From positions 411,501 to 475,500 of the forward strand of contig JAOTOM010005150.1 of NCBI GenBank assembly GCA_034440615.1: DNA of 64,000 nucleotides, written 5' to 3'. The stretch comes from Ashinkailepas kermadecensis. Lineage: Eukaryota; Arthropoda; Thecostraca; Neolepadidae. This document shows, piece by piece, positions 1-64,000 of the stretch; the stretch's first letter is position 1; each line of letters opens with the position of its first letter. The translations under genes were made by a program, and so were the position numbers. The notes under the pieces were generated by a model. It was not told the origin of the DNA and did no database searches. It saw nothing but the letters and a program-made list of their open reading frames with translations.

Positions 1-2159
1 GTCACGTCACTTGGCGACCTCATCCACCATCAAGGAAAACTAACACCAGTACCACATCTGTATTGGTTCGAACCGTTCCCAGGTGCCAGCGAAAGGTGTT
101 CCACAACGATCGGCAGTTGTCTAGCATGGTCTGAAACTTATCCAGGTCTCGAAAGGGCTCGATCAGTTTCACCGTGAACGAGGTCACTGTCACCACGCCC
201 GTTGACCTAGACCTAAAGCCCGTCTAACATACACGACCTTGACACCGGGTAAGTCTCTCGAAGTCAAAGGACGAGCACTTATCGCAGACTCAACGCAACA
301 ACCTCGAAGAGCAGACATCCAATACAATACTGCTGCTGTGTCGGGGAAGTAGTGACGTCAGAATGGACCAGCCGAGTACGGCGACGGGGTCGAGTTCAGT
401 TTCCAGTCCAGGAACTATGGAACCACAGATCCGACAACCATGTATCGGGGAAACAGAGGACGCTGGTCAGATAGGCAAACATAATCTGAAGCATGTCCGA
501 CTGGAGATGACGTGAAGCGTTGAGACGACGTCCGCGTTCCCACACGCTCAGCAGACAGTCGGCATTGCATGGATATTGCCGCCTCGTGCGCCACACAATG
601 CAATTCGGTGGCGTTGTGTGGCGCACGTTGTTGATACGTCGTGGTCACCCAAACGGTGACATACGCTCTGGCAGCCCGGATCGCGATGTTTCCTATTCCA
701 TTTGATATTTATTTATTTATTTATTTCACGATACATGCCCTCCACGCGTAGTGGCTGCCCGGTGTTGTGTTGCTATCCGGACAGTCAGATACGCGTGTTG
801 CTTGAGGTACTGGAGACCAGACATAAGATGTGTGTGCGTAGTTGAACAGTCTCTGGTGCAGGCTCAGCCAACTTTCCAGGACTGAATACAAAGTGAGTGC
901 ATGTGAGCAGCAACATCGAATGTTGCTTGGATTGGAGCCACATGCATCACCTTGTGAAGCTGAAGTATGTTAAGAATGTTGCGCAGAAGCCAGCACTTCT
1001 GTCACAATTTCTGGCAGCATACGGAATTTAACTATAAAGTAGCATGTATGACATTGCATAGTGTTCATCACCACGAATCACGTCACAACTTACATACCTT
1101 CGAAGCACTATGCTAAAATATCACAATTGTTCATGTAACTGTCTTGATTGTCCGCAACGTGGATCGCAACAGGATACGAAACATACTTTCATAAATAATG
1201 TGACTGCAAGTGTCGTTGGCGTCTATTTTGCAAGGACGTTGCTGGTAGCTTCGGCTAATTATAAAATGACGCCTGAGTATTAATCGAAGCTGATTTTAAG
1301 AGTCGAAATATTTGAATTACAGATGAGTGATCTTAATATTGTATCAAACCATCAATTATTTTTGTATCAGGTCCCTATAGTCTACATGCATGTACAGCGT
1401 ATGAAGAATACTCTGAGTACCCATCTGATAATCAACAGTAATGGACTTAATATGGTACTCACATCAAACAGGTAGTACCTAAGATGCTCTGAGTGTTGAC
1501 ATGCGCACTGGATGGGAGGGTGGGCGAAATCCGTCTACCCTCCTGTTTTTCGGCGATATCTCATGCACAGGCGGGGATATTGTCATGAAACATTGTGACT
1601 TTGTTACAAATTGATTAGCACATCTCACGAAGCAAATCGAAATCAGCTGGCAAATAAAGGAACTGCAAGGGTGCAGTCGACTGACTGGCCGGTATCCGAC
1701 CGCCCTCCCGCCGAAAGTTAAAGTCAGACGTTTCGTTGATGCGGTAGCACGGCGGCGATCTGTAGCGACCGATATGCACCTCATTTGATCTTGAAGGCTA
1801 GGTCATAAAGCTAGGGTCGTGAAGCTTATTCTAAAGGCGGTATGCCTTTGGCGCATGCCTCTAAAATATACTTATCTCCCAAGTTTATTCTGAAATGAGT
1901 TCACTACGACCGTAAGCTACCCTCCAAATATTGTTCTTAATTTTGTTTCTAGCTTCAGTAGTTTCTAGGATCTTAGGGGGGGGATGAATCATCCCATCCG
2001 ACATATGTGACGTCATTGCTACGAGGTTTTTAAATCGATGGTAACCACTAAGTGAAATTATTAAATTAGGCTGTAAATGCTTCTCCTGCGATAAAAAAAA
2101 TCAGTTTTGTCTATGGACTATTATTACTAGTATTTTGCAACCAAGAACCCATTACTTGA

Positions 2160-2260
2160 AACTTGTCCATTGGGCTGAGCTGAGTTGAGTTGGGCTGGGT
2201 TGGTTCGTGTGGGGTTGAGTTGGGTCGGGCTAGGTTAGGTTAGGCGGGTCGAGTTACATT
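2160..2260. repeat. Degenerate TTGGG/TTAGG-type pentamer tract, left arm
   Basis: Repeated GAGTTGGGCT, GGGTTG and AGGTTAGG motifs occur with a 5-bp period. The right-arm counterpart is at about 41378-41455. Confidence 0.6.
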
Positions 2261-2326
2261 AATACATTAATGTACTATATTATTTAATACAACGAAGAAT
2301 GGCTCTTAGATGCTCCTGGGTTTTAG

Positions 2327-2560
2327 ACATTGCGTGTAAAGAAAGCATACGACCTTCAATATACCAGGAGGTGCTGAGTTGACATCAAAAGTAACGTTAA
2401 GGATTATACATTATTACTCAACGTTTCGGCCAGGTGCCATCGTCAGGAGTCCCCTGGCCGAAACGTTGAGTAATAAAGTATAATCCTTAACGTTACTTTT
2501 TATGTCAACTCAGCACCTCCTGGTATATTGAAGGTCGTATGCTTTCTTTACACGCAATGT
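2327..2560. mobile_element. Foldback (long hairpin) element, left arm only
   Basis: The sequence is a near-perfect inverted repeat with arms of about 110 bp, running from ACATTGCGTGTAAAG to CTTTACACGCAATGT around a short loop near 2436-2452. It sits in a left-only insertion of about 290 bp (about 2277-2565). The right arm has the empty site at about 41355-41366. AATGTACTA on both sides of the insertion looks like an 8-9 bp target duplication. Confidence 0.75.
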
Positions 2561-2851
2561 ACTACATTAGCTAATTTTCGGTTAAATCAGTTCAACCCCG
2601 TTGGGAGCGTAATGGTTTGGATCGATTTTGAACATACTAACATTGTAGGGGCTGGTGTACATCTGGCATAAAACATTGATTGTAAAACACTATATACTTC
2701 TTTCATTTCGTGGCAAGCATATCGAACACTAACAAAATGCGGAAAACGCTTGACACGCAGTTGTTTTGGACCACAAAGCACGTGTCATTTCTCCACGCAC
2801 GTCAGTCGCGCACTGCCTGACTGGCGCGATTCGCAAGACTAGGAGCTGCCT

Positions 2852-3017
2852 CTATTTGAAGATGGCAGCACCATCGCCGGGCTCGGTGCGTAACACGACA
2901 GTGTCCAGGTCCACGTCCCCGGCGGCCGATCCGCCCGCGTAAAACTGGGACTTGAGCTTGTCGATGAACTCCTGCACACGGTGCCCGGGCACCAGAGCGA
3001 CGGCACAGCCGCCCCAT
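2852..3017 (-). CDS. GALK2: GALK2 exon G (terminal), left copy
   Basis: The 166-bp terminal exon encodes [20 protein letters not shown] to [11 protein letters not shown] and a TAG stop. WGGCAV is the glycine-rich GHMP motif 3. The acceptor region (GAACCAG|ATGG) is next to a 47-bp array whose units repeat the junction. One residue differs from the right copy (L/F in VVLRTEP). Confidence 0.93.
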
Positions 3018-5622
3018 CTGGTTCGAGGCGGATACAAGGCGTCAGTCATACAGCCCACCCCCACCCCAACTGAGGCGAGACGGATACAAGGCGTCAGTCA
3101 TACAGCCCACCCCCACCCCATCTGAGGCGAGACGGATACAAGGCGTCAGTCAGACACAGTCGTACCATCTGAGGCGAGACGGATACAAGGCGCCAGTCAG
3201 ACACAGCATCACCATCTGAGGCGATACGGATACAAGGCGTCAGTCATACAGCCCACCCCCACCCCATCTGAGGCGAGACGGATACAAGGCGTTAGTCAGA
3301 CACAGTCGTACCATCTGAGGCGAGACCGATACAAGGCGTCAGTCAGACACAGCATCACCATCTGAGACGAGACGGATACAAGACGTCAGTCAGACACATC
3401 TGAGGCGAGACAGATACAAGTACACCTAGGAACACCAGACATATAGGCCACACATACTTGTGTTCTATGCGTACTTCCATGTGTACTAGTATTGTGGAAT
3501 AGCAAAGTAAAATAAAGCTTCAAACATCTGGGAGAAGTTCCCCCCCCCCACCACCCTGCCTTCAGAACCTTAACGTCACATACACTATAACGTAAGACTC
3601 CCTTAACGGAAATATACACTTGCCAAAAAACTTGCTTGCAAAATCCACTCGCTTTAAAGCCGCACAAGTGCACCATGGTATGGCACACCTCTAATCACAC
3701 TCATCCCCCCCCCACATACACAGCAATGGATTCCCGCCAGCAAACTCATCCAGACACAGGTACATCCGAGCTAAATAAATGCAGAGTTGGGAAACCCAGC
3801 CTGTGCGGGACACATCTTCTTTCCCAATATATACAGGGAAGGCAAACATTGAGATGCATGCACATGTATCTAAGGCTTTCGAGAAACAATGTTTTTTTTT
3901 AATATGGCGGGAGTTGAGTCCGAGGGAGCCCCTTGAAGAATACACCCCTGTGCAAACCCATTGCCACTAACTGTCGAGCCAACCACCAGGAACCGCGGCC
4001 TATCCCACCCACCCATCACCATCTGCCTCTCAAGAACCCCCGGGACTAACTCCAAGAAAACTTGTGACTGGTTGTCTCGACACTGGGGATTAGCTTCCTG
4101 AACACTTTACGCTGGTTTCCTGGGCACCCATCGCTGGTTCCCTTGATACTCGGAATCGAGGACGAGTAGCCTCGGGGCCGGTTGTCTGGACGATGCCGGC
4201 CAGGTTTGCGCTCACCCTGCGCCAGTGAGGCGTGTTCCGTACGCCACGCCCTCCGCCAGGCGACAGATGGTGTCGAGCCGCTCGTGACTACATTGGTACA
4301 GCTCACGACACGAGGCGTGACTCTCGTTCATCAACTGACCCATCTTGGTGAGGGCATCCTGGCTGCCCGACTCGCACACCGACCGGAAGGCAAGCACCCG
4401 TCCGGCCTCTGCCGGCAACCACACGCTGTCAGAGACTGTCGCCCGTCCGGCCTCTGCTGACAACCACACGTTGTCAGACTGCTGCCCGTCCGGCCTCTGC
4501 CGGCAACCGCACGCTGTCAGAGACTCGTCCGTCCGGCCTCTGCCGGCAACCACGCGTTGTCAGAGACTCGTCCGTCCGGCCTCTGCCGGCAACCACACGC
4601 TGTCAGACTGTCGCCCGTCCGGCCTCTGCCGGCAACCACACGCTGTCAGAGACTGTCGCCCGTCCGGCCTCTGCCGGCAACCACACGCTGTCAGAGACTG
4701 TCACCCGTCCGGCCTCTGCCGGCAACCACACGCTGTCAGAGACTGTCGTCCGTCCGGCCTCTGCCGGCAACCACACGCTGTCAGAGACTGTCACCCGTCC
4801 GGCCTCTGCCGGCAACCACACGCTGTCAGAGACTGTCGCCCGTCCGGTCTCTGCCGGCAACCACACGCTGTTCGAGACTGTCGCCCGTCCGGCCTCTGCC
4901 GGCAACCACACGCTGTCAGAGACTGTCGCCCGTCCAGCCTCTGCCGGCAACCACACGCTGTCAGAGACTGTCGCCCGTCCAGCCTCTGCCGGCAACCACA
5001 CGCTGTCAGAGACTGTCGCCCGTCCAGCCTCTGCCGGCAACCACACGCTGTCAGAGACTGTCGCCCGTCCGGCCTCTGCCGGCAACCACACGCTGTCAGA
5101 GACTGTCGCCCGTCTGGCCTCTGCCGGCAACCACACGCTGTCAGAGACTGTCACCCGTCCGGCCTCTGCCGGAACCACACGCTGTCAGAGACTGTCACCC
5201 GTCCGGCCTCTGCCGGCAACCACACGCTGTCAGAGACTGTCGCCCGTCCGGCCTCTGCCGGCAACCACACGCTGTCAGAGACTGTCCCCCGTCCGACATC
5301 TGCGGCAACCACACACTGTCAGAGACTGTCACTTGTTGATCCCTGTCAGAGAACGTCCCCTACCGGTACACCTTTCAAAGCCGCTGGCATCCGTTGCACG
5401 CTGGCAGCTCATTGCTAGCTCGTGCATCCTGGAATTACAGTTTTGCACGCGAAATGTCGGCTGGCCAGGCAAAGGCAGACACGAATCCCAGGAGCAGATC
5501 CAGAAATCAGGACAAGGCATTTCGAGAGGATGATATTGTATTACCGGGTGACAAGACTCGTCGCATCGGACTAAGTTTGCCTTCCTCCCAACTTGCCCTG
5601 TTATCTGGATGCATATCAATGC

Positions 5623-5661
<39 letters not shown>

Positions 5662-8600
5662 GTTCACCTAAAAAGAACGCACAATATGCATTTGTTAAGC
5701 TCTTGTTTCCAGCTCTCGCAGCGTGCCTCTCTGTTGCTCGATGTGACTGAATAGTAACCAAGTGGTTGTATATGCTATCTAATAGTTGTAACGTTTCGCC
5801 TGTCTGTACTGACATTTTCTTGGGCGCTGCATGACCACTGCAGTCGATGCGCTCCTAAACCCCAATAAACAAACAAACAATACGGACATTTCCAGGAACA
5901 GTATGTACACCGTCACATATGAAGCAGATCAACGAGGCAATGCATGAGTTACCAATGAATGGTACAATTATAAGCTAAGGCAGCAGTATCGTCCAATTTG
6001 AGTCGGTCGATCATATTCACTTCATACACAATTCAAGGCGCAAAGCGTCACTTTGGCCTAAATGCTGGTGAAACATATTCCAAGACGTCCGGACACCATC
6101 ATGTCCCTGTTGGTTATTGACGGTACGCCAGTGCAAGCCGATGATTGGCGCCTCCTTTGTTGTTTTTTTTGTCTTTGGTTCTTTTCATTGGCGAGTATGA
6201 TTCTGCACGAGTATGTTCTCCACTAGGTCCCGTCTAGTCAGGGTGTGGTCGTGGACGGTCCTTGAATGTATGAGTGAAGAACCAGAATGGAGGCGACACG
6301 TGAGGCGACGCGATAATGACGCAGTGGAATGGACAAGGTAGCAACCGTTTTTGCTGGAGTTTGCAGCATTCAGATTGATTGACATTTGTAGGCATACACT
6401 GCCTGCAAGTCTGCACACTCCGAATGTGCAGGTCATTGGTGACCTGCACATTCGGTTTCTTGTGCTCGGTATCTTTTCATGACGAAAGACGATGTGCGTG
6501 TATTTTGTAGTAAATAATTAATCGAATGGAGTCGACCTCATTCACTGGGGCTACGTGACTTTGATGATATGTTTGATGCACCGACGTTACCATTATCATG
6601 ATTGCAAGGTGCCAGGTTAATGGAAATGCGGAAGATGTTGAACACGATACGAGGAGCTAATGTCAAGAAACGTCCGGGCATAAATTCGGATGAACAAACC
6701 TTGCCAACGACAAAGAGTAATAGACGATCTCACTTAGCCTAATTAAACCCATGTCAGCCATTGGGTGCGGTCTTGGCTTTGACACATCCACACATTGTGA
6801 ACTTGACTTTGTGTTCGCCAATCATGAATATATAATCGCAAAGCAGATTGATTGGCGCTGCATGACCACTGCAGTCGATGCGCCCCTAAACCCCAATAAA
6901 CAAACAAACAAACAGCAAAGCAGACTGTGTTGCCTCCGAGTGTTACGTTCGATAGGAAGTGTCCAGTTAGGACAGTGTGCTGACAGAACAAGTTGCTATG
7001 TCTTAAACCTTTGAAGCCTAGGCAATATGCTGTCTTAAGCCGTCTTAAGGTGTCCTAAGGACTTGATAAAAATGCGAGCATACACTAAGCATTGCGGCAT
7101 TCAGCAGCTAATTAAACCTTCATTTGTCGTACACTGAACAGCATAACAAGTGCCAGTGGCATAGCCAGTGCTAGATCATAATATGAGCTTAACAATTTCG
7201 CCTGCACAGTACTGACACTACACTCAACTAACTTTGTAAGTGTTGCCACGTAGATGCTACTTGTGTCCATGCACGGTGGACCTTAGCATTTCGTTTGAAG
7301 AAAGCCAGGACCCACACGTGTTTGGCACTGCAAATCTGCATGGGATTCCGTTACTCACCGAGGCCTTGGACTGGTCAATTTTGCAACACAAGTCGCTGAG
7401 TCTAAACATGGGCCACAATCCGATGTCAAACGTCTTCCGGCGACGCACTGACCTTGGAACACGTGCAGAGCCCTCTGCAACAGTCTGAACTCTGTGATGT
7501 GCCGTGTGTTGGGGCTGAGGGTGATGTCGTCCAGCTGCGACTCGGTGATCCCCAGCTCGTGACAAATCTACCGGTGCAGGTCCGGTCAAGTCAGGTCAGA
7601 TCATCCACTCTCTTTATGTACGATAAAGTGAGGCCCTTGCTAAGTACCCAGCTCGTGGAAAATCTACCGGTGTGGGTCAGGTCAAGTCAGGTCAGATCAG
7701 CCATTGCCTTGATATACAATACGCTGAGACCGTTGACATGTACCCAGCTGGTGATTCATCAAACGGCACAGAGCAGGTCAGGTCAGCTAAGGTCAGGTCA
7801 GGTCAGCTAAGATTACTTGATGCGTGGGAAGAGTAGCCATGTGGTGGGTGAAGCCAGCTAGGTTTCTGATGTCAACATGCTGTTACATCGCAACAACATC
7901 CGACAGGTCAGGTCAAGTCATCGGCGCTGCAACAGCTGCATCAGTGTCTCCACGCATCGGTTGGCAGCGAATACCAACAAGGATCAGACAGTGTTCGGAA
8001 ATTTAGACCCAATCAAGGTTGTCGTGGCTTCTTCGAAGTCAGCAGCCCGGTCAAACCACACCCACTGGCGGATCCAGGGGAGGTTCATGTCGGCCATGCC
8101 TCCACAAATCGCGAATAGGGGGAGCCAAACAAACATTTCCTCCCAACCCAACACATGGCTATTGCTACACAAGCAGAGTCTGATGTCTCAGAACTCCTCC
8201 CTAACCTGCTGGAAAATAGCCATCGCAAGCTGAACTGTGCCTGGGTCAACAAGTGTTGTGCACATGAAGGGAAACCGATGGGTCCGTGCCGGTGGCATCC
8301 ATACAGCTACCAATTCTGAAACTGGCATTTAGGTATATCATAGCAATGCATTCATGCAAATAATCGTAGATGTTTGAGACGGTTGCGATCATCGTTGTTG
8401 AAACGGTTGAGACGATATTTTTCACTGGAAAAATACATTGATAAGTACTCTATTTTTACAATGTTAATATAGTGTGGCCAAAATTCGAGAGCTTTATATT
8501 TTTGATGGGATTTTGTGCACTCGGACTTAGATGAGCTTTGTGTCGAAAATTGCTCTGTCTCAAAGTCGACCGACCGGCTTTGCCTTCGCCAAACCGATCG

Positions 8601-11600
8601 GTTGGATCCGCCTCACCAAACTGACGGTCTGGATCCGCCTCTGGCCACATACGCATGCTAATTTTATGGCGTACTTGATGCAAACTGTATTTTATTAGGT
8701 TGCCCTCGGATTCCAGGGTGTTCTTCGGTGTAATAATTCGCTGTAGATTTAACGACGGGGTTTTGTCTCATTGCTCGGAATACATCGAGCTTTCTGTCTT
8801 TGGGGCAGTTCAAGGTCCTCCAACTTTGGTCCAACCCTGCCAACAATTTCACTGTTTAACATGAAGGACTGCGTGTCAGTCTCTCTAATCAGATTTAGCT
8901 ATTTGCAGGTTTTTCCCGAGGCACACAATAAAAAATGAACCGTAATAATGATTTAACTTAGCCAACAATCAAGTCATGTGATATTTCAATATTGGCACTT
9001 CACATTCGCCGTCGTTGGTTTGTTTTTTGCATACCCACCTCCTTCTTTGTGTAGGGTTTCTGGTGCAACACTGAGAGCACCAGTTCAGCCATTTCGTCCA
9101 GCTGCAGCTCGAGATTCCTCTGAAGATCGCCAAGCCTCCGATACTTGGCCCACTCGAGACCGCGACTCTTGGCTAGCATCTGACGAAGCGCACAGCAACC
9201 GTCAACCACCAACACCCGCCACATCCGAGTGTGGCGGTCAGAGCAACCGGCAACCACCACCACCCGTCACATCCGAGCTGTGGCGGTCGCAACAACCGTC
9301 AGCCAACACCCGTCACACCTGAGCTGTGGCAGTCGCAACAACCGTCAACCACCACTACACGGTACACCCGAGCTGTGGCGGTCACAACAACCGCCAGCCA
9401 CCACCCTTCACACCTGAGCTGCGGCGGTCACAACAACCGTCAGACCACCACACGACACACCCGATCTGTGGCGGTCACAGCAACCGTCAGCCACCAACAC
9501 CCGTCACACCCGAGCTGTGGCGGTCACAACAACCGCCAGCCACCACCCGTCACACCTGAGCTGTGGCGGTCACAACAACCGTCAACCACCACCACCCGGC
9601 ACACCAGAGCTGTGGCGGTCACAACAACCGTCAACCACCACCACACGGCACACCTGAGCTGTGGCGGTCACAACAACCGCCAGCCACCACCCGTCACACC
9701 TGAGCTGTGGCAGTCACAACAACCGTCAGAACACCACACGACACACCCGAGCTGTGGCGGTCATGGCAACCGTCAACCACCAACACCCGTCACACCTGAG
9801 CTGTGGCGGTCACAACAACCGTCAACCACCAACACCACTCACTCCCGAGCTGTGGCGGTCACAACAACCGTCAACCACCACCACACGGCAAACCCGAGTT
9901 ATGATGGTCACAGTAACCGTCAACCCCAACGCCCGACACACCTGAGTTGTGGCGGTCAACCGGAGGACGAATCGTGGACAAGTGATGAGGCCCGGTAAGG
10001 TCAGCAGGCGAAGCGGCTGAACGGAACAGCGAGGCTACTGATGCTACGCATGTCACAGGTGCAAGCAAAGGAAAAGAAGCACGAACACACAAAAGGACGA
10101 AGTCCCGAGCTCTGCAGACATGAGCCACAGGTTTGGGCAGAGGGAAGGCATCACGAGATATGGCGGAGGAAAATAGTAACAATATCAGGCAGAAGATATC
10201 CGTTAAGAGGTAAGGTCGAATACGACAGTGACGAGGTGAGGAGATAATATTATGTACTGAGGATGACAGTGATGCACGATATTTATTTGGTACCTCACCA
10301 CACTGAGGGAGGAGATGCAATAGTTTTGCTACAGAAGACCGGCTCCGGCTATCTAGGTACATTGCATCCGTCCTCTTCCATTCTGGAACAATCATAAAGT
10401 AAAAATCCCGTGGTAGCGCTACCCTAGGATCTGATCCTACTGGCAAAACTAGGCAGAAAAGCGCAACTTCGAAATTGTATTCCTCAAATCGGTAGGTGCA
10501 CCCATCGTGGTGGGTGGTGAGGAAACATCACCACCCCTGGTGGGTGGTCACATGTCCTAGGTAACATCCCGGACTCGGGCACGAGGTGAACCCCCTGACC
10601 TGGGGGTAACCATGCAGCATCTCATTTCTGAATTAGGCGGTGAGCGGGAACCCTGACCTGGGTAGCCATGCAGCATCCCATATCTGAATTAAGCGGTGAG
10701 GGGGCACCCTGACCTGGGTAGCCAGCCGACACTCCATGACGCGCCAGTTGAAGTCAGAGGAGGCCGCCTTGTTCTTCTCCGCCAGACTGTTGGCGATCAC
10801 GAAGACTGCGCCCGGCGGCAGCGTCACGTCGTGCGCGCGCAGCGGGCTGAACTCAATCAACCTGGCCGTCCCTGTTGCAAGTCACAGACCCACTTCAGTA
10901 CTGGGGGTCGTGATCAAACTGTCATCAAGCAGCTGAACAGCAGCATTGCCCGGCTACAAAGTTATGCAGAAGTGAGCACAAAAACTGTAAGCCTTCCGTT
11001 GAGGCGAGAGGTGCTGGTGGCCGGTACAACAGTCAAACGTGATCCAAACAGTACATTTGTCTTGAATTTTTGTCGACAAAATGGATTGAGCGTCTCGTTC
11101 CTAGCAGCAGCTATTCAGAACTGCAAAGCATGCCGGCGTAAACATTGCACTGAAATGTAACAACTTCGTCTGCTACTCGGGACCACCTTGTGCTGCATGG
11201 AATCCCACAGCCATTCGCGAGTTATTTGGTTTTCGCATATATTCCCTCGGGTCGGTTGAACTTCACCATACCGTTATCGTTCGCGTGTACATGTTGCTGA
11301 AGAGTCTGTGTGTCCTTAAATAGCTTTTACATTGACAGCAGCGTCTTTGATGACTTGAGTTGGTCCATCTATTGCAATGAAAATATGCTCAAAATTCCAT
11401 GTATTGGCACCAGCCACAGCACAAAACAAACACCCTGCTTTTATCAAATGCAATGTTAATAACGGCTGCCAACGCGGAGCTTAGCATTGACTCACTTCGG
11501 ACATTAGTTTATGAATACGAGACAGTTTGTCTAATTAACGGGTCCATTAAGCGCAGGCAATCATGCCACGGAGGCGGGAATTGCTACATCCTGGTCGATA

Positions 11601-14600
11601 TCCTGCGAACGTAGGTGTGCTTCGAAACGCTTGCGTGTGACCACAGTCGTCAGCCAGGGACGGTGGTGTATCGACGTCCACCGGCGGTGAACTTTATCGC
11701 CTGCCATTGAAACTCGTGCTTATTGAGAAGCCGTTCCGGCGTGTTCGTTTCGATCACCACGTGCCTTTGTCACCCACACACAGTCCGATCTGTGTCGTGC
11801 TATCCACCACCGTAACTAATCAAACTCGCTTCGCTCTGCCTTGTTCTGAGACATAGTCGATCCGAATGGTTCCGTCCTGTCTTCAGGAGAACCAATTCGA
11901 CTTGATCCGTGCCGTACCTTGCTGTCAGCCACAGCCGAGCCAGCCTACCCCGCTCCATTACGTTCCTCTCCCGTCTCCTTCCGTGACCATCATCAACCGA
12001 CTCAAGTGTGCCCGTTCTGCTCCTTTCCGTTGCGTTTCGTGCGGTCGGGTGCGGTTCGGCGGAGGTGGCGGTGGTGCTGGCGACGCGATGGCGCCGGTCG
12101 GCCTGCACGGCGCGCTGGTGCGCTACTCGCTGGCCATCTGCGGCTACCTGACGCTGACGGCGCTGCACAGTCGCCGAAGTGCGGCCGCGCTGTGGCTGCT
12201 GTGCGCTCTGCCGCTCACCTGCTACCTGCTGGTGGCTCTGGGCATCGTAGTCTTCTTCATCGAGCGGCCCACGGCGTCGCGCATTATCGATTGCTTCAGC
12301 ATGGCGGGCTTACTGGTGCAGGCGGTGGTGATCCTGCTGGTGCTGGCCGGCAACCGCAGACTGCTCGACCAGCTGGACGACCAGCTGGTGGCGCTGGAGC
12401 GGCACGCCACCTGCAGCTGCCCCACCAAGCGGCGCGCCATCGTCGTGCGCGTGGTGTTCTTCTTGCTGCTGGCCACTCTCTCGTGCAGCCTGTGGTTCGC
12501 CTTCGTGTTCGCGCCAGGCAACTTCTGCCACCCACACTACCTGATCAGGATGTCGTTCACCGGTCACGTGTTCCCGGCCGTGTTCGCCTCGCCTGAGGGC
12601 TACTGGTACTGCATTGCATTCCAGAGCTTCGTTGCCATCATCACCTGCTGCCTGGTCGTCACGTTCGAGACGTGCTACTTCGTCTGGATGAACATCATCT
12701 CCTTTCACCTGGTCATCATCAGGAAGAATGTGGAGATGGTCTCTGCATCGCTCTTTGCCACTGGAGAGGGTGAGCGGCTGGAAGCCCAGAGCTGGTGCGG
12801 CTCTTCCCTGAGTGTCTCCAGAGATCGAAAGAACACCGAACCCACGAAGACCAGTAACCTCTTCACGAGCAACGTCATCGGGATGGGCGCCACGAGGCGC
12901 GAATACTCGTTCCTGGAGGGCGGCTTCGTGAAGGTGGTGACGCCAGCGAAAAACAGCACGGTACCCGACAGCGTTGTTTCAATCGGGAAGCATCAGTCAG
13001 CGGAAATTGTCGAGCCGGCGTCTGTTTCGTCCGACCTCGACCCAGAGCTTGCTCTGACAGAAGTCTACCAGTACTATAGCGAAGTGAGCAGCCTGATGAG
13101 AAGCGTGAACCGCCTGTGCGGGGTGTGTCTGTTCAGTCTCCACGTGGGAGCCATGACCACAATCCTCACCAGCACCTTCTTCATGATCGCCCTGGCCACT
13201 CAGCCCCCCTACCAGGGCCAGCATGTTCAGCTCATCAGCATCGTCGTATATGTGGTCCTCTTCCTCCTGCGGGTCGTGTTCGTCTCTGTCGATGGGAACG
13301 CGGTGTTGGAGAAGCACGCGGCTCTGGAGGACGCGCTGGTCAACATACCTTGGCTGTTAATGACGTCGGAGGCCAGACTGACGAGAGTGACGCTGTTGCA
13401 GGTCACATCGAGACCCTTTTGCATTCAAGTGCTTGGGTTTTTCACCGTCAAGAAGTCCAATGTCCTGGCAATGCTGAGCTTCATCCTCACCTACTTGGTC
13501 ATTATGATACAGACGTCTGACAGCACCACATCTCAGGCGGAAAGCACGGCCAGCGGCTGCAACACGGCAGTAGCAACAGCACCAGTTGCAATACGGCCGT
13601 AACACCAGCACTAGCACTAGCACGGCCACCTGGGTGTCTAACTAACACCAACAGCAATGCCTTCCCAACACTAGCTCTAGCAATGAAGTTGGCCGTAGCA
13701 CCAGCACCAACACAGCCGTAAAACCAGTACCAGCAGTAATGCGGTGGTAACATCATTACCAGAGTATCACCACTGCCGATACAGTCCACAACTGCCTCAT
13801 AGTTCTTCGAACAGATGGCGTAGCGAACGCACTTCTCCCTCTTCTAATAGATAGGTAAATACTACTTTCTGAATTGGTATGTCTCACAATATTTGTGTCC
13901 TTTGTCTTTGTGTGTACATTATGCTTTTGGTGTCTGATGCCTTTGTGATTTTCAATATCATAAATAGATGGAGTGCAATACACGGACACGCTTTCTGGAG
14001 CTGGTTTCCATCAAGGGACAGCTTGATCCATACAGCTCTGTCAATCCCGTATGCTTTGTGGGTTCGCCGTATGTGTTCTGCATAGTATAGCTGTTTCAAT
14101 CTTTTGACCTATGACCTGGACAAGGGCCACGTCTACCAGTTGCCACACTATACAGCATTTCCGTACTACCTGCTGGCCCAGTGGCCAATAGCTGGTCACA
14201 TATTGCCCAGTGATCAATAACGAACCATAGATTGTCCACTCGCCAATAACTGATACGATGTACACTGCACAGGACTCATCAAAAGTACTTATAATATACT
14301 TATATAGCCATAAATGAATGTCTATATCTCCGATGTTTTTGGTGTGAAAGGTGTGTTTGTGATGGCCCACGAATAGGAAAGCACGCTTTCCTTAAACCTC
14401 GTGTGAATGCTGTCAACGTTGTTTTCCGAATAAAATAAGGTAAAATCTGAATGTGACCTACTTTCTGGCGTGAATTGGAGGTTTCTTGGCCACGCTCCTG
14501 CGCGAAGCGAGGGGGAGGGATGCGTACTGCACTGAATGACGGCTGGTGACATTATGTATAGAGGGCCTTTTTTGGACAAACACGACCTCGCCGGAGGGCA

Positions 14601-17600
14601 GACTGTATCTGCCTGACCGCAACGCGGACAGTGAGGTCTGGGACCAGGTGGGTGCGAGGGTGAAGAGTTGTGGAAAAAAATAACTGGAAGTTGGCTGTGA
14701 TGGTGATACTATTTTGTGGATCCGTTCAGCACAGAAATCGCATGGCGATAAATAAGCTTGATTCACCCTCGCCAGATCCGGGGGATTTCTCGAGAGCTTT
14801 CAGGTTTTTTGGGATGGTGGTTAAACGAGTAGACGCCGAGGCACGAGACTTTCAGTGGCTTCCTATGCATCATGTGTGTTGAATATCTCGCACAAATTCC
14901 ACATCAAGATCATCAACGGTTGTTGACCTGGGTCGTGAAAGAGATAATCATCTCGCAAAATCGAAGTATCACTATTCAGAGTAGCTGCAACATAGCAATG
15001 CCAAATTGAGATCATGCTGTTCTTTCATTAAGACGAACAACTCTGTCATAAAGTCATAAATTCATAAAGTATTAAGGCTTAATAAGAGCCACAGGGGCCC
15101 ATCTGGGTTAAGCCTATCTAGAAAAGGTACTAGAATGTACATACTCCCACCCCAATCAATCCCTTATCCCAAGTTCCTAGGAAGCTATATATCCCAGCCC
15201 ATCTAACACCACTCACTTGCTACCGCCTAACACCCTCAATAATCACAAGCTCCTCCCATCACACCCATCGTGCCACCATAGACAACCTCATCAGCATCAC
15301 ATCCCGAAGGAAGGTGCCGAATCCACTGCTAGGCACATCCAACAGAAATTCATAAAGCGTTCAGACTTAATAAGAGACTCACTTGCTATTGCATAATACA
15401 CTCAACAATTACAAACTCCTCCCATCATACCTATTGTGCTACCATAGACAATCTCATCAGTATCACATCCCGAAGGAAGGTGCTGAATCCACTGCTAGGT
15501 ACACCCTATATAAAGTTATAAAGCATTTAGACTTAATAAGAGACTCACTTGCTATTTCATAACACAGTCAACAATTACAAACTCCTCCCAACTCCCACTC
15601 CTCCCTGTCGATCAACCTTCCCTGGAATACAGAAAAACAATCCCCCTATTCTTATAATGATTGTCTATGCCGTTTTTAAAGATGTTCAGTGTGTTGCTAC
15701 TGACAATGGTTCCTGGCAGCTGGTTCCAGTGTTCTACTACCCTGTTGGTGAAGAAAGACTGTCTTAACCTTGTCCTGCTGTGATTAACTTTAATTTTGAA
15801 TTGATGACCTCTAATTGCATCATTTCTGTTAAATTCAAACATTTCCCTGAGATATCCCTGTTCCTGACCATGAACAAATTTAAAAACCTCGATGAGATCT
15901 CCTCTCAGCCTTCTATATCTAAGTGAAAACATGTTCAATTTCTTCAGTCTTTCCTCATATTCCAGGTTGCCTATGCCATTAACCATTTTTGTTGCCCTCT
16001 TTTGTACTCTCTCTAAAAGCCAACAATCTTTCTCATAACTAGGGGACCAAGCTTGGACACAGTATTCCAAATGTGGCCTGACATATGCACAGTAAAGCTT
16101 CCTGATGACCTCCTCACTTTTGTATGACACATTCCTCTGTATTGCCCCAAGCATTCTTAGTGCCTTCTTCCTGGCTTCTTTGGTCTGTTCTGATGCCCCC
16201 AATTTTGTGTTCAAAATAACACCTAAGTCCTTCTCCTGCTGAGTCACAGATAGTACTTGGCCACCCATCAAGTATGGAGCCTTCATATGCTGCCTACCTA
16301 CATGCATGACTTTGCACTTATCAAAATTAAACTTCATTTGCCATTTTTCGGACCACTTCACTAGCTCGTCTAAGTCTTTCTGCAGCAAAACCTGCTCATT
16401 TTGCCCTGTTATTGCCCTAAAGATCTTCAAATCATCCGCAAATTTCAAAACCTTACTGCTTAGGCCACATTCAATGCTATTCACATATATAATGAACAAT
16501 AGTGGCCCCAGTACCGACCCCTGGGGGAGAAAGGTTGCGCTCCCTTCATCTCGAAAGGTTGCTGACCTGAGGTCAGGTCAATGTCCGCGCCGAAACCGTA
16601 CTGGCTGTGGAAAACAAACTGGGGATACTTGTCACGGCCCATATGACAATGAGCACGTAACAAGCATTTATATTTAAGGCATGTCAAACGGCAATGACAC
16701 TTGTGTACGAAACACTTGTGTGCTCAGCGGCAGGACGAGGAAGAGAATTGTAGCAGTGCCGATAGTACCCACCTTTCTTGGTGAGAAAGCCGATGGCCTG
16801 GTCCATGCCGCCGCCCTCGGTTCCGATATAGCGCTCTGAGTGAGCGCAGAGGCTGGCTATCTCGGACTTGGTCACCGCCACCTGCCGTACATGCCGTGCC
16901 AATCACACGGACATTGAGCACTTCCAGAATAGCAGGAAATAAAATAAAGGACCATACAACAGGGGCGAGCTGAGCTGCCGTGCTGCAACATCTCTACTGC
17001 CAGGAATTTAAATTCGGCATGGCCCTTCCAGAATTATCGGCAGAATTATCCGGCAGAATTATCCATGGTGATAGTAAAACTAAACAGATCATGAAGTGCG
17101 GTGTGACCATTAGCCACAATGTATTTTCGTTTTGACCACTGTTGGTCTGAGCTTCTCGCCTGTACAAGGATTAATGCGACTCCATAAGGGGTTTTCACGA
17201 TCGCGGAAACATGACGCACTGACGCGAGCCACATCCTAGCGTAAATGTTGGAGCATCCTTTGCCGTCCTTCTGGTATAATAAATTGAAGATGTTATGCCA
17301 GGCTACAGCCATTTAAAGTGATGAGACGTCGCATGTCAGGCCATTTTTCGGCTAAGTCGCGACTTAACGGCAATATGATTCACATATTGCTCCCAATTGA
17401 CCAACGATGGGTGTGGTAGGATTATTGACAACTCAACTGAACTGTTTACATAATGTCATTGACCAGGGGCGTTGATTTCTGAAGATTATTGGGTGGAAGC
17501 ACAATACATGGAGGCAATGGGCGCACCCAAATGGATTGGGGGCCATGCTCGCCAGGGTTCCATGTTAAAAGTCGAAACTATTGGGAGGAAAGCCAGCATT

Positions 17601-20600
17601 GATGGGGTATTTTCACCTTCAAAAGTATACAAGCAATATCCATGTCATCGACTCTTACCGGGGTATTCCAGGTGATCGACCCAACTTGACCTCGGATGAC
17701 TTTTTCGGCTTTTCAGCCCAGCATGGGCTCTATGGTTAATTTGCACGCGGGAACTGGATTTGGTGTCCACGTTTACACATAGGCACTAGAAAATAGCGTT
17801 TCCGGATACCAATTCGGGAGTTTCACAAACGAGGTTAACACTTCGACTTCATCTGATCCCTGAACCATGGGTCGAAATGTGACAAACCACACGTGGTTAG
17901 CATGACTACATTTGGAAGAATGCATGGTATTGTTTTCTACATAGGTAACGATTGAACCTGAACATTCCGATTGTTTTTGAACATGACATTTGAACCGAGC
18001 CAAGAGGTCAACAAGAATAATAATCTCACAACCAATCATGAAATCTCGTCACGCTGGTCTGTTTTATGCCGCTAACACTCGGCGTTTGGGGTGGGTTCGC
18101 GATCGCCCGGGTGAGTGTTCGTAATCCCACCCCGGCTCCTTGCGCTCGAGGAGGTGGCAAATTGTCGTGCTCGGACGCTGGTTAAATGAGCATGACATTG
18201 AACCTATCGCTGTAGGAACACGTCGACATTTTCACATAAATATCGCGATATTTATTTGATTTATCGATAAAATAATTACGAGCAGGGCGCAGCCCGATGG
18301 TCGTGTCAAGTGGCGAGGGAGCCCGAAGCCGGGCGGGCAGTCAGCTGCCGGCTGTACCGGGCGCTGAACAGCCGCGTCGGGGGTGCACCGCGTTGAAAGC
18401 AGTAAAGGTTGTGTCAGCTGTGCGGCGCCGCCTTTTTCAGATCAGGCCAGCTTGTTGACAGTCGTCAGCGATACCACAGTTTCGGAGATAAAAAATCCTT
18501 ACTATGCATTGTAAATAGCAGGCACATGTTTTGTCTGCAATTGGTAAAGGTAACAGCACCAAAAAATATGTGCGGACAAAAACGACTCGCATAGTTTCAG
18601 TACATCAAGGTGAAGTGGGCCACTTTCTGTAACCTCACTCAGTCATCTGAAAATGCATGGTACAACATGGAACGTTTCGCTGAAGTATTTGACCCAGCTT
18701 GAAGGAGATCGGATGAGACTTAAGCTGCCAGTTGGACAGATATGAGTTTGGATGAGCTTGAGTAAAGTTGGATGGAGGAAGCAGCACCGCGCTTACTTGA
18801 TCGTTTTGCAGCATAAAACAAGATGTGACGATGCAGAAGTGATGTATGACAGTAAGCAAACAAAGGAATCGATCAATGGATAATTTGCAAAATAGTGTTT
18901 TCGGGTAAAAGCGCTCGTAAACTTACATTTACAAAAACATATTTCTTAATCCGCAGATGTTCAGCTTTAAAATGGAATGCGTCTCCTGTTTAAAGCATTC
19001 CAACCATTTAAACGAATCGTGACTGAACACACGCAACAAATATAGGATTTTATCAAGAAATTGGCTCGAATCCAGAATGATATGCAATGGCAGTCATAGA
19101 AGTTGCCGTCCGATGGACAGGTTTTGGCGATATGATATAATGAAAGGAAATCATGTCCGCTATAGTAAATCTCATGTGACACTGGAATTGGAGCGGCCGG
19201 GTCAAAAGGAAGGCGCGAGTCAGTGACCTCTCCTCCGAAAATATATGTTTATGTATATGTATGTATGTGAATGTATGTACGAAAATGTAAGTGTAGAAGG
19301 CATCCGGGGTGTTGTTTATAGCTTATTGTGTGTGCACATGCACACAAAACGCAAAGTTGTAACCCACAAACATCGGTCGCGGACCCAAAATTGGTTTCAA
19401 GAAACTGCGGACTGCATCCCCCACCTTCACCACCCCCTGCTCAACATGTGTAATATAATGGTCCCTATAGATATGGGGTACCCCGTCGGAAGAAAGTGGG
19501 ATTTCCAGATAAGCATCTCTCCGACATCCCCACCCCCGAAAGATAATCTCGACTGCGCCATTGCGGTTCGGCGCGACAGCGCTAAAGCTTAGATACGCAC
19601 GCCTTATTCAGCAAATGAGTCTAATTCCGGTAAATTTGCAGCTGATTTCGGGTAAAGCGGGTGTCTCTTTTTTTCGTTGCACATATACGAAAACTAGAGG
19701 CACTGTTGCGACAATGGAGTTCATCTACCAATTATCGTGTACGCATTTGAAATGTCAGTGCTCTGTGTACAATTGTCAACTAAGCTTTACTTAGTTCTCA
19801 GGTTCCTGCACTTACGCCAAAATTGCATACGACAATAATAAGGTGGCAGCCTTTACAGGCTGTCACGACAGCGCAGTTGCGGTCGCATGTGTCCTGTCGC
19901 GGAATGGCACGTGATCACGTACCTATACCAGGGGGGGGGGGGGCTCCATACCTCGCTTGTCCAGCATGCCAATGGCGCCTTATGCTGGTACATCAGTCAA
20001 TGATGTCCTCGATGATGAAGAACTTTGCGGTTCTAAGCACGTCATGAGGAGATTCCAAATTATGGGGTCTCAACTGCAAACAATCTGACATCGCAATGGC
20101 GAATGTCGACAGGCGCACGTCCGAGAGTAACCCCGGAGTTGCCAAATGACCATGGCTGGGTATTTGTTCGTCGATTTTCAAAATTGTACTTAAACAATCT
20201 CTTATACTCTTCGCGAAATCATCATAGACTGTAACCTGTTCGTTGCATGTTATTCCACGATCTTAACCCGCGTTCCAATTTCACCAGACAGGCAACTCAA
20301 TTTCACCCACCGAAACACGCTTCGCAATTGGTGATGGAGGCGACGTTCGATGTGGTACAACTGTAGACTTAACGACCGGAGCCTGCGATGCATGCGGCCA
20401 TGCCAGCTGAACGGTGGCATTTCAGACTATAGCATGGGCTAGTCGCTCCTCACTACCCCAAATAGGCAATTTGTGCTGTTGCTATGTCGTCGGTGCTATG
20501 ACGTCGGTCTTTCTATGCCAGCATGGTTTGACATTCATAACAGGTCCATGTACTGAGAAGGCCGTGTTCACAACAAATATTAATACATCCATTCAAATAG

Positions 20601-21614
20601 TATTTGCGAAGAAAAAAATACGATTATTCTACCGTACGAACAGCAACCTTATGGATCTGTAACCCAAAACCGAAAATGGAGAAAACAGTTCATGCCGTTC
20701 GTTTGTAATGCCCTACCGAAATAGGTTGCAATACTTACTATTAGACGGCGCGAACCAGTTGCTGAATTCTGAACTAGAGCAACCTAGTTGTGGTGTGCTA
20801 TTGACCTATACTGACACAGTTATAGTGAACTCTGGCCTGAATTGATCTGAATGAAGACTGTGTTACATACCCGACATAGACTGACCTGGACAAGACTGAG
20901 GTGCACCCCTAACCTAGAAGCACCTGACTGAAGACAATGGTATGATTATGACCCAGGCTGACTTGGCTGAAAAGTGAGTTGTATCTTAGCCTATTATTTG
21001 AATGTGTTTGCCTTAATTGTCTTTATTTGAATCACCCGACTGAGATGTACTCTGACGTCTACCGACCTGATGGAACTTGTGGCCAAATCTGATTGAGCTG
21101 CGTGCTGGTCTGGCTGAGTGGTGGCCTGACCTGGTTGAGATGTACTCTGACCTTTACCGACCTGGCGGAACTGGTGGCCGGATCTGATTGAGCTGCGTCC
21201 TGGTCCGGCTGAGTGGTAGCCTGACCTGGTAAAGATGTACTATGACCTGTACCGACCTGGTGGAACTGGTGACCGGATCTGATGGAGCTGCGTCCTGGTC
21301 CGGCTGAGTGGTTGCCTAACCTGGTTGAGATGTACTCTGACCTGTACCGACCTGGTGGAACTGGTGACCGGATCTGATGGAGCTGCGTCCTGGTCTGGCT
21401 GAGTGGTGGCCTGACCTGGTTGAGATGGGCCGTGGCCAGTGCGGCGGCGCACACCAGTGCCGACGAACTGGACAGGCCGCTGGACGGCTGTACGGTGCCG
21501 CTGACTGCCATCTGGGCGCCCCGTACGGCCGTCAGCTGGCCGTGCTCCTGCACACCTCGCACTCCGCACAGCATGTAGCTGTGCCACGGCACACTGGCCG
21601 CCGGCTTCTCCACC
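2852..21614 (-). CDS. GALK2: N-acetylgalactosamine kinase (GALK2-type), left copy, 5'-partial, seven exons
   Basis: GHMP-family sugar kinase. GALK2 uses ATP to phosphorylate C1 of N-acetylgalactosamine, in the cytosolic salvage pathway to UDP-GalNAc. Seven exons (A-G, entered separately) splice in consistent phase to 359 codons plus stop, covering roughly the last 78% of a protein that is 458 residues in human. Visible motifs are the ATP-binding loop [13 protein letters not shown] (exon A), [13 protein letters not shown] with the catalytic-type Asp (exon B), [12 protein letters not shown] and MECRLATQ (exon C), [13 protein letters not shown] (exon E), SHASC and TRLTGAG|WGGCAV (exons F/G), and the C-terminal GDGAAIFK. 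The GGGMDQ form and the EFSPLRA block match GALK2 rather than GALK1. N-terminal exons with the galactokinase signature were not found. Every exon is open and every intron is GT-AG. The long intron B-C holds a gustatory receptor on the other strand and a CR1-like insertion. Confidence 0.9.
3018..3420. repeat. 47-bp minisatellite spanning the exon G acceptor, left copy
   Basis: About 9 units with the core (plus strand) CATCTGAGGCGAGACGGATA are present, the reverse of CGTCTCGCCTCAG|ATGG. Each unit carries a polypyrimidine stretch, CAG and the first bases of exon G. Two unit variants alternate (one ending CAGCCCACCCCCACCC, one ending AGACACAGTCGTA). The right arm has about 21 units. Confidence 0.9.
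4216..4408 (-). CDS. GALK2: GALK2 exon F, left copy
   Basis: The 193-bp exon encodes [20 protein letters not shown], then [20 protein letters not shown] and ends GTRLTGAG. This matches GALK2 EAARVLQFKKICEEA...[20 protein letters not shown]...SRLTGAG. The acceptor is TTGCCGGCAG|AGGCCGGACGGG. This exact junction is the core of the adjoining 45-bp array. The split glycine codon GG|A is completed by exon G. Confidence 0.93.
4409..5331. repeat. 45-bp minisatellite spanning the exon F acceptor, left copy
   Basis: About 21 units, each holding (minus strand) TTGCCGGCAG|AGGCCGGACGGG, the exact exon F boundary. A few units have small indels (for example near 4545-4580 and 5170), so the frame with exon F is lost after two units. 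Long open frames on both strands here are by-products of the 45-bp period. Confidence 0.93.
5628..5657. repeat. (TA)n microsatellite, left arm
   Basis: A pure TA run of about 15 repeats in GALK2 intron E-F. The right-arm equivalent is longer and interrupted. Confidence 0.95.
5822..5880 (+). repeat. Short dispersed element with GCGC hairpin and (AAAC)n tail
   Basis: The core GGGCGCTGCATGACCACTGC then AGTCGATGCGC can pair GGGCGC with GCGCTC/GCGCCC, followed by CCCCAATAAAC and an AAAC-repeat tail. Similar copies lie at 6854-6913, 36673-36730, 37672-37731 and, diverged, 62175-62230. The shape suits the 3' end of a SINE-type element. Confidence 0.65.
6854..6913 (+). repeat. Second copy of short (AAAC)n-tailed element, left arm
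   Basis: Same core as 5822-5880, with GCGCCCCTAAACCCC and four AAAC units. It lies in GALK2 intron E-F. Confidence 0.65.
7453..7567 (-). CDS. GALK2: GALK2 exon E, left copy
   Basis: The 115-bp exon encodes [15 protein letters not shown] to [12 protein letters not shown], matching GALK2 CLGISLEELRTQILSPNTQDV...LYQRAKHVY. The acceptor CCGGTAG is repeated in a 93-bp tandem array on its intron side. The exon ends in phase 1 and joins exon F to read [12 protein letters not shown]. Confidence 0.9.
7568..7810. repeat. 93-bp tandem units spanning the exon E acceptor, left copy
   Basis: Two to three degenerate units are present. The unit next to the exon keeps (plus strand) CCAGCTCGTGGAAAATCTAC, the reverse of GTAG|ATTTTCCACGAGCTGG, so it has an almost intact second acceptor. 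Units also contain GGTCA pentamer runs. Confidence 0.8.
9039..9179 (-). CDS. GALK2: GALK2 exon D, left copy
   Basis: The 141-bp exon (47 codons) starts [20 protein letters not shown] and ends HQKPYTKKE. It matches the GALK2 helix region LLAKYKSLQWDKVLRLEEVQ...HPEPYNPEE. The left copy has K where human and the right copy have E before PY. The acceptor CTTCGTCAG directly follows a 49-bp minisatellite. Confidence 0.9.
9180..9955. repeat. 49-bp minisatellite abutting the exon D acceptor, left copy
   Basis: About 16 units of the type (plus strand) GAGCTGTGGCGGTCACAACA plus ACCGTCAACCACCAACACCC are present. The unit next to the exon has CGCTTCGTCAG, the real acceptor, where others have ACCGCCACAG. 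Confidence 0.9.
10600..10713. repeat. 56-bp units repeating the exon C donor, left copy
   Basis: On the minus strand, TACCCAG|GTCAGG of the exon C donor recurs twice within the next 110 bp, each time followed by a similar CTCACCGC(C/T)TAATTCAG segment. The right arm has the same arrangement at 32991-33115. Confidence 0.8.
10714..10871 (-). CDS. GALK2: GALK2 exon C, left copy
   Basis: The 158-bp exon encodes (G)[15 protein letters not shown] to [16 protein letters not shown], strongly like the GALK2 block [15 protein letters not shown]...[10 protein letters not shown]. Phase 1 in and phase 0 out join exons B and D cleanly. The donor is ACCCAG|GTCAGG. The same donor sequence recurs twice just downstream in the intron. 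Confidence 0.93.
12088..13602 (+). CDS. Gustatory receptor-like seven-helix protein, left copy
   Basis: A 504-residue intronless membrane protein. Hydrophobic segments lie at about residues 34-58, 70-88, 117-143, 172-200, 343-371, 381-401 and 447-475, which gives seven helices with a long polar loop (about 205-340). The end, [19 protein letters not shown] then LVIMIQ, fits the gustatory-receptor family signature TY(5x)Q in helix 7. Family members are ligand-gated cation channels in chemosensory neurons; the ligand here cannot be told. The frame extends upstream to 11866, but a 1-bp indel between the two arm copies breaks that extension, so I take ATG at 12088 ([13 protein letters not shown]), where both copies give exactly 504 residues. 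It lies inside GALK2 intron B-C on the opposite strand. It could also be another insect-type chemoreceptor relative. Confidence 0.85.
   Translation: MAPVGLHGALVRYSLAICGYLTLTALHSRRSAAALWLLCALPLTCYLLVALGIVVFFIERPTASRIIDCFSMAGLLVQAVVILLVLAGNRRLLDQLDDQLVALERHATCSCPTKRRAIVVRVVFFLLLATLSCSLWFAFVFAPGNFCHPHYLIRMSFTGHVFPAVFASPEGYWYCIAFQSFVAIITCCLVVTFETCYFVWMNIISFHLVIIRKNVEMVSASLFATGEGERLEAQSWCGSSLSVSRDRKNTEPTKTSNLFTSNVIGMGATRREYSFLEGGFVKVVTPAKNSTVPDSVVSIGKHQSAEIVEPASVSSDLDPELALTEVYQYYSEVSSLMRSVNRLCGVCLFSLHVGAMTTILTSTFFMIALATQPPYQGQHVQLISIVVYVVLFLLRVVFVSVDGNAVLEKHAALEDALVNIPWLLMTSEARLTRVTLLQVTSRPFCIQVLGFFTVKKSNVLAMLSFILTYLVIMIQTSDSTTSQAESTASGCNTAVATAPVAIRP
15043..16546 (-). mobile_element. 5'-truncated CR1-like LINE, left arm only
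   Basis: The insertion is bounded by comparison with the right arm, where the empty site is at about 28658-28662. Reading on the minus strand, it starts inside reverse transcriptase at [17 protein letters not shown] and ends with 8-bp repeats TTTATGAA TTTATGAC TTTATGAC next to GAGTTGTTCG. Short 8-bp terminal repeats and heavy 5' truncation are typical of CR1-clade elements. The 3' part (15100-15560) contains three related copies of a roughly 180-bp segment. Target-site duplication is at most a few bases. Confidence 0.85.
15612..16499 (-). pseudogene. Reverse transcriptase C-terminal fragment of CR1-like LINE
   Basis: An open frame of 295 residues contains the FADDLKIF catalytic box, then [27 protein letters not shown], and the thumb-region blocks [13 protein letters not shown] and [14 protein letters not shown] [13 protein letters not shown]. 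The upstream PQGSVLGP block is in the same frame without a start codon. Endonuclease and the first part of reverse transcriptase are missing, so it is not autonomous, although the remaining frame is undamaged, which suggests recent insertion. Confidence 0.85.
16773..16881 (-). CDS. GALK2: GALK2 exon B, left copy
   Basis: The 109-bp exon encodes [18 protein letters not shown] then [18 protein letters not shown]. The Asp of GGGMDQ corresponds to the catalytic base region of galactokinases. The acceptor is TACGGCAG, the donor AAG|GTGGGT, and the exon ends in phase 1. The right copy differs at two residues (G/C and T/A). No tandem array flanks this exon. Confidence 0.93.
21035..21415. repeat. 95-bp tandem repeat spanning the exon A donor
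   Basis: Four units occur. Each contains (plus strand) CCTGACCTGG(T)TGAGATG, the reverse of CATCTCAACCAG|GTCAGG, which is the exon A end plus its donor. Units differ at a few positions (one reads CTTTACCAG). Confidence 0.88.
21416..21614 (-). CDS. GALK2: GALK2 exon A (ATP-binding loop), present only once in the window
   Basis: The 199-bp exon encodes [17 protein letters not shown] through [16 protein letters not shown] to ATAHLNQ. This matches the GALK2 segment WHNYFLCG...[13 protein letters not shown], which holds GHMP motif 2 for ATP phosphates. The acceptor is CCACAG at 21615-21620 and the donor is CCAG|GTCAGG at 21415/21416. It starts with one base of a split codon and ends in phase 0, joining exon B. 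Both edges are duplicated in flanking tandem arrays. The right arm has no counterpart. Confidence 0.9.
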
Positions 21615-21795
21615 CTGTGGCACACGGCACACGGCCGTCACACAGCACGTAACTGTGACACGGCACACTGACCCGCCGGCTTCTCCACCCTGTGGCACAC
21701 GGCACACAGCCGTTACACAGCAGGTAACTGTGACACGGCACACTGGCCGCCGGCTTCTCCACCCTGCGGCACACGGCCACACGGCCGGTCAGCCG
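21615..21795. repeat. 75-bp tandem repeat spanning the exon A acceptor
   Basis: Two to three units repeat the first roughly 45 bases of exon A together with its acceptor; the plus-strand core is GGCTTCTCCACCCTGTGGCA, the reverse of TGCCACAG|GGTGGAGAAGCC. The duplicated exon starts are followed by VPCHSYLLC- or VPCHSYVLC-like codons. Confidence 0.85.
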
Positions 21796-21818
21796 CCCAG
21801 TAACGTGCATGCATGACA

Positions 21819-22125
21819 CAGGGGCGGATACAGGGGGGGTGGCACTGAAACACTAGGGGCATGACCCCCATGGAAAAGTGGCGTCCTGGCAGGGAAAGGC
21901 GCCCTACCCACGCACCTCGAGTGCACCTGCCATGCCCTCCCGTCCACCGGCTTAACGGATTCTTCTGCCAAAGGTGCCCGTATCAGAGAAAAAGCGCCCC
22001 TAAAATGTGCTCGAATCTACACCCCACCCCCACCCCAACGCTCAACACATTTTCAGCGAAAGGTGCGACATCCAGGGAATTTGTGCCCCTCCCCCACCCC
22101 ATGAACGTTCCTGGATCCGCCCATG
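21819..22125. mobile_element. Short hAT-like non-autonomous element with target duplication
   Basis: The termini are CAGGGGCGGATACAGG at the left and CCTGGATCCGCCCATG at the right, an imperfect 16-bp inverted pair. The flanks GCATGACA (21811-21818) and ACATGACA (22126-22133) form a 7/8 matching 8-bp target duplication. The size of 307 bp and the 8-bp duplication fit a hAT-type MITE. No coding capacity is seen. Confidence 0.6.
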
Positions 22126-22810
22126 ACATGACACGCTTGGCGAAGGAGATAAGGACACAGATATGTGTGACACGGAGTAAGTCATTTAGACCACGGTGAC
22201 ATATTATAACTGCTCAATATTTGCACTCTCACCAGAGATGTGTTTGTTCCGCATAGGTGAACTCTCCCACCGTGGCATGAGAACCCCAGGCATGAGTGTA
22301 TATCTAATTACCATCTGGATTACTTGAACATTCAACTTCAAACTGTATTCGGCTCCACTTCCGATCTGGGTCGCCGTCACACCTCCTACCGGGGATGGAG
22401 CTTGCATATTTAGGTGCCCTGGACCACTGATTATTTATTATTACTGAAACCGAAAATCGGTTGGGAATGCTCTATTACACGAACATACCAGGCGGTACCA
22501 CTCTAAATTAAATATATTTCGGAGTGGCACCTAAATTGCCACTGCCAGATTAGGTATATAAGGATGTATATTTACAAACACCATCCAAGTCACGTAGAAT
22601 ATTCAAGTATCTTGTCAAACATAGACAATAAAGCACTCCACCAAATAAAATCGACGTGGAAACAGCACGATGATACAATGATGCGGGCTGCAGGTGAGTA
22701 AAGATATTTTAAAGACTGATGAGAATAAAATATACTTAGTGCAACTGCATACTACGATGAATTTTCTGAAGCACACAGACAATCAACATTCTCGGTGAGC
22801 CAGGGCTACA

Positions 22811-23107
22811 TTAGTTTCGTTTTAAATGATCTGCCACGCGACGTGTAAAACTTTTAATAGAGCTGTGTGCAGTGACGGCATGCGGTAGGGTGTTGCAGGC
22901 TTTTGTTGGCCCGCAAGGGCAAGCCAGCCTCGTCGTCTCCAGTATACAACGCAGTAAATGCAGTTGAAAGCCGACAGAGGCACGTATATCATGAATTGAG
23001 ATCTCCCTCAGCTCGGGGAACGTAGACTGGAGGGCATTTAGGGGAGTTTTGTACCAAGAATCGAGCAAAAATATCGATGCAGTCATGCTGAACAATGAGT
23101 GTCCCAA
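22811..23107 (-). pseudogene. Possible LINE C-terminal relic
   Basis: A 98-residue frame ends in TKACNTLPHAVTAHSSIKSF, which resembles the conserved WNxLPxxVxxxxSxxxFK block at the end of CR1/L2 reverse-transcriptase proteins, followed by a basic tail. Nothing upstream confirms a reverse transcriptase. It might instead be chance. Confidence 0.3.
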
Positions 23108-24109
23108 TTTTGGCCAATCCTATGTATTGCAGGGTTGGTGCGATGGGACCTGGTATACGACGACGGAAAATTATTCCATCGGGCGAAAATGTATGATTGT
23201 TTATTTGTTTTCAGCGAGTTTTTGTGGCTCCACCACATACTGATAGGCAGTATGAGAATGTGTGCGAATACGTGTGCTTTAATGAGTGGCTGCAGTGCTT
23301 CAGGGTTGAAGTGATGTCGTGATTTGGTCAAAGGGATGAGCGCGCCGAAACATTTTTATGTGATCAATGAAATATAAAAACCCAACAAAAATACAAGATC
23401 GAAAGTCACGAAAAGTATTTTGATTGTTTGCGGGTCGAGTGACCCTCAAACCACACATGTTGGATAGGTTTTGCCCGGCATGTTGAAAGGGAAATCAGCA
23501 GGTTCTTGCTTTCTGAATGAGTTATTGTATCCATTGTTAACAAAGTCAGTTTTTACATCGTCCATTTTGAGCGAAGTCCATTGAAACCAGCGTTCAAGCG
23601 CTTGAGGAGAGCTTTCAAGTATAATTTTGAGCTCTGACATACGATTATAAGCACATATAGACATATAAGCTGCTTGGATTTGTGCTATCTCCTGATTTAA
23701 AATAGGAACAATGCATGCTGTTTCCGTTGGGCAGGGAGACACACCAGCCAAGGTCGATCGAATGGTTACAAATAGTGGTTCCAGTACAGCAAATCATCGT
23801 CATACGGCAATCATTGGTACGCCGCCTAAGCCCACAGTTCGGAGCCGCTCCTGTCGCGGACAGTCATGGAAAGCTCGGGCAAAGTTGCGGGGCGCAGCTG
23901 CAGTCTAGCTGCGCATACTCTCGAAGGCGAGCGGGCACTCGCCCACCACCAGCAGCCGACGTCTCTGCTGCTGTACGTGACCCGACACCGGCCAAGGACG
24001 CGTTAATAACATGCGGTTCTGAGGTGGTGTCACAAGCGCGATCGTCGTTCCGTGTGTTAAAACGCCGCATAGTATCGCAAAAGCTCAGATAGTCATTGGC
24101 AAATATCTG

Positions 24110-26340
24110 TTGACAATTACGACCTTCATATGCACCAATGAGAACACTTTTGATGTGGTTGCGCACTCTGAGACCACCGCGGAGAAGTGGCAAGCGTGGC
24201 AAGCGACATGGGGGCCCATCATCGACGCGCATATGCCGCTTCGAACCGTGAAGCTGACTCACCCACCTCTACCATGGCTGGAAAACAACGAAGTGCTCCG
24301 GGAGTGCATGGCCAACCGAGACAGAGCCCGGGAGGAGCGTGACCAGGACAGGGGTGATGACACCAAACAGCAAGCCTTCAGGGACGCGAGAAACGCCGTG
24401 AAGAGAGCTCAGTGCAAGGCCAGCACCGAGTTCTTCGCCACGTCCTACCGGAACAGCAGATCGATGACGTGGCAGGACATCCGCAAGTTTCTCGTGGCCT
24501 CGAAGAAACCGGAACCCAGAACCGCATCACCACCTCATAGTAATCCGACATGGGCATCTAAACTGAACTCATTCTTTGTCCGTGCGGGAGCAGATGTCGC
24601 TAGTGATCTGGCTCAGCGAGAGCAGGGGGCGCCACTGTACCCACGCCCTCCGCTGGTGTGTGCGGATTCTTTTCAGGTGCGGACGGTGAGGCTACCAGAA
24701 TTGTCGCTGGCGCTTAGTAGTGTAAAGTCACGCGCGTGCGGTAGTGATGGCATCACGGTCGATATGCTGAGGTTGACATTCCCTGTCATAGGACCGCACC
24801 TTTTACACGTGGTAAACAGCTCGCTAAGATCTGGAGAGGTGCCGGCTGAGTGGTAGGAAGCGATTGTGTTACCTTTGCACAAAAAAGGAGATCGCACCGA
24901 CCCAGCTAACTTTAGGCCCATTTCAATTCTCAATGTCGTTGGCAAACTATGTGAAAAACTGGTAAATTTGCAGTTGTCGGCTTATTTGGATAGAAATCAT
25001 GTATTTGTTAGAAACCAACACGGCTTTCGCTCCGGCCACTCAACCGAAACCGCCATGTTGGAGACAATATCGTACTTGACGTCAAACCGCGATCGTGGTC
25101 AGATTTCCGTCTTGTTGACCGCTGATACGTCCCGTGCCTTTGATTCGGTGGAGCACGACCGTCTTCTGGACACACTCGGTTGGTACGGGATCAGTGACCA
25201 CTGGTTCAGGGACTGGCTGAGTGACCGCACCCAAAGAATAAAGGACAGTTCCGCTGGACCCCTGCCGGTGACGCACGGCGTCGTCCAGGGTCCCAGCTGG
25301 GACCAAAATTATTTTTGATTTTCACTAATGATCTGGTCTCACATCTAAATTGTGGTAAGCAAGTTTGATATGCAGATGACATTCAATTTTTGGACTCTGA
25401 TTCGGATATTTCCAGGCTTATACAGCGTGTCGAAGACACACTCAGCGTCGCCCAAAATTGGTTCACTCAGAGCCGACTCAAAATTAACCCAAGCAAAACT
25501 GAGCTCTTGATCATTAAACCCCTGCGCAAAAAGTCAGCCCCGTTCAGCATCCAGTTCGGAAACAACAAAATTGAGGCTTCGCCTCACGCAAAGATTCTAG
25601 GGGTATTCGTGGATTCGGCTCTTACATGGGAAAAGCAAGTGTCGCAGGTCACTCGGCGGTGTTATTTTGTTCTCGTCGGGCTTTCAAAATTACGTCACAA
25701 AATTCCGCGTGAGACAAAGAAACTTCTTGTTCAGGCTCTCGTTTTCCCACACCTTCAGTATTGTTTGACAGTTTGGGGAGGTTGTAACAAATCGCAGAAA
25801 TACAGAATTTAAAAGATCATAAATTTCGGCGCTCGCATCGTTTACGGCCAGCATAGACGAGAACACATAACGCTCACCCTTGAGGCGCTGGGCTGGCCGA
25901 GGGTCGAGAGGATGGTCGAAGAGCGGGATGTGGCCATGGTCGAGAGGCTCTTGTCTACATCCGTCCCTCCTAGCTTGGCAGAGTGTCTCACACGTCGTGA
26001 CGAAGTCTCCAGTAGGCGGACACGAGGTACAGACGCAGATATGCTCGAGCTACCTAGGATTAGGACTGAATTCGCCAGACACAACTTCCCATACAGGGCA
26101 ATCGCGGCATGGAATGAGAAGTTGAGGAAGGATGCTGGCCACCCGTGATATAGTGCTGCATACGCTCATCTCAAATGTGCTTTATTATTGTTAGATTTTA
26201 AATCAGGAGACTGTCAGTAGGCATTTTATCTTACATTTTCAACTGTGATTTGACGAGAGGGCTGAAAAGCCATGACGTACATGCGTTGTTTCTACATTGC
26301 CTGGACTATGGAGACCTCAATATATGATTGATTGATTGAG
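24110..26340 (+). mobile_element. Degraded CR1/L2-like non-LTR retrotransposon in the spacer
   Basis: The order of blocks is an endonuclease-to-RT linker (IDAHMPLRTVKLT, ECMANRDRAREER), then HKKGDRTDPANFRPISILN, NQHGFRSGHSTETAM, ADTSRAFDSVEHDRLLDTLG, THGVVQG, YADDIQF, NPSKTEL, ILGVFVDSALTWEKQV, FPHLQYCLTVWGG and a C-terminal NFPYRAIAAWNEKL. A stop falls after PAEW (24856), the frame breaks near 25315 and a stop precedes YADD, so it is inactive. The 3' end is (TGAT)n at 26324-26339, as in CR1/L2-type elements. The endonuclease is absent or unrecognisable. Confidence 0.85.
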
Positions 26341-27302
26341 TAGTGTGGTGCCAGAGCTGGCAGTAGTATTGTGTCAGAGCTGGCAGTAGTGTCTTGCGAG
26401 AGCTGGCAGTAGTGTCGTGTCTGAGCTGGAAGTAGTGTGGTTTCGGAACTGGTAGTAGTGTGGCGTCAGAGCTGGCGGTAGTGTGGTGTCAGCTGGCAGT
26501 AGTGTGGTGTCTGCTGGCAGTAGTGTGGTGAAAGAGCTGGCAGTAGAGCGATGTCAGAGCTGGAAGTAGTGTAGTGTCAGCGCTGGCAGTAGTGTGGTAC
26601 CAGAGCTGGCAGTAATGTGGTGTCAGAGCTGGCAGTATGGTGCCAGAGCTGGCAGTAGTGTGGTGCCAGAGCTGGCAGTAGTGTTGTGTCAGAGCGGCAG
26701 TAGTGTTGTGTCAGAGCTGGCAGTAGTGTCTTGCGAGAGCTGGCAGTAGTGTGGTGTCTGAGCTCGCAGTAGTGTGGTTTCGGAGCTGGTAGTAGTGTGG
26801 TGTCAGAGCTGGCGGTAGTGTGGTGTCAGCTGGCAGTAGTGTGGTGTCAGCTGGCAGTAGTGTGGTGAAAGAGCTGGCAGTAGAGCGGTGTCAGAGCTGG
26901 CAGTAGTGTAGTGTCAGAGCTGGAAGTAGTGTGGTGCCAGAGCTGGTAGTGTTGTACCAGAGCTGGCAGTAGTGTGATGCCAGAGCTGGCAGTAGTGTGG
27001 GGCCAGAGCTGGCCGAAGTGTGGTGCCAGAGCTGGCAGCAGTGTGGTGCCAGAGCTGGCGGTGTGGTACCAGAGCTGGCAGTAGTGTGGTGCCAGAGCTG
27101 GCAGCAGTGTGGTACCAGAGCTGGCAGTAGTGTGGTGCCAGAGCTGGCAGTAGTGTGGTATCAGAGCTGGCAGTAGTGTGGTACCAGAGCTGGCAGTGTG
27201 GTGTCAGAGCTGGCAGTAGTGTGGTGTCAGAGCTGGCAGTAGTGTGGTGCCAGATGCTGTCGGTGTGTCCAGAGCTGGCTAGTAGTGTGGTGCCTGTAGG
27301 GA
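26341..27302. repeat. 23-bp minisatellite at the spacer/right-arm boundary
   Basis: About 40 degenerate units of CAGAGCTGGCAGTAGTGTGG plus TGC occur, with period changes where units are trimmed. The array ends exactly where the inverted-repeat homology begins. It has no left-arm counterpart. Confidence 0.93.
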
Positions 27303-28324
27303 TACTAACCACGTGTGGTTTGTCACATTTCGACCCGTGGTTCAAGGATCAGATGAAGTCGAAGTGGTAACCTCGTTTGTGAAACTCCCGAATTGGTATC
27401 CGGAAACGCTATTTTCTAGTGCCTATGGGTAAACATGGACACCAAATCCAGTTCCCGCGTGCAAATTAACCATAGAGCCCAAGCTGGGCTGAAAAGCCGA
27501 AAAAAGTCATCCGAGGTCAAATTGGGTCGATCACCTGGAATGCCCCGGTAAGAGTCGATGACATGGATATTGCTTGTATACTTTTGAAGGCGAAAGTACC
27601 CCATCAATGCTGGCTTTCCTCCCAATAGTTTCGACTTTTAACATGGAACCCTGGGGAGCATGGCCCCCAGTCCATTTGGGTGCGCCCATTGCCTCCATGT
27701 ATTGTGCTTCCACCCAATAATCTTCAGAAATCAACGCCCCTGGTCAATGACATTATGTAAACAGTTCAGTTGAGTTGTCAATAATCCTACCACACCCATC
27801 GTTGGTCAATTGGGAGCAATATGTGAAGCATATTGCCGTTAAGTCGCGACTTAGCCGAAAAATAGCCTGACATGCGACGTCTCATCACTTTAAATGGCTG
27901 TAGCCTGGCAAGACATCTTCAATTTATTATACCAGAAAGACGGCAGAGGATGCTACAACATCTAGGTGAGGATGTGGCTCGCGTCGGTGCGTCATGTTTC
28001 CGTGGTCGTGAAAACCCCTTATGGAGTCGCATCAATCCTTGTACGGGCGAGAAACTCAGACCAACAGTGGCCAAAACGAAAATACATTGTGGCTAATGGC
28101 TACACCGCACTTGACGATTTGTTTAGTTTTACTATCACCATGGATAATGCCGGATAATTCTGCCGATAATTCTGGAAGGGCCATGCCGAATTTAAATTCC
28201 TGGCTGCAGAGGAGATGTTGCGGCACGGCAGCTCAGCTCGCCCCTGTTGTATGATCCTTTATTTTATTTCCTGCTATTGTGGAATTGCTCGCTGTCCGTG
28301 TGATTGGCACGGCATGTACGGCAG

Positions 28325-28433
28325 GTGGCGGTGACCAAGTCCGAGATAGCCAGCCTGTGCGCTCATTCAGAGCGCTATATCGGAACCGAGGGCGGCGGCA
28401 TGGACCAGGCCATCTGCTTTCTCGCCAAGAAAG
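28325..28433 (+). CDS. GALK2: GALK2 exon B, right copy
   Basis: The 109-bp exon encodes [18 protein letters not shown] then [18 protein letters not shown]. The acceptor is GTACGGCAG at 28316-28324 and the donor AAAG|GTGGGT. It ends in phase 1, and the next coding base is at 32833. Confidence 0.93.
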
Positions 28434-31400
28434 GTGGGTACTATCGGCACTGTTACAATTTTCTTCCTCGTCCTGCCGCTGAGCACACAAGTGTTTCGTA
28501 CACAAGTGTCATTGCCGTTTGACATGCCTTAAATATAAATGCTTGTTACGTGCTCATTATCATATGGGCCGTGACAAGTATCCCCACTTCTGTTTTCCAC
28601 AGCCAGTACGGTTTCGGCGCGGACATTGACCTGACCTCAGGTCAGCAACCTGTCGAGATGAGTTGTTCGTCTTAATGAAAGAACAGCATGATCTCAATTT
28701 GGCATTGCATGTTGCAGCTACTCTGAATAGTGATACTTCGATTTTGCAAGATGATTATCTCTTTCACGACCCAGGTCAACGACCGTTGATGATCTTGACG
28801 TGGGATTTGTGCGAGATATTCAACACACATGATGCATAGGAAGTCACTGAAAGCCTCGTGTTTCGGCGTCTACTCGTTTGCCCACCATCCCGACAAATCT
28901 GAAAGGTCTCGAGAAATCCACCGGATCTGGCGAGGGTGAATAAAGCTTATTTATCGCCATGCGATATCTGTGCTGAACGGATCCACAAAATAGTATCACC
29001 ATCACAGCCAACTTCCAGTTATTTTTTTCCACAACTCTTCACCCTCGCACCTACCTGGTCCCAAACCTCACTGTCCGCGTTGCGGTCAGGCAAATACAGT
29101 CTGCCCTCCGGCGAGGTCGTGTTTGTCCAAAAAGGCCCTCTATACATAATGTCACCAGCCGTCATTCAGTGCAGTACGCATCCCTCCTCCTCGCTTCGCG
29201 CAGGAGCGTGGCCAAGAAATATCCAATCCACGCCAGAAAGTAGGTCACATTCAGATTTTACCTTATTTTATTCGGACAACAACGTTGACAGCATTCACAC
29301 GAGGTTTAAGGAAAGCGTGCTTTCCCATTCGTGGGACATCACAAACACAACTTTCACACCAAAAACATCGGAGATATAGACATTAATTTATGGCTATATA
29401 AGTATATTAGAAGTATATTATAAGTACTTCTGATGAGCCCTGTGCAGTGTACATGTATCAGTTATTGGCCAGTGGACAATCTATGGTTCGTTATTGATCA
29501 CTGGGCAATATGTGACGGCAGCTATTGGCCACTGGGCCAGCAGGTAGTACGGGAATGCTGTATAGTGTGGCAACTGGTAGACGTGGCCCTTGTCCAGGTC
29601 ATGGGTCAAAAGATTGAAACAGCTAGACTATGCAGAACACATACGGCGAACTCACAAAGCATACGGGATTGACAGAGCTGTATGGATCAAGCTGTCACTT
29701 GATGGAAACTAGCTCCAGAAAGCGTGTCCGTGTATTGCACTCCATCTATTTATGATATTGAAAATGACAAAGGCATGAGACACGAAAAGCATAATGTACA
29801 CACAAAGACAAACGACACAAACATTGTGAGACATACCAATTCAGAAATTAGTATGTACCTATCTATTAGAGGAGGGAGAAGTGCGGTCGCTACGCCATCT
29901 GTTCGAAGAACTATGAGGCAGTTGTGACGTGTATCGGCAGTGGTGATACTCTGGTGATGATGTTACCACCGCATTACTGCTGGTACTGGTTTTACGGCTG
30001 TGTTGGTGCTGGTGCTACGGCCAACTTCATTGCTAGAGCTAGTGTTGGGAAGGCATTGCTGTTGGTGCTAGTCTGACACCCAGGTGTCCGTGCTAGTGCT
30101 AGTGCTGGTGTTACGGCCGTATTACAACTGGTGATGTTGCTACTGCCGTGTTGCAGCTGCTGGCCGTGCTTTCCGCCTGAGATGTGGTGCTGTCAGACAT
30201 CTGTATCATAATGACCAAGTAGGTGAGGATGAAGCTCAGCATTGCCAGGACATTGGACTTCTTGACGGTGAAAAACCCAAGCACTTGAATGCAAAAGGGT
30301 CTCGATGTGACCTGCAGCAGCGTCTCTCTCGTCAGTCTGGCCTCCGACGTCATTAACAGCCAAGGTATGTTGGCCAGCGCGTCCTCCAGAGCCGCGTGCT
30401 TCTCCAACACCGCGTTCCCATCGACAGAGACGAACACGACCCGCAGAAGGAAGAGGCCCACATAGACGATGAAGCTGATGAGCTGAAGCTGCTGGCCCTG
30501 GTAGGGGGGCTGAGTGGCCAGGCCGATCATGAAGAAGGTGCCGGTAAGGATTGTGGTCATGGCTCCCACGTGGAGACTGAACAGACACATCCCGCACAGG
30601 CGGTTCACGCGTCTCATCAGGCTGCTCACTTCGCTATGGTGCTGGTAGACTTCAGTCAGAGCAAGCTCTGGGTCGAGGTCGGACGAAACAGACACCGGCT
30701 CGACAATTTCCGCTGACTGATGCTTCCCAATTGAAGCAACGCTGTCGGGTACCGTGCTGTTTTTCGCTGGCGTCACCACCTTCACGAAGCCGCCCTCCAG
30801 GAACGAGTGTTCGCGCCTCGTGGCGCCCATCCCGATGACGTTGCTGGTGAAGAGGTTGCTGGTCTCCGTTGGTTCGATGTTCTTTCGATCTCTGGAGACA
30901 CCCAGGGCACAGCCGCGCCAGCTCTGGGCTTCCAGCCGCTCACCCTCTCCAGTGGCAAAGAGCGATGCAGAGACCTTCTCCACATTCTTCCTGATGATGA
31001 CCAGGTGAAAGGAGATGATGTTCATCCAGACGAAGTAGCACGTCTCGAACGTGACGACCAGGCAGCAGGTGATGATGGCAACGAAGCTCTGGAATGCAAT
31101 GCAGTACCAGTAGCCCTCAGGCGAGGCGAACACGGCCGGGAACACGTGGCCGGTGAACGACATCCTGATCAGGTAGTGTGGGTGGCAGAAGTTGCCTGGC
31201 GCGAACACGAAGGCGAACCACAGGCTGCACGAGAGAGTGGCCAGCAGCAAGAAGAACACCACACGCACGACGATGGCGCGCCGCTTGGTGTGGCAGCTGC
31301 AGGTGGCGTGCCGCTCCAGCGCCACCAGCTGGTCGTCCAGCTGGTCGAGCAGTCTGCGGTTGCCGGCCAGCACCAGCAGGATCACCACCGCCTGCACCAG

Positions 31401-34400
31401 TAAGCCCACCACGCTCAAACACTCGATAATGCGCGACGTCGTGGTTCGCTCGATGAACAAGACTACGATGCCCAGAGCCACCAGCAGGTAGCAGGTGAGC
31501 GGCAGAGCGCGCAGCAGCCACAGCGCGGCCGCACTTCGGCGACTGTGCAGCGCCGTCAGCGTCAGGTAGCCGCAGATGGCCAGCGAGTAGCGCACCAGCG
31601 CGCCGTGCAGGCCGACCGGCGCCATCGCGTCGCCAGCACCACCGCCACCGCCGCCGAACCGCACCCGACCGCACGAAACGCAACGGAAAGGAGCAGAACG
31701 GGCACACTTGAGTCGGTTGATGATGGTCACGGAAGGAGACGGAGAGGAACGTAATGGGGCGGGGTAGGCTGGATCGGCTGTGGCTGACAGCAAGGTACGG
31801 CACGGATCAAGTCGAATTGGTTCTCCTGAAGACAGGACGGAACCATTCGGATCGACTATGTCTCAGAACAAGGCAGAGGGAAGCGAGTTTGATTAGTTAC
31901 GGTGGTGGATAGCACGACACAGATCGGACTGTGTGTGGGTGACAAAGGCACGTGGTGATCAAAACGAACACGCCGGAACGGCTTCTCAATAAGCACGAGT
32001 ATCAATGGCAGGCGATAAAGTTCACCTCCGGTGGACGTCGATACACCACCGTCCCTGTCTGATGACTGTGGTCACACGCAAGCGTTTCGAAGCACACCTA
32101 CGTTGGCAGGATATCGACCAGGATGTAGCAATTCCCGCCTCCGTGGCATGATTGCCTGCGCTTAATGGGCCCGTTAATTTGACAATTCATACACTAATGT
32201 CCGAAGTGAGTCAATGCTAAGCTCCGCGTTGGCAGCCGTTATTGACATTGCATTTGGTGAAAGCAGGGTGTTTGCTTTGTGCTGTGGCTGGTGCCAATAC
32301 ATGGAATTTTGAGCATATTTTCATTGCAATAGATGGACCAACTCAAGTCATCAAAGACGCTGCTGTCAATGTAAAAGCTATTTAAGGACACACAGACTCT
32401 TTAGCAACATGTACACGCGAACGATAACGGTATGGTGAAGTTCAACCGACCCGAGGGAATATATGCGAAAACCAATTAACTCGCGAATGGCTGTGGGATT
32501 CGATGCAGCACAAGGTGGTCCCGAGTAGCAGACGAAGTTGTTACATTTCAGTGCAATGTTTATGCCGGCATGCTTTGCAGTTCTGAATAGCTGCTGCTAG
32601 GAACGAGACGCTCAATCCATTTTTGTCGACAAAAATTCAAGACAAATGTACTGTTTGGATCACGTTTGACTGTTGTACCAGCCACCAGCACCTCGCGCCT
32701 CCAACGGAAGACTTGCAGTTTTTTGTGCTCACTTATGCACAACTTTGTAGCCGGGCAATGCTGCTGTTGAGCTGCTTGATGACAGTTTGATCACGACCCC
32801 CAGTAGTGAAGTGGGTCTGTGACTTGCGACAGGGACGGCCAAGTTGATTGAGTTCAGCCCGCTGCGCGCGCACGACGTGTCGCTGCCGCCAGACGCAGTC
32901 TTCGTGATCGCCAACAGTCTGGCGGAGAAGAACAAGGCGGCCTCCTCTGACTTCAACTGGCGCGTCATGGAGTGTCGGCTGGCTACCCAGGTCAGGGTGC
33001 CCCCTCACCGCTTAATTCAGATATGGGATGCTGCATGACTACCCAGGTCAGGGTTCCCGCTCACCGCCTAATTCAGAAATGAGATGCTGCATGGTTACCC
33101 CCAGGTCAGGGAGTTCACCTCGTGCCCGAGTCAGGGCTGTTACCTAGGACATGTAACCACCCACCAGGGGTGGTGATGTTTCTTCACCACCCACCACGAT
33201 GGGTGCACCTACCGACTTGAGGAATACAATTTCGAAGTTGTGCTTTTCTGCCTAGTCTTGCCAGTAGGATCAGATCCTAGGGTAGCGCTACCACGGGATT
33301 TTTACTTTATGATTGTTCCAGAATGGAAGAGGACGGATGCAATGTACCTAGATAACCGGAGCCGGACTTCTGTAGCGAAACTATTGCATCTCCTCCCTCT
33401 GTGTGGTGAGGTACCAAAGAAATATCGTGCATCACTGTCATCCTCAGTACATAATATTATCTCCTCACCTCGTCACTGTCGTATTCGACCTTACCTCTTA
33501 ACCTCTTATCTTCTGCCTGATACTGTGACTATTTTCCTCCGCCATATTTCGTGATGCCTTCCCGCTGCCCAAACCTGTGGCTCATGTCTGCAGAGCTCGG
33601 GACTTCGTCCTTTTGTGTGCAACTTCGTGCCTCTTTTCCTTTGCTTGCACCTGTGACATGCGTAGCATCAGTAGCCTCGCTGTTCCGTTCAGCCGCTTCG
33701 CCTGCTGACCTTACCGGGCCTCATCACTTGTCCACGATTCGTCCTCCGGTTGACCGCCACAACTCAGGTGTGTCGGGCGTTGGGGTTGACGGTTACTGTG
33801 ACCATCATAACTCGGGTGTGTCGTGTGGTGGTGGTTGACGGTTGTTGTGACCGCCACAGCTCGGGTATGAGAGGTGTTGGTGGTTGACGGTTGTTGTGAC
33901 CGCCACAGCTCGGGTGTGTCGTGTGGTGGTCTGACGGTTGTTGTGACCGCTACAGTTCAGGTGTGCCGGGTGGTGGTAGTTGACGGTTGTTGTGACCGCC
34001 ACAGCTCGGGTATGAGAGGTGTTGGTGGTTGACGGTTGTTGTGACCGCCACAGCTCGTGTATGAGAGGTGTTGGTGGTTGACGGTTGCTGTGACCGCCAG
34101 AGCTCGGGTGTGCCGTGTGGTGGTGGTTGACGGTTGCTGTGACCGCCACAGCTCAGGTGTGCCGGGTGTTGGTGGTTGACGGTTGTTGTGACCGCCACAG
34201 CTCGGGTGTGCCGGGTGTTGGTGGTTGACGGTTGTTGTGACCGCCACAGCTCGGGTGTACCGTATGGAGGTGGTTGACGGTTGTTGCGACTGCCACACCT
34301 CAGGTGTGACGGGTTGTGTTGGCTGACGGTTGCTGTGACCGCCACACTCGGATGTGGCGGGTGTTGGAGGTTGACGGTTGCTGTGCGCTTCGTCAGATGC

Positions 34401-37400
34401 TAGCCAAGAGTCGCGGCCTCGAGTGGGCCAAGTACCGGCGGCTTGGCGATCTTCAGAGGGATCTCGAGCTGCAGCTGGACGAAATGGCTGAACTGGTGCG
34501 CTCAGTGTTGCACCAGGAACCCTACACAAAGAAGGAGGTGGGTATGCAAGAAACAAACCAACGACGGCGAATGTGAAGTGCCAATATTGAAATATCACAT
34601 GACTTGATTGTTGGCTAAGTGAAATCATTATTACGGTTCATTTTTTCTTGTGTGCCTCGGGAAAAACCTGCAAATAGCTAAATCTGATTAGAGAGACTGA
34701 CACGCAGTCCTTCATGTTAAACAGTGAAATTGTTGGCAGGGTTGGACCAAAGTTGGAGGACCTTGAACTGCCCCAAAGACAGAAAGCTCGATGTATTCCG
34801 AGCAATGAGACAAAACCCCATCGTTAAATCTACAGCGAATTATTACACCGAGGAACACCCTGGAATCCGAGAGCAACCTAATAAAATACAGTTTGCATCA
34901 AGTACGCCATAAAATTAGCATGCGTATGTGGCCAGAGGCGGATCCAGACGGTCAGCTTGTGGAGGCGGATCCAGCCGATCGGTTTGGCGAAGGCAAAGCC
35001 GGTCAGTCGGCTTGGAGACAGGCAATTTTCGACACAAAGCTCATCTAAGTCGGAGTGCACAAAATCCCATCAAAAATATAAAGCTCTCGAATGTTGGCCA
35101 CACTATATTAACATTGTAAAAATAGACACAACTTATCAATGGATTTTTCCAGTGCAAAATATCATCTCAACCGTTTCAAAAACGATGATCGCAACCGTCT
35201 CAAACATCTGCGATTATTTGCATGAATGCATTGCTACGATATACCTAAATGCCAGTTTCAGAATTTGTAGCTGTATTGATGCCACCGGCACGGACCCATC
35301 GATTTCCCTTCATGTGCACAACACTTGTTGACGCAGGCACAGTTCAGCTTGCGATAGCTATTTTGCAGCAGGTTAGGGAGGAGTTCTGAGACATCAGACT
35401 CTGCTTGTGTAGCAATAGCCATGTGTTGGGTTGGGAGGAAATGTTTGTTTGGCTCCCCCTATTCGCGATTTGTGAAGGCATGGCCGACATGAACTTCCCC
35501 TGGATCCGCCAGTGGGTGTGGCTTGACCGGGCTGCTGACTTCGAAGAAGCCACGACAACCTTGATTGGGTCTAAATTTCCGAACGCTGTCTGATACTTGT
35601 TGGTATTCGCTGCCAACCGATGCGTGGAGACACTGATGCAGCTGTTGCAGCGCCGATGACTTGACCTGACCTGTCGGATGTTGTTGCGATGTAACAGGAT
35701 GTTGGCATCAGAAACCTAGCTGGCTTCACCCACCATATGGCTACTCTTCCCACGCATCAAGTGATCTTAGCTGACCTGACCTGTTCTGCGCCGTCTGAAC
35801 AGACGGCACAGAACAGAACAGAACAGACTCATGTGTCGGTGAGAATCACAAGCTGGGTACATGTCAACGGCCTCAGCGTATTGTATATCAAGGCAATGGC
35901 TGATCTGACTTTTGACCTGACCCCACCGGTGATTTGCCCAGCTGGGTCTTAGAAGGGCCTCACTTTATCGTAATAAAGAGAGTGGCTGATCTGACCTGAC
36001 TTGACCTGACCTGCACCGGTAGATTTGTCACGAGCTGGGGATCACCGAGTCGCAGCTGGACGAAATCACCCTCAGCCCCAACACACGACACATCACAGAG
36101 TTCAGACTGTTGCAGAGGGCTCTACACGTGTTCCAAGGTCAGTGCGTCGCCGGAAGACGTTGACATCAGATTGTGGCCCATGCTTAAACTCAGCGACTTG
36201 TGTTGCAAAATTAACCAGTCCAAGGCCTCTATGAGTAACGGAATCCATGCAGATTTGCAATGCCAAACATGTGTGTGTCCTGGCTTTCCTCGAACGAAAT
36301 GCTATGGTCCACCGTGCATGGACACAAGTAGCATCTACGTGGCAACACTTACAAAGTTAGTTGAGTGTAGTGTCAGTACTGTGCAGGCGAAATTGTTAAG
36401 CTCATATTATGATCTACCACTGGCTATGCCACTGGCACTTGCTGTGCTGTTCAGTGTACGCCAATGAAGGTTTAATTGTCTGCTGGATGCCGCAATGCTT
36501 AGTGTATACTCGCATTTTTCTCGAATCCTTAGGACACCTTAAGACGGCTTAAGACAGCATATTGCCTAGGCTTCAAAGGTTTAAGACATAGCAACTTGTT
36601 CTGTCAGCACACTGTCCTAACTGGACACTTCCTATCGAACGTAACACGCGGAGGCAACACAGTCTGCTTTGCTGTTTGTTTGTTTGTTGGGGTTTAGGGA
36701 CGCATCGACTGCAGTGGTCATGCAGCGCCCATCAATCTGCTTTGCGATTATATATTCATGATTGGCGAACACAAAGGCAAGTTCACAAGGTGTGGATGTG
36801 TCAAAGCCAAGACCGCACCGAATGGCTGACATGGGCTGAATTAGGCTAAGTGAGATCGTCTATTACTCTTTGTCGTTGGCAAGGTTTGTTCATCCGAATT
36901 TATGCCCGGACGTTTCTTGACATTAGTTCCTCGTATCGTGTTCAACATCTTCCGCATTTCCATTAACCTGGCACCTTGCAATCATGATAATGGTAACGTC
37001 GGTGCATCAAATATATCATCAAAGTCACGTAGCCCCAGTGAATGAGGTCGACTCCATTCGATTAATTATTTACTACAAAATAAACGCACATCGTCTTTCG
37101 TCATGAAAAAATACCGAGCACAAGAAACCGAATGTGCAGGTGACCAATGCAGTGTATGCCTACAAATGTCAATCAATCTGAATACTGCAAACTCTAGCAA
37201 AAACGGTTGCTACCTTGTCCATTCCACTGCGTCATTATCGCGTCGCCTCACGTGTCGCCTCCATTCTGGTTCTTCACTCATACATTCAAGGACCGTCCAC
37301 GACCACACCCTGACTAGACGGGACCTAGTGGAGAACATTACTCGTGCAGAATCATACTCGCCAATGAAAAGAACCAAAGACAAAAAAAAACAACAAAGGA

Positions 37401-37897
37401 GGCGCCAATCATCGGCTTGCACTGGCGTACCGTCAATAACCAACAGGGACATGATGGTGTCCGGACGTCTTGGAATATGTTTGACCAGCATTTAGGCCAA
37501 AGTGACGCTTTGCGCCTTGAATTGTGTATGAAGTGAATATGATCGACCGACTCAAATTGGATGATACTGCTGCCTTAGCTTATAATTGTACCATTCGTTG
37601 GTAACTCATACATTGCCTCGTTGATCTGCTTCATATGTGACGGTGTACATACTGTTCCTGGAAATGTCGGTATTGTTTGTTTGTTTATTGGGGTTTAGGG
37701 GCGCATCGACTGCAGTGGTCATGCAGCGCCCAAGAAAATGTCAGTACAGACAGGCGAAACGTTACAACTATTAGATAGCATATAAAACCACTTGGTTACT
37801 ATTCAGTCACATCGAGCAACAGAGAGGCACGCTGCGAGAGCTGGAAACAAGAGCTTAACAAATGCATATTGTGCGTTCTTTTTAGGTGAACTTTATA

Positions 37898-37941
<44 letters not shown>

Positions 37942-40900
37942 AATGCATTGATATGTATCCAGATAACAGGGTAAGTTGGGAGGAAAGCGAACTTAGTCCG
38001 ATGCGACGAGTTTTGTTACACGGTAATACAATATCCTCCTCTCGAAATGTCTTGTCCTGTTTTCTGGATCTGCTCCTGGGATTCGTGTCTGCCTTTGCCT
38101 GGCCAGTCGACATTTCGCGTGCAAAACTGTAATTCCAGGATGCACGAGCTAGCAATGAGCTGCCAGCGTGCAACGGATGCCGACGACTTTGAAAGGTGTA
38201 CCGGTAGAGGACGTTCGCTGACAGGGATCAACATGTGACAGTCTCTGACAGCGTGTGGTTGCCGGCAGAGGCCGGACGGGCGACAGTCGCTGACAGCGTG
38301 TGGTTGCCGGCAGAGGCCGGACGGGCGACAGTCTCTGACAGCGGTGGTTGCCGGCAGAGGCCGGACAGGCGACAGTCTCTGACAGCGTGTGGTTGCCGGC
38401 AGAGGTCGGACGGACGACAGTCTCTGATAGCGTGTGGTTGCCGGCAGAGGCCGGACGGGCGACAGTCTCTGACAGCGTGTGGTTGCCGGCAGAGGCCGGA
38501 CGGGCGACAGTCTCTGACAGCGTGTGGTTGCCGGCAGAGGCCGGACGGGCGACAGTCTCTGACAGCGTGTGGTTGCCGGCAGAGGCCGGACGGGCGACAG
38601 TCTCTGACAGCGGGTGGTTGCCGGCAGAGGCCGGACGGGTGACAGTCTCTGACAGCGGGTGGTTGCCGGCAGAGGCCGGACGGGTGACAGTCTCTGACAG
38701 CGTGTGGTTGCCGGCAGAGGCCGGACGGGCGACAGTCTCTGACAGCGTGTGGTTGCCGGCAGAGGCCGGACGGGCGACAGTCTCTGACAGCGTGTGGTTG
38801 CCGGCAGAGGCCGGACGGGCGACAGTCTCTGACAGCGTGTGGTTGCCGGCAGAGGCCGGACGGGCGACAGTCTCTGACAGCGTGTGGTTGCCGGCAGAGG
38901 CCGGACGGGTGCTTGCCTTCCGGTCGGTGTGCGAGTCGGGCAGCCAGGATGCCCTCACCAAGATGGGTCAGTTGATGAACGCGAGTCACGCCTCGTGTCG
39001 TGACCTGTACCAGTGTAGTCACGAGCGGCTCGACACCATCTGTCGCCTGGCGGAGGGCGTGGCGTACGGAACACGCCTCACTGGCGCAGGGTGAGCGCAA
39101 ACCCGGCCGGCATCGTCGAGACAACCGGCCCCGAGGCTACTCGTCGCCGATTCCGAATATCAAGGGAGCCAGCGATGGGTGTCCAGGAAACCAGCGTCAA
39201 GTGTTCAGGAAGCTAATCCCCGGTGTCGAGACAACCAGTCACAAGTTTTCTTGGAGTTAGTCCCGGGGGTTCTTGAGAGGCAGGTGGTGATGGATGGGTG
39301 GGATAGGCCGCGGTTCCTGGTGGTTGGCTCGTCAGTTAGTGGCAATGGGTTTGCACAGGGGTGTATTCTTCAAGGGGCTCCGTCGGAGTCAACTCGCGCC
39401 ATATTTAAAAAAAAAATTGTTTCTCGAAAGCCCTAGATACATGTGCATGCATCTCAATGTTTGCCTTCCCTGTATATATTGGAAAAGATGATGTGTCCCG
39501 CACAGGCTGGGTTTCCCACCTCTGAATTTCTAAAGCTGGAATGTACCTGTGTCTGGATGAGTTTGTTGGCGGGAATCCATTGCTATGTGTGTGGGGGGGA
39601 TGAGTGTGATTAGAGGTGTGCCATACCATAGTGGACTTGTGCGGCCTTTAAATCGAGTGGATTTTGCAAGCAAGTTTTTTGGCAAGTGTATATTTCCGTG
39701 AAGGGAGTCTTACGTTATAGTGTATGTGACGTTAAGGTGCTGAAGGCAGGGTGGTGGGGCGGGGAACATCTCCCAGATGTTTGAAGCTTTATTGTACTTT
39801 CCTATTCCACAATACTAGTACACATAGAAGTACGCATAGAACACAAGCATGAGTGGCCTATATGTCTGGTGTTCCTAGGTGTACATCTGTCTCGCCTCAG
39901 ATGTGTCTGACTGACGCCTTGTATCCGTCTCGTCTCAGATGGTGATGCTGTGTCTAACTTGTATCCTCTTGCCTTGTATCCGTCTCGCCTCAGATGGTAC
40001 GACTGTGTCTGACTGACCCCTTGTATCCGTCTCACCTCAAATGGTACGACTGTGTCTGACTGACGCCTTGTATCCGTCTCACCTCAGATGGTACGACTGT
40101 GTCTGACTGACGCCTTGTATCCGTCTGGCCTCAGATGGTGATGCGGTGTTTCACTGACGCCTTGTATCGGTCTCACCTCAGATGGTGATGCTGTGTTTTA
40201 CTGACGCCTTGTATCCGTCTCGCCTCAGATGGTGATGCTGTGTTTGACTGACGCCTTGTATCCGTCTCACCTCAGATGGTGATGCTGTGTCTGACTGACG
40301 CCTTGTATCCGTCTCACCTCAGATGGTGATGCTGTGTCTACTTGTTATCGCCTTGTATCCGTCTCACCTCAGATGGTACGACTGTGTCTGACTGACTCCT
40401 TGTATCCGTCTCACCTCAGATGGTGATGCTGTGTCTGACTGACGCTTTGTATCCGTCTCGCCTCAGATGGGGCGTCAGTGTCTGACTGACGCCTTGTATC
40501 CGTCTCGCCTCAGATGGTGATGTTGTGTCTAACTTGTATCATCTTGCCTTGTATCCGTCTCGCCTCAGATGGTGATGCTGTGTTTGACTGACGCCTTGCA
40601 TCCGTTTCGCCGCAGATGGGGCGGCTATGTCTCACTGACGCCTTGTATCAGTCTCGCCTCAGATGAGGTGGGGGTGGGCTGTATGACTGACGCCTTGTAT
40701 CCGTCTCACCTCAGATGGAGCGGCTGTGTCTGACTGACGCCTTGTATCCGTTTCGCCTCAGATGGGGTGAGGGTGGGCTGTATGACTGACGCCTTATATC
40801 CGCCTCGCCTCAGATGGGGGGCGGCTGTGTTTGACTGACGCCTTGTGTCCGCCTCGCCTCAGATGGTACGACTGTGTCTGACTGACGCCTTGTACCCGCC

Positions 40901-41075
40901 TCGTCTCAGATGGGGCGGCTGTGCCGTCGCTCTGGTGCCCGGGCACCGTGTGCAAGAGTTCATCGACAAGCTCAAGTCCCAGTTTTACGCGGGCGGATCG
41001 GCCGCCGGGGACGTGGACCTGGACACTGTCGTGTTCCGCACCGAGCCCGGCGATGGTGCTGCCATCTTCAAATAG
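28325..41075 (+). CDS. GALK2: N-acetylgalactosamine kinase (GALK2-type), right copy, lacks exon A and upstream
   Basis: Six exons (B-G) splice to 293 codons plus stop. All are open, with intact GT-AG junctions identical in position to the left copy. Exon A and everything upstream are absent, because the inverted repeat ends inside intron A-B at about 27303. The copy therefore lacks the ATP-binding loop [10 protein letters not shown] and cannot encode a complete kinase as it stands. Few residue differences from the left copy are seen (for example C/G and A/T in exon B, E/K in exon D, A/E and D/E in exon F). This fits either a young truncated duplicate or the second allele of one locus misplaced by assembly. 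No frameshift or stop was seen in the exons. Confidence 0.85.
30111..31625 (-). CDS. Gustatory receptor-like seven-helix protein, right copy
   Basis: The inverted counterpart of the gene at 12088-13602, also 504 residues and intronless, about 93% identical (roughly 36 residue differences by eye). The helix 7 signature TYLVIMIQ is retained, with M for T just after it. Differences cluster in residues 39-77, the loop around 237-254 and the end of helix 5 through helix 6 (362-390), while 113-216 has only the change at 217 nearby. No stop or frameshift is present, so both copies look functional. The gene is nested in GALK2 intron B-C of the right copy on the opposite strand. An upstream extension to 31793 is rejected because its frame differs from the left copy. 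Confidence 0.85.
   Translation of the reverse strand: MAPVGLHGALVRYSLAICGYLTLTALHSRRSAAALWLLRALPLTCYLLVALGIVVLFIERTTTSRIIECLSVVGLLVQAVVILLVLAGNRRLLDQLDDQLVALERHATCSCHTKRRAIVVRVVFFLLLATLSCSLWFAFVFAPGNFCHPHYLIRMSFTGHVFPAVFASPEGYWYCIAFQSFVAIITCCLVVTFETCYFVWMNIISFHLVIIRKNVEKVSASLFATGEGERLEAQSWRGCALGVSRDRKNIEPTETSNLFTSNVIGMGATRREHSFLEGGFVKVVTPAKNSTVPDSVASIGKHQSAEIVEPVSVSSDLDPELALTEVYQHHSEVSSLMRRVNRLCGMCLFSLHVGAMTTILTGTFFMIGLATQPPYQGQQLQLISFIVYVGLFLLRVVFVSVDGNAVLEKHAALEDALANIPWLLMTSEARLTRETLLQVTSRPFCIQVLGFFTVKKSNVLAMLSFILTYLVIMIQMSDSTTSQAESTASSCNTAVATSPVVIRP
32833..32990 (+). CDS. GALK2: GALK2 exon C, right copy
   Basis: The 158-bp exon encodes (G)[34 protein letters not shown] and ends MECRLATQ. 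The acceptor is TTGCGACAG and the donor ACCCAG|GTCAGG. The donor is followed by two more copies of TACCC(CC)AGGTCAGG at about 56-bp spacing. Confidence 0.93.
32991..33115. repeat. 56-bp units repeating the exon C donor, right copy
   Basis: GCTACCCAG|GTCAGGGT at the exon end is followed by GACTACCCAGGTCAGGGT and GTTACCCCCAGGTCAGGG. The donor and last exon bases are therefore present three times. Confidence 0.82.
33770..34396. repeat. 49-bp minisatellite abutting the exon D acceptor, right copy
   Basis: About 13 units of GACGGTTGTTGTGACCGCCA then CAGCTCGGGTGTGCCGGGTG and TTGGTGGTT occur. In the final unit the sequence after GACGGTTGCTGTG is CGCTTCGTCAG|ATGC, the real splice acceptor. Every unit has a CAG at the equivalent place. 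Confidence 0.9.
34397..34537 (+). CDS. GALK2: GALK2 exon D, right copy
   Basis: The 141-bp exon starts [20 protein letters not shown] and ends HQEPYTKKE. It is in phase 0 at both ends. The acceptor CTTCGTCAG directly follows the last unit of the 49-bp array. The donor is GGAG|GTGGGT. Confidence 0.92.
35760..36022. repeat. 93-bp tandem units spanning the exon E acceptor, right copy
   Basis: Degenerate units repeat AGCTGGGT, GGCCTCA, TGGCTGATCTGACCTGAC and CACCGGT(A)G|ATTTG, ending at the true acceptor 36022/36023. The outermost unit is disrupted by a hairpin at 35778-35815. Confidence 0.8.
36023..36137 (+). CDS. GALK2: GALK2 exon E, right copy
   Basis: The 115-bp exon encodes [19 protein letters not shown] to [10 protein letters not shown]. 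The acceptor CACCGGTAG is preceded by about three degenerate 93-bp units that repeat the acceptor and first exon bases. The donor is CAAG|GTCAGT. Confidence 0.92.
36673..36730 (-). repeat. Short (AAAC)n-tailed element, right arm copy 1
   Basis: The inverted-arm counterpart of 6854-6913. Confidence 0.65.
37672..37731 (-). repeat. Short (AAAC)n-tailed element, right arm copy 2
   Basis: The inverted-arm counterpart of 5822-5880. Confidence 0.65.
37893..37942. repeat. (TA)n microsatellite, right arm
   Basis: A TA run of about 50 bp interrupted by TTTA. It is the counterpart of 5628-5657 with a different length. Confidence 0.95.
38237..38897. repeat. 45-bp minisatellite spanning the exon F acceptor, right copy
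   Basis: About 15 nearly identical units are present, with one 1-bp deletion near 38342. On the plus strand each unit encodes [15 protein letters not shown] in frame with exon F. The array ends exactly at the real acceptor (38897/38898). Confidence 0.93.
38898..39090 (+). CDS. GALK2: GALK2 exon F, right copy
   Basis: The 193-bp exon encodes [20 protein letters not shown] to GTRLTGAG. Upstream, the frame stays open through the 45-bp array to at least 38348, so the exon could be longer if an earlier acceptor copy is used. The boundary chosen here gives HVFQ|EAGRVL, which aligns with known GALK2 without insertion. Confidence 0.92.
39895..40909. repeat. 47-bp minisatellite spanning the exon G acceptor, right copy
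   Basis: About 21 units of GACTGACGCCTTGTATCCG plus TCTCGCCTCAG|ATGG and TGATGCTGTGTCT or TACGACTGTGTCT occur. Some units read ATGGGGCGGCTGTG, identical to the first bases of exon G. The last unit becomes the true acceptor at 40909/40910. The unit length of 47 is not a multiple of three. Confidence 0.92.
40910..41075 (+). CDS. GALK2: GALK2 exon G (terminal), right copy
   Basis: The 166-bp exon encodes [20 protein letters not shown] to GDGAAIFK and a TAG stop at 41073. The acceptor is CGTCTCAG|ATGG, and about 21 upstream 47-bp units carry the same CTCAG|ATGG boundary. I saw no clear AATAAA signal in the following few hundred bases. Confidence 0.93.
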
Positions 41076-43533
41076 AGGCAGCTTGCGAATCGCGCCAGTC
41101 AGGCAGTGCGCGGCTAACGGGCGTGGAGAAATGACACGTGCTTTGTGGTCCAAAACAACTGCGTGTCAAGCGTTTTCCGCATTTTGTTAGTGTTCGATAT
41201 GCTTACCACGAAATGAAAGAAGTATATAGTGTTTTACAATCAATGTTTTATGCCAGATGTACACCAGCCCCTACAATGTTAGTATGTTCAAAATCGATCC
41301 AAACCATTACGCTCCCAACGGGGTCGAACTGATTTAACCGAAAATTAGCTAATATAGTACATTCATGTATTAATGTAACTCGACCAGCCTAACCTAACCT
41401 CGCCCGACCCAAATCAACTCCACACGAACCAACCCAGCTCAACCCAATGGACAAGTTCAAGTAATGGGTTCTTGGTTGCAAAATACTAGTAAATAATAGT
41501 CCATAGACAAACTGATTTTTTTTATCGCAGGATAAGCATTTACAGCCTAATTTAATAATTTAACTTAGTGGTTAGCATCGATTTAAAAACCTTCTCGTAG
41601 CAATGACGTCACATATGTCGGATGGGATGATCCCCCCCCCCCCCTAAGATCCTAGAAACTACTGAAGCTAGAAATACAAAAATAAGAACAATATTTGGAG
41701 GGTAGCTTACGGTCGTAGTGAACTCGCTTCAGAATAGACTTGGGGGAGAAGTATTTTTTACAGGCGTGCCGGACCATAAAGGTCATTTGCACCGCCTTTA
41801 GAATAAGCTTCACGACCCTAGTATCAATTTGTAACAAAGTCACAATATTTCATGACAATATGAAATATTGTGTGCATGAGATATCGCCGAAAAACAGGAG
41901 GGGTAGACGGATTTCGCCCACCCTCCCATCCAGTGCGCATGTCAACACTCAGAGCATCTTAGGTACTACTTGTTTCATGCGGGTACCTTATTCATTCCAT
42001 TACTGTTGATTATCAGATGGATACTCAGAGTATTCTTGATACGCTGTACATGCATGTAGACCATAGGGACCTGATACAAAAATAATTGATGGTTTCATAC
42101 AATATTAAGATCACTCATCTGCTATTCAAATATTTCGACTCCTAAAATCAGCTTCGATTGATACTCAGGCGTCATTTTATAATTAGCCGAAGCTACCAGC
42201 AACGTCCTTGCAAAATAGACGCCAACGACACTTGCATTCATATTATTTTTGAAAGTATGTTTCGTATCGTGTTGCCATCCACGTTGCGGACAATCAAGAC
42301 AGTTACATGAGCAATTGTGACATTTTAGCTTAGTGCTTCGAAGTCATGTAAGTTGTGACGTGATTCGATGTGATGAACACTATGCAATGTCATACATGCT
42401 ACTTTATAGTTAAATTCCGTATGCTGCCAGAAATTGTGACAGAAGTGCTGGCTTCTGCGCAACATTCTTAACATACTTCAGCTTCACAAGGTGATGCATG
42501 TGGCTCCAATCCAAGCAACATTCGATGTTGCTGCTCACATGCACTCACTTTGTATTCAGTCCTGGAAAGTTGGCTGAGCCTGCACCAGAGACCGTTCAAC
42601 TACGCACACACATCGTATACCTGGTCTCCAGTACCTCAACCAACACGCGTATCTGACTGTCCTGATAGCAACACAACACCGGCGAGCCACTAAAACACAA
42701 AAAAATACATTTACATACACATACACACAAAATATATTAATAAATTATATTATACAATCAATAATAATACATACACATAAACAAAATAAATTATTTACAT
42801 ACACACAAAATAAATAAAGAAAGAAATAAATATATATAAAATGGAATAGGAAACATCGCGATCCGGGCTGCCAGGGCGTATGTTACCGTTTGAGTGACCA
42901 CGACGTATCAACAACGTGCGCCACACAACGCCACCGAATTGCATTGCGTGGCGCACGAGGCGGCAATATCCATGTAATGCCGACTGTCGGCTGAGCGTGT
43001 GGGAACGCGGACGTCGTCTCAACGCTTCACGTCATCTCCAGTCGGACATGCTTCAGATTATGTTTGCCTATCTGACCAGCGTCCTCTGTTTCCCCGATGC
43101 ATGGTTGTCGGATCTGTGGTTCCATAGTTCCTGGACTGGAAACTGAACTCGACCCCGTCGCCGTACGCGGCTGGTCCATTCTGACATCACTACTTCCCCG
43201 ACACAGCAGCAGTATTGTATTGGATGTCTGCGCTTCGAGGTTGTTGCGTTGAGTCTGCGATAAGTGCTCATCCTTTGACTTCGAGAGACTTACCCGGTGT
43301 CAAGGTCGTGTATGTTAGACGGGCTTTAGGTCTAGGTCAACGGGCGTGGTGACACAGTGACCTCGTTCACGGTGAAACTAATCGAGCTCTTTCGAGACCT
43401 GGATACGTTTCAGATCATGCTAGACAACTGCCGATCGTTGTGGAACACCTTTCGCTGGCTCCTGGGAACGGTTCGAACCAATACAGATGTGGTGCTGGTG
43501 TTAGTTTTCCTTGATGGTGGATGAGGTCGCCAA
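41076..43533. other. Region 3' of right GALK2 copy: no recognised gene
   Basis: This is the counterpart of 1-2851 without the foldback insertion. An AT-rich CATACACA/AAATAA tract of about 150 bp at 42690-42840 is much longer than the left-arm equivalent (TTTA repeats near 702-727). No exon is supported. Confidence 0.6.
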
Positions 43534-44010
43534 GTGACGTGACCCACAAGCAGCGACACGGGCAGAAGCCAGTGTTGTCATGACGTGACTCTCGAGGCAG
43601 GTGTCGCCAAGTGACGTGACCCACAAGCAGCGACACGGGCAGAAGCCAGTGTTGTCATGACGTGACTCTCGAGGCAGGTGTCGCCAAGTGACGTGACCCT
43701 CGAAGGCAGGTGTCGCCAATGACGTGACACCCACAAGCAGAAAGGGCAGAAGCCAGTGTTGCCAAGTGACGTGACTTCGGGAGGTGTCGCAAGTGAGTGA
43801 CCCACAAGCAGCGACACGGGCAGAAGCCAGTGTTGTCATGACGTGACTCTCGAGGCAGGTGTCGCCAAGTGACGTGACCCACAAGCAGCAACATGGGCAG
43901 AAGCCAGTGTTGTCATGACGTGACTCTCGAGGCAGGTGTCGCCAAGTGACGTGACCCACAAGCAGCGACATGGGCAGAAGCCAGTGTTGTCATGACGTGA
44001 CTCTCGTCAC
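43534..44010. repeat. 77-bp tandem array at the outer end of the right arm
   Basis: About six units, some trimmed, each with GTGACGTGACCCACAAGCAG, CGACACGGGCAGAAGCCAGT and CTCTCGAGGCAGGTGTCGCC. Left-arm homology reaches only the first bases of the array because the window starts there. Confidence 0.9.
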
Positions 44011-45013
44011 CCGTCTGGCTAATGCTCGACCCACATCGCCGGCGTATGGCACCCCGCTTAGAGTATACCCATCCCTAGATGCCCTTTCAAACGTGCAATT
44101 TCCTGTATTTGCGTTAATGGTATTGCATGATTGTCTGCTATGGTGGCATGTTCGAATGCCACCGCAATAGACAGGCAACATGCTTTATTTCATGTACCAT
44201 ATAAACGTGTGGACACTTTTAGGTGTGGTCTCTTCAGCAGATTACTAAGAGAGACGAACACATTTCTAGCGAGGACACCAAGTGCGGACATATTCGCGAA
44301 CTCGCTGAATGCATGTAAGATCCAGGTGGTGAGATACGAGTGTGCTGTGTCTCACGCTCACATCTGAATCGTGTAGTCATTGGGCATCGATGCAGTCTTA
44401 CTTACTAGCCTTTACCTGTTTAAATCCATTGTTTTGCTTAAGCTTTTTAGCTTACGACTTCTTTAAAAGGCTGAATATTCCGTTTGAGAATATGGACACT
44501 AAACAAAATAAGCAAAAACTTAATTGCAGAATTCACCACCGAACCCACACGTTTTATTTTTATTCTCTCTAATGTCGACCCCTGTTTCGTATGCAGCAGC
44601 CTATTCTATTTGGCTACATGCAATATTACAGGCTCGATTGATATTGGACTTTCCTATCGCCAGCTATTCAAAAGTTAGGACAGCCAGCTTAGGAATGCCT
44701 CAGGATGCCAATACATATGTCATTTGTGTGCATGCCTCCAGTTCACTACAACTGGTTGCATCCTTCTTTTTTGTATTTTTGTTTGCAGATAGGCCACAAC
44801 CAGTTATTAGTAGAAGTAGCCCCAGGAGCACCTCAGCTAGGTAGCAAGTTGGTAACACCAAGGAACTCCTGGGGCCACAAAGTGAAATGTATTATGAGGG
44901 GGAAAAGGGAGAAGTTGGATCCACGTACATACACATGCACAAGCACACAAACCTGCATATGCACACATGAAACATGTACACCTACACATACATAGACACA
45001 TATGCACTCAATC
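44011..45013. other. Unique stretch with no recognised feature
   Basis: A moderately AT-rich sequence in which only short uncharacterised frames are present. CACA-rich simple sequence lies at about 44930-45000. Confidence 0.5.
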
Positions 45014-45170
45014 AGGGGTGTCGATTTTTGAAAAACATTGGGGGGGGGAAGTGCCAACGCACTAGACCCCCCCCAAAAAAAAAAACTCGTCGGATTTCGC
45101 CCACTATATTTTCAGATCTCAGAAATTCTGATTTTGTATTCGACGATGTGTATGTTTATGTTTATTAAGC
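45014..45170 (+). mobile_element. Left-end fragment of a hAT-like short element
   Basis: CAGGGGTGTCGATTTTTGAA and the following G-run, AGTGCCAACGCACTAGACCC and CGCCCACTATATTTTCAGAT match 59048-59165. The matching right terminus is not seen nearby, so it is an end fragment. Confidence 0.6.
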
Positions 45171-45649
45171 ATCCTCACCAACGGGGAAAACCGTCCAATA
45201 ACTGGTGAAGTCACATAATTAAAAGGGCAGTGTTCAGTACATGTCAACATAACAACTCTTGGTTGGTTATTGGTTCTACGACACGTCGACCGTTGTGTCA
45301 TATAGCGTCGCCAATCTCTCACGCCGATTGGTCGGTGGCGAAGAGTAGCGACAGATGAGACTCGAACTCACCAACATAACAACTCTGAGTAATAGCATGC
45401 GACTGCAGTGCCATATAGTAGGCTCGGATCTATCGTCACCGTCACCGTCACCGTCACTGTTACCCTCCTCCTCACTCCACACACCAACAAACACACACCG
45501 GCTTAAATAAAAATACTTCAACTATCAGATGCAGGCTAAAACACACCGGCATTGATGAAGCATCAGAGCACAGCAGACCTGAACGGTGATGACGATGGGT
45601 GAAAGTATTTCCTTGGTGCCTAACGTTAGGGAGGGGAATTTTTCCCTTT

Positions 45650-46680
45650 AGTACGCCACTGCGGCTGCTCAACGTGTTTTTTCCGCAGATTGCACGATCG
45701 AGAGTAGAAAGGCCCTTCGGATAATTTTCTTTCGGCACCCATTCTTAATTTTCCGGTGCTCTGGTCGATTCGATGGAGTCTCCTTGTGGTTTTTGTGGTG
45801 AAGTCTATTTTTATAAGCCCTCTGCAGGCTATTTTGGAACCTGGTATGATTCTTCTGGCTCTCGGTGCGTTTTTGTCCGGTGCGCAAACAGGTTTCTTTT
45901 CCGGCGTCCGACGACTTCTTATTTTGTGGATCTTTGCCGCAATTTTTCCGTCCGCAAGGTGACATTCCGGGTATATATTGGTACTTGGGAAGCCAGCTGC
46001 AACTTGTGGGGCTCCGGCACGACGTTTTGGCCCCAGTGAGATTCTCAAGAGAAGCGGCGTGAATTTTTTTTTGTGCGATTTTTGGCAGCCCCGTCGTCAC
46101 TTTTTGGAATCCCTTGCGGTGGCTACGACACGTTTGTGGGGGCCCAACAAGTTGTGTGGGCTTTTGGAGCTATTGTTGAGATCCCAGATTGATTTTCCGT
46201 GTCCGGACTGTTCTTCATTTACCCGGCTTCATTTGTTGGGTGATCTCAACGGGACTTTTAGAGCCCCGGTGGGACCTGTCAGGCCTCTGGCGTGATTTTC
46301 AGGGGCCCGGGTGATAATTCTTAGTACCCCAGTCTCGGCGTGATTTTCAGGAGGCCCCGGCCCGACCGTTTGTGGCCACCGTCGTGATTTTCTTGAATCC
46401 CGGCACGACTGGTTTGCGGCTCCAACGTGATTTTCAGGGGCCCAGGTGCAAACTTTTGAGGCCCCAGCGTCATTATCGGGGCCCCTGCGCTACGTTTGGG
46501 GGCCCCCAAAGTGATTGTTCTGAGCCCCGGTGCGATTTTTGATGGACCGAGTGAAATTTTTAGGGAGCATAGCGCATTTTTTTCCTAAGCTCGGCGGATT
46601 CTTGGGGGCCCCACAACCTATCAGGAGGGGGGGGGGGGTTGAGGGAACTGCCCACAATTCCCCCTCCCCATTCGGTATGT
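45650..46680 (-). repeat. Degenerate ~27-bp G/C-rich repeat block, minus orientation
   Basis: The sequence is built of loosely repeated GGCCCC...GTGATTTTCAGG motifs with a period near 27 bp. Its end, near 46675, reads (minus) CAGTGACATACCGAATGGGG, like the start of the block at 52703. No protein is credible despite open frames. Confidence 0.55.
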
Positions 46681-46714
46681 CACTGTGCCATGCAATGATG
46701 CAACGACAGCGTAT

Positions 46715-47062
46715 CATAACCTCCACAGGTCATAGCCTCCACAGTTCATAACCTCCACAAATTCAATATACCCGAAGCGGTCGTAACCTCCACAGGTCAT
46801 AACCTCCACAGCTCACAACCTCCACAACTACGAAGTGCTCATAACCTCCACAGCTCACAACCTCCACAAGTCCGCAGCGTTCATAACCTCCACAACTCCA
46901 AGCGGTCGTAACCTCCACAGCTCACAACCTCCACAAGTCCGCAGCGTTCATAACCTCCACAGGTCATAACCTCCACAACTCCAAGCGGTCGTAACCTCCA
47001 CAGCTCATAACCTCCACAACTGCGAAGCGTTCATAACCTCCACAGCTCGCAACCTCCACAGA
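46715..47062. repeat. CATAACCTCCACAG tandem array, first inverted arm
   Basis: A compound unit of about 42 bp is made of CATAACCTCCACAG, CTCACAACCTCCACAA and a GTCCGCAGCGTT-type linker, each reused many times. Its inverted copy is at 60092-60455. Confidence 0.9.
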
Positions 47063-47200
47063 TTCAAGAACTCCACTATTTTCTAGAAGCATCACTTCAG
47101 ATAGCTATCGCTAGGTAGCAGCACGGTCTAGGTCTTATAACAACGGATGTTGAATGAATGTCATGCGATTGAACGTTGAAGCATATATCACAATATTGAT

Positions 47201-47785
47201 CACTAGATGGCAGGATGTGTCATTGAATATGCGTGTGGTGTGCGCACATTGTTAGTTTTCCAGACCTCGGGAACCGGCTGTCGTCACGTGGGAAGCTGAT
47301 ATGCGGCGCAGTGGCGGATGCATAGCACGAACACACTGCTCAGACCGGTTTGTATCAGATTTCATGGCTAGCTTAAAATGTTCATTGCATTGCGATTCTA
47401 ACGCAATACTGGCATTTTTCGACTGGAATATGCCGGCTAGTCGTACCCTGGTAACGCCATTGATCAGCTGTCTGGGGAAGGGACGGAGAAAACGCAGCGT
47501 CTGTGGCGCGACAGTGGACGGATTTCTCACTAGATGGCAGGATGTGTCATTGAATACGCGTGTGGTGTGCGCGCATTGTTAGCTTTCCAGAACTCGGGAA
47601 CCGGCTGTCGTCCCGTGGGAAGCTGATATGCGGCGCAGTGGCGGATGCATAGCACGAACACACCGCTCAGACCTGTTTGTATCAGATTTCATGGCTAGCT
47701 TAAAATGTTCATTACATTGTGATTTTCACGCATACTTGCATTTTTCGACCGGAATATGCCGGCTAGTCATACCCTGGTCGTACCC
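47201..47785. repeat. Direct duplication of a ~260-bp segment
   Basis: CACTAGATGGCAGGATGTGT at 47201 and again at about 47529 starts two copies sharing CGGGAACCGGCTGTCGTC, GATATGCGGCGCAGTGGCGG and CATGGCTAGCTTAAAATGTT. The open frames here (for example 47628-48137) are repeat-derived. Confidence 0.85.
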
Positions 47786-47959
47786 TGGAGGGCTGCCCAT
47801 TGCCATATCTCGAAAGAACGATCACCTGTCAGACCTCCCCTCCGGTTTGACACCTGATCCCCTCGCGCCGGTTCGGCGGTCGGAGGGTGCCATGTTCCGT
47901 GGCGTGGTGGCTGTCGGTAGTACCGGGCTGCCTGCAGGCATGCCATTGACCAGCACGGC

Positions 47960-48085
47960 GTTAACACGCGCACTGGAGGGGGGGGCGAAATCCGCCCACC
48001 CGTCTGGTTTTTCGTACATAAATGCAGATTTACCGGTCGATATACGTGATTTTCTGCGTACCTGCTTAGAAATGACCGGCGCATC
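47960..48085 (+). repeat. Dispersed repeat with G-run and CGATATACG motif, copy 1
   Basis: ACGCGCACTGGAGGGGGGGG, CGAAATCCGCCCACC, GGTTTTTCGTACATAA and TACCTGCTTAGAAATGACCG also occur at 56813-56945. Shorter pieces are at about 1490-1570, 41885-41960 and 57680-57740. It resembles one end of a transposable element. Confidence 0.75.
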
Positions 48086-48139
48086 GTTCAAGAAAATGGA
48101 AGAAAAAGAAAGATGGAAATCGGGCGAACAGCTTTGAAG

Positions 48140-49490
48140 TTTCCGAACCACCTTTCCGAACCTTCAAGAAAAAATTACTCATGTATTACTCATGTGCGAT
48201 TATATTTGCGTACATCTAAAGCACCTCGGATTAATCAGCTCAGCAGTGGTGAAATTCTGCAGAATGCAGCCACGCTTTATGTCTTGCTACACTTTATGCG
48301 ATAAAGTGAAAAGCTCCGGGCTATTTTCGTATAGTATCGTTTCATTTTGTGGTCGGAAATTGGAGCTGAAGTTCAGATATTTCCTGTTCTAATTTTGTGT
48401 TGTAGTTATAGTGTCGGAACTTATGTGTGTGGTTCCGCAAAAAATTGACATAATCCAGTAACATGGCACTACACATAGGGTTATATTCTGATCATAATGC
48501 TCGATGTTTCGGCTTTCATGTAGCAGGATGATAGTCGTAGACAAGCTTACGCATGTACGCTAGATAGTTTTAAACACGGTGCGACAGCCCGGGGAATGTT
48601 TAAGGGTGGATTGCGGTAAAATAGTGCGTGCACACAGTGGCTCTGACATGTCATTTTAATTTGGGTTGGGGGATAGCAAAGGCGATCCCAAAAACCTGCT
48701 TGAGATGCAACCCAGAAACATATGCAGAAATTCCATTTTATTTTTGGGTTTACATTGTCACGTATGCGGGGCCAGTTTTCATATATTAGTGAGGCATTGG
48801 AAAAATAATAACTGATGTCAGTTGTTGAAGAAAACAATTAAATCTACATTTTGCACATGGCGTCACAAATCACACCTGGTGGCCAAGAGCGGGAGCTGGC
48901 CACAGCCGATCCGTGATTCCAACATCATTGGACACTGAAATTTAACCAGGGCGCGTAGCCCTCCAGTAGAGGTTGGCATTCCGAGGAAGAGCGTCAGGAC
49001 CATCCCTGGGTTCGTTGAACCCTCATTGAACCATCTGCGGAAAATTTTGCTCTACAAGAAGAATCAACCTAAGTGCAACATTCAAGAGGAGGAGCTGAGA
49101 CAACGCCCGAACCGATGTCTTTTTCATTAAAAGTTGGATTTGTTGCCTGTGGGAGGGCAAATCTTGCTGCTGCCCCCCCTCCTGGAATCTCGAGAGCTCT
49201 CCATCTATGTCCTCCAGTATTACATTTTAAGTCTATATGTATTCTTATATAGATGACTTAAATGAGCTCGCTGTGATCCAGGTAATTTGCACGTTCGTCC
49301 TGCATCATCCTTACAACTGAAATTATATATAATCGATATCTTGACGTGCGAGCCACGTAACATCGATTTAGAAAACGACACGTAACTATTCAAAACACTC
49401 GTTACAATTTCTTGCCGTTTTGTATTCGAGCTTTCACGACGCACAAACCCATTCCAAGTTATACGGGAAATTGCTCACCTGGATGTATAG
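48140..49490. other. Intergenic stretch, nothing recognised
   Basis: AT-rich sequence with short frames only. No family resemblance was noticed. Confidence 0.5.
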
Positions 49491-49494
49491 CGAC

Positions 49495-49570
49495 AGCGAG
49501 AAGCGACCGAACGACACCCAGTCTTTGGGTTGAAAAACCAGCGCTCTACCCATGGGCTATCTTGTCTCCT
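49495..49570 (-). ncRNA. tRNA-like relic (possible tRNA-derived SINE head)
   Basis: The minus strand reads TAGCCCATGGGTAGAGCGC (D-arm/A-box like), then CTGGTTTTTCAACCC (anticodon-arm like) and GTCGTTCGGTC (T-arm/B-box like). The acceptor ends do not pair and the anticodon stem is imperfect, so a working tRNA is unlikely. Confidence 0.35.
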
Positions 49571-49574
49571 TTTC

Positions 49575-52095
49575 GGGTCATATTCACTCGTATATTTCAA
49601 ACACAGTTATGGCACAACATTGGCGAATACACACGACAGGCCACATTCGTCATGCACGTCCGCTCCGCTTCGCGGTGGTGCCTGCTTGGTGCAGCATGGT
49701 GCCTGATCGGTGCAGCCGTGGTTCCCGCTTGGTGCGGGCACGGGATCGGCTGCAGCCGATCCCAGCCTGGGCCCGGGATCGGCTGGGCACACGTTTCTGT
49801 GACACCGTATAGCCTAATCTATGATCACCTCGGCTTCTAACTATCAGTGCAACATCACTGAGTAGCCCGTCTTAGGTTATGCTAAGCTTCACATCTCTAG
49901 CTTTAGTCATTGTAATCGTGGGAAGCCTAACTCGCAGTTCCGGAGAGAGTGGAGGGTCATTCGCGTGTTAACATGTATGTGCAATGGAATAGAGAGAGGG
50001 AGGGGTCATTCGCCCCTCACCAGTTCTTTTAAAATATTCCAAAGCCAGGAATCATTTGGATGTCATTCTTAGTTCACCTTCGAAAAATGGGCATGGCGCA
50101 ACGTAAAAAATCGATTACAAATATTGTTGGTTATTAACGTACAAAGCGAAGCGCATCGGACCAAATTGTGTGTGAAAAGTGACGATAAGGCATGCTTGGA
50201 AAATTTCGAAGAAGTACCTATATAACTCATTTTTATCAACTATATCAACTATGCTGGTAATTTCTAGGTGTGGTATGCTCCCCATCAAACGTGCACATCA
50301 GTTATAAAAATGACTCCAGAATGCACGAAAATTAGCATTAAAAAAATAGTTCGCCTCATGTAACCTATAACGAATTGAAGAAGTGTTATAAATCATCAAA
50401 CAGCAGTATTTCCTAAAACCCTCAGCCGCCATTCAAGATTAGTGTTCCTATCTTTGTAAATGTATTGTACGACCATATTGTTAGTGCTTCTTCGCTTTCT
50501 ATGTCATGCTTATCCTTCTTGAACATTGTACGAACATGTCCTAGTATGATGCTGCATTTAGCTTGTGCATTGCCTGACCAGCACCTCTCATAAATCCTCT
50601 GTTAGTTTGGAAGTTCGTCGTATTAGCGCTTTCGCTTGCCAGATAATTCCTTCTGTGTTTTCTAGCTCTTCCAAACAGATGCTGATCCGTTAAGAAGCAG
50701 AATGGAAAATACCAACCCTCACAAAAATAGTCAGTATGCGTTGTATTGCAAAGTGTGCAAGTTTTGTAGCAGCTGACATGTGTTCGCAGACTTTGTTTCG
50801 TTTCTACCGACCCCTGGCGATTGCATCCCGTTCAGGAAGTAAAACATCACACCGTTCGATCCGCAGTCAATTATGCGAGGAAAAAACGCAGACTTCCTAA
50901 ATCTGTTACTTCGAATTTTTGTCTGTCAATTCCCACGACTTCCGAATGGCCATAGAATACCCCTGAAAGTAATGAACAGAAAATACATATACACTAAATG
51001 ATTAAAATAGATCCCCATCCCCCAAAAAGATGACGGTATGCATAATCGTGATGTCATACCATTGGTTAACATGACCTCCCAGCATGCTATGAAACAGGTC
51101 TGCCTATGCCCACTACGCCCTCATGTATTATCCATCACCGGCGTGTGACGTATAAGCTGTTCACTAAGCTGTAGATGGAGATATCTTTTCAACTCAAGGG
51201 TCATCTTTAGAAGCGGGCCCTCTGGATCGCCAATCGAATTAAAAACTCCATAATTTGCAACACTGCATGGCCAGTTTCTCATTTTTGGAAAGCTGTATGT
51301 TTTCAGCTTCATGTTTTCTCACCCAGAAACGGAGATCACGGGCCCAGCACACAGCATTGATTTCCAACATCCCCACCCACTCCTGGGGTCTCCGCCCGTG
51401 CACTGAACTGCAAACTGTATATTGATGAATGCACGGAACAGTCGGGAGGGACGAAGTAAGAACAGGGAAAGGCTACTCTGTAGACGTAGCCAGGTACAGA
51501 AACAGAGATGGGATAGCATCGACTACTTTAGCAGTTCTTTGCTAACGCCACTGTCATAAATCGTCTTTTATGTAGAGGATTCGAGAACTGTTTACATTGT
51601 CGAATTCGAGAACTGCCAGCCAGTACCAACATACATTCATACTAGGGTTTCACTATGGTTCTTTGACTGTTAACATATTTAACATCGATTTAATTAATGT
51701 TGCCTACAGTATAAAATTATGTAGGCTGAGGGCAGTAACGTCGCACAATCAATGTAGGACATACAATTCGCAAGTGCAAGTTCCTTGCCTTGATCTTACA
51801 TAGCGATGTATTATACATGGACTTGATCTTAGCTGCCATACACTTCAACATTGATATGTAGTTTGATTATTGAAACATACAAATTACCGCCAGCTACATC
51901 CATTATGTGACTGTAGCAAGGGATAGAACGTAAATGTTTTCACATTTCAATGGATTTTCACAGTTGGGCACAGCACACAGATATCCAACCGTTTCAGTGA
52001 GATATCTGGGTATTCTCGGTGTTGGCATTCAACATAGCAAAATGTTTATTTTCCATCATCTATAATGGTAGCATAGATACAATAATGAAGTCCAC
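49575..52095. other. Intergenic stretch, nothing recognised
   Basis: AT-rich sequence. A short GC-rich piece at 49670-49800 repeats GGTGC and GGGATCGGCTG motifs. No gene or complete mobile element is seen. Confidence 0.5.
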
Positions 52096-52099
52096 ACCC

Positions 52100-52215
52100 T
52101 ATTATATCAACTTCAAGTGCGAGAACGCCTCTCAGAATCTCAGAATCCACCGAGAGGATTAGGCACACGTGATGCGACCTGACAAGGTCACACGAGGAGT
52201 GATATGAAGAGTGAT
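52100..52215. repeat. Short dispersed repeat, copy 1
   Basis: CTTCAAGTGCGAGAACGCC, CTCAGAATCTCAGAATCCAC and GCGACCTGACAAGGTCACA recur at 56510-56610. The pair GTGACCT/AGGTCAC makes a small inverted repeat. Confidence 0.7.
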
Positions 52216-52702
52216 GTGACCAGTGACGAGTGATGTTTGTCATGTGGCCTGAGAAGGCACATCACGAGCATGACAACTGACCCGAGTGGATATTCAGCTG
52301 GGTAACTGCATAGTGGCATTGACAGTACGTTAAGCATTTAATTCAAATTATGTCGTTCAACAGAAATGGTTCGGTCAGATGGTGGACTCGTGGTATATGT
52401 AACCATCTCTGCTTAGCAAAGACTCTGATCCCAGAATCTATTCAATGAAGACATTTGGATTAAGAGCATTTAAACACCGAATTATAACGGACCATATTAT
52501 CGAGGCTTTTCATTGTTCAGGAATGTGTACGTCCAGGCTGAGATTTAAGAAGCCCGAAGGTAATCGGATGAATTTAGGCCATTTGCAGGGTGCATATTTC
52601 TGAAGACTACTTGTGGTGCAAGCAGTTAAATGGGCATAGGAAAGTAGACTTTGTGCGGTGTACTCAATAAAAGTCAATGTTAAGCTATAAAATAATTGGG
52701 GC

Positions 52703-53900
52703 ATGCGCAGTGGCGTACCGAAGGGGGTCATTGAAGCAGTCCCCACTGAGAGGTTGTCGGCCCCCGATAATCGCGCCGGGGTTCGGAAAATAGAGGCAGG
52801 CTCCCTAAAAACCCTGCTGGTGTCCCCAGCAATAGTTTCGGGGCCATATAAATCATATCGGGATCCCAAAAAAGCAGGGGCCCCTGAAAATGGCAGTAGG
52901 TGCACACAAAATATCACCAATGCACCTGAAAATCACATTGGGAGCCTGAAAATCCTTCCGGGGTCCTAAAATGACGCTGAAGGCTCTAAAATGTGGGGCG
53001 GGGCCCATGAAAATACCGATGGGCCCCGAAACGTCGTGCAGTGACCCCGATAAGTCGCGCCAGGCCTCTAGAAAATCATGTTAAGGCCTTAAAAGGTTCG
53101 GCCCCTGGAAATCACGGTGGGAGCCAAAAAGTATCGCCGGGCTCCAGAAAATGACGCTGGGCTCCACAAAAAACTGGCCGGACCCTCAAAATCACGCTGG
53201 GTCCCAAAAGGTTGGGCCGGTGCCCCTGATAACCGCCCTGGGTTTCCAAAAAAGGATCTCAAAATCACAATGGAAACACAAAGAAGTCGTGCCGTGGTCC
53301 TTGAAAATCACGATGGAGGCCACAAAAAGACGGGTTGGGCCCATGAAAATCACGTTGGGGTCCTCAAAGGTTCCCGCTTGAGGCCCGAAAATCACGCTGG
53401 GGGCCGAACAAAATCGTGCCGAGGTTTTTGAAAATCACAAGGGGGCCCGAAAAGGTTCGACGGAGCCCTGAAAATCACGCTGAGCCTGAAGGTACCAAAA
53501 ATTCGCGCCCGGGCCCCTCAAGATCACGCAACGGGCTCGATAGCTTGCACCGGTGCCCCAGAACCCATATCGAGAACACCCAATAGATAAAGCCGGCGCA
53601 AAAAAAAACAGTCCAGACATAGAAAATCACTCCAGGGTCCCAGCAATCGCTCCAAAAGAAACCAAAACGTGTTGGAGCTCCAAAGACGTGTCGAGGCCAC
53701 TCAAACTCGAGATAGGCATCCCAGCAAATGACTACATAGTCCAAAAATCGCACTTGGACCCAAAAACGTCACGCCGCTGACCTTGGAAATCACACTAAGG
53801 GCCAAAAAAGTAGCACCGGTGGCCCACAGATCTCAGTTGGCTTCCCAAATCTCAGAAATCTCAATTTCGACCCGAAATGTTATTCTGCGGCCACACAAAT
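52703..53900 (+). repeat. Degenerate ~27-bp G/C-rich repeat block, plus orientation
   Basis: It begins CAGTGGCGTACCGAAGGGGG at about 52707 and continues as repeated GGGCCCN(5-8)AAAATCACGCTGG motifs. It is the reverse-oriented relative of 45650-46680. Open frames reading GAPENHAG-like repeats follow from the period. Confidence 0.6.
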
Positions 53901-55115
53901 TGCGTCAAAGTGTCGATCAAAATTGCGCTGTATCGTGTGACCGCCAGGCGCGTGCATCTGTTTTCGGTTGGGCACCTACGAGCTGAGACCGGCGCGTACT
54001 AGAGCCATCAAATTTGGTGGACAGGTACCCCGTCACATGGGCTATTCGGCAATGTACAATTTGTAGGGGTGGGCGAAGTGTAGCGCGTGCTATGCGCTCC
54101 GATTCGAGCGACGCCTCCACTCCTGTTTAACATGGGCCTGGGGCTCTTTCAGACGAAAATCCCGACCGCCACATATTGGCGTTCGGTTCGGCTCACATCG
54201 TGGTGAACGAGGGATGTGTCACACCACATGAAAGCCCACAGTGTTGGCTAGCTCTTGCGCACAATTTCGGTGCGATCGAGGCAATGTGCTGCACGTGAGC
54301 GACACCGATGTGATGGGAGAACAGGTTGCACCGAAATCCTCTGTCGTCAATTGGTTTAACGTGTGAAACGTGGATTTTTACGTCCGAATATGATCATTTT
54401 TAGTGCACATAATTGGCTCGGTTTCAATCGGTATAGCTCGCAAACAAATTAGCCGATCGATATCAAACCGACACCACGGTGTAGCCGAGACAATCTCCAA
54501 GCGTGACAGTGCAAAAACATTTGCCGCACGTGGCATGTGCACCCGGAGGAGGGTGTAAAGAAAAGGTATCCGTTTTCATCGTTTTTCACAATTGGGTCTG
54601 GTGCTGGAAAACGGATGAAAGTAACGGTACGCCGTTGCCTGCATTACCCGGTTCCATGTACCGGCTACACTTTCCCCATTGACTATGGGCACCTACCACA
54701 TACCAGGGGTCAGCCATCGCGACGAGAGTGACAAGTGTCGTGACCTGTAAAACAGACTCTGCTTTCCACCCCATCAGCGTCTCGGTTAGGCAACATTTTT
54801 GATACAAATTGGTATGCACGCATAGCTTAAACGGTTGTGACTCATTCGATATCTGTAAATTTTCCAAGTCGAAGCAACTTTTCCTACAATCAAGGCTGCC
54901 CTTAAGCATTACAAAACATCATTTTCTGCCTTCTCAACCGGCTCATTGCATAGACGAATCGATGTGTTTCCTGGAGCGAACTCCATCGGTTGAAAATTAT
55001 ACAAGTCGCACGTGCTACCACGCCAGCCAATCTACCGTGGGAATGATTTTACATAAGTGAATATAACTTACGGTGTATGCAGGTCAGTACAGCTGTGTTA
55101 TTGCGTGTATGGAAA
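53901..55115. other. Intergenic stretch, nothing recognised
   Basis: Mixed composition with no coding frame above background. The GGGTGGGCGAAGTGTAGCGC piece near 54065 resembles the G-rich end of dispersed repeats elsewhere in the window. Confidence 0.45.
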
Positions 55116-55259
55116 TAACGTTAGGAAAGGGCAGGGTTGGGTCAGATCAAATCAGGTCTCCTTTGGTAAGGCCATGATAGGCTAGGGTAGGTTCGGTTAA
55201 GGACGATTATAAAAAAGTAACCAAATGCCCATGTTAAGTAAAATAGAGCCACAAATCGT

Positions 55260-55590
55260 TCTCGCATGACCATTCTTCTTATTAGGTTAGGTTTGGTTCG
55301 GTTTGGTTAGGTTTGGTTAGATTTGGTGAGGTTTGGTTAGGTTTGCTTAGGTTAAGTTAGGTTGGTTTGGTTAGGTTAGGTTTCGTTAAGGTGTGGTTCG
55401 GTTTGGTTATATTTCGTTTAGGATTGGTTCCGTTTGGATAGGTTTGGCTAGGTTAGGTTAGGTCTGGTTAGGTCTGGCTAGGTTTGGTTAGGTTTTGTTT
55501 GGTTTGGTTAGGCTTGGTTAGGTTTAGTTAGGTTAGTTTAGGTTAGGCTAGGTTAGGCTAAGCTATGCTAGGCTAGGCCAGGTTAGGATG
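55260..55590. repeat. Degenerate TTAGG-like pentamer array
   Basis: About 60 consecutive 5-bp units are mainly GGTTA, GGTTT, GGTTC and GGCTA. Arthropod telomeres are commonly (TTAGG)n. Here only some units are exact and the register shifts, so this is an old interstitial tract rather than a chromosome end. Confidence 0.75.
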
Positions 55591-55679
55591 CGTACCCAAT
55601 GGAGAACGTAGTGGCTTGGATCGATTTTGAACACACCAACATGGCAGTGGGGTTAGTGTGCATCTAGTAAATATATACA

Positions 55680-56790
55680 GCGGACACAAAAAACTTGCAC
55701 CGGGCCCGAAAGTTTGCGCCGGGAACGCTAAAATCGCGCTGGTGTCAGATAAGTAAAACGCGCTCTGTGAACTAACGCCAAACCCCCCAAATGTCGCACA
55801 TGGGACCCAAAATTCCTGGCGGTAGTCGCATAAATTCTGGTCGAGGCATCAATAATTCCCTCGGGACTCCCAAAAATTGGAGTCATTGTCCCCAAATAAG
55901 CACAGCGTGACCCCAAAATCGCATCGGAAACCGACAAGAATCAAGCCAGAACCATCCAAAATAAACAGAGATTCCGAAAAAGATGTCCGAGCCAGGAAAA
56001 TCGCTCCTTGGTCAAAACATGCCACCAGATGCCTTAACAAATCGCATACGGCACCGAAAAACATACCGGAGCTCGACAAATCGCGGCGGGACACGAAAAA
56101 TGCCACCGAGGGCCCGACAAATGAAGCCGTGGCTCAGACTTTACATAATTCAGAATAAGTCACCAAAAACTGTGTCCAGCCCAGCAAAAATGACGTCGGA
56201 TTCTCCCCGAACCATGCGACTGGGCCCGCAAAGTCGAGACGGGATCCCGAGAAATTGTATCGGGCCCCTAATATCGTGCTGGGGTCCCAGAAATATGACC
56301 GAGGAACGCCAAATAAACACCGCGGGACCCTGAGAGCACAACTGGAAGACGAAAATGCACCGGGCTCTTCAAAGCGTACCGAGTCTGGAAAAAGCGACAT
56401 TGCCTTAAAACACTCTTTGCTGCTCTAAATATACAAACGGGAGCTAAAAGAATCAAGACACAACGGGGCCCTCAAAGCACAGTGAGGTTTGATACAGCAT
56501 GGAGGCCTCAAAAACTTCAAGTGCGAAAACGGTTCTCAGAATCTCAGAATCCACCGAGAGGATTACGCGCACGTGATGCGACCTGACAAGGTCACATGAG
56601 GATATGAAGTGTGATGATATGCTATGGCCCTCAAAAATCGACATGATCCTAGAAATGGAACAAAAAGACCTGGCACTAAATGAACACTTCGGGGTCTGCG
56701 AAAACGCGCCGATACCTCAAAAATAGCATCGGTGCACAAAAAGCAACAAAGCTTTTTAAAAAGAGTCAAGGTCACAAACATGTGCCGGGC
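55680..56790 (+). repeat. Third degenerate G/C-rich repeat block
   Basis: Again repeated ACC(G/C)GGGCCCG, AAAATCGC and CGGGAC motifs every 25-30 bp. It is more AT-rich and more diverged than the block at 52.7 kb. Confidence 0.5.
56510..56610. repeat. Short dispersed repeat, copy 2
   Basis: A direct copy of 52100-52215, inserted in or fused with the third G/C-rich block. Confidence 0.7.
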
Positions 56791-56812
56791 CCCTAACAAA
56801 ATTGGCCGGAGC

Positions 56813-56945
56813 CTTAACACGCGCACTGGAGGGGGGGGGGCGAAATCCGCCCACCCCTCCGGTTTTTCGTACATAACTGCAGATTGTACCGGTCGATATA
56901 CGCGATGTTCTGCGTACCTGCTTAGAAATGACCGGCGCGTCGTTT
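56813..56945 (+). repeat. Dispersed repeat with G-run and CGATATACG motif, copy 2
   Basis: A close direct copy of 47960-48085, with the same order of motifs and one small indel near the ACCGGTCGATATACG segment. Confidence 0.75.
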
Positions 56946-59047
56946 AAAGCAAGAAAATGGAAATCAACTGAAACATTTTCAAGTTAGGGGCCGTTAAAGA
57001 ACAAAATATAATTCCTAGCGCCAGACCACAAAAAATCGGCGCTGATGCGCTTCCCGTATATTCGCAAAAGGGAAGTGTTCTTGGCAACACTAGCGACTTG
57101 TTTGATGTATATTGATATCCTATATAGTTTCAAGGTCATGTTAGGTCACAGAGGTCAAGTCAGGTCAAGTTCATGACAGGTTAATGGAACCAAACTTGAT
57201 CAACTGGAATGCTGTCATAAATGCACTACGGTTTGTCATTTGTACTGATTGTGATTGCGTTTCCATACTTTATTCATGTATTCCACTCCTTTCTTCACGA
57301 AGCCGATTGCGCCGAACTGCTCGACGGAGCAGTCGGGGGCGGCCCGGTTCCGATAACTGGAACAGGTAACTGACCTGATAAAGTGCTGCTATGTAGGTGA
57401 CCTCAGGTCACATGTAGTGTCTAGCATCTGCATTGCATCATTAGTAATGTCCAAAACATCATTGATGCCCATTTTGGAGCATTTAAACACAATCACAGCG
57501 ATCAATAACAATGACAAGCCAGGCCACGCAAAACAAGGACATTTTTACAAATGGGAACACATTTGACCTTGAAGATATTGACCTAAGGCCATAAAATTTC
57601 CACACAATAGAGTTCACTATTGGATCCATCTACTCTGCGAATTTCGTTTCAGCAGCTTTAATAGGAGCCGAGATCTTAAGGGGGAGCGGAATCCGCCCCC
57701 CCCCCCCTCCAGTGCGCGTAATTTTCAGAGGCCCTCCCGGGCGCATGTTAAAACACACCCGAAGATAAAAAATATGAAAGGTTAAAAAGAACACCTAACT
57801 AGAGTCTCAGTTCGGTAGCCAATCTGGAAGCGTTGATATTTAATCAGGGATGAGGTGCGTGAAAGCTAAGCGGTTATCCGGATGTCTTAGCCACAAAAAA
57901 ACGTGGGAAGAAGAGAGCTAGTCATCGAATTGAATTCAGAATGGGCCCTTGCGGCTCTTAAGTATGAACACGTTATGACTTTATGAGGTGCCGTGTGTTC
58001 TCTCTGTCAGCTTTTTTTCACTGATTTGTTGGTCCCCCAACATAAGGCTTTCATTCCGTTTCAGGCGGGTGCCACATGATGCAGTTGCAGCATTTCGTTT
58101 CAAGTGGTGGATATTCTAAAGTGCACGATGTGTACTACATGAATGTGTCAGGTCACTGATCACCGATGTGTTGGAGTTAGGCCCTAAGGACGAACACAAT
58201 ATCATGTACTATTATTATTGCGTTTTTTCCCATTCTGTCCGCTTGCCAATCTTGGTTTCCCACACACCGGATAAAAGCATCTTCAACCAGCGATGACCCG
58301 TTTTTCCTTTTCTCATCCTCTCCAGCAACAATCATGATAATTATTTTGCCATGGACCAGCAAGTAAGCTTCGTTCTTGCTAGCAGCCAGTGCAAAATCGT
58401 AAGGTGAACGCTGCCTGGGAAGCATCTGTGGGCGAATAATAGGTGCTAAGTATGGCTATATCTGGCAATCTAAACAAAATCAGACCATTTTTCACCTTCA
58501 CATTCTAGTAACTTGCCATGAAAATATGAAGGTGCGAAGAATGTCTAAGCGGAAGAACTCAACTCAATGAAGAACAATCTGAATTGTGCTAAAGTATCGA
58601 TCGGTGAACTCACAATGACACCCCGCTTCTTTCCGCCATTTCGAAATTTTCGTTTACGGGATAATTTGCACAGGCGTTCTATTCTTTCTCCTCATCAACA
58701 TCGGTGAACAACAGGTGACATCTTAAAGACGTTTAGTACTATATCATAGAAACTAGGGCACACAATTTATCCATTAGTGAGGCTGTAATCAGCTTGCACC
58801 CAACCCTACACACACGCACATAGCAGAAGCTGAATACATTTTGTTTCAACAGTAATACTAATGCTTTCACTCGCACCAGGGAGATAAGCCTATTATTACA
58901 AAAGAATCCATCAGTCGTGAAAAGAGTTCCAAGTCCAGCGAGAAGTGTGAATTTGAAAGTACTTTTGCTGTGATGATAGTTATTTTTCAGTATCGCATGT
59001 TGTTGTAAGCCATAGGCGCGCCCAGGGGCCTGCCCCACTCCTTTAGC
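56946..59047. other. Intergenic stretch, nothing recognised
   Basis: It contains a fragment of the dispersed G-rich repeat (about 57680-57740) and GGTCA/AGGTCA-rich short repeats near 57130-57180. The remaining frames are short and unconvincing. Confidence 0.45.
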
Positions 59048-59582
59048 CAGGGGTGTCGATTTTTGAAAAACATTGGGGGGGGGCCGAAGTGCCAATGCAC
59101 TAGACCCCCCCCAAAAACAAAAAACAAAAACATCGGCTTTAGCCCACTATATTTTCGGATCTCAGCAATTATCAGTGTGACCATGCAATTGTTGTTTAGT
59201 TGCTTAGCAGATTTTCTTTCAGACAATCTGGTGCATCAGCATCGCTAATCTCAATATTTTATGATGTAAGCTGTACTTCCACAGTGAAGGGAATTCCAGC
59301 TATTTTATTTGTTTTTACACACAATTTTACATTTTTCAGCAAAAGGTGGAGGGTCAGTCCACTATATAATCCAAATCCATTTCTTTTCAGAACAAACTGT
59401 GTTGGCTAACATCAATGTTTCTACTTAGCATGGTGCTTTTCATTTTTTTCCCTTTAGCTTTCTTAACAGCATAAAATGGCATAGGTTATTGGGGGGGGGG
59501 GCCCAAATCAACATTGGGGGGGGGCAAGATCAACATTGGTGGGGCCATGGCCCCCACAAAAGGATACAAATCGAGACCCCTG
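59048..59582. mobile_element. hAT-like non-autonomous element, about 535 bp
   Basis: The termini CAGGGGTGTCGATTT and AAATCGAGACCCCTG are inverted. The flanks CTTTAGC and CCTTAGC resemble an approximately 8-bp target duplication. The interior holds poly-G and poly-C runs and no transposase. Confidence 0.6.
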
Positions 59583-60091
59583 CCTTAGCGGTCCCCATCT
59601 TAGCGGTAAAAGTTGTGTGTTCACTGTTAAAATTATCGGGTTATCTATCCAAAAGTGCTCAACCATGGTACTTTGCGAAATTCCTGGTTGCGTCACTGCT
59701 GTTGATCATGACCCACCCACTTTTTTTAGACGTTCCTACGCCTATGGTGACGAGGACACGAAAAGGCATCATATTGCGGCCGGATAGCATGTGAAGGTTA
59801 TGCGATCATCCGCCACTGCGTGTCGCATTATTTTCCCACGCGTCGATACATTGCGGGCGAAAAACGTGCAAATGATATACGATCATCTGCCACTGCACCA
59901 CGCAATGCTTTCCCACGCGTCGATGCGCGGGCTTCCGAGTTCTATTCAATAGTATCATCCTGCCATCTGGCAACAAATATTGTTACCTATGGTTCAGCAT
60001 TCAATCTCATGATTGTAATACCTAGACCGTGCTGCTACCTATCGATAGCTATCTGAAGTGATGCTTCTAGAAAATAATGAAGTTCTTGAAT

Positions 60092-60455
60092 CTGTGGAGG
60101 TTGCGAGCTGTGGAGGTTATGAACGCTTCGCAGTTGTGGAGGTTATGACCTGTGGAGGTTATGAACGCTTCGGACTTGTGGAGGTTGTGAGCTGTAGAGG
60201 TTACGACCGCTTGGAGTTGTGGAGGTTATGACCTGTGGAGGTTACGACCGCTTGGAGTTGTGGAGGTTATGACCTGTGGAGGTTATGAACGCTGCGGACT
60301 TGTGGAGGTTGTGAGCTGTGGAGGTTATGAGCGCTTCGTAGTTGTGGAGGTTGTGAGCTGTGGAGGTTATGACCTGTGGAGGTTACGACCGCTTCGGGTA
60401 TATTTAATTTGTGGAGGTTATGAACTGTGGAGGTTATGAACTGTGGAGGTTATGA
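60092..60455. repeat. CTGTGGAGGTTATG tandem array, second inverted arm
   Basis: The reverse complement of the array at 46715-47062, with units GCTGTGGAGGTTATGA and ACGCTTCGCAGTTGTGGAGG. The homology continues outside the array on its inner side (59800-60091 against 47063-47330). Confidence 0.9.
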
Positions 60456-63400
60456 TACATCTCCGATGCAACATCAGAATCCAGGAATAGTTCATCTGTT
60501 TCATCACTTAAATGTGATTTCAACTCCCCAGTTACCCAGACAGTTTGAGGAAAGTCAAACATCTGCTACATGGATCAGCAAGGATGGATTGTAAGGCAAC
60601 ATGGATACCATGGAATTCCGGTCATAGTAGTTATGCTGCAATACATACCTTCTTCAACACACTGCTTTGGAGATGGATGAGCTTGTAGTGAAGTTTTCAG
60701 GGCCATCCCTGAAGGGGGAAACTCTTCCGGCACGTTGATAGTTTAGGGTACCTCAGCGTTGGACGATATTTAAAAACCCCAGTTATAAATTCAATGGTTC
60801 GAAGCCTTCCATCTCCGAGCTCTGATCTCACATCTTGACACGCACTTCCAAAACCAGCACTTCTATATTGTGCTATTAGTCAACAGACAAATGGCCACGA
60901 AGATCAAACAATAATGCGCAGCGTGATATAGCGTTAACAAGGTAGTTTCATTTTGACACACAGGTGCAACTATTTCTATCAGATAATTACATCTCCACAA
61001 ACAGCGACTCTCAGGCAGAGTCCAGGCGTACCTTAGTATGGGGCCAGGGCTGGCCAAACGGCGGCCGCCAGAGGGGTGACCGCCCACCACGACCGTTCCT
61101 CCAAGAGAGCCAGAGAAAGACTGAGGGCCCTTGCGGCGCGTTCGAGGTAACTCACAGTACATCACTATCACGTGATCAAAGTCACCTGACTGGCTGACTG
61201 CGCATTGCCAGGCCGTCGGCCCGAACAAAGGCTCGCTCTGAACTGGCGTCTAGAGAGCACAATGGCTCTCTCTGAACCCCGTGCACTATACTGCAGACAG
61301 GCGCGCTCTCTGACATCAGACATCAGAGACACAATGTCAGCTCAGAGTCAGATATCAGAGCCGCCTCTGATGACATCCAGAGACTCGCCTCGCGTGGGAA
61401 CGAGTGCTGAGACGGCACCTCGGTAGCCTCGCTCGGCCTGGCGCCGCACACGTGAGCTGTTCCGACAGGATGCACCGGATAGGCGACCCACAACAATCGG
61501 CTCGGTAAGGCGTACTGTTCAGACAGCCGACCGGCTCAGGGCGCTGTAGCCCAAATTACATTTCATCATCCAAGACACCCACATTCACATCACCCGGCAT
61601 TGAACGTTGGGGGGTAGGGGGCTGAATGACTGGGATTTAGATGCCCCAAAACCTAACTTTGTTACAAGCTCCTGAAGTTTGGTCAGGGTTGGAGTTGGAG
61701 GTGGATGGAGCAACACTGTGAAGGACATAACATATGGTTCAAGAGACTTGTTTCCATTAACAATACAGGGGATGAAGTAACATTTTCATTGACTTCTATG
61801 GTTTTCATTGGCTTCATTGACTTCTATGGTGTCCTGAGTAAGTAGGACAATCGACAAATGTGAGCAAAATAATGCCAAAAAGGCTTTGAGTTCGGTAACA
61901 TATCGCATAAACACAATTTTTTCTTTCATGCAACAAAACCTAACCTAGCTTATCCTAACCTATCTTTTGAGAACAAAAATTAAACTAAATTAAAATTTCA
62001 CTTAATTTATTTTCTGAAAATTCTCAACCTTAAAAAAGAAACCCAACCGAGCCTAACCTAACCTGAGCTGATGTTGAATGCATAATTATATTTTTTGGTG
62101 AACATGGTTGTAAATTTTGTTCGGGAACTTTTGGGTATTATTGTGCTTTAAGGTGGGAACAAGAAAAGTTGTATGGGCGCTGTATGACAAACGCAGTCAA
62201 TGCGGCCGTAAACCCAAATAACCAACCAACTTGGTTGGTTGGTTATCAGTAAAGCCTTTTTAGTAAAGCCGTAAAGCCTTTTTGGCATTATTTTGCTCAC
62301 AACCTGAAAAGTAACCACAGAAAATAAGTGGGTCCAGTCATCTTAGTCACCTTCATAAACATGGTATTCTGCATATTTTTTTGTTTTAAAGGAAAAAAAG
62401 AACACCTTAGACTGCAAGGTTACCAAATAATTTGCAATTTAGGGGGAAAACGTTTTTGGATTTAAAAAAAAAAAGTTTTCCAACTTGAAAAGCCTGAACT
62501 AACCTAACTTAACCGAACCTAACCCATTTGCTTGCTATATGGAGGAAAATGTGTGTAAAAACTTGTCTTGTTACCATCTTAACGCACAATAATACCGATT
62601 TAGCTAGATAAGACTAGTTTAGTTGTTTACCTTGGAAAAATTGTTCAATCATTTTCAAAAATGAAATAAAATCGGAAATTTTCCTTCAAAAGCAGCTGAC
62701 ATTAGGTTCGGGTAAGTTGGGTTCGGTTGTTCAATTGAGAAAATTTTCAGAATATATATTGCTTAATTTTTGTTTCTATTTTTTTTTATCCAAAGCAGGG
62801 GCGTCGATTTGTATCGATAGACACTAGCGCGCATTAAATGTCACACATCGTGATGGGCGTTCCTCAGAACATCCAAAATCGTAACATCCAAATAAAAAAT
62901 TCCAGTTACAGAAATTCCAGCGCCTAAAGTCTAAATTTGAGGTTACAGTGACAAATGTGACGGAGGTAAGACATCTGTGGTGCAATTACGCGCAGTGTTT
63001 AATCCGGAGGCCAATCTCATGTTACGTCGTACCGATTCGTTTTTTGTACTTCGCACATTCTGATGTATCTGCGGATTGGTGTGATTTTAAATAGTGAATA
63101 AATAGCTTGCTGATATCTAATTCACAAAGGAACAGTAGTTGAAGAAGTTGGCAGGTAAGCTTGAAAAAGTCCAGTCCATGCTTTTTTTCTGATTTGTGCT
63201 CAGGGTTTCCATGTTAACCCTTTGCCTGCCGAAGTGTGTAAATCGAGTAACTTTCTGGCCAACCCCTGCCTGCCGCAAAACGAGTAACTCGGTGTAATTG
63301 CTTCCACTCGTGCCGTGGGCGGGACTGGGCGATTCGCCTTGTCAAGGACCAGTGATCGATGGGTTGGCGGCACCATTCATGGCGGGCCTGACTGGTGGGG

Positions 63401-63705
63401 TCAGAATTCCATCACACCATTCGGCAGGGGGTAATTAGGATCGTGTTTCGGCATGATTCTCATTGAAAATGACGGCTCTCTTCCATTCATGCTTGTGAAA
63501 GGTGCATCCAGCTCATCAAGACCTGTCATTTGATATAAAGCTTGATATAAATAATCCGGCATATGCATCCATGTTATTCACGTTGTGTACCTGTTTTCCG
63601 ACTTACTTACATGTTGTTGCGTATACGATGGTAGGTCTCAGTAAGAAAAGGCCAAAGCATCTCTACCTCAGAATAATGCAATAATGCATTTCAGCATCAC
63701 TCTAA

Positions 63706-63707
<2 letters not shown>
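60456..63707. other. Intergenic stretch with AACCTAACC-type scraps, no recognised gene
   Basis: AACCTAACC fragments occur at 61930-62080 and 62490-62525, a diverged short tailed element at 62175-62230, and a CAGGGGCGTCGATTTGT terminus-like sequence at 62797. The GC-rich patch at 61010-61480 has CTCTGAACC/AGAGAC repeats but no convincing exon. Confidence 0.45.
62175..62230 (+). repeat. Diverged copy of the short tailed element
   Basis: GGGCGCTGTATGACAAACGC, AGTCAATGCGGCCGTAAACC and an (AACC)n tail show the same layout outside the inverted arms. Confidence 0.5.

Positions 63708-63792
<85 letters not shown>
63708..63792. repeat. Long (TA)n microsatellite
   Basis: An almost pure TA run of about 80 bp near the window end. 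Confidence 0.97.
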
Positions 63793-64000
63793 CACGCTGG
63801 TCGCTTGGAATTGACATCACCTCGTCAACTTGGCAGTGGGCGGCTCGGCGATAGTGCACAATTTGTGGGCTAGAAAGTGAACTAAATGTATATTGAGTGT
63901 GGAATGCGATATGTCTATTATAATGTACATATATGTGTGTTGTCAGTCCAATTCGCGGAATCTGTCACTGATCATGCTGCCGCATACCTATGTTTCAAGG

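Follow-up and report, generated by a model that had tools for sequence, protein, structure and literature searches.

Tandem arrays across GALK2 splice junctions in the barnacle Ashinkailepas kermadecensis resemble the mirage minisatellites of amphioxus

Why should more than half of the splice junctions examined in a single gene lie in or against tandem arrays? The question is raised by the sugar-kinase gene GALK2 in the barnacle Ashinkailepas kermadecensis, within a stretch of 64,000 nucleotides (hereafter the window). A preliminary description of this DNA suggested a process acting at splice sites, such as repeated local tandem duplication at AG|GT, and knew of no described case with this many junctions in one gene. 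The kind of structure is, however, already known. In amphioxus, junction-spanning minisatellites termed 'mirages', whose repeat unit includes both intron and exon bases, occur in Adh3, in the globins BflGb6 and BflGb9, and in PGBD5; the excerpts of these papers drawn on here describe one or two such junctions per gene and normal splicing by RT-PCR (PMC3087553, PMC3902484). Set against those excerpts, what is new is a dense case from an arthropod, with a higher count of junctions in one gene.

GALK2 exons A to G are encoded on the minus strand, have AG/GT ends, and join into a single open frame that matches the predicted GALK2 of Amphibalanus amphitrite at 74% and that of Pollicipes pollicipes at 77% (Table 1). 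The predicted orthologues from these two species align without inserts at all of these junctions, which supports the exon edges, and those given in the preliminary description proved right. Tandem Repeats Finder (TRF) recovered all seven of the arrays described there, unrelated in sequence and period, centred on junctions, and adjoining or enclosing 7 of the 13 junctions in the window. Exon bases are included in six of the seven, so that, as in the amphioxus mirages, intron and exon share a repeat unit, and the units, at 45-96 bp, are of minisatellite size. Six of the periods stand as first given (75, 95, 56, 49, 45 and 47 bp); that at the exon E acceptor is 96 rather than 93 bp. The array-free edges had been listed as both sides of exon B and the acceptor of exon C, but the donors of exons D, E and F are array-free too, and an upstream GALK2 exon on another contig, C3025, has no array at either of its two junctions. 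At the exon F acceptor, the YAG is retained in 21 of 21 motif copies. At exon G, the TRF call ends 7 nt short in this copy of the array, yet its final unit leads into the same ATGGGGCGG as in a second copy, which runs 13 nt into the exon. A motif count of 14 copies at the exon A donor was set aside as too loose, TRF giving 4.1 units.

Table 1. Coordinates of GALK2 exons, tandem arrays and duplicated features in the window
Feature	Position	Strand	Basis or remark
Exon A (GHMP-kinase motif region)	21416..21614	-	open frame, GT-AG, orthologues
Exon B, array-free at both edges	16773..16881	-	open frame
Exon C	10714..10871	-	open frame, GT-AG
Exon D	9039..9179	-	open frame, GT-AG
Exon E	7453..7567	-	open frame, GT-AG
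Exon F	4216..4408	-	open frame, GT-AG
Exon G, last, with stop	2852..3017	-	open frame, GT-AG
75-bp array x3.0, exon A acceptor	21567..21787	-	47 exon nt included; TRF
95-bp array x4.1, exon A donor	21041..21427	-	begins 11 nt within exon; TRF
56-bp array x2.3, exon C donor	10593..10724	-	begins 10 nt within exon; TRF
49-bp array x16.0, exon D acceptor	9191..9958	-	stops 12 nt before exon; TRF
96-bp array x2.1, exon E acceptor	7551..7754	-	16 exon nt included; TRF
45-bp array x21.0, exon F acceptor	4397..5330	-	11 exon nt included; TRF
47-bp array x6.9, exon G acceptor	3004..3398	-	TRF
Right arm of inverted duplication	27295..43543, continuing to 44991	+	carries exon B-G copies
Right-arm exon copies B-G	28325-28433, 32833-32990, 34397-34537, 36023-36137, 38898-39090, 40910-41075	+	
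Right-arm 56-bp array copy, exon C donor	32983..33111	+	TRF
Right-arm 49-bp array copy x13.0, exon D acceptor	33751..34385	+	TRF
Right-arm 45-bp array copy x15.0, exon F acceptor	38237..38909	+	TRF
Right-arm 47-bp array copy x19.8, exon G acceptor	39971..40923	+	13 exon nt included; TRF

The preliminary description overlooked that the window is an inverted duplication with arms of ~18-19 kb that are 88-97% identical. Arrays in the right arm are thus copies rather than additional cases. Rearranged copies of the duplicated locus are also present on contig C3025; exon D is interrupted at C3025:104685, and a whole GALK2 gene is found on none of the contigs examined. The copies have their arrays in common and differ in unit number (21.0, 15.0, 13.9 and 19.0 units at exon F; 6.9, 19.8, 18.7 and 7.7 at exon G; 16.0, 13.0 and 20.0 at exon D), with alleles and paralogous copies indistinguishable in this assembly. 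Since they are shared, the arrays are probably older than the duplication. The mirage at the amphioxus Adh locus is reportedly unstable in length in somatic tissue. One of the four exon A copies (C3025:115462) differs: it is without the 95-bp donor array, a difference compatible with either gain or loss, and carries its own 96-bp x2.0 duplication at the acceptor, which includes 68 exon nt and whose units are 95% alike, versus 90-93% among the 75-bp units found in the remaining exon A copies. Duplication across the exon A acceptor junction has therefore recurred, and here the repeated local tandem duplication first proposed is directly seen.

Could arrays meet so many junctions by chance? When eight arrays measuring 100 bp or more were dropped at random on GALK2, the mean number touching exons was 0.46 or 1.28, depending on which of two null rules was used, whereas seven of the eight do so; none of 20,000 draws under either null reached seven, although the test is post hoc, because GALK2 was chosen after its arrays had been seen.

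Structures of the same kind occur in unrelated genes. The CCT sample comprised the best 30 of 52 matches by E-value; four were dropped (two suspected allelic duplicates and two long open frames), and four acceptors and one donor lying at profile ends were omitted, so that the sample held 22 acceptors and 25 donors. The myosin sample, 40 of 78 matches hand-picked before arrays were looked at, gave 39 acceptors and 39 donors once one donor and one acceptor, the latter at the profile start, had been omitted. Splice sites in both were assigned with a simple AG/GT score and are thus uncertain by some bases. Long myosin 'open frames' had suggested stop-free introns, a candidate that was rejected when all three that were translated contained stops. 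Across these myosin junctions and those from the best 30 of 52 CCT matches, arrays touch 18 of 125 junctions and span 13 of 125 with at least 3 exon nt. In GALK1, judged by eye, all three junctions have arrays within 16 bp.

Array base coverage has no peak at splice sites (0.14-0.17 at acceptors and 0.08-0.10 at donors, versus 0.08-0.17 in the deep flank), with a broad high 50-300 bp before acceptors. Coverage by distance is, however, poorly suited to this question, since a long array anchored at an exon also fills distant bins, and the refined count used array edges after each array had been collapsed to one unit. By this count, the flanks of the best 30 of 52 CCT matches have an event rate within 150 bp of exons that is 4.4 times the deeper rate (gene bootstrap 95% CI 2.4-6.5, eight genes), and their junction bin holds 9 events versus 2.4 expected (P=0.00025). 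In myosin flanks (up to 260 bp) the junction bin shows no excess (9 events versus 11.2 expected, P=0.88). The expectation that arrays overlap junctions more often than random intron positions is thus borne out in the CCT sample but not within the short myosin flanks. Within-flank permutation of the pooled data under five settings gave P=0.006-0.023 for the first 150 bp and P=0.045-0.20 for the junction bin; the junction bin compared with 15-150 bp gave P=0.094. We rely on the within-flank permutation of the separate CCT and myosin samples and on the gene bootstrap rather than on a comparison of pooled rates (37 events in 25,473 bp versus 19 in 59,924 bp, P=2.3e-8), which ignores gene clustering and in which nearly all of the deep sequence is CCT flank. 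Heterogeneity of array contact among the CCT and myosin genes is not significant (P=0.36), and we accordingly do not claim 'hot genes'. Together, these data suggest, from a small sample of other genes, that arrays in this genome cluster around exon boundaries. With arrays excluded, GC content falls from 0.61 at 3-50 bp from exons to 0.51 at 50-150 bp and 0.44-0.47 further out; its link with arrays is a correlation only.

We consider it reasonably likely, with a probability of roughly two in three, that the GALK2 arrays are mirage minisatellites that arose from short local tandem duplications across junctions, were tolerated, and later expanded. Duplications of ~45-100 bp would have begun and ended on opposite sides of a splice junction, and unequal exchange or slippage would then have lengthened the resulting arrays. 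Where it crosses a junction, a duplication may be tolerated, because splicing could keep using the exon-adjacent copy and leave the protein unchanged, while one inside an exon would not be; judging from the DNA, the exon-adjacent copy is presumably the one spliced, and surplus copies would turn into intron. The pile-up near exons would also need a bias, in mutation or in survival, that favours roughly the first 150 bp of intron. As a guess, GC-rich DNA flanking exons may duplicate locally at a high rate.

Three further explanations deserve weighing. First, the process might be aimed at splice junctions themselves, through co-transcriptional R-loops, forks stalling where nucleosomes bind exon edges, or duplication centred on AG|GT of the sort invoked in intron-gain models. 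The GALK2 count and its placement test, the CCT junction bin, and the exon A acceptor, at which separate copies carry two distinct duplications, all speak for such targeting, which we nevertheless regard as unlikely. Acceptors at five of the seven arrays do not read AGGT (ACAG|GGTG, TCAG|ATGC, GTAG|ATTT, GCAG|AGGC and CCAG|ATGG), AG|GT being confined to two donors, so the AG|GT part of the original proposal is not supported; moreover, the excess in the sampled genes is spread over ~150 bp and is absent at junctions in myosin flanks, GALK2 was a post hoc choice, and heterogeneity among the sampled genes is not significant. Second, and distinctly unlikely in our view, there may be no mutational bias at all: duplication would be even, young transposons would dilute the deep intron, where arrays are freely lost, older exon-flanking sequence would retain its arrays, and GALK2 would be a chance extreme. 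Coverage that is flat at the junction fits this account, as do arrays that make up 13.4% of the window (10.6% of 164 kb), and so commonly contact exons, and dispersed repeats in CCT flanks that account for at least 3% within 150 bp of exons and at least 8-21% further out. Yet this repeat content, itself a lower bound, is too small to yield a 4.4-fold ratio, and GALK2 strongly exceeds both placement nulls. Third, an assembly artefact, with arrays or inverted duplication produced by misassembled repeats or haplotypes, would suit a locus that is broken and rearranged between contigs, but is very improbable: copies on C4653, C3025 and C3076 agree in which array lies at which junction, like arrays flank exons on many other contigs, and artefacts would not preserve a reading frame across seven junctions, although this evidence does not vouch for how the inverted arms are ordered.

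The mirage reading can be set beside three known systems, each as far as the excerpted sources describe them. Amphioxus is a chordate with one or two mirage junctions per gene, whereas the barnacle gene has 7 of 13, as read from DNA. In human segmental-duplication genes, internal tandem repeats have been described at exon-intron boundaries, with 27 intron modifications (PMC2812944); like the GALK2 arrays, these are variable minisatellites at exon edges, there of recently duplicated genes, but they mostly vary between recent primate copies and alter transcripts, while the GALK2 arrays are common to copies. Tandem duplication of AGGT is a proposed mechanism of intron gain (PMC3087553) and shares with GALK2 a local duplication beside the splice site, but not, at five of seven sites, the AGGT itself. 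A search of the open-licence literature, with term look-ups in barnacle genome papers, found no report of junction minisatellites in barnacles.

A wider possibility, which we hold to be doubtful, is that exon-intron boundaries throughout barnacle genomes are subject to a duplication process, so that introns grow outward from exon edges by private minisatellites, exon sequence is repeatedly fed into introns, and the arrays go on supplying cryptic splice sites, added intron length and occasional new introns. Among the papers found, mirages were described in amphioxus only, and the barnacle case would make them general to some genomes rather than a lancelet oddity. It also offers a test bed for the proposal that introns grow through tandem duplication at the boundaries of exons.

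Across the seven GALK2 exons in the window (A-G, minus strand), a separate short tandem-repeat array was called by TRF at 7/13 junctions, whether acceptor or donor. This bears out the preliminary description, in which seven junctions lie in or against arrays of different period, and in six of these the unit spans the boundary and includes exon bases (10-47 in 6/7 arrays). Its list of array-free junctions was correct for the B acceptor, B donor and C acceptor but incomplete, since TRF also finds no array at the D, E and F donors. The splice AG or GT is retained in most units.

Arrays at GALK2 junctions (TRF; splice motifs by motif count) and other features of the locus; positions without a contig name are window positions
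Feature	Position	Unit (bp)	Units retaining AG/GT	Remarks
A acceptor array		75	3/3	
A donor array		95		
C donor array		56	3/3	
D acceptor array		49	13/16	stops 12 nt short of exon; units by copy 16.0, 13.0, 20.0
E acceptor array		96	2/2	degraded in right arm
F acceptor array		45	21/21	units by copy 21.0, 15.0, 13.9, 19.0
G acceptor array		47	8/8	units by copy 6.9, 19.8, 18.7, 7.7
N exon (upstream)	C3025:117682-117515			GRVNLIGEH motif; sole place found
Fourth exon A copy	C3025:115462-115264	96		x2.0, atop 75-bp units; extends 68 nt into exon; no donor array
Rearranged copies (L015-L019)	C3025:101001-157000			spacer sequence on both strands; exon D interrupted at 104685
Left arm	~-1428..17910			in window 1-17910
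Spacer	17911-27294			
Right arm	27295..~44991			aligned stretch 27295-43543, continuing to 44991
Insertion	15043-16546			left arm only; reverse transcriptase frame inside (15615-16577, minus, RVT_1)
Second RVT_1 frame	24857-25315			in spacer
Array	26339-27292	23		954 bp; stops 3 bp before right arm's inner border, 27295
Another inverted pair of arrays	46711-47140, 60013-60458	16/42		91% identical
Intronless open frame	11857-13602 (+)			581 residues, lying in an intron of GALK2; 7tm_7 and 7tm_6 matches (insect-type chemosensory receptors)
Degenerate TTAGG array	55282-55587			contig-internal; TTAGG is the arthropod telomere motif

Joined to the upstream N exon, the seven window exons of GALK2 (N-acetylgalactosamine kinase) give a single open frame of 416 residues with consistent GT-AG ends, whose product matches all three galactokinase/GHMP Pfam models. 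The best named homologues among 120 matches listed are from Pollicipes pollicipes (77%) and Amphibalanus amphitrite (74%), with the remaining named animals checked at 57% or less; a thoracican barnacle is therefore the most likely host. Because the predicted proteins of these two barnacles align without inserts over all array-bearing junctions, the mRNA is expected to use the exon-adjacent splice site. The N exon was not found in the 164 kb round the window or, among 20 matches, elsewhere on the contig that holds the window (C4653, window at 411501-475500); as it was found only on another contig (C3025) of this assembly (907.66 Mb, 4689 contigs), both window copies of the gene may be incomplete.

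The window holds an inverted duplication, with exons B-G in both arms (the right-arm set on the plus strand). Its segments are 88-97% identical, and five of them, aligned across 11,996 bases, show 4.2% mismatches. Rearranged additional copies lie on C3025, where exon A occurs three times and B-G appears, whole or in part, in both orientations; two other contigs (C3076 and C300) carry at least exon F. The order of these pieces may be partly a matter of assembly. Copies bear arrays at identical junctions with varying unit number; thus, the arrays probably predate the duplication and are tallied as just seven events. Three copies of exon A have both the acceptor and the donor array. In the fourth, the 96-bp duplication atop the 75-bp units means that the same junction was struck by a second duplication with different ends, which shows a route of exon sequence into an array.

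Contact between arrays and GALK2 exons exceeds chance. Seven of the eight arrays of at least 100 bp contact an exon, where two placement rules predict 0.46 and 1.28 such contacts on average, and 0 of 20,000 draws under each rule reproduced this; the placement test is post hoc for GALK2, as is the comparison of its 7/13 junctions with 18/125 in a sample from other genes (Fisher P=0.0023). That sample comprised CCT chaperonin (eight genes; 22 acceptors, 25 donors) and myosin (39 and 39) junctions, picked without reference to arrays. Arrays contacted 11/61 acceptors and 7/64 donors; 13/125 junctions were spanned with at least 3 exon nt, with examples extending 40-53 nt into the exon (L038, L044, L075, L077). 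In the paralogue GALK1, arrays lie within 16 bp of 3/3 junctions (by eye), and its exons on C4364 (L011, L012) are array-flanked, for example by 117 bp x9.2 (98%) after one donor.

With each array first collapsed to one unit, the density of array edges fell from 1.92 per kb at the junction to 1.44 (15-60 bp), 1.04 (60-150 bp) and 0.18-0.46 (farther out). Of 31 events in CCT flanks (1.45 kb), 14 lay within 150 bp where 6.8 were expected (P=0.003), and the rate there was 4.4 times that of sequence beyond (gene bootstrap 2.4-6.5). In favour of the proposed process acting at splice sites, 9 CCT events fell at junctions where 2.4 were expected (P=0.00025); other results speak against a sharp peak there. 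Myosin flanks (up to 260 bp) showed no excess within 150 bp (23/25 events, 24.0 expected) or at junctions (9, 11.2 expected), the junction bin did not differ significantly from 15-150 bp across the sample (P=0.094), and base coverage by arrays at CCT and myosin splice sites was not above that of the deep flank. Thus, the bias operates at a scale of ~150 bp, against a sharp junction effect.

The AG|GT-centred duplication suggested earlier is at odds with the five acceptor arrays. The arrays are probably local tandem duplications, common in exon-flanking DNA, of which those crossing a junction would be retained because the exon-proximal copy could still be spliced, with later expansion via unequal exchange. 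Units do cross junctions, copies vary and a second duplication is nested; we infer the tolerance of splicing towards such duplications and the reason for the regional bias near exons. Outside arrays, GC in the first 150 bp of introns is 0.61 and 0.51 versus 0.44-0.47 farther out, and dispersed repeats cover, as a lower bound, 3% of these 150 bp versus 8-21% beyond.

Human exon-edge tandem repeats in segmental duplications, as far as described in the text consulted (PMC2812944), are a cousin of these arrays, and term look-up in three barnacle papers (PMC8917513, PMC9582164, PMC11331182) returned no mention of junction arrays. The arrays are the same kind of thing as the amphioxus minisatellites spanning splice junctions called mirages, going by the parts of those accounts consulted (PMC3087553, PMC3902484). 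Thus, on these sources, the barnacle arrays are a known kind, unusually dense and now placed in a distant phylum.
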